DNA of 64,000 nt, from assembly GCA_037176705.1 (NCBI GenBank), contig JBAWUJ010000111.1, forward strand, positions 124,001 to 188,000. Reading direction: 5' to 3'. Below are positions 1-64,000 of the stretch, one piece after another. The translations under genes were made by a program, and so were the position numbers. Positions within the stretch are counted from its first letter, which is position 1. Each line of letters starts with the position of its first letter. The DNA comes from Molossus alvarezi (lineage: Eukaryota; Chordata; Mammalia; Chiroptera; Molossidae). The notes under the pieces were generated by a model. The model was not told where the DNA came from. It searched no databases and saw only the letters and a program-made list of their open reading frames with translations.

Positions 1-294
1 GGAGTGGAAACGGTCCTGGTGCACACTGCAACTGTTTTCAGAGAGGTAGGGACTGTCGTGTCTTAGGTCAAATAAGTACTTTTGAAACATAAGTCCATCA
101 AATCAACGTGTTCATAGTTATTGCCTGATCCGCCCGCGCCCGCCCAGCCCCCAGCACACCAGGCCAACCCCAGCCGGCCTCGCCCCCCCCACCCTGACAC
201 ACACACACACGCACCCCCACGGACACGCACACCGCCCCGCCCCCCCACACACACACTGACACAGCAGCGCCCAGTCACGGCCCGTTAGAGATCC

Positions 295-310
295 GGTCCA
301 CTGGTGGACC
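295..310. repeat. Short perfect hairpin in the 5' CpG block (unit 1 example)
   Basis: GGTCCAC (295-301) and GTGGACC (304-310) are perfect inverted arms separated by TG, with GC-rich flanks that could extend the stem with one bulge. It is present in every unit. Confidence 0.6.
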
Positions 311-603
311 CGGTCGCTGTCCGTTGCAGCGGCCAAGTCCGGTGCCGGGCAACCTGTCTCTCCGGTCGCCCAGGCAACCGGCGCGGTCTCGCGTCCCCCG
401 CAAGTCGTCCTCGCTCGTTCGGTGCCTCGATCGCGTGACCGCGGTTCTGCGGGCAGACCCGGAAGCGGGCCGGAGAGAGGCACACACGCACAGACACTCC
501 CTCCCTCCCTCGCACACAGACACACACGGGCCTCCACACCTCCCTCGCTCCCTCCCCCCCTCCCCCCCTTGGCCTCTGGCCAAATACAAATACAGAATCA
601 GTC

Positions 604-609
604 AATAAA
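604..609 (+). promoter_or_regulatory. AATAAA polyadenylation-signal-like motif (unit 1 example)
   Basis: AATAAA lies in a short AT-rich island (583-620) inside otherwise GC-rich DNA and is followed by GT/CT-rich sequence at 626-650. That is the usual arrangement of a poly(A) site on the plus strand. It would suit transcripts starting in the CpG island of the previous unit. Use is unproven. Confidence 0.3.
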
Positions 610-815
610 ACATTTCAATATCGCCGTGCTCTCGTCCTGTTCACGGGCTTTGCGTCAGTCTGCGGCGGCGGCGGCCCGGGCAGAGACCCTGAGAGGGCCG
701 AGGAGATCTCCCCCTCCCTTTTGACCTGGAGAATGTTCAGTGGGCTGGCGAGGGAAGAGCGGCTGCCAGCCGCCGAGCCGGCCCGCGCGGTTTGTTTCTC
801 ACGGAAGGCTTCCGG

Positions 816-2100
816 GCCCGTGAGGAGGGAGACGATCTGGTGGGAGACCTAAGAGTGTAGTGAGACATCAGGAGGGATACCTCGACTGGGAACATCCTCC
901 CTGAGGAGCAAGGGTTTCCCTTCCCACCCCGGGCCCCCACCCAGCTCAGGATCCCAGTACCAGGAAGAGACGTCCCCATCCCTTGTGGCTGTGCAAACCA
1001 CCGGGGATCGAGGTCCAGGCTGAGGCTGCCGGGGTCCCAGGCAGTTCCTTTGAAAGGGCCTGCCCACGCACGGAGCTCCGGGGACCCTCTTTCTGCGGGC
1101 TGCAGAGTGGGGGTGGGTGGCAGGGAGGGACAGCGGCAGCTTGAAAGGCACCAGAGACATCCCTGGGAAGAACTGAGTCAGTCGTTGGCATTGGGGTGAG
1201 AGCTGGAGGGGCAGCTTTGTCCCAGGCACACGTGCTGGTGGAGGCTGCTGTTCCATGGGTGAGCCCTTCCCTGGCGGGGCAGGCAGCCCGGTGGGCGGGC
1301 GCGCACCGTCCCTGGGACTCTGGTGACCTAGCACCCACTGTCTGGGCCACCCTGGTGATTGCCTGAGGCCCCGCCCCACGGCACATTCAGGCCCACCCAA
1401 GCGGTGTCCATTGATTTTTCCCTAGGATTGGCCTGTCTTGGCTCCCGCTTCACGAGGTCCTAAATTCTCTGAAACCAACAACACCTGGCCTCAGCGAGCC
1501 CCATACCTCCTCTGGCTCACTGGCCCCAGGCCTGGCAGTAGTAGCAGCCAGCGTTGGGCCCCAGCTTGACATTGCCTAGGCACCTCCAAGACCAGCACAG
1601 AAGGCAGCCATGTGTAGATCGCTTTGTAGCTTATGTCTGGTGGCCCCGGGGAGAACACACAGGGGCAGTGGCTGACCTCGCCCCGGAGCCAGCCTAGAAG
1701 AGTTGGCCTTTCCTTTGCTCCTTTTCCCTTCAGAATATTACAATGGCATCCTCAGTACCTGGAGGTGGGTCTTTGTGCTTCTTTCTCAATAGGCTGTACG
1801 TATGTGTTCTTTTTCTTTTTTCTCTCTTTCCTCCCTCCCTCCCTCCCTCTCTGGCTAGAGCCCTTTGGGGCTCAGGGCAAGACTGAGGAAGTTGTACAGA
1901 GAGCTCCCACATGCCCACGGCCCTGTAGTCCCTGCTCTTTCTTCCCCAAGTCACACACGGGCAGGCACGCAGGCACCCAATGCGTGAATTTTCTGAGGCC
2001 CAGAGGCCTGCTGCAGAACTTAGGATGAAAACCCTACCCTGCTCTTTTCCAGAAAGACAGGCATGGGCCTAAGCAAGGTGGCCTGGCCTGGGCTGGGCCT
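816..2100. other. Mixed unique sequence without recognisable gene (unit 1 example)
   Basis: This is moderately GC-rich DNA with no convincing coding frame, RNA gene or transposon. Notable points are a GGCGGGGC/GGGCGGGCGCGC patch near 1275-1302, a GC box at 1366-1377, a CACGTG E-box near 1230, and a polypyrimidine tract with CCCTCCCT repeats at 1805-1851 followed by GGCTAG. Variable sites are 1096, 1107, about 1187 and 1818-1819. Confidence 0.7.
1805..1851 (+). repeat. Polypyrimidine tract with CCCT repeat (unit 1 example)
   Basis: T-rich sequence runs into TCCC tetramers at 1830-1850. Units 1 and 4 have TT at the position where all other complete units have GC (1818-1819 in unit 1). Confidence 0.85.
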
Positions 2101-2134
2101 GGGGAGTGGGGGTGGGGTTAGGGGGTGGGAAGGG
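2101..2134 (+). repeat. G-run tract with quadruplex potential (unit 1 example)
   Basis: At least five runs of three to five G separated by loops of one to three bases, including GGGGTTAGGGGG, meet the usual G-quadruplex pattern on the plus strand. Unit 3 has one G replaced by C here. Confidence 0.7.
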
Positions 2135-2340
2135 AAGGCCAGGGCCACTTATTCCAAGCGAACAGCAATGGCTTGATTCAAATGCAGAGAGCCTGGGACT
2201 TTGCCTGAGGCTTCTACAACTCCCCCACACTTAGGCCACTGATTCCAAGCTGCAGGAAGGGAGCAGGGTCAGTCTGGAGCTGAAAGAGTTCGCCTCCATG
2301 TGCCAAAGCCGAAAACTGCCCTCCAGCCTCTGAGAAAGGG

Positions 2341-2407
2341 CAGGGTGTGGGTGGGGGTGAGGTGGCGGTTGGGTGGTGGTGGTGGTGGTGGTGAGCGGTG
2401 GCGGTTT
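2341..2407 (+). repeat. GGT microsatellite in G-rich DNA (unit 1 example)
   Basis: Seven GGT triplets (2372-2392) are flanked by GGTGG/GGCGG variants and more G-runs. Copy number looks the same in all units. Confidence 0.85.
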
Positions 2408-2630
2408 AGGGGTGCAAGTGCAGGGCATCCAAGGAGAAGTTAAAGAGTCCATCTCGGCGTCATAGATTCCCCAGGCCAAACGCCGGTGTGGAGTGATGAG
2501 GGTCCAGGGAGGCCTGGTAGGGGATGAATGGACTCAGTAACCCTGTGTCTCGGTAACAACAAGCACACTCGTACTGAAACACTGTGCTCCAGCTGACGAT
2601 TTTGGTAACTCACCTTTAGGTACCCTTCAC

Positions 2631-2680
2631 ATGGATGGATGGAGAGATGGTTGGGTGGGTGGGTGGATGGATGGATGGTG
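2631..2680 (+). repeat. GGAT/GGGT tetranucleotide repeat (unit 1 example)
   Basis: GGAT repeats, an interruption, GGGT repeats, then GGAT repeats again. Identical in all units as far as read. Confidence 0.85.
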
Positions 2681-2699
2681 AGCACTGAACTGGACAGAC

Positions 2700-3240
2700 A
2701 GGACACACCGATCCTCCCTCCGACCACCGATTTCCAAGGGTAGGTCCGGGCCTAGGACATGGGCAACCCCCCATCAAGTGAATTTAGTTAACACCTTTGT
2801 AATTTGGACCATCAGTGAGTTTAGTGTAGGTCTCTGGGTCTGTGAGGCACTACACAGGCCTCCCCTGAGCTCGCCTGTGTTCCTATGTGTATGTGGCCGC
2901 TGCTACGCGCACACGCGCGCACACACACGGTACTCTCCTCCGGAGAGCCCTGACTCCTAAGTCGTGATCCAGGGGTTGTTTGAAACATCACCCCAAAGAG
3001 TGGACCCCAGGAGGGGGATGTGAACATATGTCCTAGATGCCAGTGAACTGTGTGTTCTTAAAAGGGTTCAGATCTGAGGTCGTAGGTGATGTTTATATTT
3101 ACTACCCTGCAATGAGAACCTAGAAACAAGTCAGGACATCAAAAATCCCTCTCTTTGAAAGTCAGGGAGTTCCTGCATGTGTCAGAGAGGGTCCCCTATT
3201 TGTCTCCTGGCCTTCCACAGAATTCACCCCAGGACCTGAG
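2700..3240. other. Plainer, less GC-rich sequence with the short/long haplotype cluster (unit 1 example)
   Basis: No gene seen. It includes an alternating purine-pyrimidine stretch of CG and CA dinucleotides near 2906-2928 that could adopt Z-DNA. Three linked variants at about 2848, 2899 and 3000 separate units 1, 8 and partly 4 from the rest. Confidence 0.7.
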
Positions 3241-3279
3241 GTGTAATCTTTGAGTCTGATGAGTTTTTTGAGTCATTCT

Positions 3280-3424
3280 TTGTTGTTGCTGGTGCTGGTG
3301 CTGGTGCTGGTGCTGGTGCTGGTGCTGGTGCTGGTGCGGGTCCTGGTGTTGGTGGTGCTTCTGCTGCAGCTGCTGCTGCCGCTGCTGCCGCTGCTGGTGC
3401 TGCTGCTGCTGCTGGTGCTGGTTC
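3280..3424 (+). repeat. Compound CTGGTG / CTG minisatellite (unit 1 example)
   Basis: TTG triplets lead into eight exact CTGGTG hexamers (3289-3336), then an interrupted CTG/CCG/GTG triplet tract to about 3424. Units 1, 3, 4, 7 and 8 have eight hexamers; units 2, 5, 6, 9, 10 and 11 have seven. The rest of the tract is constant. This is the only repeat-copy polymorphism noticed between units. A Leu-Val-rich open frame crosses it purely because of the repeat. Confidence 0.95.
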
Positions 3425-3479
3425 TTCAGTTAATCCTCACCCGAGGGTATTTCCTTGATTTGCAGTTGGACACTGAAAT

Positions 3480-3775
3480 GGCAGGATAATTCTGGGAGAA
3501 GAGGAACGGAGAAACCGAGGCAGGAAAGTTAAACAGAGCCAAAGAGCTTTGCGGGACGTGTTTAGCAGGGCCTTGTCTTGAGAACCAGGCCAACAGACTC
3601 TATTTGTCACAGAAGTGTGCAGCAGAGGAGGGGGCACGGAAGGGGAGAGGGGGAGAATTCAGACACCACTCATCCTGAAGTTGTTGGGACAGCAGGGAGG
3701 GAGGGAGGGAGAGAGGAAGGAGGAAAGAAGAGTGTAAAGGAATGGACCAAGCAACCAAGCAACCAAGCGACAAAA
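3480..3775 (+). repeat. Purine-rich segment with GGGA and ACCAAGCA repeats (unit 1 example)
   Basis: The plus strand is strongly purine-biased. It contains GGGA tetramers (about 3694-3711) and three tandem ACCAAGCA-type octamers (3746-3769). No coding signal is seen. Confidence 0.75.
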
Positions 3776-3961
3776 GAGGCAGGTCCTTCCCAGGAATAGA
3801 CCAAAGAAAAGGGGAGACTTTTGGAGTCCAACTGCACCAGGAATATCTAGGCGAGGAACTCAAACACAAAAACTTCCAGACAGAAGGGGATGTGAGGCAG
3901 AAAAGGCTCTTTAGATGAGCTGACAGCCTGCCTGTGCTTCCTAGGCCAGACGCGTAGGTGG

Positions 3962-4050
3962 GCTCGCTCCGTTTCCGTAATAAATGTGCATGAGTTCAGG
4001 TTGTGCTCCATTCACTTGCACTCACGTTGCAATAAATTCACGGAGCGAGC
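3962..4050. repeat. Inverted repeat enclosing two AATAAA motifs (unit 1 example)
   Basis: GCTCGCTCCG (3962-3971) and CGGAGCGAGC (4041-4050) are perfect 10-bp inverted arms around a 69-base AT-richer spacer. AATAAA occurs just inside each arm (about 3979-3984 and 4031-4036). It ends 72 bp before the CTCF-type motif and is kept in all complete units; the C/A variant at 4058 lies just outside. Confidence 0.7.
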
Positions 4051-4121
4051 GGAAAGCCGATGTTATGTGCAGTGTCTCCTCCACCTCCTTCCCCATGAGA
4101 ACACAAAGATCCAGTCTGGGG

Positions 4122-4136
4122 ACAGCCCTCTGCCGG
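4122..4136 (-). promoter_or_regulatory. Candidate CTCF site, unit 1
   Basis: ACAGCCCTCTGCCGG reads CCGGCAGAGGGCTGT on the minus strand. It matches the known 15-base CTCF core consensus CCASYAGRKGGCRSY at 13 positions by hand; the mismatches are at positions 3 and 13. The central CAGAGGGC is the most informative part and is perfect. It lies about 950 bp before the GC boxes and 72 bp after an inverted repeat. A T/G variant at 4115 lies seven bases outside the motif. Binding is not shown by sequence alone. Confidence 0.55.
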
Positions 4137-4214
4137 TGATTCAGGGGATCGTCCAGTCACACCTCTCTGGTGTCTGTGAGCGGCGGTGCAGGTCCCATTT
4201 TCATCACAGGCGGC

Positions 4215-4760
4215 CTTTGAGAGGGAGTGGGAGGGGGGCAGGGGGTATGGTCAAGTGGGAGGGCAGGAGGGAGCGGGAAGAGGGAACTCTGCAACACCTC
4301 ATGAGTTTATTCTCTTTGGCTTTCCCCACACACTCACTGCTTCAAGAAGCAATGTGGAGTCACACCAAGATTCCCCACGGGAGAACAGGAAGGAGGGGTT
4401 GACGGCAGGCAAGTTTCCTTAGTAGGCCTCCTCCTCGCCCAGCCGCACCACTTGCCCTTGGCAGAGATTCCAGCGCCAGGCAAGGGGAGGAGTGGGGGCG
4501 AAAGCTTCACAGTGCCCAAAGGGTAGGGCCCCCGGCCCATGGGAAGCTGGAGGCAGGCGGGCCGAGCAGTAGAGGGGTGTCCCGTGGAACACATCTGCCG
4601 CTTTTCCATCGGACTGGAGCTTGGTGGGTTGTCGGGGCGGCGGCCCAAACACACGGGTGGAGGGGGGCGCTCGCCTAGGGCGGGACTTTTGGGGGGGTTG
4701 CCCCGCCGGTTCGGGGCCCGCCGCCACAGGAGTGGTTCGCGGTGTCCTGCCAGGAATCCC
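4215..4760. other. GC-rich segment between the CTCF-type motif and the donor-like site (unit 1 example)
   Basis: G-runs at 4222-4247 have quadruplex potential. A GC-rich stretch at 4625-4740 holds GGGGGGCGCT (about 4662-4671), which resembles half of a CTCF motif but lacks the CCAC part. Overlapping open frames of up to 216 codons on both strands here look like chance frames in GC-rich DNA. Confidence 0.6.
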
Positions 4761-4899
4761 TCCGTCACCCTCTTCAGTCCACCAAACCCCCTTTTTGTCT
4801 GGGAAAAGTGGACATGTGTAAAGAGGAGAAGCAAACGGACGACACAGCTCGGAGAGGCCGATTCACGTGGATTTTGTTTCCACGCGACACAGGTGTCAA

Positions 4900-4908
4900 G
4901 AAGTAAGT
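4900..4908 (+). other. Splice-donor-like GAA-GTAAGT, unit 1; lost in units 5, 9 and 11
   Basis: GT at 4903-4904 followed by AAGT gives a perfect intronic donor half, though the exon ends in A rather than G. In units 5, 9 and 11 the T is G (27787, 50669, 62105), which destroys the GT. A polypyrimidine tract and CAG acceptor follow at 5349-5487, so an intron of about 585 bp is conceivable. No transcript evidence is available here. Confidence 0.3.
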
Positions 4909-5071
4909 GTAAGGGATGAGGCCCCCACCTGCATTTCTCAGACCCGTGAAAGTAGTTTTCATGGCAGGTACTGCCGCGTGTCATTTGCCCCTACCCTGCT
5001 CCTACACACCGCCTTCCTTTTCCCCGGGGCGCAGGTGTGCTGCTAATTGCCACCATTCAGGGCGGCCGCGG

Positions 5072-5095
5072 CCCCGCCCCCTTCGCCCCGCCCCC
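5072..5095. promoter_or_regulatory. Paired GC boxes, unit 1
   Basis: Two CCCCGCCCCC elements separated by TTCG, directly after a NotI site. They match the Sp1/KLF-type GC box in the reverse orientation. Both boxes are unchanged in every unit. Confidence 0.6.
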
Positions 5096-5220
5096 GTCCT
5101 GACGGCCCATCCCCCTGTGCGCCGACCCGGCCAGCTGTCAACCTCCTCTGTGCGGAGCTTATCACAGCCGCCACCGGGCAGGTGCTGCGCGATTGCCACA
5201 CGTCACAGTGAGGCCAGCCG

Positions 5221-5255
5221 GATCGCATCGCATCACATCGCATCGCATCGCATCC
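5221..5255 (+). repeat. CATCG pentanucleotide repeat (unit 1 example)
   Basis: Seven near-exact 5-bp repeats of CATCG, one of them CATCA, inside the CpG island. Identical in every complete unit. Confidence 0.9.
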
Positions 5256-5264
5256 TGACTAACG

Positions 5265-5286
5265 GGGCCACGGAGACGCGTGGCCC
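5265..5286. repeat. Hairpin in the CpG island (unit 1 example)
   Basis: GGGCCACG (5265-5272) and CGTGGCCC (5279-5286) are perfect 8-bp inverted arms around a six-base loop that overlaps an ACGCGT (MluI) palindrome. Present in every complete unit. Confidence 0.65.
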
Positions 5287-5348
5287 AGCGCTCGGGAGCC
5301 CGGGCTCGTGGTCGATTCACGGCAGCGGGAGGGTGCTTGGGACACTTG

Positions 5349-5460
5349 TCTTCTCTCCTCTGTTCTCTGCTTCTCTCTCTCTCTCGCTCGCTCTCTCTCT
5401 CTGTGTCTCTCTCTCCCGCCCCGCCCCCGTCTCCCTCTCCTCCTCTCTCTCACCCCCCTA
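5349..5460 (+). repeat. Long CT-rich polypyrimidine tract (unit 1 example)
   Basis: About 110 bases are almost entirely C and T, including CT dinucleotide runs and a GC box. It could serve as a splice polypyrimidine tract or form triplex DNA. Its length does not vary between units, unusually for a CT repeat. Confidence 0.85.
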
Positions 5461-5487
5461 GTCTCATAGAGCTCTCCTGTCTTGCAG

Positions 5488-5703
5488 GACAGGGAATTTC
5501 GCGGAGTCGTGGAAGGGACTGCTCCCCTAGGCCCCTCCTGTGCCGAGGAAGGTCAGGCGGGCAAGCGGATCCCCGGGCGGATTTGGGGATTTCCTCGGAG
5601 CGAGGAGGCAGCTTCTCTGTGCGATCTCGGTTCCGGCGGAGGACACCTGCTGCGGGCAGCGAAGCCGGACCCCGGTGGCCTGGGGTTTGGGCCGGCGCCG
5701 CCG
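5488..5703 (+). other. Possible 216-bp exon (unit 1 example)
   Basis: The segment is bounded by a strong acceptor (long pyrimidine tract, CTTGCAG ending at 5487) and a GTACGT donor at 5704. Its length is a multiple of three and several frames are open across it, but the encoded residues resemble no family known to me and open frames are expected in such GC-rich DNA. It is more likely part of a noncoding transcript, if it is an exon at all. Confidence 0.25.
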
Positions 5704-8700
5704 GTACGTCAACCATCCACAGGAGTGGAAACGGTCCTGGTGCACACTGCAACTGTTTTCAGAGAGGTAGGGACTGTCGTGTCTTAGGTCAAATAAGTAC
5801 TTTTGAAACATAAGTCCATCAAATCAACGTGTTCATAGTTATTGCCTGATCCGCCCGCGCCCGCCCAGCCCCCAGCACACCAGGCCAACCCCAGCCGGCC
5901 TCGCCCCCCCCACCCTGACACACACACACACGCACCCCCACGGACACGCACACCGCCCCGCCCCCACACACACACACTGACACAGCAGCGCCCAGTCACG
6001 GCCCGTTAGAGATCCGGTCCACTGGTGGACCCGGTCGCTGTCCGTTGCAGCGGCCAAGTCCGGTGCCGGGCAACCTGTCTCTCCGGTCGCCCAGGCAACC
6101 GGCGCGGTCTCGCGTCCCCCGCAAGTCGTCCTCGCTCGTTCGGTGCCTCGATCGCGTGACCGCGGTTCTGCGGGCAGACCCGGAAGCGGGCCGGAGAGAG
6201 GCACACACGCACAGACACTCCCTCCCTCCCTCGCACACAGACACACACGGGCCTCCACACCTCCCTCGCTCCCTCCCCCCCTCCCCCCCTTGGCCTCTGG
6301 CCAAATACAAATACAGAATCAGTCAATAAAACATTTCAATATCGCCGTGCTCTCGTCCTGTTCACGGGCTTTGCGTCAGTCTGCGGCGGCGGCGGCCCGG
6401 GCAGAGACCCTGAGAGGGCCGAGGAGATCTCCCCCTCCCTTTTGACCTGGAGAATGTTCAGTGGGCTGGCGAGGGAAGAGCGGCTGCCAGCCGCCGAGCC
6501 GGCCCGCGCGGTTTGTTTCTCACGGAAGGCTTCCGGGCCCGTGAGGAGGGAGACGATCTGGTGGGAGACCTAAGAGTGTAGTGAGACATCAGGAGGGATA
6601 CCTCGACTGGGAACATCCTCCCTGAGGAGCAAGGGTTTCCCTTCCCACCCCGGGCCCCCACCCAGCTCAGGATCCCAGTACCAGGAAGAGACGTCCCCAT
6701 CCCTTGTGGCTGTGCAAACCACCGGGGATCGAGGTCCAGGCTGAGGCTGCCGGGGTCCCAGGCAGTTCCTTTGAAAGGGCCTGCCCACGCACGGAGCTCC
6801 GGGGACCCTCTTTCTGCGGGCTGCAGAGTGGGGGTGGGTGGCAGGGAGGGACAGCGGCAGCTTGAAAGGCACCAGAGACATCCCTGGGAAGAACTGAGTC
6901 AGTCCTTTGGCATTGGGGTGAGAGCTGGAGGGGCAGCTTTGTCCCAGGCACACGTGCTGGTGGAGGCTGCTGTTCCATGGGTGAGCCCTTCCCTGGCGGG
7001 GCAGGCAGCCCGGTGGGCGGGCGCGCACCGTCCCTGGGACTCTGGTGACCTAGCACCCACTGTCTGGGCCACCCTGGTGATTGCCTGAGGCCCCGCCCCA
7101 CGGCACATTCAGGCCCACCCAAGCGGTGTCCATTGATTTTTCCCTAGGATTGGCCTGTCTTGGCTCCCGCTTCACGAGGTCCTAAATTCTCTGAAACCAA
7201 CAACACCTGGCCTCAGCGAGCCCCATACCTCCTCTGGCTCACTGGCCCCAGGCCTGGCAGTAGTAGCAGCCAGCGTTGGGCCCCAGCTTGACATTGCCTA
7301 GGCACCTCCAAGACCAGCACAGAAGGCAGCCATGTGTAGATCGCTTTGTAGCTTATGTCTGGTGGCCCCGGGGAGAACACACAGGGGCAGTGGCTGACCT
7401 CGCCCCGGAGCCAGCCTAGAAGAGTTGGCCTTTCCTTTGCTCCTTTTCCCTTCAGAATATTACAATGGCATCCTCAGTACCTGGAGGTGGGTCTTTGTGC
7501 TTCTTTCTCAATAGGCTGTACGTATGTGTTCTTTTTCTTGCTTCTCTCTTTCCTCCCTCCCTCCCTCCCTCTCTGGCTAGAGCCCTTTGGGGCTCAGGGC
7601 AAGACTGAGGAAGTTGTACAGAGAGCTCCCACATGCCCACGGCCCTGTAGTCCCTGCTCTTTCTTCCCCAAGTCACACACGGGCAGGCACGCAGGCACCC
7701 AATGCGTGAATTTTCTGAGGCCCAGAGGCCTGCTGCAGAACTTAGGATGAAAACCCTACCCTGCTCTTTTCCAGAAAGACAGGCATGGGCCTAAGCAAGG
7801 TGGCCTGGCCTGGGCTGGGCCTGGGGAGTGGGGGTGGGGTTAGGGGGTGGGAAGGGAAGGCCAGGGCCACTTATTCCAAGCGAACAGCAATGGCTTGATT
7901 CAAATGCAGAGAGCCTGGGACTTTGCCTGAGGCTTCTACAACTCCCCCACACTTAGGCCACTGATTCCAAGCTGCAGGAAGGGAGCAGGGTCAGTCTGGA
8001 GCTGAAAGAGTTCGCCTCCATGTGCCAAAGCCGAAAACTGCCCTCCAGCCTCTGAGAAAGGGCAGGGTGTGGGTGGGGGTGAGGTGGCGGTTGGGTGGTG
8101 GTGGTGGTGGTGGTGAGCGGTGGCGGTTTAGGGGTGCAAGTGCAGGGCATCCAAGGAGAAGTTAAAGAGTCCATCTCGGAGTCATAGATTCCCCAGGCCA
8201 AACGCCGGTGTGGAGTGATGAGGGTCCAGGGAGGCCTGGTAGGGGATGAATGGACTCAGTAACCCTGTGTCTCGGTAACAACAAGCACACTCGTACTGAA
8301 ACACTGTGCTCCAGCTGACGATTTTGGTAACTCACCTTTAGGTACCCTTCACATGGATGGATGGAGAGATGGTTGGGTGGGTGGGTGGATGGATGGATGG
8401 TGAGCACTGAACTGGACAGACAGGACACACCGATCCTCCCTCCGACCACCGATTTCCAAGGGTAGGTCCGGGCCTAGGACATGGGCAACCCCCCATCAAG
8501 TGAATTTAGTTAACACCTTTGTAATTTGGACCATCAGTGAGTTTAGTGTAGGTCTCTGGGTCTGTGAGGCCACTACACAGGCCTCCCCTGAGCTCGCCTG
8601 TGTTCCTATGTGTATGTGGCCCCTGCTACGCGCACACGCGCGCACACACACGGTACTCTCCTCCGGAGAGCCCTGACTCCTAAGTCGTGATCCAGGGGTT

Positions 8701-9839
8701 GTTTGAAACATCACCCCAAAGGAGTGGACCCCAGGAGGGGGATGTGAACATATGTCCTAGATGCCAGTGAACTGTGTGTTCTTAAAAGGGTTCAGATCTG
8801 AGGTCGTAGGTGATGTTTATATTTACTACCCTGCAATGAGAACCTAGAAACAAGTCAGGACATCAAAAATCCCTCTCTTTGAAAGTCAGGGAGTTCCTGC
8901 ATGTGTCAGAGAGGGTCCCCTATTTGTCTCCTGGCCTTCCACAGAATTCACCCCAGGACCTGAGGTGTAATCTTTGAGTCTGATGAGTTTTTTGAGTCAT
9001 TCTTTGTTGTTGCTGGTGCTGGTGCTGGTGCTGGTGCTGGTGCTGGTGCTGGTGCGGGTCCTGGTGTTGGTGGTGCTTCTGCTGCAGCTGCTGCTGCCGC
9101 TGCTGCCGCTGCTGGTGCTGCTGCTGCTGCTGGTGCTGGTTCTTCAGTTAATCCTCACCCGAGGGTATTTCCTTGATTTGCAGTTGGACACTGAAATGGC
9201 AGGATAATTCTGGGAGAAGAGGAACGGAGAAACCGAGGCAGGAAAGTTAAACAGAGCCAAAGAGCTTTGCGGGACGTGTTTAGCAGGGCCTTGTCTTGAG
9301 AACCAGGCCAACAGACTCTATTTGTCACAGAAGTGTGCAGCAGAGGAGGGGGCACGGAAGGGGAGAGGGGGAGAATTCAGACACCACTCATCCTGAAGTT
9401 GTTGGGACAGCAGGGAGGGAGGGAGGGAGAGAGGAAGGAGGAAAGAAGAGTGTAAAGGAATGGACCAAGCAACCAAGCAACCAAGCGACAAAAGAGGCAG
9501 GTCCTTCCCAGGAATAGACCAAAGAAAAGGGGAGACTTTTGGAGTCCAACTGCACCAGGAATATCTAGGCGAGGAACTCAAACACAAAAACTTCCAGACA
9601 GAAGGGGATGTGAGGCAGAAAAGGCTCTTTAGATGAGCTGACAGCCTGCCTGTGCTTCCTAGGCCAGACGCGTAGGTGGGCTCGCTCCGTTTCCGTAATA
9701 AATGTGCATGAGTTCAGGTTGTGCTCCATTCACTTGCACTCACGTTGCAATAAATTCACGGAGCGAGCGGAAAGCAGATGTTATGTGCAGTGTCTCCTCC
9801 ACCTCCTTCCCCATGAGAACACAAAGATCCAGGCTGGGG

Positions 9840-9854
9840 ACAGCCCTCTGCCGG
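9840..9854 (-). promoter_or_regulatory. Candidate CTCF site, unit 2
   Basis: Motif identical to unit 1, same orientation. The flank has G at the variable site (CCAGGCTGG). Confidence 0.55.
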
Positions 9855-10789
9855 TGATTCAGGGGATCGTCCAGTCACACCTCTCTGGTGTCTGTGAGCG
9901 GCGGTGCAGGTCCCATTTTCATCACAGGCGGCCTTTGAGAGGGAGTGGGAGGGGGGCAGGGGGTATGGTCAAGTGGGAGGGCAGGAGGGAGCGGGAAGAG
10001 GGAACTCTGCAACACCTCATGAGTTTATTCTCTTTGGCTTTCCCCACACACTCACTGCTTCAAGAAGCAATGTGGAGTCACACCAAGATTCCCCACGGGA
10101 GAACAGGAAGGAGGGGTTGACGGCAGGCAAGTTTCCTTAGTAGGCCTCCTCCTCGCCCAGCCGCACCACTTGCCCTTGGCAGAGATTCCAGCGCCAGGCA
10201 AGGGGAGGAGTGGGGGCGAAAGCTTCACAGTGCCCAAAGGGTAGGGCCCCCGGCCCATGGGAAGCTGGAGGCAGGCGGGCCGAGCAGTAGAGGGGTGTCC
10301 CGTGGAACACATCTGCCGCTTTTCCATCGGACTGGAGCTTGGTGGGTTGTCGGGGCGGCGGCCCAAACACACGGGTGGAGGGGGGCGCTCGCCTAGGGCG
10401 GGACTTTTGGGGGGGTTGCCCCGCCGGTTCGGGGCCCGCCGCCACAGGAGTGGTTCGCGGTGTCCTGCCAGGAATCCCTCCGTCACCCTCTTCAGTCCAC
10501 CAAACCCCCTTTTTGTCTGGGAAAAGTGGACATGTGTAAAGAGGAGAAGCAAACGGACGACACAGCTCGGAGAGGCCGATTCACGTGGATTTTGTTTCCA
10601 CGCGACACAGGTGTCAAGAAGTAAGTGTAAGGGATGAGGCCCCCACCTGCATTTCTCAGACCCGTGAAAGTAGTTTTCATGGCAGGTACTGCCGCGTGTC
10701 ATTTGCCCCTACCCTGCTCCTACACACCGCCTTCCTTTTCCCCGGGGCGCAGGTGTGCTGCTAATTGCCACCATTCAGGGCGGCCGCGG

Positions 10790-10813
10790 CCCCGCCCCCT
10801 TCGCCCCGCCCCC
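10790..10813. promoter_or_regulatory. Paired GC boxes, unit 2
   Basis: Same two CCCCGCCCCC boxes with TTCG spacer as in unit 1. Confidence 0.6.
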
Positions 10814-13800
10814 GTCCTGACGGCCCATCCCCCTGTGCGCCGACCCGGCCAGCTGTCAACCTCCTCTGTGCGGAGCTTATCACAGCCGCCACCGGGCAGG
10901 TGCTGCGCGATTGCCACACGTCACAGTGAGGCCAGCCGGATCGCATCGCATCACATCGCATCGCATCGCATCCTGACTAACGGGGCCACGGAGACGCGTG
11001 GCCCAGCGCTCGGGAGCCCGGGCTCGTGGTCGATTCACGGCAGCGGGAGGGTGCTTGGGACACTTGTCTTCTCTCCTCTGTTCTCTGCTTCTCTCTCTCT
11101 CTCGCTCGCTCTCTCTCTCTGTGTCTCTCTCTCCCGCCCCGCCCCCGTCTCCCTCTCCTCCTCTCTCTCACCCCCCTAGTCTCATAGAGCTCTCCTGTCT
11201 TGCAGGACAGGGAATTTCGCGGAGTCGTGGAAGGGACTGCTCCCCTAGGCCCCTCCTGTGCCGAGGAAGGTCAGGCGGGCAAGCGGATCCCCGGGCGGAT
11301 TTGGGGATTTCCTCGGAGCGAGGAGGCAGCTTCTCTGTGCGATCTCGGTTCCGGCGGAGGACACCTGCTGCGGGCAGCGAAGCCGGACCCCGGTGGCCTG
11401 GGGTTTGGGCCGGCGCCGCCGGTACGTCAACCATCCACAGGAGTGGAAACGGTCCTGGTGCACACTGCAACTGTTTTCAGAGAGGTAGGGACTGTCGTGT
11501 CTTAGGTCAAATAAGTACTTTTGAAACATAAGTCCATCAAATCAACGTGTTCATAGTTATTGCCTGATCCGCCCGCGCCCGCCCAGCCCCCAGCACACCA
11601 GGCCAACCCCAGCCGGCCTCGCCCCCCCCACCCTGACACACACACACACGCACCCCCACGGACACGCACACCGCCCCGCCCCCACACACACACACTGACA
11701 CAGCAGCGCCCAGTCACGGCCCGTTAGAGATCCGGTCCACTGGTGGACCCGGTCGCTGTCCGTTGCAGCGGCCAAGTCCGGTGCCGGGCAACCTGTCTCT
11801 CCGGTCGCCCAGGCAACCGGCGCGGTCTCGCGTCCCCCGCAAGTCGTCCTCGCTCGTTCGGTGCCTCGATCGCGTGACCGCGGTTCTGCGGGCAGACCCG
11901 GAAGCGGGCCGGAGAGAGGCACACACGCACAGACACTCCCTCCCTCCCTCGCACACAGACACACACGGGCCTCCACACCTCCCTCGCTCCCTCCCCCCCT
12001 CCCCCCCTTGGCCTCTGGCCAAATACAAATACAGAATCAGTCAATAAAACATTTCAATATCGCCGTGCTCTCGTCCTGTTCACGGGCTTTGCGTCAGTCT
12101 GCGGCGGCGGCGGCCCGGGCAGAGACCCTGAGAGGGCCGAGGAGATCTCCCCCTCCCTTTTGACCTGGAGAATGTTCAGTGGGCTGGCGAGGGAAGAGCG
12201 GCTGCCAGCCGCCGAGCCGGCCCGCGCGGTTTGTTTCTCACGGAAGGCTTCCGGGCCCGTGAGGAGGGAGACGATCTGGTGGGAGACCTAAGAGTGTAGT
12301 GAGACATCAGGAGGGATACCTCGACTGGGAACATCCTCCCTGAGGAGCAAGGGTTTCCCTTCCCACCCCGGGCCCCCACCCAGCTCAGGATCCCAGTACC
12401 AGGAAGAGACGTCCCCATCCCTTGTGGCTGTGCAAACCACCGGGGATCGAGGTCCAGGCTGAGGCTGCCGGGGTCCCAGGCAGTTCCTTTGAAAGGGCCT
12501 GCCCACGCACGGAGCTCCGGGGACCCTCTTTCTGCGGGCTGCAGAGTGGGGGTGGGTGGCAGGGAGGGACAGCGGCAGCTTGAAAGGCACCAGAGACATC
12601 CCTGGGAAGAACTGAGTCAGTCCTTTGGCATTGGGGTGAGAGCTGGAGGGGCAGCTTTGTCCCAGGCACACGTGCTGGTGGAGGCTGCTGTTCCATGGGT
12701 GAGCCCTTCCCTGGCGGGGCAGGCAGCCCGGTGGGCGGGCGCGCACCGTCCCTGGGACTCTGGTGACCTAGCACCCACTGTCTGGGCCACCCTGGTGATT
12801 GCCTGAGGCCCCGCCCCACGGCACATTCAGGCCCACCCAAGCGGTGTCCATTGATTTTTCCCTAGGATTGGCCTGTCTTGGCTCCCGCTTCACGAGGTCC
12901 TAAATTCTCTGAAACCAACAACACCTGGCCTCAGCGAGCCCCATACCTCCTCTGGCTCACTGGCCCCAGGCCTGGCAGTAGTAGCAGCCAGCGTTGGGCC
13001 CCAGCTTGACATTGCCTAGGCACCTCCAAGACCAGCACAGAAGGCAGCCATGTGTAGATCGCTTTGTAGCTTATGTCTGGTGGCCCCGGGGAGAACACAC
13101 AGGGGCAGTGGCTGACCTCGCCCCGGAGCCAGCCTAGAAGAGTTGGCCTTTCCTTTGCTCCTTTTCCCTTCAGAATATTACAATGGCATCCTCAGTACCT
13201 GGAGGTGGGTCTTTGTGCTTCTTTCTCAATAGGCTGTACGTATGTGTTCTTTTTCTTGCTTCTCTCTTTCCTCCCTCCCTCCCTCCCTCTCTGGCTAGAG
13301 CCCTTTGGGGCTCAGGGCAAGACTGAGGAAGTTGTACAGAGAGCTCCCACATGCCCACGGCCCTGTAGTCCCTGCTCTTTCTTCCCCAAGTCACACACGG
13401 GCAGGCACGCAGGCACCCAATGCGTGAATTTTCTGAGGCCCAGAGGCCTGCTGCAGAACTTAGGATGAAAACCCTACCCTGCTCTTTTCCAGAAAGACAG
13501 GCATGGGCCTAAGCAAGGTGGCCTGGCCTGGGCTGGGCCTGGGGAGTGGGGGTGGGGTTAGGGGCTGGGAAGGGAAGGCCAGGGCCACTTATTCCAAGCG
13601 AACAGCAATGGCTTGATTCAAATGCAGAGAGCCTGGGACTTTGCCTGAGGCTTCTACAACTCCCCCACACTTAGGCCACTGATTCCAAGCTGCAGGAAGG
13701 GAGCAGGGTCAGTCTGGAGCTGAAAGAGTTCGCCTCCATGTGCCAAAGCCGAAAACTGCCCTCCAGCCTCTGAGAAAGGGCAGGGTGTGGGTGGGGGTGA

Positions 13801-15563
13801 GGTGGCGGTTGGGTGGTGGTGGTGGTGGTGGTGAGCGGTGGCGGTTTAGGGGTGCAAGTGCAGGGCATCCAAGGAGAAGTTAAAGAGTCCATCTCGGCGT
13901 CATAGATTCCCCAGGCCAAACGCCGGTGTGGAGTGATGAGGGTCCAGGGAGGCCTGGTAGGGGATGAATGGACTCAGTAACCCTGTGTCTCGGTAACAAC
14001 AAGCACACTCGTACTGAAACACTGTGCTCCAGCTGACGATTTTGGTAACTCACCTTTAGGTACCCTTCACATGGATGGATGGAGAGATGGTTGGGTGGGT
14101 GGGTGGATGGATGGATGGTGAGCACTGAACTGGACAGACAGGACACACCGATCCTCCCTCCGACCACCGATTTCCAAGGGTAGGTCCGGGCCTAGGACAT
14201 GGGCAACCCCCCATCAAGTGAATTTAGTTAACACCTTTGTAATTTGGACCATCAGTGAGTTTAGTGTAGGTCTCTGGGTCTGTGAGGCCACTACACAGGC
14301 CTCCCCTGAGCTCGCCTGTGTTCCTATGTGTATGTGGCCCCTGCTACGCGCACACGCGCGCACACACACGGTACTCTCCTCCGGAGAGCCCTGACTCCTA
14401 AGTCGTGATCCAGGGGTTGTTTGAAACATCACCCCAAAGGAGTGGACCCCAGGAGGGGGATGTGAACATATGTCCTAGATGCCAGTGAACTGTGTGTTCT
14501 TAAAAGGGTTCAGATCTGAGGTCGTAGGTGATGTTTATATTTACTACCCTGCAATGAGAACCTAGAAACAAGTCAGGACATCAAAAATCCCTCTCTTTGA
14601 AAGTCAGGGAGTTCCTGCATGTGTCAGAGAGGGTCCCCTATTTGTCTCCTGGCCTTCCACAGAATTCACCCCAGGACCTGAGGTGTAATCTTTGAGTCTG
14701 ATGAGTTTTTTGAGTCATTCTTTGTTGTTGCTGGTGCTGGTGCTGGTGCTGGTGCTGGTGCTGGTGCTGGTGCTGGTGCGGGTCCTGGTGTTGGTGGTGC
14801 TTCTGCTGCAGCTGCTGCTGCCGCTGCTGCCGCTGCTGGTGCTGCTGCTGCTGCTGGTGCTGGTTCTTCAGTTAATCCTCACCCGAGGGTATTTCCTTGA
14901 TTTGCAGTTGGACACTGAAATGGCAGGATAATTCTGGGAGAAGAGGAACGGAGAAACCGAGGCAGGAAAGTTAAACAGAGCCAAAGAGCTTTGCGGGACG
15001 TGTTTAGCAGGGCCTTGTCTTGAGAACCAGGCCAACAGACTCTATTTGTCACAGAAGTGTGCAGCAGAGGAGGGGGCACGGAAGGGGAGAGGGGGAGAAT
15101 TCAGACACCACTCATCCTGAAGTTGTTGGGACAGCAGGGAGGGAGGGAGGGAGAGAGGAAGGAGGAAAGAAGAGTGTAAAGGAATGGACCAAGCAACCAA
15201 GCAACCAAGCGACAAAAGAGGCAGGTCCTTCCCAGGAATAGACCAAAGAAAAGGGGAGACTTTTGGAGTCCAACTGCACCAGGAATATCTAGGCGAGGAA
15301 CTCAAACACAAAAACTTCCAGACAGAAGGGGATGTGAGGCAGAAAAGGCTCTTTAGATGAGCTGACAGCCTGCCTGTGCTTCCTAGGCCAGACGCGTAGG
15401 TGGGCTCGCTCCGTTTCCGTAATAAATGTGCATGAGTTCAGGTTGTGCTCCATTCACTTGCACTCACGTTGCAATAAATTCACGGAGCGAGCGGAAAGCA
15501 GATGTTATGTGCAGTGTCTCCTCCACCTCCTTCCCCATGAGAACACAAAGATCCAGGCTGGGG

Positions 15564-15578
15564 ACAGCCCTCTGCCGG
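15564..15578 (-). promoter_or_regulatory. Candidate CTCF site, unit 3
   Basis: Motif identical and in the same orientation. G at the flanking variable site. Confidence 0.55.
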
Positions 15579-16513
15579 TGATTCAGGGGATCGTCCAGTC
15601 ACACCTCTCTGGTGTCTGTGAGCGGCGGTGCAGGTCCCATTTTCATCACAGGCGGCCTTTGAGAGGGAGTGGGAGGGGGGCAGGGGGTATGGTCAAGTGG
15701 GAGGGCAGGAGGGAGCGGGAAGAGGGAACTCTGCAACACCTCATGAGTTTATTCTCTTTGGCTTTCCCCACACACTCACTGCTTCAAGAAGCAATGTGGA
15801 GTCACACCAAGATTCCCCACGGGAGAACAGGAAGGAGGGGTTGACGGCAGGCAAGTTTCCTTAGTAGGCCTCCTCCTCGCCCAGCCGCACCACTTGCCCT
15901 TGGCAGAGATTCCAGCGCCAGGCAAGGGGAGGAGTGGGGGCGAAAGCTTCACAGTGCCCAAAGGGTAGGGCCCCCGGCCCATGGGAAGCTGGAGGCAGGC
16001 GGGCCGAGCAGTAGAGGGGTGTCCCGTGGAACACATCTGCCGCTTTTCCATCGGACTGGAGCTTGGTGGGTTGTCGGGGCGGCGGCCCAAACACACGGGT
16101 GGAGGGGGGCGCTCGCCTAGGGCGGGACTTTTGGGGGGGTTGCCCCGCCGGTTCGGGGCCCGCCGCCACAGGAGTGGTTCGCGGTGTCCTGCCAGGAATC
16201 CCTCCGTCACCCTCTTCAGTCCACCAAACCCCCTTTTTGTCTGGGAAAAGTGGACATGTGTAAAGAGGAGAAGCAAACGGACGACACAGCTCGGAGAGGC
16301 CGATTCACGTGGATTTTGTTTCCACGCGACACAGGTGTCAAGAAGTAAGTGTAAGGGATGAGGCCCCCACCTGCATTTCTCAGACCCGTGAAAGTAGTTT
16401 TCATGGCAGGTACTGCCGCGTGTCATTTGCCCCTACCCTGCTCCTACACACCGCCTTCCTTTTCCCCGGGGCGCAGGTGTGCTGCTAATTGCCACCATTC
16501 AGGGCGGCCGCGG

Positions 16514-16537
16514 CCCCGCCCCCTTCGCCCCGCCCCC
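16514..16537. promoter_or_regulatory. Paired GC boxes, unit 3
   Basis: Same two boxes and adjacent NotI site. Confidence 0.6.
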
Positions 16538-19500
16538 GTCCTGACGGCCCATCCCCCTGTGCGCCGACCCGGCCAGCTGTCAACCTCCTCTGTGCGGAGC
16601 TTATCACAGCCGCCACCGGGCAGGTGCTGCGCGATTGCCACACGTCACAGTGAGGCCAGCCGGATCGCATCGCATCACATCGCATCGCATCGCATCCTGA
16701 CTAACGGGGCCACGGAGACGCGTGGCCCAGCGCTCGGGAGCCCGGGCTCGTGGTCGATTCACGGCAGCGGGAGGGTGCTTGGGACACTTGTCTTCTCTCC
16801 TCTGTTCTCTGCTTCTCTCTCTCTCTCGCTCGCTCTCTCTCTCTGTGTCTCTCTCTCCCGCCCCGCCCCCGTCTCCCTCTCCTCCTCTCTCTCACCCCCC
16901 TAGTCTCATAGAGCTCTCCTGTCTTGCAGGACAGGGAATTTCGCGGAGTCGTGGAAGGGACTGCTCCCCTAGGCCCCTCCTGTGCCGAGGAAGGTCAGGC
17001 GGGCAAGCGGATCCCCGGGCGGATTTGGGGATTTCCTCGGAGCGAGGAGGCAGCTTCTCTGTGCGATCTCGGTTCCGGCGGAGGACACCTGCTGCGGGCA
17101 GCGAAGCCGGACCCCGGTGGCCTGGGGTTTGGGCCGGCGCCGCCGGTACGTCAACCATCCACAGGAGTGGAAACGGTCCTGGTGCACACTGCAACTGTTT
17201 TCAGAGAGGTAGGGACTGTCGTGTCTTAGGTCAAATAAGTACTTTTGAAACATAAGTCCATCAAATCAACGTGTTCATAGTTATTGCCTGATCCGCCCGC
17301 GCCCGCCCAGCCCCCAGCACACCAGGCCAACCCCAGCCGGCCTCGCCCCCCCCACCCTGACACACACACACACGCACCCCCACGGACACGCACACCGCCC
17401 CGCCCCCCCACACACACACTGACACAGCAGCGCCCAGTCACGGCCCGTTAGAGATCCGGTCCACTGGTGGACCCGGTCGCTGTCCGTTGCAGCGGCCAAG
17501 TCCGGTGCCGGGCAACCTGTCTCTCCGGTCGCCCAGGCAACCGGCGCGGTCTCGCGTCCCCCGCAAGTCGTCCTCGCTCGTTCGGTGCCTCGATCGCGTG
17601 ACCGCGGTTCTGCGGGCAGACCCGGAAGCGGGCCGGAGAGAGGCACACACGCACAGACACTCCCTCCCTCCCTCGCACACAGACACACACGGGCCTCCAC
17701 ACCTCCCTCGCTCCCTCCCCCCCTCCCCCCCTTGGCCTCTGGCCAAATACAAATACAGAATCAGTCAATAAAACATTTCAATATCGCCGTGCTCTCGTCC
17801 TGTTCACGGGCTTTGCGTCAGTCTGCGGCGGCGGCGGCCCGGGCAGAGACCCTGAGAGGGCCGAGGAGATCTCCCCCTCCCTTTTGACCTGGAGAATGTT
17901 CAGTGGGCTGGCGAGGGAAGAGCGGCTGCCAGCCGCCGAGCCGGCCCGCGCGGTTTGTTTCTCACGGAAGGCTTCCGGGCCCGTGAGGAGGGAGACGATC
18001 TGGTGGGAGACCTAAGAGTGTAGTGAGACATCAGGAGGGATACCTCGACTGGGAACATCCTCCCTGAGGAGCAAGGGTTTCCCTTCCCACCCCGGGCCCC
18101 CACCCAGCTCAGGATCCCAGTACCAGGAAGAGACGTCCCCATCCCTTGTGGCTGTGCAAACCACCGGGGATCGAGGTCCAGGCTGAGGCTGCCGGGGTCC
18201 CAGGCAGTTCCTTTGAAAGGGCCTGCCCACGCACGGAGCTCCGGGGACCCTCTTTCTGCGGGCTGCAGAGTGGGGGTGGGTGGCAGGGAGGGACAGCGGC
18301 AGCTTGAAAGGCACCAGAGACATCCCTGGGAAGAACTGAGTCAGTCCTTTGGCATTGGGGTGAGAGCTGGAGGGGCAGCTTTGTCCCAGGCACACGTGCT
18401 GGTGGAGGCTGCTGTTCCATGGGTGAGCCCTTCCCTGGCGGGGCAGGCAGCCCGGTGGGCGGGCGCGCACCGTCCCTGGGACTCTGGTGACCTAGCACCC
18501 ACTGTCTGGGCCACCCTGGTGATTGCCTGAGGCCCCGCCCCACGGCACATTCAGGCCCACCCAAGCGGTGTCCATTGATTTTTCCCTAGGATTGGCCTGT
18601 CTTGGCTCCCGCTTCACGAGGTCCTAAATTCTCTGAAACCAACAACACCTGGCCTCAGCGAGCCCCATACCTCCTCTGGCTCACTGGCCCCAGGCCTGGC
18701 AGTAGTAGCAGCCAGCGTTGGGCCCCAGCTTGACATTGCCTAGGCACCTCCAAGACCAGCACAGAAGGCAGCCATGTGTAGATCGCTTTGTAGCTTATGT
18801 CTGGTGGCCCCGGGGAGAACACACAGGGGCAGTGGCTGACCTCGCCCCGGAGCCAGCCTAGAAGAGTTGGCCTTTCCTTTGCTCCTTTTCCCTTCAGAAT
18901 ATTACAATGGCATCCTCAGTACCTGGAGGTGGGTCTTTGTGCTTCTTTCTCAATAGGCTGTACGTATGTGTTCTTTTTCTTTTTTCTCTCTTTCCTCCCT
19001 CCCTCCCTCCCTCTCTGGCTAGAGCCCTTTGGGGCTCAGGGCAAGACTGAGGAAGTTGTACAGAGAGCTCCCACATGCCCACGGCCCTGTAGTCCCTGCT
19101 CTTTCTTCCCCAAGTCACACACGGGCAGGCACGCAGGCACCCAATGCGTGAATTTTCTGAGGCCCAGAGGCCTGCTGCAGAACTTAGGATGAAAACCCTA
19201 CCCTGCTCTTTTCCAGAAAGACAGGCATGGGCCTAAGCAAGGTGGCCTGGCCTGGGCTGGGCCTGGGGAGTGGGGGTGGGGTTAGGGGGTGGGAAGGGAA
19301 GGCCAGGGCCACTTATTCCAAGCGAACAGCAATGGCTTGATTCAAATGCAGAGAGCCTGGGACTTTGCCTGAGGCTTCTACAACTCCCCCACACTTAGGC
19401 CACTGATTCCAAGCTGCAGGAAGGGAGCAGGGTCAGTCTGGAGCTGAAAGAGTTCGCCTCCATGTGCCAAAGCCGAAAACTGCCCTCCAGCCTCTGAGAA

Positions 19501-21286
19501 AGGGCAGGGTGTGGGTGGGGGTGAGGTGGCGGTTGGGTGGTGGTGGTGGTGGTGGTGAGCGGTGGCGGTTTAGGGGTGCAAGTGCAGGGCATCCAAGGAG
19601 AAGTTAAAGAGTCCATCTCGGCGTCATAGATTCCCCAGGCCAAACGCCGGTGTGGAGTGATGAGGGTCCAGGGAGGCCTGGTAGGGGATGAATGGACTCA
19701 GTAACCCTGTGTCTCGGTAACAACAAGCACACTCGTACTGAAACACTGTGCTCCAGCTGACGATTTTGGTAACTCACCTTTAGGTACCCTTCACATGGAT
19801 GGATGGAGAGATGGTTGGGTGGGTGGGTGGATGGATGGATGGTGAGCACTGAACTGGACAGACAGGACACACCGATCCTCCCTCCGACCACCGATTTCCA
19901 AGGGTAGGTCCGGGCCTAGGACATGGGCAACCCCCCATCAAGTGAATTTAGTTAACACCTTTGTAATTTGGACCATCAGTGAGTTTAGTGTAGGTCTCTG
20001 GGTCTGTGAGGCACTACACAGGCCTCCCCTGAGCTCGCCTGTGTTCCTATGTGTATGTGGCCGCTGCTACGCGCACACGCGCGCACACACACGGTACTCT
20101 CCTCCGGAGAGCCCTGACTCCTAAGTCGTGATCCAGGGGTTGTTTGAAACATCACCCCAAAGGAGTGGACCCCAGGAGGGGGATGTGAACATATGTCCTA
20201 GATGCCAGTGAACTGTGTGTTCTTAAAAGGGTTCAGATCTGAGGTCGTAGGTGATGTTTATATTTACTACCCTGCAATGAGAACCTAGAAACAAGTCAGG
20301 ACATCAAAAATCCCTCTCTTTGAAAGTCAGGGAGTTCCTGCATGTGTCAGAGAGGGTCCCCTATTTGTCTCCTGGCCTTCCACAGAATTCACCCCAGGAC
20401 CTGAGGTGTAATCTTTGAGTCTGATGAGTTTTTTGAGTCATTCTTTGTTGTTGCTGGTGCTGGTGCTGGTGCTGGTGCTGGTGCTGGTGCTGGTGCTGGT
20501 GCGGGTCCTGGTGTTGGTGGTGCTTCTGCTGCAGCTGCTGCTGCCGCTGCTGCCGCTGCTGGTGCTGCTGCTGCTGCTGGTGCTGGTTCTTCAGTTAATC
20601 CTCACCCGAGGGTATTTCCTTGATTTGCAGTTGGACACTGAAATGGCAGGATAATTCTGGGAGAAGAGGAACGGAGAAACCGAGGCAGGAAAGTTAAACA
20701 GAGCCAAAGAGCTTTGCGGGACGTGTTTAGCAGGGCCTTGTCTTGAGAACCAGGCCAACAGACTCTATTTGTCACAGAAGTGTGCAGCAGAGGAGGGGGC
20801 ACGGAAGGGGAGAGGGGGAGAATTCAGACACCACTCATCCTGAAGTTGTTGGGACAGCAGGGAGGGAGGGAGGGAGAGAGGAAGGAGGAAAGAAGAGTGT
20901 AAAGGAATGGACCAAGCAACCAAGCAACCAAGCGACAAAAGAGGCAGGTCCTTCCCAGGAATAGACCAAAGAAAAGGGGAGACTTTTGGAGTCCAACTGC
21001 ACCAGGAATATCTAGGCGAGGAACTCAAACACAAAAACTTCCAGACAGAAGGGGATGTGAGGCAGAAAAGGCTCTTTAGATGAGCTGACAGCCTGCCTGT
21101 GCTTCCTAGGCCAGACGCGTAGGTGGGCTCGCTCCGTTTCCGTAATAAATGTGCATGAGTTCAGGTTGTGCTCCATTCACTTGCACTCACGTTGCAATAA
21201 ATTCACGGAGCGAGCGGAAAGCAGATGTTATGTGCAGTGTCTCCTCCACCTCCTTCCCCATGAGAACACAAAGATCCAGGCTGGGG

Positions 21287-21301
21287 ACAGCCCTCTGCCG
21301 G
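21287..21301 (-). promoter_or_regulatory. Candidate CTCF site, unit 4
   Basis: Motif identical and in the same orientation. G at the flanking variable site. Confidence 0.55.
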
Positions 21302-22236
21302 TGATTCAGGGGATCGTCCAGTCACACCTCTCTGGTGTCTGTGAGCGGCGGTGCAGGTCCCATTTTCATCACAGGCGGCCTTTGAGAGGGAGTGGGAGGG
21401 GGGCAGGGGGTATGGTCAAGTGGGAGGGCAGGAGGGAGCGGGAAGAGGGAACTCTGCAACACCTCATGAGTTTATTCTCTTTGGCTTTCCCCACACACTC
21501 ACTGCTTCAAGAAGCAATGTGGAGTCACACCAAGATTCCCCACGGGAGAACAGGAAGGAGGGGTTGACGGCAGGCAAGTTTCCTTAGTAGGCCTCCTCCT
21601 CGCCCAGCCGCACCACTTGCCCTTGGCAGAGATTCCAGCGCCAGGCAAGGGGAGGAGTGGGGGCGAAAGCTTCACAGTGCCCAAAGGGTAGGGCCCCCGG
21701 CCCATGGGAAGCTGGAGGCAGGCGGGCCGAGCAGTAGAGGGGTGTCCCGTGGAACACATCTGCCGCTTTTCCATCGGACTGGAGCTTGGTGGGTTGTCGG
21801 GGCGGCGGCCCAAACACACGGGTGGAGGGGGGCGCTCGCCTAGGGCGGGACTTTTGGGGGGGTTGCCCCGCCGGTTCGGGGCCCGCCGCCACAGGAGTGG
21901 TTCGCGGTGTCCTGCCAGGAATCCCTCCGTCACCCTCTTCAGTCCACCAAACCCCCTTTTTGTCTGGGAAAAGTGGACATGTGTAAAGAGGAGAAGCAAA
22001 CGGACGACACAGCTCGGAGAGGCCGATTCACGTGGATTTTGTTTCCACGCGACACAGGTGTCAAGAAGTAAGTGTAAGGGATGAGGCCCCCACCTGCATT
22101 TCTCAGACCCGTGAAAGTAGTTTTCATGGCAGGTACTGCCGCGTGTCATTTGCCCCTACCCTGCTCCTACACACCGCCTTCCTTTTCCCCGGGGCGCAGG
22201 TGTGCTGCTAATTGCCACCATTCAGGGCGGCCGCGG

Positions 22237-22260
22237 CCCCGCCCCCTTCGCCCCGCCCCC
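22237..22260. promoter_or_regulatory. Paired GC boxes, unit 4
   Basis: Same two boxes and adjacent NotI site. Confidence 0.6.
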
Positions 22261-25200
22261 GTCCTGACGGCCCATCCCCCTGTGCGCCGACCCGGCCAGC
22301 TGTCAACCTCCTCTGTGCGGAGCTTATCACAGCCGCCACCGGGCAGGTGCTGCGCGATTGCCACACGTCACAGTGAGGCCAGCCGGATCGCATCGCATCA
22401 CATCGCATCGCATCGCATCCTGACTAACGGGGCCACGGAGACGCGTGGCCCAGCGCTCGGGAGCCCGGGCTCGTGGTCGATTCACGGCAGCGGGAGGGTG
22501 CTTGGGACACTTGTCTTCTCTCCTCTGTTCTCTGCTTCTCTCTCTCTCTCGCTCGCTCTCTCTCTCTGTGTCTCTCTCTCCCGCCCCGCCCCCGTCTCCC
22601 TCTCCTCCTCTCTCTCACCCCCCTAGTCTCATAGAGCTCTCCTGTCTTGCAGGACAGGGAATTTCGCGGAGTCGTGGAAGGGACTGCTCCCCTAGGCCCC
22701 TCCTGTGCCGAGGAAGGTCAGGCGGGCAAGCGGATCCCCGGGCGGATTTGGGGATTTCCTCGGAGCGAGGAGGCAGCTTCTCTGTGCGATCTCGGTTCCG
22801 GCGGAGGACACCTGCTGCGGGCAGCGAAGCCGGACCCCGGTGGCCTGGGGTTTGGGCCGGCGCCGCCGGTACGTCAACCATCCACAGGAGTGGAAACGGT
22901 CCTGGTGCACACTGCAACTGTTTTCAGAGAGGTAGGGACTGTCGTGTCTTAGGTCAAATAAGTACTTTTGAAACATAAGTCCATCAAATCAACGTGTTCA
23001 TAGTTATTGCCTGATCCGCCCGCGCCCGCCCAGCCCCCAGCACACCAGGCCAACCCCAGCCGGCCTCGCCCCCCCCACCCTGACACACACACACACGCAC
23101 CCCCACGGACACGCACACCGCCCCGCCCCCACACACACACACTGACACAGCAGCGCCCAGTCACGGCCCGTTAGAGATCCGGTCCACTGGTGGACCCGGT
23201 CGCTGTCCGTTGCAGCGGCCAAGTCCGGTGCCGGGCAACCTGTCTCTCCGGTCGCCCAGGCAACCGGCGCGGTCTCGCGTCCCCCGCAAGTCGTCCTCGC
23301 TCGTTCGGTGCCTCGATCGCGTGACCGCGGTTCTGCGGGCAGACCCGGAAGCGGGCCGGAGAGAGGCACACACGCACAGACACTCCCTCCCTCCCTCGCA
23401 CACAGACACACACGGGCCTCCACACCTCCCTCGCTCCCTCCCCCCCTCCCCCCCTTGGCCTCTGGCCAAATACAAATACAGAATCAGTCAATAAAACATT
23501 TCAATATCGCCGTGCTCTCGTCCTGTTCACGGGCTTTGCGTCAGTCTGCGGCGGCGGCGGCCCGGGCAGAGACCCTGAGAGGGCCGAGGAGATCTCCCCC
23601 TCCCTTTTGACCTGGAGAATGTTCAGTGGGCTGGCGAGGGAAGAGCGGCTGCCAGCCGCCGAGCCGGCCCGCGCGGTTTGTTTCTCACGGAAGGCTTCCG
23701 GGCCCGTGAGGAGGGAGACGATCTGGTGGGAGACCTAAGAGTGTAGTGAGACATCAGGAGGGATACCTCGACTGGGAACATCCTCCCTGAGGAGCAAGGG
23801 TTTCCCTTCCCACCCCGGGCCCCCACCCAGCTCAGGATCCCAGTACCAGGAAGAGACGTCCCCATCCCTTGTGGCTGTGCAAACCACCGGGGATCGAGGT
23901 CCAGGCTGAGGCTGCCGGGGTCCCAGGCAGTTCCTTTGAAAGGGCCTGCCCACGCACGGAGCTCCGGGGACCCTCTTTCTGCGGGCTGCAGAGTGGGGGT
24001 GGGTGGCAGGGAGGGACAGCGGCAGCTTGAAAGGCACCAGAGACATCCCTGGGAAGAACTGAGTCAGTCCTTTGGCATTGGGGTGAGAGCTGGAGGGGCA
24101 GCTTTGTCCCAGGCACACGTGCTGGTGGAGGCTGCTGTTCCATGGGTGAGCCCTTCCCTGGCGGGGCAGGCAGCCCGGTGGGCGGGCGCGCACCGTCCCT
24201 GGGACTCTGGTGACCTAGCACCCACTGTCTGGGCCACCCTGGTGATTGCCTGAGGCCCCGCCCCACGGCACATTCAGGCCCACCCAAGCGGTGTCCATTG
24301 ATTTTTCCCTAGGATTGGCCTGTCTTGGCTCCCGCTTCACGAGGTCCTAAATTCTCTGAAACCAACAACACCTGGCCTCAGCGAGCCCCATACCTCCTCT
24401 GGCTCACTGGCCCCAGGCCTGGCAGTAGTAGCAGCCAGCGTTGGGCCCCAGCTTGACATTGCCTAGGCACCTCCAAGACCAGCACAGAAGGCAGCCATGT
24501 GTAGATCGCTTTGTAGCTTATGTCTGGTGGCCCCGGGGAGAACACACAGGGGCAGTGGCTGACCTCGCCCCGGAGCCAGCCTAGAAGAGTTGGCCTTTCC
24601 TTTGCTCCTTTTCCCTTCAGAATATTACAATGGCATCCTCAGTACCTGGAGGTGGGTCTTTGTGCTTCTTTCTCAATAGGCTGTACGTATGTGTTCTTTT
24701 TCTTGCTTCTCTCTTTCCTCCCTCCCTCCCTCCCTCTCTGGCTAGAGCCCTTTGGGGCTCAGGGCAAGACTGAGGAAGTTGTACAGAGAGCTCCCACATG
24801 CCCACGGCCCTGTAGTCCCTGCTCTTTCTTCCCCAAGTCACACACGGGCAGGCACGCAGGCACCCAATGCGTGAATTTTCTGAGGCCCAGAGGCCTGCTG
24901 CAGAACTTAGGATGAAAACCCTACCCTGCTCTTTTCCAGAAAGACAGGCATGGGCCTAAGCAAGGTGGCCTGGCCTGGGCTGGGCCTGGGGAGTGGGGGT
25001 GGGGTTAGGGGGTGGGAAGGGAAGGCCAGGGCCACTTATTCCAAGCGAACAGCAATGGCTTGATTCAAATGCAGAGAGCCTGGGACTTTGCCTGAGGCTT
25101 CTACAACTCCCCCACACTTAGGCCACTGATTCCAAGCTGCAGGAAGGGAGCAGGGTCAGTCTGGAGCTGAAAGAGTTCGCCTCCATGTGCCAAAGCCGAA

Positions 25201-27004
25201 AACTGCCCTCCAGCCTCTGAGAAAGGGCAGGGTGTGGGTGGGGGTGAGGTGGCGGTTGGGTGGTGGTGGTGGTGGTGGTGAGCGGTGGCGGTTTAGGGGT
25301 GCAAGTGCAGGGCATCCAAGGAGAAGTTAAAGAGTCCATCTCGGCGTCATAGATTCCCCAGGCCAAACGCCGGTGTGGAGTGATGAGGGTCCAGGGAGGC
25401 CTGGTAGGGGATGAATGGACTCAGTAACCCTGTGTCTCGGTAACAACAAGCACACTCGTACTGAAACACTGTGCTCCAGCTGACGATTTTGGTAACTCAC
25501 CTTTAGGTACCCTTCACATGGATGGATGGAGAGATGGTTGGGTGGGTGGGTGGATGGATGGATGGTGAGCACTGAACTGGACAGACAGGACACACCGATC
25601 CTCCCTCCGACCACCGATTTCCAAGGGTAGGTCCGGGCCTAGGACATGGGCAACCCCCCATCAAGTGAATTTAGTTAACACCTTTGTAATTTGGACCATC
25701 AGTGAGTTTAGTGTAGGTCTCTGGGTCTGTGAGGCCACTACACAGGCCTCCCCTGAGCTCGCCTGTGTTCCTATGTGTATGTGGCCCCTGCTACGCGCAC
25801 ACGCGCGCACACACACGGTACTCTCCTCCGGAGAGCCCTGACTCCTAAGTCGTGATCCAGGGGTTGTTTGAAACATCACCCCAAAGGAGTGGACCCCAGG
25901 AGGGGGATGTGAACATATGTCCTAGATGCCAGTGAACTGTGTGTTCTTAAAAGGGTTCAGATCTGAGGTCGTAGGTGATGTTTATATTTACTACCCTGCA
26001 ATGAGAACCTAGAAACAAGTCAGGACATCAAAAATCCCTCTCTTTGAAAGTCAGGGAGTTCCTGCATGTGTCAGAGAGGGTCCCCTATTTGTCTCCTGGC
26101 CTTCCACAGAATTCACCCCAGGACCTGAGGTGTAATCTTTGAGTCTGATGAGTTTTTTGAGTCATTCTTTGTTGTTGCTGGTGCTGGTGCTGGTGCTGGT
26201 GCTGGTGCTGGTGCTGGTGCGGGTCCTGGTGTTGGTGGTGCTTCTGCTGCAGCTGCTGCTGCCGCTGCTGCCGCTGCTGGTGCTGCTGCTGCTGCTGGTG
26301 CTGGTTCTTCAGTTAATCCTCACCCGAGGGTATTTCCTTGATTTGCAGTTGGACACTGAAATGGCAGGATAATTCTGGGAGAAGAGGAATGGAGAAACCG
26401 AGGCAGGAAAGTTAAACAGAGCCAAAGAGCTTTGCGGGACGTGTTTAGCAGGGCCTTGTCTTGAGAACCAGGCCAACAGACTCTATTTGTCACAGAAGTG
26501 TGCAGCAGAGGAGGGGGCACGGAAGGGGAGAGGGGGAGAATTCAGACACCACTCATCCTGAAGTTGTTGGGACAGCAGGGAGGGAGGGAGGGAGAGAGGA
26601 AGGAGGAAAGAAGAGTGTAAAGGAATGGACCAAGCAACCAAGCAACCAAGCGACAAAAGAGGCAGGTCCTTCCCAGGAATAGACCAAAGAAAAGGGGAGA
26701 CTTTTGGAGTCCAACTGCACCAGGAATATCTAGGCGAGGAACTCAAACACAAAAACTTCCAGACAGAAGGGGATGTGAGGCAGAAAAGGCTCTTTAGATG
26801 AGCTGACAGCCTGCCTGTGCTTCCTAGGCCAGACGCGTAGGTGGGCTCGCTCCGTTTCCGTAATAAATGTGCATGAGTTCAGGTTGTGCTCCATTCACTT
26901 GCACTCACGTTGCAATAAATTCACGGAGCGAGCGGAAAGCCGATGTTATGTGCAGTGTCTCCTCCACCTCCTTCCCCATGAGAACACAAAGATCCAGTCT
27001 GGGG

Positions 27005-27019
27005 ACAGCCCTCTGCCGG
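27005..27019 (-). promoter_or_regulatory. Candidate CTCF site, unit 5
   Basis: Motif identical and in the same orientation. T at the flanking variable site (CCAGTCTGG). Confidence 0.55.
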
Positions 27020-27954
27020 TGATTCAGGGGATCGTCCAGTCACACCTCTCTGGTGTCTGTGAGCGGCGGTGCAGGTCCCATTTTCATCACAGGCGGCCTT
27101 TGAGAGGGAGTGGGAGGGGGGCAGGGGGTATGGTCAAGTGGGAGGGCAGGAGGGAGCGGGAAGAGGGAACTCTGCAACACCTCATGAGTTTATTCTCTTT
27201 GGCTTTCCCCACACACTCACTGCTTCAAGAAGCAATGTGGAGTCACACCAAGATTCCCCACGGGAGAACAGGAAGGAGGGGTTGACGGCAGGCAAGTTTC
27301 CTTAGTAGGCCTCCTCCTCGCCCAGCCGCACCACTTGCCCTTGGCAGAGATTCCAGCGCCAGGCAAGGGGAGGAGTGGGGGCGAAAGCTTCACAGTGCCC
27401 AAAGGGTAGGGCCCCCGGCCCATGGGAAGCTGGAGGCAGGCGGGCCGAGCAGTAGAGGGGTGTCCCGTGGAACACATCTGCCGCTTTTCCATCGGACTGG
27501 AGCTTGGTGGGTTGTCGGGGCGGCGGCCCAAACACACGGGTGGAGGGGGGCGCTCGCCTAGGGCGGGACTTTTGGGGGGGTTGCCCCGCCGGTTCGGGGC
27601 CCGCCGCCACAGGAGTGGTTCGCGGTGTCCTGCCAGGAATCCCTCCGTCACCCTCTTCAGTCCACCAAACCCCCTTTTTGTCTGGGAAAAGTGGACATGT
27701 GTAAAGAGGAGAAGCAAACGGACGACACAGCTCGGAGAGGCCGATTCACGTGGATTTTGTTTCCACGCGACACAGGTGTCAAGAAGGAAGTGTAAGGGAT
27801 GAGGCCCCCACCTGCATTTCTCAGACCCGTGAAAGTAGTTTTCATGGCAGGTACTGCCGCGTGTCATTTGCCCCTACCCTGCTCCTACACACCGCCTTCC
27901 TTTTCCCCGGGGCGCAGGTGTGCTGCTAATTGCCACCATTCAGGGCGGCCGCGG

Positions 27955-27978
27955 CCCCGCCCCCTTCGCCCCGCCCCC
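27955..27978. promoter_or_regulatory. Paired GC boxes, unit 5
   Basis: Same two boxes. The nearby upstream GTAAGT is lost in this unit but the GC boxes are intact. Confidence 0.6.
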
Positions 27979-30900
27979 GTCCTGACGGCCCATCCCCCTG
28001 TGCGCCGACCCGGCCAGCTGTCAACCTCCTCTGTGCGGAGCTTATCACAGCCGCCACCGGGCAGGTGCTGCGCGATTGCCACACGTCACAGTGAGGCCAG
28101 CCGGATCGCATCGCATCACATCGCATCGCATCGCATCCTGACTAACGGGGCCACGGAGACGCGTGGCCCAGCGCTCGGGAGCCCGGGCTCGTGGTCGATT
28201 CACGGCAGCGGGAGGGTGCTTGGGACACTTGTCTTCTCTCCTCTGTTCTCTGCTTCTCTCTCTCTCTCGCTCGCTCTCTCTCTCTGTGTCTCTCTCTCCC
28301 GCCCCGCCCCCGTCTCCCTCTCCTCCTCTCTCTCACCCCCCTAGTCTCATAGAGCTCTCCTGTCTTGCAGGACAGGGAATTTCGCGGAGTCGTGGAAGGG
28401 ACTGCTCCCCTAGGCCCCTCCTGTGCCGAGGAAGGTCAGGCGGGCAAGCGGATCCCCGGGCGGATTTGGGGATTTCCTCGGAGCGAGGAGGCAGCTTCTC
28501 TGTGCGATCTCGGTTCCGGCGGAGGACACCTGCTGCGGGCAGCGAAGCCGGACCCCGGTGGCCTGGGGTTTGGGCCGGCGCCGCCGGTACGTCAACCATC
28601 CACAGGAGTGGAAACGGTCCTGGTGCACACTGCAACTGTTTTCAGAGAGGTAGGGACTGTCGTGTCTTAGGTCAAATAAGTACTTTTGAAACATAAGTCC
28701 ATCAAATCAACGTGTTCATAGTTATTGCCTGATCCGCCCGCGCCCGCCCAGCCCCCAGCACACCAGGCCAACCCCAGCCGGCCTCGCCCCCCCCACCCTG
28801 ACACACACACACACGCACCCCCACGGACACGCACACCGCCCCGCCCCCACACACACACACTGACACAGCAGCGCCCAGTCACGGCCCGTTAGAGATCCGG
28901 TCCACTGGTGGACCCGGTCGCTGTCCGTTGCAGCGGCCAAGTCCGGTGCCGGGCAACCTGTCTCTCCGGTCGCCCAGGCAACCGGCGCGGTCTCGCGTCC
29001 CCCGCAAGTCGTCCTCGCTCGTTCGGTGCCTCGATCGCGTGACCGCGGTTCTGCGGGCAGACCCGGAAGCGGGCCGGAGAGAGGCACACACGCACAGACA
29101 CTCCCTCCCTCCCTCGCACACAGACACACACGGGCCTCCACACCTCCCTCGCTCCCTCCCCCCCTCCCCCCCTTGGCCTCTGGCCAAATACAAATACAGA
29201 ATCAGTCAATAAAACATTTCAATATCGCCGTGCTCTCGTCCTGTTCACGGGCTTTGCGTCAGTCTGCGGCGGCGGCGGCCCGGGCAGAGACCCTGAGAGG
29301 GCCGAGGAGATCTCCCCCTCCCTTTTGACCTGGAGAATGTTCAGTGGGCTGGCGAGGGAAGAGCGGCTGCCAGCCGCCGAGCCGGCCCGCGCGGTTTGTT
29401 TCTCACGGAAGGCTTCCGGGCCCGTGAGGAGGGAGACGATCTGGTGGGAGACCTAAGAGTGTAGTGAGACATCAGGAGGGATACCTCGACTGGGAACATC
29501 CTCCCTGAGGAGCAAGGGTTTCCCTTCCCACCCCGGGCCCCCACCCAGCTCAGGATCCCAGTACCAGGAAGAGACGTCCCCATCCCTTGTGGCTGTGCAA
29601 ACCACCGGGGATCGAGGTCCAGGCTGAGGCTGCCGGGGTCCCAGGCAGTTCCTTTGAAAGGGCCTGCCCACGCACGGAGCTCCGGGGACCCTCTTTCTGT
29701 GGGCTGCAGAATGGGGGTGGGTGGCAGGGAGGGACAGCGGCAGCTTGAAAGGCACCAGAGACATCCCTGGGAAGAACTGAGTCAGTCCTTTGGCATTGGG
29801 GTGAGAGCTGGAGGGGCAGCTTTGTCCCAGGCACACGTGCTGGTGGAGGCTGCTGTTCCATGGGTGAGCCCTTCCCTGGCGGGGCAGGCAGCCCGGTGGG
29901 CGGGCGCGCACCGTCCCTGGGACTCTGGTGACCTAGCACCCACTGTCTGGGCCACCCTGGTGATTGCCTGAGGCCCCGCCCCACGGCACATTCAGGCCCA
30001 CCCAAGCGGTGTCCATTGATTTTTCCCTAGGATTGGCCTGTCTTGGCTCCCGCTTCACGAGGTCCTAAATTCTCTGAAACCAACAACACCTGGCCTCAGC
30101 GAGCCCCATACCTCCTCTGGCTCACTGGCCCCAGGCCTGGCAGTAGTAGCAGCCAGCGTTGGGCCCCAGCTTGACATTGCCTAGGCACCTCCAAGACCAG
30201 CACAGAAGGCAGCCATGTGTAGATCGCTTTGTAGCTTATGTCTGGTGGCCCCGGGGAGAACACACAGGGGCAGTGGCTGACCTCGCCCCGGAGCCAGCCT
30301 AGAAGAGTTGGCCTTTCCTTTGCTCCTTTTCCCTTCAGAATATTACAATGGCATCCTCAGTACCTGGAGGTGGGTCTTTGTGCTTCTTTCTCAATAGGCT
30401 GTACGTATGTGTTCTTTTTCTTGCTTCTCTCTTTCCTCCCTCCCTCCCTCCCTCTCTGGCTAGAGCCCTTTGGGGCTCAGGGCAAGACTGAGGAAGTTGT
30501 ACAGAGAGCTCCCACATGCCCACGGCCCTGTAGTCCCTGCTCTTTCTTCCCCAAGTCACACACGGGCAGGCACGCAGGCACCCAATGCGTGAATTTTCTG
30601 AGGCCCAGAGGCCTGCTGCAGAACTTAGGATGAAAACCCTACCCTGCTCTTTTCCAGAAAGACAGGCATGGGCCTAAGCAAGGTGGCCTGGCCTGGGCTG
30701 GGCCTGGGGAGTGGGGGTGGGGTTAGGGGGTGGGAAGGGAAGGCCAGGGCCACTTATTCCAAGCGAACAGCAATGGCTTGATTCAAATGCAGAGAGCCTG
30801 GGACTTTGCCTGAGGCTTCTACAACTCCCCCACACTTAGGCCACTGATTCCAAGCTGCAGGAAGGGAGCAGGGTCAGTCTGGAGCTGAAAGAGTTCGCCT

Positions 30901-32722
30901 CCATGTGCCAAAGCCGAAAACTGCCCTCCAGCCTCTGAGAAAGGGCAGGGTGTGGGTGGGGGTGAGGTGGCGGTTGGGTGGTGGTGGTGGTGGTGGTGAG
31001 CGGTGGCGGTTTAGGGGTGCAAGTGCAGGGCATCCAAGGAGAAGTTAAAGAGTCCATCTCGGAGTCATAGATTCCCCAGGCCAAACGCCGGTGTGGAGTG
31101 ATGAGGGTCCAGGGAGGCCTGGTAGGGGATGAATGGACTCAGTAACCCTGTGTCTCGGTAACAACAAGCACACTCGTACTGAAACACTGTGCTCCAGCTG
31201 ACGATTTTGGTAACTCACCTTTAGGTACCCTTCACATGGATGGATGGAGAGATGGTTGGGTGGGTGGGTGGATGGATGGATGGTGAGCACTGAACTGGAC
31301 AGACAGGACACACCGATCCTCCCTCCGACCACCGATTTCCAAGGGTAGGTCCGGGCCTAGGACATGGGCAACCCCCCATCAAGTGAATTTAGTTAACACC
31401 TTTGTAATTTGGACCATCAGTGAGTTTAGTGTAGGTCTCTGGGTCTGTGAGGCCACTACACAGGCCTCCCCTGAGCTCGCCTGTGTTCCTATGTGTATGT
31501 GGCCCCTGCTACGCGCACACGCGCGCACACACACGGTACTCTCCTCCGGAGAGCCCTGACTCCTAAGTCGTGATCCAGGGGTTGTTTGAAACATCACCCC
31601 AAAGGAGTGGACCCCAGGAGGGGGATGTGAACATATGTCCTAGATGCCAGTGAACTGTGTGTTCTTAAAAGGGTTCAGATCTGAGGTCGTAGGTGATGTT
31701 TATATTTACTACCCTGCAATGAGAACCTAGAAACAAGTCAGGACATCAAAAATCCCTCTCTTTGAAAGTCAGGGAGTTCCTGCATGTGTCAGAGAGGGTC
31801 CCCTATTTGTCTCCTGGCCTTCCACAGAATTCACCCCAGGACCTGAGGTGTAATCTTTGAGTCTGATGAGTTTTTTGAGTCATTCTTTGTTGTTGCTGGT
31901 GCTGGTGCTGGTGCTGGTGCTGGTGCTGGTGCTGGTGCGGGTCCTGGTGTTGGTGGTGCTTCTGCTGCAGCTGCTGCTGCCGCTGCTGCCGCTGCTGGTG
32001 CTGCTGCTGCTGCTGGTGCTGGTTCTTCAGTTAATCCTCACCCGAGGGTATTTCCTTGATTTGCAGTTGGACACTGAAATGGCAGGATAATTCTGGGAGA
32101 AGAGGAACGGAGAAACCGAGGCAGGAAAGTTAAACAGAGCCAAAGAGCTTTGCGGGACGTGTTTAGCAGGGCCTTGTCTTGAGAACCAGGCCAACAGACT
32201 CTATTTGTCACAGAAGTGTGCAGCAGAGGAGGGGGCACGGAAGGGGAGAGGGGGAGAATTCAGACACCACTCATCCTGAAGTTGTTGGGACAGCAGGGAG
32301 GGAGGGAGGGAGAGAGGAAGGAGGAAAGAAGAGTGTAAAGGAATGGACCAAGCAACCAAGCAACCAAGCGACAAAAGAGGCAGGTCCTTCCCAGGAATAG
32401 ACCAAAGAAAAGGGGAGACTTTTGGAGTCCAACTGCACCAGGAATATCTAGGCGAGGAACTCAAACACAAAAACTTCCAGACAGAAGGGGATGTGAGGCA
32501 GAAAAGGCTCTTTAGATGAGCTGACAGCCTGCCTGTGCTTCCTAGGCCAGACGCGTAGGTGGGCTCGCTCCGTTTCCGTAATAAATGTGCATGAGTTCAG
32601 GTTGTGCTCCATTCACTTGCACTCACGTTGCAATAAATTCACGGAGCGAGCGGAAAGCCGATGTTATGTGCAGTGTCTCCTCCACCTCCTTCCCCATGAG
32701 AACACAAAGATCCAGTCTGGGG

Positions 32723-32737
32723 ACAGCCCTCTGCCGG
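32723..32737 (-). promoter_or_regulatory. Candidate CTCF site, unit 6
   Basis: Motif identical and in the same orientation. T at the flanking variable site. Confidence 0.55.
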
Positions 32738-33672
32738 TGATTCAGGGGATCGTCCAGTCACACCTCTCTGGTGTCTGTGAGCGGCGGTGCAGGTCCCATT
32801 TTCATCACAGGCGGCCTTTGAGAGGGAGTGGGAGGGGGGCAGGGGGTATGGTCAAGTGGGAGGGCAGGAGGGAGCGGGAAGAGGGAACTCTGCAACACCT
32901 CATGAGTTTATTCTCTTTGGCTTTCCCCACACACTCACTGCTTCAAGAAGCAATGTGGAGTCACACCAAGATTCCCCACGGGAGAACAGGAAGGAGGGGT
33001 TGACGGCAGGCAAGTTTCCTTAGTAGGCCTCCTCCTCGCCCAGCCGCACCACTTGCCCTTGGCAGAGATTCCAGCGCCAGGCAAGGGGAGGAGTGGGGGC
33101 GAAAGCTTCACAGTGCCCAAAGGGTAGGGCCCCCGGCCCATGGGAAGCTGGAGGCAGGCGGGCCGAGCAGTAGAGGGGTGTCCCGTGGAACACATCTGCC
33201 GCTTTTCCATCGGACTGGAGCTTGGTGGGTTGTCGGGGCGGCGGCCCAAACACACGGGTGGAGGGGGGCGCTCGCCTAGGGCGGGACTTTTGGGGGGGTT
33301 GCCCCGCCGGTTCGGGGCCCGCCGCCACAGGAGTGGTTCGCGGTGTCCTGCCAGGAATCCCTCCGTCACCCTCTTCAGTCCACCAAACCCCCTTTTTGTC
33401 TGGGAAAAGTGGACATGTGTAAAGAGGAGAAGCAAACGGACGACACAGCTCGGAGAGGCCGATTCACGTGGATTTTGTTTCCACGCGACACAGGTGTCAA
33501 GAAGTAAGTGTAAGGGATGAGGCCCCCACCTGCATTTCTCAGACCCGTGAAAGTAGTTTTCATGGCAGGTACTGCCGCGTGTCATTTGCCCCTACCCTGC
33601 TCCTACACACCGCCTTCCTTTTCCCCGGGGCGCAGGTGTGCTGCTAATTGCCACCATTCAGGGCGGCCGCGG

Positions 33673-33696
33673 CCCCGCCCCCTTCGCCCCGCCCCC
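33673..33696. promoter_or_regulatory. Paired GC boxes, unit 6
   Basis: Same two boxes and adjacent NotI site. Confidence 0.6.
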
Positions 33697-36600
33697 GTCC
33701 TGACGGCCCATCCCCCTGTGCGCCGACCCGGCCAGCTGTCAACCTCCTCTGTGCGGAGCTTATCACAGCCGCCACCGGGCAGGTGCTGCGCGATTGCCAC
33801 ACGTCACAGTGAGGCCAGCCGGATCGCATCGCATCACATCGCATCGCATCGCATCCTGACTAACGGGGCCACGGAGACGCGTGGCCCAGCGCTCGGGAGC
33901 CCGGGCTCGTGGTCGATTCACGGCAGCGGGAGGGTGCTTGGGACACTTGTCTTCTCTCCTCTGTTCTCTGCTTCTCTCTCTCTCTCGCTCGCTCTCTCTC
34001 TCTGTGTCTCTCTCTCCCGCCCCGCCCCCGTCTCCCTCTCCTCCTCTCTCTCACCCCCCTAGTCTCATAGAGCTCTCCTGTCTTGCAGGACAGGGAATTT
34101 CGCGGAGTCGTGGAAGGGACTGCTCCCCTAGGCCCCTCCTGTGCCGAGGAAGGTCAGGCGGGCAAGCGGATCCCCGGGCGGATTTGGGGATTTCCTCGGA
34201 GCGAGGAGGCAGCTTCTCTGTGCGATCTCGGTTCCGGCGGAGGACACCTGCTGCGGGCAGCGAAGCCGGACCCCGGTGGCCTGGGGTTTGGGCCGGCGCC
34301 GCCGGTACGTCAACCATCCACAGGAGTGGAAACGGTCCTGGTGCACACTGCAACTGTTTTCAGAGAGGTAGGGACTGTCGTGTCTTAGGTCAAATAAGTA
34401 CTTTTGAAACATAAGTCCATCAAATCAACGTGTTCATAGTTATTGCCTGATCCGCCCGCGCCCGCCCAGCCCCCAGCACACCAGGCCAACCCCAGCCGGC
34501 CTCGCCCCCCCCACCCTGACACACACACACACGCACCCCCACGGACACGCACACCGCCCCGCCCCCCCACACACACACTGACACAGCAGCGCCCAGTCAC
34601 GGCCCGTTAGAGATCCGGTCCACTGGTGGACCCGGTCGCTGTCCGTTGCAGCGGCCAAGTCCGGTGCCGGGCAACCTGTCTCTCCGGTCGCCCAGGCAAC
34701 CGGCGCGGTCTCGCGTCCCCCGCAAGTCGTCCTCGCTCGTTCGGTGCCTCGATCGCGTGACCGCGGTTCTGCGGGCAGACCCGGAAGCGGGCCGGAGAGA
34801 GGCACACACGCACAGACACTCCCTCCCTCCCTCGCACACAGACACACACGGGCCTCCACACCTCCCTCGCTCCCTCCCCCCCTCCCCCCCTTGGCCTCTG
34901 GCCAAATACAAATACAGAATCAGTCAATAAAACATTTCAATATCGCCGTGCTCTCGTCCTGTTCACGGGCTTTGCGTCAGTCTGCGGCGGCGGCGGCCCG
35001 GGCAGAGACCCTGAGAGGGCCGAGGAGATCTCCCCCTCCCTTTTGACCTGGAGAATGTTCAGTGGGCTGGCGAGGGAAGAGCGGCTGCCAGCCGCCGAGC
35101 CGGCCCGCGCGGTTTGTTTCTCACGGAAGGCTTCCGGGCCCGTGAGGAGGGAGACGATCTGGTGGGAGACCTAAGAGTGTAGTGAGACATCAGGAGGGAT
35201 ACCTCGACTGGGAACATCCTCCCTGAGGAGCAAGGGTTTCCCTTCCCACCCCGGGCCCCCACCCAGCTCAGGATCCCAGTACCAGGAAGAGACGTCCCCA
35301 TCCCTTGTGGCTGTGCAAACCACCGGGGATCGAGGTCCAGGCTGAGGCTGCCGGGGTCCCAGGCAGTTCCTTTGAAAGGGCCTGCCCACGCACGGAGCTC
35401 CGGGGACCCTCTTTCTGCGGGCTGCAGAGTGGGGGTGGGTGGCAGGGAGGGACAGCGGCAGCTTGAAAGGCACCAGAGACATCCCTGGGAAGAACTGAGT
35501 CAGTCCTTTGGCATTGGGGTGAGAGCTGGAGGGGCAGCTTTGTCCCAGGCACACGTGCTGGTGGAGGCTGCTGTTCCATGGGTGAGCCCTTCCCTGGCGG
35601 GGCAGGCAGCCCGGTGGGCGGGCGCGCACCGTCCCTGGGACTCTGGTGACCTAGCACCCACTGTCTGGGCCACCCTGGTGATTGCCTGAGGCCCCGCCCC
35701 ACGGCACATTCAGGCCCACCCAAGCGGTGTCCATTGATTTTTCCCTAGGATTGGCCTGTCTTGGCTCCCGCTTCACGAGGTCCTAAATTCTCTGAAACCA
35801 ACAACACCTGGCCTCAGCGAGCCCCATACCTCCTCTGGCTCACTGGCCCCAGGCCTGGCAGTAGTAGCAGCCAGCGTTGGGCCCCAGCTTGACATTGCCT
35901 AGGCACCTCCAAGACCAGCACAGAAGGCAGCCATGTGTAGATCGCTTTGTAGCTTATGTCTGGTGGCCCCGGGGAGAACACACAGGGGCAGTGGCTGACC
36001 TCGCCCCGGAGCCAGCCTAGAAGAGTTGGCCTTTCCTTTGCTCCTTTTCCCTTCAGAATATTACAATGGCATCCTCAGTACCTGGAGGTGGGTCTTTGTG
36101 CTTCTTTCTCAATAGGCTGTACGTATGTGTTCTTTTTCTTGCTTCTCTCTTTCCTCCCTCCCTCCCTCCCTCTCTGGCTAGAGCCCTTTGGGGCTCAGGG
36201 CAAGACTGAGGAAGTTGTACAGAGAGCTCCCACATGCCCACGGCCCTGTAGTCCCTGCTCTTTCTTCCCCAAGTCACACACGGGCAGGCACGCAGGCACC
36301 CAATGCGTGAATTTTCTGAGGCCCAGAGGCCTGCTGCAGAACTTAGGATGAAAACCCTACCCTGCTCTTTTCCAGAAAGACAGGCATGGGCCTAAGCAAG
36401 GTGGCCTGGCCTGGGCTGGGCCTGGGGAGTGGGGGTGGGGTTAGGGGGTGGGAAGGGAAGGCCAGGGCCACTTATTCCAAGCGAACAGCAATGGCTTGAT
36501 TCAAATGCAGAGAGCCTGGGACTTTGCCTGAGGCTTCTACAACTCCCCCACACTTAGGCCACTGATTCCAAGCTGCAGGAAGGGAGCAGGGTCAGTCTGG

Positions 36601-38446
36601 AGCTGAAAGAGTTCGCCTCCATGTGCCAAAGCCGAAAACTGCCCTCCAGCCTCTGAGAAAGGGCAGGGTGTGGGTGGGGGTGAGGTGGCGGTTGGGTGGT
36701 GGTGGTGGTGGTGGTGAGCGGTGGCGGTTTAGGGGTGCAAGTGCAGGGCATCCAAGGAGAAGTTAAAGAGTCCATCTCGGCGTCATAGATTCCCCAGGCC
36801 AAACGCCGGTGTGGAGTGATGAGGGTCCAGGGAGGCCTGGTAGGGGATGAATGGACTCAGTAACCCTGTGTCTCGGTAACAACAAGCACACTCGTACTGA
36901 AACACTGTGCTCCAGCTGACGATTTTGGTAACTCACCTTTAGGTACCCTTCACATGGATGGATGGAGAGATGGTTGGGTGGGTGGGTGGATGGATGGATG
37001 GTGAGCACTGAACTGGACAGACAGGACACACCGATCCTCCCTCCGACCACCGATTTCCAAGGGTAGGTCCGGGTCTAGGACATGGGCAACCCCCCATCAA
37101 GTGAATTTAGTTAACACCTTTGTAATTTGGACCATCAGTGAGTTTAGTGTAGGTCTCTGGGTCTGTGAGGCCACTACACAGGCCTCCCCTGAGCTCGCCT
37201 GTGTTCCTATGTGTATGTGGCCCCTGCTACGCGCACACGCGCGCACACACACGGTACTCTCCTCCGGAGAGCCCTGACTCCTAAGTCGTGATCCAGGGGT
37301 TGTTTGAAACATCACCCCAAAGGAGTGGACCCCAGGAGGGGGATGTGAACATATGTCCTAGATGCCAGTGAACTGTGTGTTCTTAAAAGGGTTCAGATCT
37401 GAGGTCGTAGGTGATGTTTATATTTACTACCCTGCAATGAGAACCTAGAAACAAGTCAGGACATCAAAAATCCCTCTCTTTGAAAGTCAGGGAGTTCCTG
37501 CATGTGTCAGAGAGGGTCCCCTATTTGTCTCCTGGCCTTCCACAGAATTCACCCCAGGACCTGAGGTGTAATCTTTGAGTCTGATGAGTTTTTTGAGTCA
37601 TTCTTTGTTGTTGCTGGTGCTGGTGCTGGTGCTGGTGCTGGTGCTGGTGCTGGTGCTGGTGCGGGTCCTGGTGTTGGTGGTGCTTCTGCTGCAGCTGCTG
37701 CTGCCGCTGCTGCCGCTGCTGGTGCTGCTGCTGCTGCTGGTGCTGGTTCTTCAGTTAATCCTCACCCGAGGGTATTTCCTTGATTTGCAGTTGGACACTG
37801 AAATGGCAGGATAATTCTGGGAGAAGAGGAACGGAGAAACCGAGGCAGGAAAGTTAAACAGAGCCAAAGAGCTTTGCGGGACGTGTTTAGCAGGGCCTTG
37901 TCTTGAGAACCAGGCCAACAGACTCTATTTGTCACAGAAGTGTGCAGCAGAGGAGGGGGCACGGAAGGGGAGAGGGGGAGAATTCAGACACCACTCATCC
38001 TGAAGTTGTTGGGACAGCAGGGAGGGAGGGAGGGAGAGAGGAAGGAGGAAAGAAGAGTGTAAAGGAATGGACCAAGCAACCAAGCAACCAAGCGACAAAA
38101 GAGGCAGGTCCTTCCCAGGAATAGACCAAAGAAAAGGGGAGACTTTTGGAGTCCAACTGCACCAGGAATATCTAGGCGAGGAACTCAAACACAAAAACTT
38201 CCAGACAGAAGGGGATGTGAGGCAGAAAAGGCTCTTTAGATGAGCTGACAGCCTGCCTGTGCTTCCTAGGCCAGACGCGTAGGTGGGCTCGCTCCGTTTC
38301 CGTAATAAATGTGCATGAGTTCAGGTTGTGCTCCATTCACTTGCACTCACGTTGCAATAAATTCACGGAGCGAGCGGAAAGCAGATGTTATGTGCAGTGT
38401 CTCCTCCACCTCCTTCCCCATGAGAACACAAAGATCCAGGCTGGGG

Positions 38447-38461
38447 ACAGCCCTCTGCCGG
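38447..38461 (-). promoter_or_regulatory. Candidate CTCF site, unit 7
   Basis: Motif identical and in the same orientation. G at the flanking variable site. Confidence 0.55.
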
Positions 38462-39396
38462 TGATTCAGGGGATCGTCCAGTCACACCTCTCTGGTGTCT
38501 GTGAGCGGCGGTGCAGGTCCCATTTTCATCACAGGCGGCCTTTGAGAGGGAGTGGGAGGGGGGCAGGGGGTATGGTCAAGTGGGAGGGCAGGAGGGAGCG
38601 GGAAGAGGGAACTCTGCAACACCTCATGAGTTTATTCTCTTTGGCTTTCCCCACACACTCACTGCTTCAAGAAGCAATGTGGAGTCACACCAAGATTCCC
38701 CACGGGAGAACAGGAAGGAGGGGTTGACGGCAGGCAAGTTTCCTTAGTAGGCCTCCTCCTCGCCCAGCCGCACCACTTGCCCTTGGCAGAGATTCCAGCG
38801 CCAGGCAAGGGGAGGAGTGGGGGCGAAAGCTTCACAGTGCCCAAAGGGTAGGGCCCCCGGCCCATGGGAAGCTGGAGGCAGGCGGGCCGAGCAGTAGAGG
38901 GGTGTCCCGTGGAACACATCTGCCGCTTTTCCATCGGACTGGAGCTTGGTGGGTTGTCGGGGCGGCGGCCCAAACACACGGGTGGAGGGGGGCGCTCGCC
39001 TAGGGCGGGACTTTTGGGGGGGTTGCCCCGCCGGTTCGGGGCCCGCCGCCACAGGAGTGGTTCGCGGTGTCCTGCCAGGAATCCCTCCGTCACCCTCTTC
39101 AGTCCACCAAACCCCCTTTTTGTCTGGGAAAAGTGGACATGTGTAAAGAGGAGAAGCAAACGGACGACACAGCTCGGAGAGGCCGATTCACGTGGATTTT
39201 GTTTCCACGCGACACAGGTGTCAAGAAGTAAGTGTAAGGGATGAGGCCCCCACCTGCATTTCTCAGACCCGTGAAAGTAGTTTTCATGGCAGGTACTGCC
39301 GCGTGTCATTTGCCCCTACCCTGCTCCTACACACCGCCTTCCTTTTCCCCGGGGCGCAGGTGTGCTGCTAATTGCCACCATTCAGGGCGGCCGCGG

Positions 39397-39420
39397 CCCC
39401 GCCCCCTTCGCCCCGCCCCC
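39397..39420. promoter_or_regulatory. Paired GC boxes, unit 7
   Basis: Same two boxes and adjacent NotI site. Confidence 0.6.
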
Positions 39421-42400
39421 GTCCTGACGGCCCATCCCCCTGTGCGCCGACCCGGCCAGCTGTCAACCTCCTCTGTGCGGAGCTTATCACAGCCGCCACC
39501 GGGCAGGTGCTGCGCGATTGCCACACGTCACAGTGAGGCCAGCCGGATCGCATCGCATCACATCGCATCGCATCGCATCCTGACTAACGGGGCCACGGAG
39601 ACGCGTGGCCCAGCGCTCGGGAGCCCGGGCTCGTGGTCGATTCACGGCAGCGGGAGGGTGCTTGGGACACTTGTCTTCTCTCCTCTGTTCTCTGCTTCTC
39701 TCTCTCTCTCGCTCGCTCTCTCTCTCTGTGTCTCTCTCTCCCGCCCCGCCCCCGTCTCCCTCTCCTCCTCTCTCTCACCCCCCTAGTCTCATAGAGCTCT
39801 CCTGTCTTGCAGGACAGGGAATTTCGCGGAGTCGTGGAAGGGACTGCTCCCCTAGGCCCCTCCTGTGCCGAGGAAGGTCAGGCGGGCAAGCGGATCCCCG
39901 GGCGGATTTGGGGATTTCCTCGGAGCGAGGAGGCAGCTTCTCTGTGCGATCTCGGTTCCGGCGGAGGACACCTGCTGCGGGCAGCGAAGCCGGACCCCGG
40001 TGGCCTGGGGTTTGGGCCGGCGCCGCCGGTACGTCAACCATCCACAGGAGTGGAAACGGTCCTGGTGCACACTGCAACTGTTTTCAGAGAGGTAGGGACT
40101 GTCGTGTCTTAGGTCAAATAAGTACTTTTGAAACATAAGTCCATCAAATCAACGTGTTCATAGTTATTGCCTGATCCGCCCGCGCCCGCCCAGCCCCCAG
40201 CACACCAGGCCAACCCCAGCCGGCCTCGCCCCCCCCACCCTGACACACACACACACGCACCCCCACGGACACGCACACCGCCCCGCCCCCCCACACACAC
40301 ACTGACACAGCAGCGCCCAGTCACGGCCCGTTAGAGATCCGGTCCACTGGTGGACCCGGTCGCTGTCCGTTGCAGCGGCCAAGTCCGGTGCCGGGCAACC
40401 TGTCTCTCCGGTCGCCCAGGCAACCGGCGCGGTCTCGCGTCCCCCGCAAGTCGTCCTCGCTCGTTCGGTGCCTCGATCGCGTGACCGCGGTTCTGCGGGC
40501 AGACCCGGAAGCGGGCCGGAGAGAGGCACACACGCACAGACACTCCCTCCCTCCCTCGCACACAGACACACACGGGCCTCCACACCTCCCTCGCTCCCTC
40601 CCCCCCTCCCCCCCTTGGCCTCTGGCCAAATACAAATACAGAATCAGTCAATAAAACATTTCAATATCGCCGTGCTCTCGTCCTGTTCACGGGCTTTGCG
40701 TCAGTCTGCGGCGGCGGCGGCCCGGGCAGAGACCCTGAGAGGGCCGAGGAGATCTCCCCCTCCCTTTTGACCTGGAGAATGTTCAGTGGGCTGGCGAGGG
40801 AAGAGCGGCTGCCAGCCGCCGAGCCGGCCCGCGCGGTTTGTTTCTCACGGAAGGCTTCCGGGCCCGTGAGGAGGGAGACGATCTGGTGGGAGACCTAAGA
40901 GTGTAGTGAGACATCAGGAGGGATACCTCGACTGGGAACATCCTCCCTGAGGAGCAAGGGTTTCCCTTCCCACCCCGGGCCCCCACCCAGCTCAGGATCC
41001 CAGTACCAGGAAGAGACGTCCCCATCCCTTGTGGCTGTGCAAACCACCGGGGATCGAGGTCCAGGCTGAGGCTGCCGGGGTCCCAGGCAGTTCCTTTGAA
41101 AGGGCCTGCCCACGCACGGAGCTCCGGGGACCCTCTTTCTGCGGGCTGCAGAGTGGGGGTGGGTGGCAGGGAGGGACAGCGGCAGCTTGAAAGGCACCAG
41201 AGACATCCCTGGGAAGAACTGAGTCAGTCCTTTGGCATTGGGGTGAGAGCTGGAGGGGCAGCTTTGTCCCAGGCACACGTGCTGGTGGAGGCTGCTGTTC
41301 CATGGGTGAGCCCTTCCCTGGCGGGGCAGGCAGCCCGGTGGGCGGGCGCGCACCGTCCCTGGGACTCTGGTGACCTAGCACCCACTGTCTGGGCCACCCT
41401 GGTGATTGCCTGAGGCCCCGCCCCACGGCACATTCAGGCCCACCCAAGCGGTGTCCATTGATTTTTCCCTAGGATTGGCCTGTCTTGGCTCCCGCTTCAC
41501 GAGGTCCTAAATTCTCTGAAACCAACAACACCTGGCCTCAGCGAGCCCCATACCTCCTCTGGCTCACTGGCCCCAGGCCTGGCAGTAGTAGCAGCCAGCG
41601 TTGGGCCCCAGCTTGACATTGCCTAGGCACCTCCAAGACCAGCACAGAAGGCAGCCATGTGTAGATCGCTTTGTAGCTTATGTCTGGTGGCCCCGGGGAG
41701 AACACACAGGGGCAGTGGCTGACCTCGCCCCGGAGCCAGCCTAGAAGAGTTGGCCTTTCCTTTGCTCCTTTTCCCTTCAGAATATTACAATGGCATCCTC
41801 AGTACCTGGAGGTGGGTCTTTGTGCTTCTTTCTCAATAGGCTGTACGTATGTGTTCTTTTTCTTGCTTCTCTCTTTCCTCCCTCCCTCCCTCCCTCTCTG
41901 GCTAGAGCCCTTTGGGGCTCAGGGCAAGACTGAGGAAGTTGTACAGAGAGCTCCCACATGCCCACGGCCCTGTAGTCCCTGCTCTTTCTTCCCCAAGTCA
42001 CACACGGGCAGGCACGCAGGCACCCAATGCGTGAATTTTCTGAGGCCCAGAGGCCTGCTGCAGAACTTAGGATGAAAACCCTACCCTGCTCTTTTCCAGA
42101 AAGACAGGCATGGGCCTAAGCAAGGTGGCCTGGCCTGGGCTGGGCCTGGGGAGTGGGGGTGGGGTTAGGGGGTGGGAAGGGAAGGCCAGGGCCACTTATT
42201 CCAAGCGAACAGCAATGGCTTGATTCAAATGCAGAGAGCCTGGGACTTTGCCTGAGGCTTCTACAACTCCCCCACACTTAGGCCACTGATTCCAAGCTGC
42301 AGGAAGGGAGCAGGGTCAGTCTGGAGCTGAAAGAGTTCGCCTCCATGTGCCAAAGCCGAAAACTGCCCTCCAGCCTCTGAGAAAGGGCAGGGTGTGGGTG

Positions 42401-44168
42401 GGGGTGAGGTGGCGGTTGGGTGGTGGTGGTGGTGGTGGTGAGCGGTGGCGGTTTAGGGGTGCAAGTGCAGGGCATCCAAGGAGAAGTTAAAGAGTCCATC
42501 TCGGCGTCATAGATTCCCCAGGCCAAACGCCGGTGTGGAGTGATGAGGGTCCAGGGAGGCCTGGTAGGGGATGAATGGACTCAGTAACCCTGTGTCTCGG
42601 TAACAACAAGCACACTCGTACTGAAACACTGTGCTCCAGCTGACGATTTTGGTAACTCACCTTTAGGTACCCTTCACATGGATGGATGGAGAGATGGTTG
42701 GGTGGGTGGGTGGATGGATGGATGGTGAGCACTGAACTGGACAGACAGGACACACCGATCCTCCCTCCGACCACCGATTTCCAAGGGTAGGTCCGGGCCT
42801 AGGACATGGGCAACCCCCCATCAAGTGAATTTAGTTAACACCTTTGTAATTTGGACCATCAGTGAGTTTAGTGTAGGTCTCTGGGTCTGTGAGGCACTAC
42901 ACAGGCCTCCCCTGAGCTCGCCTGTGTTCCTATGTGTATGTGGCCGCTGCTACGCGCACACGCGCGCACACACACGGTACTCTCCTCCGGAGAGCCCTGA
43001 CTCCTAAGTCGTGATCCAGGGGTTGTTTGAAACATCACCCCAAAGAGTGGACCCCAGGAGGGGGATGTGAACATATGTCCTAGATGCCAGTGAACTGTGT
43101 GTTCTTAAAAGGGTTCAGATCTGAGGTCGTAGGTGATGTTTATATTTACTACCCTGCAATGAGAACCTAGAAACAAGTCAGGACATCAAAAATCCCTCTC
43201 TTTGAAAGTCAGGGAGTTCCTGCATGTGTCAGAGAGGGTCCCCTATTTGTCTCCTGGCCTTCCACAGAATTCACCCCAGGACCTGAGGTGTAATCTTTGA
43301 GTCTGATGAGTTTTTTGAGTCATTCTTTGTTGTTGCTGGTGCTGGTGCTGGTGCTGGTGCTGGTGCTGGTGCTGGTGCTGGTGCGGGTCCTGGTGTTGGT
43401 GGTGCTTCTGCTGCAGCTGCTGCTGCCGCTGCTGCCGCTGCTGGTGCTGCTGCTGCTGCTGGTGCTGGTTCTTCAGTTAATCCTCACCCGAGGGTATTTC
43501 CTTGATTTGCAGTTGGACACTGAAATGGCAGGATAATTCTGGGAGAAGAGGAACGGAGAAACCGAGGCAGGAAAGTTAAACAGAGCCAAAGAGCTTTGCG
43601 GGACGTGTTTAGCAGGGCCTTGTCTTGAGAACCAGGCCAACAGACTCTATTTGTCACAGAAGTGTGCAGCAGAGGAGGGGGCACGGAAGGGGAGAGGGGG
43701 AGAATTCAGACACCACTCATCCTGAAGTTGTTGGGACAGCAGGGAGGGAGGGAGGGAGAGAGGAAGGAGGAAAGAAGAGTGTAAAGGAATGGACCAAGCA
43801 ACCAAGCAACCAAGCGACAAAAGAGGCAGGTCCTTCCCAGGAATAGACCAAAGAAAAGGGGAGACTTTTGGAGTCCAACTGCACCAGGAATATCTAGGCG
43901 AGGAACTCAAACACAAAAACTTCCAGACAGAAGGGGATGTGAGGCAGAAAAGGCTCTTTAGATGAGCTGACAGCCTGCCTGTGCTTCCTAGGCCAGACGC
44001 GTAGGTGGGCTCGCTCCGTTTCCGTAATAAATGTGCATGAGTTCAGGTTGTGCTCCATTCACTTGCACTCACGTTGCAATAAATTCACGGAGCGAGCGGA
44101 AAGCAGATGTTATGTGCAGTGTCTCCTCCACCTCCTTCCCCATGAGAACACAAAGATCCAGGCTGGGG

Positions 44169-44183
44169 ACAGCCCTCTGCCGG
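44169..44183 (-). promoter_or_regulatory. Candidate CTCF site, unit 8
   Basis: Motif identical and in the same orientation. G at the flanking variable site. Confidence 0.55.
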
Positions 44184-45118
44184 TGATTCAGGGGATCGTC
44201 CAGTCACACCTCTCTGGTGTCTGTGAGCGGCGGTGCAGGTCCCATTTTCATCACAGGCGGCCTTTGAGAGGGAGTGGGAGGGGGGCAGGGGGTATGGTCA
44301 AGTGGGAGGGCAGGAGGGAGCGGGAAGAGGGAACTCTGCAACACCTCATGAGTTTATTCTCTTTGGCTTTCCCCACACACTCACTGCTTCAAGAAGCAAT
44401 GTGGAGTCACACCAAGATTCCCCACGGGAGAACAGGAAGGAGGGGTTGACGGCAGGCAAGTTTCCTTAGTAGGCCTCCTCCTCGCCCAGCCGCACCACTT
44501 GCCCTTGGCAGAGATTCCAGCGCCAGGCAAGGGGAGGAGTGGGGGCGAAAGCTTCACAGTGCCCAAAGGGTAGGGCCCCCGGCCCATGGGAAGCTGGAGG
44601 CAGGCGGGCCGAGCAGTAGAGGGGTGTCCCGTGGAACACATCTGCCGCTTTTCCATCGGACTGGAGCTTGGTGGGTTGTCGGGGCGGCGGCCCAAACACA
44701 CGGGTGGAGGGGGGCGCTCGCCTAGGGCGGGACTTTTGGGGGGGTTGCCCCGCCGGTTCGGGGCCCGCCGCCACAGGAGTGGTTCGCGGTGTCCTGCCAG
44801 GAATCCCTCCGTCACCCTCTTCAGTCCACCAAACCCCCTTTTTGTCTGGGAAAAGTGGACATGTGTAAAGAGGAGAAGCAAACGGACGACACAGCTCGGA
44901 GAGGCCGATTCACGTGGATTTTGTTTCCACGCGACACAGGTGTCAAGAAGTAAGTGTAAGGGATGAGGCCCCCACCTGCATTTCTCAGACCCGTGAAAGT
45001 AGTTTTCATGGCAGGTACTGCCGCGTGTCATTTGCCCCTACCCTGCTCCTACACACCGCCTTCCTTTTCCCCGGGGCGCAGGTGTGCTGCTAATTGCCAC
45101 CATTCAGGGCGGCCGCGG

Positions 45119-45142
45119 CCCCGCCCCCTTCGCCCCGCCCCC
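45119..45142. promoter_or_regulatory. Paired GC boxes, unit 8
   Basis: Same two boxes and adjacent NotI site. Confidence 0.6.
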
Positions 45143-48100
45143 GTCCTGACGGCCCATCCCCCTGTGCGCCGACCCGGCCAGCTGTCAACCTCCTCTGTGC
45201 GGAGCTTATCACAGCCGCCACCGGGCAGGTGCTGCGCGATTGCCACACGTCACAGTGAGGCCAGCCGGATCGCATCGCATCACATCGCATCGCATCGCAT
45301 CCTGACTAACGGGGCCACGGAGACGCGTGGCCCAGCGCTCGGGAGCCCGGGCTCGTGGTCGATTCACGGCAGCGGGAGGGTGCTTGGGACACTTGTCTTC
45401 TCTCCTCTGTTCTCTGCTTCTCTCTCTCTCTCGCTCGCTCTCTCTCTCTGTGTCTCTCTCTCCCGCCCCGCCCCCGTCTCCCTCTCCTCCTCTCTCTCAC
45501 CCCCCTAGTCTCATAGAGCTCTCCTGTCTTGCAGGACAGGGAATTTCGCGGAGTCGTGGAAGGGACTGCTCCCCTAGGCCCCTCCTGTGCCGAGGAAGGT
45601 CAGGCGGGCAAGCGGATCCCCGGGCGGATTTGGGGATTTCCTCGGAGCGAGGAGGCAGCTTCTCTGTGCGATCTCGGTTCCGGCGGAGGACACCTGCTGC
45701 GGGCAGCGAAGCCGGACCCCGGTGGCCTGGGGTTTGGGCCGGCGCCGCCGGTACGTCAACCATCCACAGGAGTGGAAACGGTCCTGGTGCACACTGCAAC
45801 TGTTTTCAGAGAGGTAGGGACTGTCGTGTCTTAGGTCAAATAAGTACTTTTGAAACATAAGTCCATCAAATCAACGTGTTCATAGTTATTGCCTGATCCG
45901 CCCGCGCCCGCCCAGCCCCCAGCACACCAGGCCAACCCCAGCCGGCCTCGCCCCCCCCACCCTGACACACACACACACGCACCCCCACGGACACGCACAC
46001 CGCCCCGCCCCCACACACACACACTGACACAGCAGCGCCCAGTCACGGCCCGTTAGAGATCCGGTCCACTGGTGGACCCGGTCGCTGTCCGTTGCAGCGG
46101 CCAAGTCCGGTGCCGGGCAACCTGTCTCTCCGGTCGCCCAGGCAACCGGCGCGGTCTCGCGTCCCCCGCAAGTCGTCCTCGCTCGTTCGGTGCCTCGATC
46201 GCGTGACCGCGGTTCTGCGGGCAGACCCGGAAGCGGGCCGGAGAGAGGCACACACGCACAGACACTCCCTCCCTCCCTCGCACACAGACACACACGGGCC
46301 TCCACACCTCCCTCGCTCCCTCCCCCCCTCCCCCCCTTGGCCTCTGGCCAAATACAAATACAGAATCAGTCAATAAAACATTTCAATATCGCCGTGCTCT
46401 CGTCCTGTTCACGGGCTTTGCGTCAGTCTGCGGCGGCGGCGGCCCGGGCAGAGACCCTGAGAGGGCCGAGGAGATCTCCCCCTCCCTTTTGACCTGGAGA
46501 ATGTTCAGTGGGCTGGCGAGGGAAGAGCGGCTGCCAGCCGCCGAGCCGGCCCGCGCGGTTTGTTTCTCACGGAAGGCTTCCGGGCCCGTGAGGAGGGAGA
46601 CGATCTGGTGGGAGACCTAAGAGTGTAGTGAGACATCAGGAGGGATACCTCGACTGGGAACATCCTCCCTGAGGAGCAAGGGTTTCCCTTCCCACCCCGG
46701 GCCCCCACCCAGCTCAGGATCCCAGTACCAGGAAGAGACGTCCCCATCCCTTGTGGCTGTGCAAACCACCGGGGATCGAGGTCCAGGCTGAGGCTGCCGG
46801 GGTCCCAGGCAGTTCCTTTGAAAGGGCCTGCCCACGCACGGAGCTCCGGGGACCCTCTTTCTGCGGGCTGCAGAGTGGGGGTGGGTGGCAGGGAGGGACA
46901 GCGGCAGCTTGAAAGGCACCAGAGACATCCCTGGGAAGAACTGAGTCAGTCCTTTGGCATTGGGGTGAGAGCTGGAGGGGCAGCTTTGTCCCAGGCACAC
47001 GTGCTGGTGGAGGCTGCTGTTCCATGGGTGAGCCCTTCCCTGGCGGGGCAGGCAGCCCGGTGGGCGGGCGCGCACCGTCCCTGGGACTCTGGTGACCTAG
47101 CACCCACTGTCTGGGCCACCCTGGTGATTGCCTGAGGCCCCGCCCCACGGCACATTCAGGCCCACCCAAGCGGTGTCCATTGATTTTTCCCTAGGATTGG
47201 CCTGTCTTGGCTCCCGCTTCACGAGGTCCTAAATTCTCTGAAACCAACAACACCTGGCCTCAGCGAGCCCCATACCTCCTCTGGCTCACTGGCCCCAGGC
47301 CTGGCAGTAGTAGCAGCCAGCGTTGGGCCCCAGCTTGACATTGCCTAGGCACCTCCAAGACCAGCACAGAAGGCAGCCATGTGTAGATCGCTTTGTAGCT
47401 TATGTCTGGTGGCCCCGGGGAGAACACACAGGGGCAGTGGCTGACCTCGCCCCGGAGCCAGCCTAGAAGAGTTGGCCTTTCCTTTGCTCCTTTTCCCTTC
47501 AGAATATTACAATGGCATCCTCAGTACCTGGAGGTGGGTCTTTGTGCTTCTTTCTCAATAGGCTGTACGTATGTGTTCTTTTTCTTGCTTCTCTCTTTCC
47601 TCCCTCCCTCCCTCCCTCTCTGGCTAGAGCCCTTTGGGGCTCAGGGCAAGACTGAGGAAGTTGTACAGAGAGCTCCCACATGCCCACGGCCCTGTAGTCC
47701 CTGCTCTTTCTTCCCCAAGTCACACACGGGCAGGCACGCAGGCACCCAATGCGTGAATTTTCTGAGGCCCAGAGGCCTGCTGCAGAACTTAGGATGAAAA
47801 CCCTACCCTGCTCTTTTCCAGAAAGACAGGCATGGGCCTAAGCAAGGTGGCCTGGCCTGGGCTGGGCCTGGGGAGTGGGGGTGGGGTTAGGGGGTGGGAA
47901 GGGAAGGCCAGGGCCACTTATTCCAAGCGAACAGCAATGGCTTGATTCAAATGCAGAGAGCCTGGGACTTTGCCTGAGGCTTCTACAACTCCCCCACACT
48001 TAGGCCACTGATTCCAAGCTGCAGGAAGGGAGCAGGGTCAGTCTGGAGCTGAAAGAGTTCGCCTCCATGTGCCAAAGCCGAAAACTGCCCTCCAGCCTCT

Positions 48101-49886
48101 GAGAAAGGGCAGGGTGTGGGTGGGGGTGAGGTGGCGGTTGGGTGGTGGTGGTGGTGGTGGTGAGCGGTGGCGGTTTAGGGGTGCAAGTGCAGGGCATCCA
48201 AGGAGAAGTTAAAGAGTCCATCTCGGAGTCATAGATTCCCCAGGCCAAACGCCGGTGTGGAGTGATGAGGGTCCAGGGAGGCCTGGTAGGGGATGAATGG
48301 ACTCAGTAACCCTGTGTCTCGGTAACAACAAGCACACTCGTACTGAAACACTGTGCTCCAGCTGACGATTTTGGTAACTCACCTTTAGGTACCCTTCACA
48401 TGGATGGATGGAGAGATGGTTGGGTGGGTGGGTGGATGGATGGATGGTGAGCACTGAACTGGACAGACAGGACACACCGATCCTCCCTCCGACCACCGAT
48501 TTCCAAGGGTAGGTCCGGGCCTAGGACATGGGCAACCCCCCATCAAGTGAATTTAGTTAACACCTTTGTAATTTGGACCATCAGTGAGTTTAGTGTAGGT
48601 CTCTGGGTCTGTGAGGCCACTACACAGGCCTCCCCTGAGCTCGCCTGTGTTCCTATGTGTATGTGGCCCCTGCTACGCGCACACGCGCGCACACACACGG
48701 TACTCTCCTCCGGAGAGCCCTGACTCCTAAGTCGTGATCCAGGGGTTGTTTGAAACATCACCCCAAAGGAGTGGACCCCAGGAGGGGGATGTGAACATAT
48801 GTCCTAGATGCCAGTGAACTGTGTGTTCTTAAAAGGGTTCAGATCTGAGGTCGTAGGTGATGTTTATATTTACTACCCTGCAATGAGAACCTAGAAACAA
48901 GTCAGGACATCAAAAATCCCTCTCTTTGAAAGTCAGGGAGTTCCTGCATGTGTCAGAGAGGGTCCCCTATTTGTCTCCTGGCCTTCCACAGAATTCACCC
49001 CAGGACCTGAGGTGTAATCTTTGAGTCTGATGAGTTTTTTGAGTCATTCTTTGTTGTTGCTGGTGCTGGTGCTGGTGCTGGTGCTGGTGCTGGTGCTGGT
49101 GCGGGTCCTGGTGTTGGTGGTGCTTCTGCTGCAGCTGCTGCTGCCGCTGCTGCCGCTGCTGGTGCTGCTGCTGCTGCTGGTGCTGGTTCTTCAGTTAATC
49201 CTCACCCGAGGGTATTTCCTTGATTTGCAGTTGGACACTGAAATGGCAGGATAATTCTGGGAGAAGAGGAATGGAGAAACCGAGGCAGGAAAGTTAAACA
49301 GAGCCAAAGAGCTTTGCGGGACGTGTTTAGCAGGGCCTTGTCTTGAGAACCAGGCCAACAGACTCTATTTGTCACAGAAGTGTGCAGCAGAGGAGGGGGC
49401 ACGGAAGGGGAGAGGGGGAGAATTCAGACACCACTCATCCTGAAGTTGTTGGGACAGCAGGGAGGGAGGGAGGGAGAGAGGAAGGAGGAAAGAAGAGTGT
49501 AAAGGAATGGACCAAGCAACCAAGCAACCAAGCGACAAAAGAGGCAGGTCCTTCCCAGGAATAGACCAAAGAAAAGGGGAGACTTTTGGAGTCCAACTGC
49601 ACCAGGAATATCTAGGCGAGGAACTCAAACACAAAAACTTCCAGACAGAAGGGGATGTGAGGCAGAAAAGGCTCTTTAGATGAGCTGACAGCCTGCCTGT
49701 GCTTCCTAGGCCAGACGCGTAGGTGGGCTCGCTCCGTTTCCGTAATAAATGTGCATGAGTTCAGGTTGTGCTCCATTCACTTGCACTCACGTTGCAATAA
49801 ATTCACGGAGCGAGCGGAAAGCAGATGTTATGTGCAGTGTCTCCTCCACCTCCTTCCCCATGAGAACACAAAGATCCAGTCTGGGG

Positions 49887-49901
49887 ACAGCCCTCTGCCG
49901 G
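49887..49901 (-). promoter_or_regulatory. Candidate CTCF site, unit 9
   Basis: Motif identical and in the same orientation. T at the flanking variable site, combined with GAAAGCAGATG further upstream. Confidence 0.55.
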
Positions 49902-50836
49902 TGATTCAGGGGATCGTCCAGTCACACCTCTCTGGTGTCTGTGAGCGGCGGTGCAGGTCCCATTTTCATCACAGGCGGCCTTTGAGAGGGAGTGGGAGGG
50001 GGGCAGGGGGTATGGTCAAGTGGGAGGGCAGGAGGGAGCGGGAAGAGGGAACTCTGCAACACCTCATGAGTTTATTCTCTTTGGCTTTCCCCACACACTC
50101 ACTGCTTCAAGAAGCAATGTGGAGTCACACCAAGATTCCCCACGGGAGAACAGGAAGGAGGGGTTGACGGCAGGCAAGTTTCCTTAGTAGGCCTCCTCCT
50201 CGCCCAGCCGCACCACTTGCCCTTGGCAGAGATTCCAGCGCCAGGCAAGGGGAGGAGTGGGGGCGAAAGCTTCACAGTGCCCAAAGGGTAGGGCCCCCGG
50301 CCCATGGGAAGCTGGAGGCAGGCGGGCCGAGCAGTAGAGGGGTGTCCCGTGGAACACATCTGCCGCTTTTCCATCGGACTGGAGCTTGGTGGGTTGTCGG
50401 GGCGGCGGCCCAAACACACGGGTGGAGGGGGGCGCTCGCCTAGGGCGGGACTTTTGGGGGGGTTGCCCCGCCGGTTCGGGGCCCGCCGCCACAGGAGTGG
50501 TTCGCGGTGTCCTGCCAGGAATCCCTCCGTCACCCTCTTCAGTCCACCAAACCCCCTTTTTGTCTGGGAAAAGTGGACATGTGTAAAGAGGAGAAGCAAA
50601 CGGACGACACAGCTCGGAGAGGCCGATTCACGTGGATTTTGTTTCCACGCGACACAGGTGTCAAGAAGGAAGTGTAAGGGATGAGGCCCCCACCTGCATT
50701 TCTCAGACCCGTGAAAGTAGTTTTCATGGCAGGTACTGCCGCGTGTCATTTGCCCCTACCCTGCTCCTACACACCGCCTTCCTTTTCCCCGGGGCGCAGG
50801 TGTGCTGCTAATTGCCACCATTCAGGGCGGCCGCGG

Positions 50837-50860
50837 CCCCGCCCCCTTCGCCCCGCCCCC
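50837..50860. promoter_or_regulatory. Paired GC boxes, unit 9
   Basis: Same two boxes. The upstream GTAAGT is lost in this unit. Confidence 0.6.
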
Positions 50861-53800
50861 GTCCTGACGGCCCATCCCCCTGTGCGCCGACCCGGCCAGC
50901 TGTCAACCTCCTCTGTGCGGAGCTTATCACAGCCGCCACCGGGCAGGTGCTGCGCGATTGCCACACGTCACAGTGAGGCCAGCCGGATCGCATCGCATCA
51001 CATCGCATCGCATCGCATCCTGACTAACGGGGCCACGGAGACGCGTGGCCCAGCGCTCGGGAGCCCGGGCTCGTGGTCGATTCACGGCAGCGGGAGGGTG
51101 CTTGGGACACTTGTCTTCTCTCCTCTGTTCTCTGCTTCTCTCTCTCTCTCGCTCGCTCTCTCTCTCTGTGTCTCTCTCTCCCGCCCCGCCCCCGTCTCCC
51201 TCTCCTCCTCTCTCTCACCCCCCTAGTCTCATAGAGCTCTCCTGTCTTGCAGGACAGGGAATTTCGCGGAGTCGTGGAAGGGACTGCTCCCCTAGGCCCC
51301 TCCTGTGCCGAGGAAGGTCAGGCGGGCAAGCGGATCCCCGGGCGGATTTGGGGATTTCCTCGGAGCGAGGAGGCAGCTTCTCTGTGCGATCTCGGTTCCG
51401 GCGGAGGACACCTGCTGCGGGCAGCGAAGCCGGACCCCGGTGGCCTGGGGTTTGGGCCGGCGCCGCCGGTACGTCAACCATCCACAGGAGTGGAAACGGT
51501 CCTGGTGCACACTGCAACTGTTTTCAGAGAGGTAGGGACTGTCGTGTCTTAGGTCAAATAAGTACTTTTGAAACATAAGTCCATCAAATCAACGTGTTCA
51601 TAGTTATTGCCTGATCCGCCCGCGCCCGCCCAGCCCCCAGCACACCAGGCCAACCCCAGCCGGCCTCGCCCCCCCCACCCTGACACACACACACACGCAC
51701 CCCCACGGACACGCACACCGCCCCGCCCCCACACACACACACTGACACAGCAGCGCCCAGTCACGGCCCGTTAGAGATCCGGTCCACTGGTGGACCCGGT
51801 CGCTGTCCGTTGCAGCGGCCAAGTCCGGTGCCGGGCAACCTGTCTCTCCGGTCGCCCAGGCAACCGGCGCGGTCTCGCGTCCCCCGCAAGTCGTCCTCGC
51901 TCGTTCGGTGCCTCGATCGCGTGACCGCGGTTCTGCGGGCAGACCCGGAAGCGGGCCGGAGAGAGGCACACACGCACAGACACTCCCTCCCTCCCTCGCA
52001 CACAGACACACACGGGCCTCCACACCTCCCTCGCTCCCTCCCCCCCTCCCCCCCTTGGCCTCTGGCCAAATACAAATACAGAATCAGTCAATAAAACATT
52101 TCAATATCGCCGTGCTCTCGTCCTGTTCACGGGCTTTGCGTCAGTCTGCGGCGGCGGCGGCCCGGGCAGAGACCCTGAGAGGGCCGAGGAGATCTCCCCC
52201 TCCCTTTTGACCTGGAGAATGTTCAGTGGGCTGGCGAGGGAAGAGCGGCTGCCAGCCGCCGAGCCGGCCCGCGCGGTTTGTTTCTCACGGAAGGCTTCCG
52301 GGCCCGTGAGGAGGGAGACGATCTGGTGGGAGACCTAAGAGTGTAGTGAGACATCAGGAGGGATACCTCGACTGGGAACATCCTCCCTGAGGAGCAAGGG
52401 TTTCCCTTCCCACCCCGGGCCCCCACCCAGCTCAGGATCCCAGTACCAGGAAGAGACGTCCCCATCCCTTGTGGCTGTGCAAACCACCGGGGATCGAGGT
52501 CCAGGCTGAGGCTGCCGGGGTCCCAGGCAGTTCCTTTGAAAGGGCCTGCCCACGCACGGAGCTCCGGGGACCCTCTTTCTGCGGGCTGCAGAATGGGGGT
52601 GGGTGGCAGGGAGGGACAGCGGCAGCTTGAAAGGCACCAGAGACATCCCTGGGAAGAACTGAGTCAGTCCTTTGGCATTGGGGTGAGAGCTGGAGGGGCA
52701 GCTTTGTCCCAGGCACACGTGCTGGTGGAGGCTGCTGTTCCATGGGTGAGCCCTTCCCTGGCGGGGCAGGCAGCCCGGTGGGCGGGCGCGCACCGTCCCT
52801 GGGACTCTGGTGACCTAGCACCCACTGTCTGGGCCACCCTGGTGATTGCCTGAGGCCCCGCCCCACGGCACATTCAGGCCCACCCAAGCGGTGTCCATTG
52901 ATTTTTCCCTAGGATTGGCCTGTCTTGGCTCCCGCTTCACGAGGTCCTAAATTCTCTGAAACCAACAACACCTGGCCTCAGCGAGCCCCATACCTCCTCT
53001 GGCTCACTGGCCCCAGGCCTGGCAGTAGTAGCAGCCAGCGTTGGGCCCCAGCTTGACATTGCCTAGGCACCTCCAAGACCAGCACAGAAGGCAGCCATGT
53101 GTAGATCGCTTTGTAGCTTATGTCTGGTGGCCCCGGGGAGAACACACAGGGGCAGTGGCTGACCTCGCCCCGGAGCCAGCCTAGAAGAGTTGGCCTTTCC
53201 TTTGCTCCTTTTCCCTTCAGAATATTACAATGGCATCCTCAGTACCTGGAGGTGGGTCTTTGTGCTTCTTTCTCAATAGGCTGTACGTATGTGTTCTTTT
53301 TCTTGCTTCTCTCTTTCCTCCCTCCCTCCCTCCCTCTCTGGCTAGAGCCCTTTGGGGCTCAGGGCAAGACTGAGGAAGTTGTACAGAGAGCTCCCACATG
53401 CCCACGGCCCTGTAGTCCCTGCTCTTTCTTCCCCAAGTCACACACGGGCAGGCACGCAGGCACCCAATGCGTGAATTTTCTGAGGCCCAGAGGCCTGCTG
53501 CAGAACTTAGGATGAAAACCCTACCCTGCTCTTTTCCAGAAAGACAGGCATGGGCCTAAGCAAGGTGGCCTGGCCTGGGCTGGGCCTGGGGAGTGGGGGT
53601 GGGGTTAGGGGGTGGGAAGGGAAGGCCAGGGCCACTTATTCCAAGCGAACAGCAATGGCTTGATTCAAATGCAGAGAGCCTGGGACTTTGCCTGAGGCTT
53701 CTACAACTCCCCCACACTTAGGCCACTGATTCCAAGCTGCAGGAAGGGAGCAGGGTCAGTCTGGAGCTGAAAGAGTTCGCCTCCATGTGCCAAAGCCGAA

Positions 53801-55604
53801 AACTGCCCTCCAGCCTCTGAGAAAGGGCAGGGTGTGGGTGGGGGTGAGGTGGCGGTTGGGTGGTGGTGGTGGTGGTGGTGAGCGGTGGCGGTTTAGGGGT
53901 GCAAGTGCAGGGCATCCAAGGAGAAGTTAAAGAGTCCATCTCGGAGTCATAGATTCCCCAGGCCAAACGCCGGTGTGGAGTGATGAGGGTCCAGGGAGGC
54001 CTGGTAGGGGATGAATGGACTCAGTAACCCTGTGTCTCGGTAACAACAAGCACACTCGTACTGAAACACTGTGCTCCAGCTGACGATTTTGGTAACTCAC
54101 CTTTAGGTACCCTTCACATGGATGGATGGAGAGATGGTTGGGTGGGTGGGTGGATGGATGGATGGTGAGCACTGAACTGGACAGACAGGACACACCGATC
54201 CTCCCTCCGACCACCGATTTCCAAGGGTAGGTCCGGGCCTAGGACATGGGCAACCCCCCATCAAGTGAATTTAGTTAACACCTTTGTAATTTGGACCATC
54301 AGTGAGTTTAGTGTAGGTCTCTGGGTCTGTGAGGCCACTACACAGGCCTCCCCTGAGCTCGCCTGTGTTCCTATGTGTATGTGGCCCCTGCTACGCGCAC
54401 ACGCGCGCACACACACGGTACTCTCCTCCGGAGAGCCCTGACTCCTAAGTCGTGATCCAGGGGTTGTTTGAAACATCACCCCAAAGGAGTGGACCCCAGG
54501 AGGGGGATGTGAACATATGTCCTAGATGCCAGTGAACTGTGTGTTCTTAAAAGGGTTCAGATCTGAGGTCGTAGGTGATGTTTATATTTACTACCCTGCA
54601 ATGAGAACCTAGAAACAAGTCAGGACATCAAAAATCCCTCTCTTTGAAAGTCAGGGAGTTCCTGCATGTGTCAGAGAGGGTCCCCTATTTGTCTCCTGGC
54701 CTTCCACAGAATTCACCCCAGGACCTGAGGTGTAATCTTTGAGTCTGATGAGTTTTTTGAGTCATTCTTTGTTGTTGCTGGTGCTGGTGCTGGTGCTGGT
54801 GCTGGTGCTGGTGCTGGTGCGGGTCCTGGTGTTGGTGGTGCTTCTGCTGCAGCTGCTGCTGCCGCTGCTGCCGCTGCTGGTGCTGCTGCTGCTGCTGGTG
54901 CTGGTTCTTCAGTTAATCCTCACCCGAGGGTATTTCCTTGATTTGCAGTTGGACACTGAAATGGCAGGATAATTCTGGGAGAAGAGGAACGGAGAAACCG
55001 AGGCAGGAAAGTTAAACAGAGCCAAAGAGCTTTGCGGGACGTGTTTAGCAGGGCCTTGTCTTGAGAACCAGGCCAACAGACTCTATTTGTCACAGAAGTG
55101 TGCAGCAGAGGAGGGGGCACGGAAGGGGAGAGGGGGAGAATTCAGACACCACTCATCCTGAAGTTGTTGGGACAGCAGGGAGGGAGGGAGGGAGAGAGGA
55201 AGGAGGAAAGAAGAGTGTAAAGGAATGGACCAAGCAACCAAGCAACCAAGCGACAAAAGAGGCAGGTCCTTCCCAGGAATAGACCAAAGAAAAGGGGAGA
55301 CTTTTGGAGTCCAACTGCACCAGGAATATCTAGGCGAGGAACTCAAACACAAAAACTTCCAGACAGAAGGGGATGTGAGGCAGAAAAGGCTCTTTAGATG
55401 AGCTGACAGCCTGCCTGTGCTTCCTAGGCCAGACGCGTAGGTGGGCTCGCTCCGTTTCCGTAATAAATGTGCATGAGTTCAGGTTGTGCTCCATTCACTT
55501 GCACTCACGTTGCAATAAATTCACGGAGCGAGCGGAAAGCCGATGTTATGTGCAGTGTCTCCTCCACCTCCTTCCCCATGAGAACACAAAGATCCAGTCT
55601 GGGG

Positions 55605-55619
55605 ACAGCCCTCTGCCGG
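55605..55619 (-). promoter_or_regulatory. Candidate CTCF site, unit 10
   Basis: Motif identical and in the same orientation. T at the flanking variable site. Confidence 0.55.
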
Positions 55620-56554
55620 TGATTCAGGGGATCGTCCAGTCACACCTCTCTGGTGTCTGTGAGCGGCGGTGCAGGTCCCATTTTCATCACAGGCGGCCTT
55701 TGAGAGGGAGTGGGAGGGGGGCAGGGGGTATGGTCAAGTGGGAGGGCAGGAGGGAGCGGGAAGAGGGAACTCTGCAACACCTCATGAGTTTATTCTCTTT
55801 GGCTTTCCCCACACACTCACTGCTTCAAGAAGCAATGTGGAGTCACACCAAGATTCCCCACGGGAGAACAGGAAGGAGGGGTTGACGGCAGGCAAGTTTC
55901 CTTAGTAGGCCTCCTCCTCGCCCAGCCGCACCACTTGCCCTTGGCAGAGATTCCAGCGCCAGGCAAGGGGAGGAGTGGGGGCGAAAGCTTCACAGTGCCC
56001 AAAGGGTAGGGCCCCCGGCCCATGGGAAGCTGGAGGCAGGCGGGCCGAGCAGTAGAGGGGTGTCCCGTGGAACACATCTGCCGCTTTTCCATCGGACTGG
56101 AGCTTGGTGGGTTGTCGGGGCGGCGGCCCAAACACACGGGTGGAGGGGGGCGCTCGCCTAGGGCGGGACTTTTGGGGGGGTTGCCCCGCCGGTTCGGGGC
56201 CCGCCGCCACAGGAGTGGTTCGCGGTGTCCTGCCAGGAATCCCTCCGTCACCCTCTTCAGTCCACCAAACCCCCTTTTTGTCTGGGAAAAGTGGACATGT
56301 GTAAAGAGGAGAAGCAAACGGACGACACAGCTCGGAGAGGCCGATTCACGTGGATTTTGTTTCCACGCGACACAGGTGTCAAGAAGTAAGTGTAAGGGAT
56401 GAGGCCCCCACCTGCATTTCTCAGACCCGTGAAAGTAGTTTTCATGGCAGGTACTGCCGCGTGTCATTTGCCCCTACCCTGCTCCTACACACCGCCTTCC
56501 TTTTCCCCGGGGCGCAGGTGTGCTGCTAATTGCCACCATTCAGGGCGGCCGCGG

Positions 56555-56578
56555 CCCCGCCCCCTTCGCCCCGCCCCC
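56555..56578. promoter_or_regulatory. Paired GC boxes, unit 10
   Basis: Same two boxes and adjacent NotI site. Confidence 0.6.
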
Positions 56579-59500
56579 GTCCTGACGGCCCATCCCCCTG
56601 TGCGCCGACCCGGCCAGCTGTCAACCTCCTCTGTGCGGAGCTTATCACAGCCGCCACCGGGCAGGTGCTGCGCGATTGCCACACGTCACAGTGAGGCCAG
56701 CCGGATCGCATCGCATCACATCGCATCGCATCGCATCCTGACTAACGGGGCCACGGAGACGCGTGGCCCAGCGCTCGGGAGCCCGGGCTCGTGGTCGATT
56801 CACGGCAGCGGGAGGGTGCTTGGGACACTTGTCTTCTCTCCTCTGTTCTCTGCTTCTCTCTCTCTCTCGCTCGCTCTCTCTCTCTGTGTCTCTCTCTCCC
56901 GCCCCGCCCCCGTCTCCCTCTCCTCCTCTCTCTCACCCCCCTAGTCTCATAGAGCTCTCCTGTCTTGCAGGACAGGGAATTTCGCGGAGTCGTGGAAGGG
57001 ACTGCTCCCCTAGGCCCCTCCTGTGCCGAGGAAGGTCAGGCGGGCAAGCGGATCCCCGGGCGGATTTGGGGATTTCCTCGGAGCGAGGAGGCAGCTTCTC
57101 TGTGCGATCTCGGTTCCGGCGGAGGACACCTGCTGCGGGCAGCGAAGCCGGACCCCGGTGGCCTGGGGTTTGGGCCGGCGCCGCCGGTACGTCAACCATC
57201 CACAGGAGTGGAAACGGTCCTGGTGCACACTGCAACTGTTTTCAGAGAGGTAGGGACTGTCGTGTCTTAGGTCAAATAAGTACTTTTGAAACATAAGTCC
57301 ATCAAATCAACGTGTTCATAGTTATTGCCTGATCCGCCCGCGCCCGCCCAGCCCCCAGCACACCAGGCCAACCCCAGCCGGCCTCGCCCCCCCCACCCTG
57401 ACACACACACACACGCACCCCCACGGACACGCACACCGCCCCGCCCCCCCACACACACACTGACACAGCAGCGCCCAGTCACGGCCCGTTAGAGATCCGG
57501 TCCACTGGTGGACCCGGTCGCTGTCCGTTGCAGCGGCCAAGTCCGGTGCCGGGCAACCTGTCTCTCCGGTCGCCCAGGCAACCGGCGCGGTCTCGCGTCC
57601 CCCGCAAGTCGTCCTCGCTCGTTCGGTGCCTCGATCGCGTGACCGCGGTTCTGCGGGCAGACCCGGAAGCGGGCCGGAGAGAGGCACACACGCACAGACA
57701 CTCCCTCCCTCCCTCGCACACAGACACACACGGGCCTCCACACCTCCCTCGCTCCCTCCCCCCCTCCCCCCCTTGGCCTCTGGCCAAATACAAATACAGA
57801 ATCAGTCAATAAAACATTTCAATATCGCCGTGCTCTCGTCCTGTTCACGGGCTTTGCGTCAGTCTGCGGCGGCGGCGGCCCGGGCAGAGACCCTGAGAGG
57901 GCCGAGGAGATCTCCCCCTCCCTTTTGACCTGGAGAATGTTCAGTGGGCTGGCGAGGGAAGAGCGGCTGCCAGCCGCCGAGCCGGCCCGCGCGGTTTGTT
58001 TCTCACGGAAGGCTTCCGGGCCCGTGAGGAGGGAGACGATCTGGTGGGAGACCTAAGAGTGTAGTGAGACATCAGGAGGGATACCTCGACTGGGAACATC
58101 CTCCCTGAGGAGCAAGGGTTTCCCTTCCCACCCCGGGCCCCCACCCAGCTCAGGATCCCAGTACCAGGAAGAGACGTCCCCATCCCTTGTGGCTGTGCAA
58201 ACCACCGGGGATCGAGGTCCAGGCTGAGGCTGCCGGGGTCCCAGGCAGTTCCTTTGAAAGGGCCTGCCCACGCACGGAGCTCCGGGGACCCTCTTTCTGC
58301 GGGCTGCAGAGTGGGGGTGGGTGGCAGGGAGGGACAGCGGCAGCTTGAAAGGCACCAGAGACATCCCTGGGAAGAACTGAGTCAGTCCTTTGGCATTGGG
58401 GTGAGAGCTGGAGGGGCAGCTTTGTCCCAGGCACACGTGCTGGTGGAGGCTGCTGTTCCATGGGTGAGCCCTTCCCTGGCGGGGCAGGCAGCCCGGTGGG
58501 CGGGCGCGCACCGTCCCTGGGACTCTGGTGACCTAGCACCCACTGTCTGGGCCACCCTGGTGATTGCCTGAGGCCCCGCCCCACGGCACATTCAGGCCCA
58601 CCCAAGCGGTGTCCATTGATTTTTCCCTAGGATTGGCCTGTCTTGGCTCCCGCTTCACGAGGTCCTAAATTCTCTGAAACCAACAACACCTGGCCTCAGC
58701 GAGCCCCATACCTCCTCTGGCTCACTGGCCCCAGGCCTGGCAGTAGTAGCAGCCAGCGTTGGGCCCCAGCTTGACATTGCCTAGGCACCTCCAAGACCAG
58801 CACAGAAGGCAGCCATGTGTAGATCGCTTTGTAGCTTATGTCTGGTGGCCCCGGGGAGAACACACAGGGGCAGTGGCTGACCTCGCCCCGGAGCCAGCCT
58901 AGAAGAGTTGGCCTTTCCTTTGCTCCTTTTCCCTTCAGAATATTACAATGGCATCCTCAGTACCTGGAGGTGGGTCTTTGTGCTTCTTTCTCAATAGGCT
59001 GTACGTATGTGTTCTTTTTCTTGCTTCTCTCTTTCCTCCCTCCCTCCCTCCCTCTCTGGCTAGAGCCCTTTGGGGCTCAGGGCAAGACTGAGGAAGTTGT
59101 ACAGAGAGCTCCCACATGCCCACGGCCCTGTAGTCCCTGCTCTTTCTTCCCCAAGTCACACACGGGCAGGCACGCAGGCACCCAATGCGTGAATTTTCTG
59201 AGGCCCAGAGGCCTGCTGCAGAACTTAGGATGAAAACCCTACCCTGCTCTTTTCCAGAAAGACAGGCATGGGCCTAAGCAAGGTGGCCTGGCCTGGGCTG
59301 GGCCTGGGGAGTGGGGGTGGGGTTAGGGGGTGGGAAGGGAAGGCCAGGGCCACTTATTCCAAGGGAACAGCAATGGCTTGATTCAAATGCAGAGAGCCTG
59401 GGACTTTGCCTGAGGCTTCTACAACTCCCCCACACTTAGGCCACTGATTCCAAGCTGCAGGAAGGGAGCAGGGTCAGTCTGGAGCTGAAAGAGTTCGCCT

Positions 59501-61322
59501 CCATGTGCCAAAGCCGAAAACTGCCCTCCAGCCTCTGAGAAAGGGCAGGGTGTGGGTGGGGGTGAGGTGGCGGTTGGGTGGTGGTGGTGGTGGTGGTGAG
59601 CGGTGGCGGTTTAGGGGTGCAAGTGCAGGGCATCCAAGGAGAAGTTAAAGAGTCCATCTCGGCGTCATAGATTCCCCAGGCCAAACGCCGGTGTGGAGTG
59701 ATGAGGGTCCAGGGAGGCCTGGTAGGGGATGAATGGACTCAGTAACCCTGTGTCTCGGTAACAACAAGCACACTCGTACTGAAACACTGTGCTCCAGCTG
59801 ACGATTTTGGTAACTCACCTTTAGGTACCCTTCACATGGATGGATGGAGAGATGGTTGGGTGGGTGGGTGGATGGATGGATGGTGAGCACTGAACTGGAC
59901 AGACAGGACACACCGATCCTCCCTCCGACCACCGATTTCCAAGGGTAGGTCCGGGCCTAGGACATGGGCAACCCCCCATCAAGTGAATTTAGTTAACACC
60001 TTTGTAATTTGGACCATCAGTGAGTTTAGTGTAGGTCTCTGGGTCTGTGAGGCCACTACACAGGCCTCCCCTGAGCTCGCCTGTGTTCCTATGTGTATGT
60101 GGCCCCTGCTACGCGCACACGCGCGCACACACACGGTACTCTCCTCCGGAGAGCCCTGACTCCTAAGTCGTGATCCAGGGGTTGTTTGAAACATCACCCC
60201 AAAGGAGTGGACCCCAGGAGGGGGATGTGAACATATGTCCTAGATGCCAGTGAACTGTGTGTTCTTAAAAGGGTTCAGATCTGAGGTCGTAGGTGATGTT
60301 TATATTTACTACCCTGCAATGAGAACCTAGAAACAAGTCAGGACATCAAAAATCCCTCTCTTTGAAAGTCAGGGAGTTCCTGCATGTGTCAGAGAGGGTC
60401 CCCTATTTGTCTCCTGGCCTTCCACAGAATTCACCCCAGGACCTGAGGTGTAATCTTTGAGTCTGATGAGTTTTTTGAGTCATTCTTTGTTGTTGCTGGT
60501 GCTGGTGCTGGTGCTGGTGCTGGTGCTGGTGCTGGTGCGGGTCCTGGTGTTGGTGGTGCTTCTGCTGCAGCTGCTGCTGCCGCTGCTGCCGCTGCTGGTG
60601 CTGCTGCTGCTGCTGGTGCTGGTTCTTCAGTTAATCCTCACCCGAGGGTATTTCCTTGATTTGCAGTTGGACACTGAAATGGCAGGATAATTCTGGGAGA
60701 AGAGGAACGGAGAAACCGAGGCAGGAAAGTTAAACAGAGCCAAAGAGCTTTGCGGGACGTGTTTAGCAGGGCCTTGTCTTGAGAACCAGGCCAACAGACT
60801 CTATTTGTCACAGAAGTGTGCAGCAGAGGAGGGGGCACGGAAGGGGAGAGGGGGAGAATTCAGACACCACTCATCCTGAAGTTGTTGGGACAGCAGGGAG
60901 GGAGGGAGGGAGAGAGGAAGGAGGAAAGAAGAGTGTAAAGGAATGGACCAAGCAACCAAGCAACCAAGCGACAAAAGAGGCAGGTCCTTCCCAGGAATAG
61001 ACCAAAGAAAAGGGGAGACTTTTGGAGTCCAACTGCACCAGGAATATCTAGGCGAGGAACTCAAACACAAAAACTTCCAGACAGAAGGGGATGTGAGGCA
61101 GAAAAGGCTCTTTAGATGAGCTGACAGCCTGCCTGTGCTTCCTAGGCCAGACGCGTAGGTGGGCTCGCTCCGTTTCCGTAATAAATGTGCATGAGTTCAG
61201 GTTGTGCTCCATTCACTTGCACTCACGTTGCAATAAATTCACGGAGCGAGCGGAAAGCCGATGTTATGTGCAGTGTCTCCTCCACCTCCTTCCCCATGAG
61301 AACACAAAGATCCAGGCTGGGG

Positions 61323-61337
61323 ACAGCCCTCTGCCGG
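61323..61337 (-). promoter_or_regulatory. Candidate CTCF site, unit 11
   Basis: Motif identical and in the same orientation. G at the flanking variable site, combined with GAAAGCCGATG further upstream. Confidence 0.55.
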
Positions 61338-62272
61338 TGATTCAGGGGATCGTCCAGTCACACCTCTCTGGTGTCTGTGAGCGGCGGTGCAGGTCCCATT
61401 TTCATCACAGGCGGCCTTTGAGAGGGAGTGGGAGGGGGGCAGGGGGTATGGTCAAGTGGGAGGGCAGGAGGGAGCGGGAAGAGGGAACTCTGCAACACCT
61501 CATGAGTTTATTCTCTTTGGCTTTCCCCACACACTCACTGCTTCAAGAAGCAATGTGGAGTCACACCAAGATTCCCCACGGGAGAACAGGAAGGAGGGGT
61601 TGACGGCAGGCAAGTTTCCTTAGTAGGCCTCCTCCTCGCCCAGCCGCACCACTTGCCCTTGGCAGAGATTCCAGCGCCAGGCAAGGGGAGGAGTGGGGGC
61701 GAAAGCTTCACAGTGCCCAAAGGGTAGGGCCCCCGGCCCATGGGAAGCTGGAGGCAGGCGGGCCGAGCAGTAGAGGGGTGTCCCGTGGAACACATCTGCC
61801 GCTTTTCCATCGGACTGGAGCTTGGTGGGTTGTCGGGGCGGCGGCCCAAACACACGGGTGGAGGGGGGCGCTCGCCTAGGGCGGGACTTTTGGGGGGGTT
61901 GCCCCGCCGGTTCGGGGCCCGCCGCCACAGGAGTGGTTCGCGGTGTCCTGCCAGGAATCCCTCCGTCACCCTCTTCAGTCCACCAAACCCCCTTTTTGTC
62001 TGGGAAAAGTGGACATGTGTAAAGAGGAGAAGCAAACGGACGACACAGCTCGGAGAGGCCGATTCACGTGGATTTTGTTTCCACGCGACACAGGTGTCAA
62101 GAAGGAAGTGTAAGGGATGAGGCCCCCACCTGCATTTCTCAGACCCGTGAAAGTAGTTTTCATGGCAGGTACTGCCGCGTGTCATTTGCCCCTACCCTGC
62201 TCCTACACACCGCCTTCCTTTTCCCCGGGGCGCAGGTGTGCTGCTAATTGCCACCATTCAGGGCGGCCGCGG

Positions 62273-62296
62273 CCCCGCCCCCTTCGCCCCGCCCCC
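62273..62296. promoter_or_regulatory. Paired GC boxes, unit 11
   Basis: Same two boxes. The upstream GTAAGT is lost in this unit. Confidence 0.6.
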
Positions 62297-62922
62297 GTCC
62301 TGACGGCCCATCCCCCTGTGCGCCGACCCGGCCAGCTGTCAACCTCCTCTGTGCGGAGCTTATCACAGCCGCCACCGGGCAGGTGCTGCGCGATTGCCAC
62401 ACGTCACAGTGAGGCCAGCCGGATCGCATCGCATCACATCGCATCGCATCGCATCCTGACTAACGGGGCCACGGAGACGCGTGGCCCAGCGCTCGGGAGC
62501 CCGGGCTCGTGGTCGATTCACGGCAGCGGGAGGGTGCTTGGGACACTTGTCTTCTCTCCTCTGTTCTCTGCTTCTCTCTCTCTCTCGCTCGCTCTCTCTC
62601 TCTGTGTCTCTCTCTCCCGCCCCGCCCCCGTCTCCCTCTCCTCCTCTCTCTCACCCCCCTAGTCTCATAGAGCTCTCCTGTCTTGCAGGACAGGGAATTT
62701 CGCGGAGTCGTGGAAGGGACTGCTCCCCTAGGCCCCTCCTGTGCCGAGGAAGGTCAGGCGGGCAAGCGGATCCCCGGGCGGATTTGGGGATTTCCTCGGA
62801 GCGAGGAGGCAGCTTCTCTGTGCGATCTCGGTTCCGGCGGAGGACACCTGCTGCGGGCAGCGAAGCCGGACCCCGGTGGCCTGGGGTTTGGGCCGGCGCC
62901 GCCGGTACGTCAACCATCCACA

Positions 62923-64000
62923 GGAGTGGAAACGGTCCTGGTGCACACTGCAACTGTTTTCAGAGAGGTAGGGACTGTCGTGTCTTAGGTCAAATAAGTA
63001 CTTTTGAAACATAAGTCCATCAAATCAACGTGTTCATAGTTATTGCCTGATCGGCCCGCGCCCGCCCAGCCCCCAGCACACCAGGCCAACCCCAGCCGGC
63101 CTCGCCCCCCCCCACCCTGACACACACACACACGCACCCCCACGGACACGCACACCGCCCCGCCCCCCCACACACACACTGACACAGCAGCGCCCAGTCA
63201 CGGCCCGTTAGAGATCCGGTCCACTGGTGGACCCGGTCGCTGTCCGTTGCAGCGGCCAAGTCCGGTGCCGGGCAACCTGTCTCTCCGGTCGCCCAGGCAA
63301 CCGGCGCGGTCTCGCGTCCCCCGCAAGTCGTCCTCGCTCGTTCGGTGCCTCGATCGCGTGACCGCGGTTCTGCGGGCAGACCCGGAAGCGGGCCGGAGAG
63401 AGGCACACACGCACAGACACTCCCTCCCTCCCTCGCACACAGACACACACGGGCCTCCACACCTCCCTCGCTCCCTCCCCCCCTCCCCCCCTTGGCCTCT
63501 GGCCAAATACAAATACAGAATCAGTCAATAAAACATTTCAATATCGCCGTGCTCTCGTCCTGTTCACGGGCTTTGCGTCAGTCTGCGGCGGCGGCGGCCC
63601 GGGCAGAGACCCTGAGAGGGCCGAGGAGATCTCCCCCTCCCTTTTGACCTGGAGAATGTTCAGTGGGCTGGCGAGGGAAGAGCGGCTGCCAGCCGCCGAG
63701 CCGGCCCGCGCGGTTTGTTTCTCACGGAAGGCTTCCGGGCCCGTGAGGAGGGAGACGATCTGGTGGGAGACCTAAGAGTGTAGTGAGACATCAGGAGGGA
63801 TACCTCGACTGGGAACATCCTCCCTGAGGAGCAAGGGTTTCCCTTCCCACCCCGGGCCCCCACCCAGCTCAGGATCCCAGTACCAGGAAGAGACGTCCCC
63901 ATCCCTTGTGGCTGTGCAAACCACCGGGGATCGAGGTCCAGGCTGAGGCTGCCGGGGTCCCAGGCAGTTCCTTTGAAAGGGCCTGCCCACGCACGGAGCT
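62923..64000 (+). repeat. Macrosatellite unit 12, truncated by the window edge (1078 bp present)
   Basis: Only the first 1078 bases are present: the junction, the CpG-rich block and the start of the mixed region. It has the C-type C-run but two private changes: C to G at 63053 (TGATCGGCCC) and one extra C in the run near 63104-63112 (nine C, eight elsewhere). The other units show essentially one variable site in this stretch, so this copy is more diverged than its neighbours. Confidence 0.96.

Follow-up and report, generated by a model that had tools for sequence, protein, structure and literature searches.

The 64,000-nucleotide stretch of Molossus alvarezi DNA analysed here (the window) belongs, with a probability that we put at roughly 0.8, to a transcribed macrosatellite family in which each 5.72-kb unit carries one small RNA polymerase II gene, most likely a noncoding one. 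Such a family is defined operationally by near-identical head-to-tail units of more than 1 kb with a transcription unit in the repeat; the former fill the window, and the latter is indicated by a processed copy on the X chromosome, which suggests that every unit carries a two-exon, polyadenylated transcript gene. Transcription would begin inside a CpG island (unit ~5161), a 177-nt GT-AG intron would be removed, and the transcript would cross the arbitrary unit boundary to be cleaved and polyadenylated ~20 nt past the start of AATAAA (unit 608), giving a mature RNA of ~1.0 kb. Unequal crossing over and gene conversion between units would keep the arrays alike.

The array and its relatives in the genome

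Eleven full units and one partial unit, all on the + strand, fill the window head to tail (Table 1). Any two full units differ by only 1 to 9 mismatches (at least 99.8% identity) and unit GC is 0.59, which confirms the sequence-only reading of a GC-rich macrosatellite of near-identical units in the same orientation. Among the units 28 alignment columns vary, four of them representing the cut edge of unit 1, which lacks its first 4 bases at the window edge, and 19 differences are independent. The units show a four-unit higher-order period of ~22.9 kb (the mean distance at lag 4 is 4.1, with p = 0.0026, or 0.018 across all six lags), which fits unequal crossing over. A CT tract is also present in the unit.

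Given this degree of identity and contigs that break inside arrays, the extra copies might be suspected to be assembly duplications, but this is almost inconceivable: units bear private variants that follow the four-unit period, one 25-base word of the unit has 289 exact matches in the 2.5-Gb genome, and subfamilies on other contigs are 2-11% apart. Unplaced contigs and one end of the chromosome scaffold C19 hold the word matches, the placed arrays being those on C19, and since contigs are broken inside arrays the copy number of the family is uncertain. Other subfamilies are 98%, 96% and 89% identical to that of the window (subfamily A), and diverged relatives occur on several scaffolds, so that the notion of a single locus had to be abandoned. 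Exact words of the unit had no match in collections of viral contigs and genome contigs. A search for rDNA near the array, in which 39 of 33,445 candidates were scored, yielded three scattered 5.8S-like matches, one of them on C19 at a distance of ~10 Mb from the array, so that the scored candidates gave no evidence connecting the array with a nucleolus organiser. The region of C20 at 900 kb, which we took to be TSPY-like, was dropped as such because Pfam gave no confirmation.

Table 1. Features of the window; landmarks of the predicted gene copies were placed by exact match, with a model derived from the X-linked retrocopy.
Feature	Position	Strand	Details
Macrosatellite array	1..64000	+	11 units of 5,717-5,724 bp and a 1,082-bp partial unit from 62919; from unit starts (1, 5718, 11436, 17160, 22883, 28601, 34319, 40043, 45765, 51483, 57201) and pairwise differences
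Reference unit (unit 2)	5718..11435	+	5,718 bp; basis of all unit coordinates
CpG-rich region across unit junction	10218..12335	+	CpG o/e 0.63-0.93 in 300-bp steps, remainder of unit 0.07-0.58; beyond 11435 measured on the equivalent stretch 5718-6617 (composition of unit 2)
176-bp segment with hairpin	9596..9771	+	unit 3879-4054; 11-bp stem; in window subfamily and B, absent from C18 unit and C9 copy
3' part of predicted gene copy with promoter before window	1..624	+	AATAAA 604
Predicted gene copy 1	5160..6345	+	exon 1 5160-5310, intron 5311-5487 (GT-AG), exon 2 5488 to ~6345, AATAAA 6325
Predicted gene copy 2	10878..12063	+	exon 1 10878-11028, intron 11029-11205, exon 2 from 11206, AATAAA 12043
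Predicted gene copy 3	16602..17787	+	exon 1 ends at 16752, exon 2 starts at 16930, AATAAA 17767
Predicted gene copy 4	22325..23510	+	exon 1 ends at 22475, exon 2 starts at 22653, AATAAA 23490
Predicted gene copy 5	28043..29228	+	exon 1 ends at 28193, exon 2 starts at 28371, AATAAA 29208
Predicted gene copy 6	33761..34946	+	exon 1 ends at 33911, exon 2 starts at 34089, AATAAA 34926
Predicted gene copy 7	39485..40670	+	exon 1 ends at 39635, exon 2 starts at 39813, AATAAA 40650
Predicted gene copy 8	45207..46392	+	exon 1 ends at 45357, exon 2 starts at 45535, AATAAA 46372
Predicted gene copy 9	50925..52110	+	exon 1 ends at 51075, exon 2 starts at 51253, AATAAA 52090
Predicted gene copy 10	56643..57828	+	exon 1 ends at 56793, exon 2 starts at 56971, AATAAA 57808
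Predicted gene copy 11	62361..63547	+	exon 1 ends at 62511, exon 2 starts at 62689, AATAAA 63527

A processed copy on the X chromosome and the gene model

Scaffold C63, taken as the X chromosome by its androgen receptor gene, contains a single match to the 25-base word, and this match lies in a retrocopy (C63:40103113-40104098). The retrocopy matches unit positions 5161-5311 joined directly to 5489-5718, followed by 1 to ~627, and thus lacks exactly a GT-AG intron that reads GTCGATT...TCTTGCAG in the window units. At its 3' end AATAAAACATTTCAATATCAC is followed by A9, 15 nt past AATAAA, where the array continues with GCCGTGCTC. Taken together, the start at unit ~5161, the missing intron and the A tail past AATAAA argue that the unit holds a spliced gene, and the copy itself would derive from a spliced, polyadenylated germ-line RNA. 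Directly before the retrocopy lies an L1 ORF1 remnant (PF02994, E 7e-25); the first few retrocopy bases (TATCA) could match this L1 by chance. A target-site duplication was not found at the retrocopy.

The word spanning the exon-exon junction has one perfect match genome-wide. Allowing one mismatch, the junction pattern gave four matches versus eight for a backward control, and the four were therefore taken as chance; no further retrocopies were accepted in this genome search, which misses those with more changes at the junction.

In the window, all 11 of the 11 copies retain the words that mark the start, the GT donor, the acceptor and AATAAA unaltered, and these copies are probably transcribed today. 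The GT donor is found in subfamily A and in copies on C9, C29 and C42; the single units of subfamilies B and C have CT at this position (or GC one base earlier), so that splicing there is in doubt. It is possible, if somewhat doubtful, that the unit is now an inert satellite in subtelomeric heterochromatin, its gene having been active in an ancestor but not since, and homogenisation alone preserving the copies in the window, a reading that overlaps with that of a transcribed macrosatellite and differs from it solely in present activity. The one retrocopy found, 12% different from subfamily A and with 58 private changes, is old and speaks for past rather than present transcription, and the missing donors of B and C, the flank on C20, which is a diverged 24-bp satellite, and C21, a scaffold of the same family that ends in telomere repeats, would all suit an inert satellite. 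However, the landmarks are intact in every window copy, and exon CpG o/e is 0.87-0.89 in the array units (A, B and C) versus 0.60 in the equivalent sequence outside the array, that of the retrocopy.

Product and substitution patterns

One unit contains 98 stop-to-stop frames of at least 45 aa, among which there was no credible Pfam match (five families with one weak match each, E 0.021-0.058); for two frames examined, no protein relatives were found. The modelled transcript of subfamily A has no ATG frame of at least 25 aa, and no frame is common to all subfamilies, which indicates that the product of the two-exon gene is most likely a noncoding RNA. That the units should instead form a gene family coding for a protein, be it short or spread over several exons, is quite improbable on these grounds, although a 76-aa frame in B and an 82-aa frame in the retrocopy apparently represent one frame with the same ATG. 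Subfamily A lacks a 22-bp stretch bearing this ATG and C has a 4-base gap inside the frame, which could conceivably have encoded a small protein formerly.

Neither a tRNA gene nor an Rfam match at gathering score was found in the window; a lax threshold added only three chance-level Rfam matches, none of them U2 or tRNA. RNA structure scans revealed no convincing structure in 286 windows of one unit (lowest z -3.8) and no convincing conserved structure in 24 windows of the exon alignment (lowest z -3.5 at only -7.2 kcal/mol, next -2.0). Thus, the absence of a coding gene asserted by the sequence-only reading stands, but the absence of an RNA gene does not, as each unit is predicted to contain a spliced, polyadenylated transcription unit.

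Array and retrocopy have evolved in opposite directions. Private exon changes in the retrocopy comprise 2 W>S versus 47 S>W, and 31 of the 58 private changes lie at CpG sites of A, which is ordinary decay; the private exon changes of A and B amount to 10 W>S to 1 S>W and 10 to 3, respectively. Over the whole unit, polarised by subfamily C, we counted 131 W>S to 54 S>W, a per-site rate ratio of 3.4 (island 4.3, body 2.9), with B, C and D represented by one unit each. Transversions alone, summed over A and B, gave 50 to 17, a bias that CpG decay would not produce. By branch, W>S to S>W counts are 41:13 on the AD stem, 57:12 on B, 14:14 on A and 19:15 on D; the excess thus stems from the AD stem and B, and the youngest branches, A and D, show none or little by count. 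We infer that the W>S excess of the array was caused by GC-biased gene conversion.

As a rather unlikely extension, the subtelomeric array might comprise hundreds of active noncoding-RNA genes whose CpG-island promoters, open in the germ line, draw in recombination; transcription, homogenisation and GC-biased conversion would then sustain each other, as the X-linked retrocopy decays. If true, the self-sustaining array and the decaying copy would be a naturally matched pair on which to test how decay through methylation is escaped in repeat arrays. The present analysis provides a further macrosatellite, one whose gene is modelled precisely from genomic sequence rather than RNA data, and the processed copy is a rare internal control in which the same kilobase can be followed inside and outside an array. 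Gene conversion as the keeper of GC-rich tandem arrays thereby becomes directly testable in one genome.

Comparison with known macrosatellites

No described 5.7-kb unit matching the array was found in the literature searched. The earlier impression that the unit matches no macrosatellite that can be named is supported for the systems compared, the DXZ4 33-mer, a homeobox frame, a deubiquitinase frame and U2 RNA all being absent; likewise the D4Z4 and RS447 proteins are missing, as 0 of the 98 frames match homeobox or deubiquitinase families.

A DXZ4-type macrosatellite, a CTCF-bound boundary of the X chromosome, is highly improbable, although a GC-rich kilobase-scale unit with a CT tract and no known coding gene would suit it, and for mouse Dxz4 the monomer sizes stated are 3.8 and 5.7 kb (PMC10656420). 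The best alignment of the published CTCF 33-mer to the unit agrees at 20 of its 33 positions; however, even with 3 mismatches allowed, the first 30 bases of this motif are found nowhere in the genome, so that the probe is without a positive control here. The best score with a CTCF matrix was 11.1, below the mean best of 12.4 for 40 random sequences matched in dinucleotide composition. DXZ4 lies on the X between PLS3 and AGTR2; here the placed arrays are on C19 and the X has only the retrocopy, several array contigs being unplaced. DXZ4 was rejected on motif and placement. DXZ4, found in human, mouse and horse, has kilobase-scale, head-to-tail units whose sequence diverges fast between species (PMC3491370), and it is transcribed and not obviously protein coding (PMC3218863, PMC3018141). 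The present array is also kilobase-scale, head-to-tail, not obviously protein coding and probably transcribed, but it is not placed on the X, lacks the CTCF motif by the above probe, and has one predicted polyadenylated transcript gene per unit together with a processed copy.

RS447/USP17 carries one gene per kilobase-scale unit, as the present array is predicted to do; unlike RS447, from which we distinguish it by the missing deubiquitinase frame, it has no peptidase frame and its gene contains an intron. The RNU2 (U2 snRNA) unit measures ~6.1 kb. A tRNA-bearing macrosatellite with a 7.3-kb tRNA array is described elsewhere (PMC4041453). The present array likewise has tandem kilobase-scale units with putative noncoding-RNA genes, but with neither U2 nor a tRNA gene in the unit, nor any other Rfam family at gathering score in the window, both candidates were rejected.

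D4Z4/DUX is subtelomeric, and each of its repeats carries a single transcription unit. It was rejected as an identity for the array for want of a homeobox frame; the unit measures 5.7 rather than 3.3 kb, and its predicted RNA has two exons and no kept frame. Like D4Z4/DUX, however, the array is subtelomeric and appears to bear one transcription unit in each repeat.

Array structure and family members in the assembly

The window contains 11 full units of 5,717 to 5,724 bp followed by a 1,082-bp partial unit, all on a single strand, with 1 to 9 mismatches between any two full units and one GTGCTG step as the main source of length differences; the near-identical, same-orientation array of the sequence-only reading is thus borne out. 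Distances between units were minimal at lag 4 (p = 0.0026 by order shuffling, 0.018 across six lags), which suggests a higher-order repeat of four units. The GC content of the unit is 0.59, and CpG dinucleotides are unevenly distributed (see table, where unit coordinates refer to unit 2, 5,718 bp). The 176-bp segment present in some family members represents either an insertion or a deletion.

In the whole assembly (2.504 Gb, 285 contigs) a 25-base word of the unit gave 228 forward and 61 reverse matches, and its backward control none. The matches listed comprise about the first hundred places in contig order, up to within C107, on which the window covers 124001-188000; among them, arrays are terminal on chromosome scaffold C19 and on C20, there at both ends, and further ones lie on C24 and C107. 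Contigs C111, C121, C125, C132, C143 and C216 likewise carry units, and stretches sampled on C18, C21, C23 and C25 are diverged members of the family. Computed over ungapped columns, identity to the window units (subfamily A) is 97.9% for D (C24), 95.6% for B (C25) and 89.4% for C (C18), with one unit representing each of the three. C20 to C25 probably belong to the chromosome of C19, because unlocalised pieces appear, judging from their sizes, to be ordered behind their chromosome. Telomere repeats are present at the end of C21. Scaffold sizes, the L1 elements and an androgen receptor located on one large scaffold suggest that the genome is mammalian. For a mitochondrial ATP8-like sequence, the 150 candidates scored out of 255 gave at least 40 matches, many of them with equal scores across different contigs, as if segmentally duplicated.

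Coordinates of features in the unit, the window and the assembly (C, contig or scaffold; L, sampled stretch)
Feature	Position	Observation
CpG-rich region	unit ~4,500, over the junction, to ~900 of the following unit	CpG o/e 0.63-0.93; remainder of unit 0.07-0.58
C63 copy	unit 5161-5311 fused directly to 5489	match continues over the unit junction to ~unit 627
176-bp segment	window 9596-9771	11-bp-stem hairpin, two AATAAA words; in A and B, missing from C18 unit and C9 copy
Diverged 24-bp satellite GGAACACTAGCTAGTTCCTTCCAT	L009, L018, L019, L028, L031 (C20); L080 (C24 end); L082 (C22 end)	adjoins array, with C20 border at C20:1599179; both orientations
ATP8-like matches	C9, C29, C41-C45, C199, C200, C21, C26, end of C19, others	
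L1-like element start, by eye	C20:500001-502000 (L029)	about eight GC-rich tandem 130-bp monomers
Presumed broken TSPY-like gene	C20:900001-902000 (L030)	by resemblance; no Pfam confirmation
Putative 5S rRNA gene arrays, by eye	L049, L050, L053, L060, L070, L074, L075	very GC-rich contig starts

The C63 copy and the modelled RNA

At least 12 isolated places outside arrays were found among the matches listed, and four were examined, on C9, C29 (one of two), C42 (one of two) and C63. Intron sequence is retained in the first three; the interval missing from the C63 copy starts with GTCGATT and ends with TCTTGCAG in the window units. The copy terminates 15 nt past AATAAA with A9, where the array reads on with GCCGTGCTC. 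Taken together, the CpG-island 5' end, the exact GT-AG gap, the polyadenylation signal and the A tract speak for a processed retrocopy. An L1 ORF1 remnant immediately precedes it, and no target-site duplication was definable. C63 is taken as the X chromosome, since the androgen receptor N-terminal family maps to it. While the macrosatellite of the sequence-only reading stands, its statement that the array holds no RNA gene does not, as the C63 copy suggests a spliced transcript gene, the landmarks of which are intact in all 11 window copies.

The modelled RNA measures 1,008 nt in A, 1,030 nt in B and 1,010 nt in C, and the retrocopy 986 nt. Every ATG frame in the RNA of A is shorter than 25 aa; a 76-aa frame is present in B, an 85-aa frame in C, and three frames (101, 82 and 31 aa) in the retrocopy. 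The frame of B resembles the 82-aa frame of the retrocopy, and the start of that of C the 31-aa frame, A being without a starting ATG for any of these, and a lost small protein is possible. No credible known protein family was recognised among the frames of the unit, the two frames searched had no relatives in a large protein collection, and an RNA structure scan revealed nothing clear. Most likely, the product would be a noncoding RNA.

Substitutions in the array and the retrocopy

Exon changes private to the retrocopy comprise 47 GC to AT (S>W) and 2 AT to GC (W>S) substitutions; 39 are transitions and 19 transversions, and 31 of the 58 fall at CpG sites of A. The corresponding W>S:S>W counts are 10:1 for A, 10:3 for B and 22:9 for C, root position altering the counts of C and the retrocopy, not those of A or B. 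Sites at which A and B share one state and C and the retrocopy another divide 18 to 6, their direction being unsure. When the complete unit is polarised by C, 131 W>S changes stand against 54 S>W changes (A 14:14, D 19:15, AD stem 41:13, B 57:12), at a rate ratio of 4.3 in the island and 2.9 in the body. Part of the AD stem count could reflect homoplasy at CpG sites; however, transversions alone in A and B number 50 W>S to 17 S>W. The W>S excess is most simply explained by GC-biased gene conversion; that the youngest branches show no clear excess counts against a strong present bias.

Relation to known macrosatellites

Among the papers listed on macrosatellites (including the parts drawn on of PMC3491370, PMC10656420 and PMC2588610), on repeats of 5.7 kb, on biased conversion and on processed pseudogenes, no description of the 5.7-kb unit was found, which is weak evidence of novelty. 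To judge from the processed copy, the array would join the transcribed macrosatellites as a new member, and the presence of the same sequence in an array and as a retrocopy provides an unusually clear internal control.
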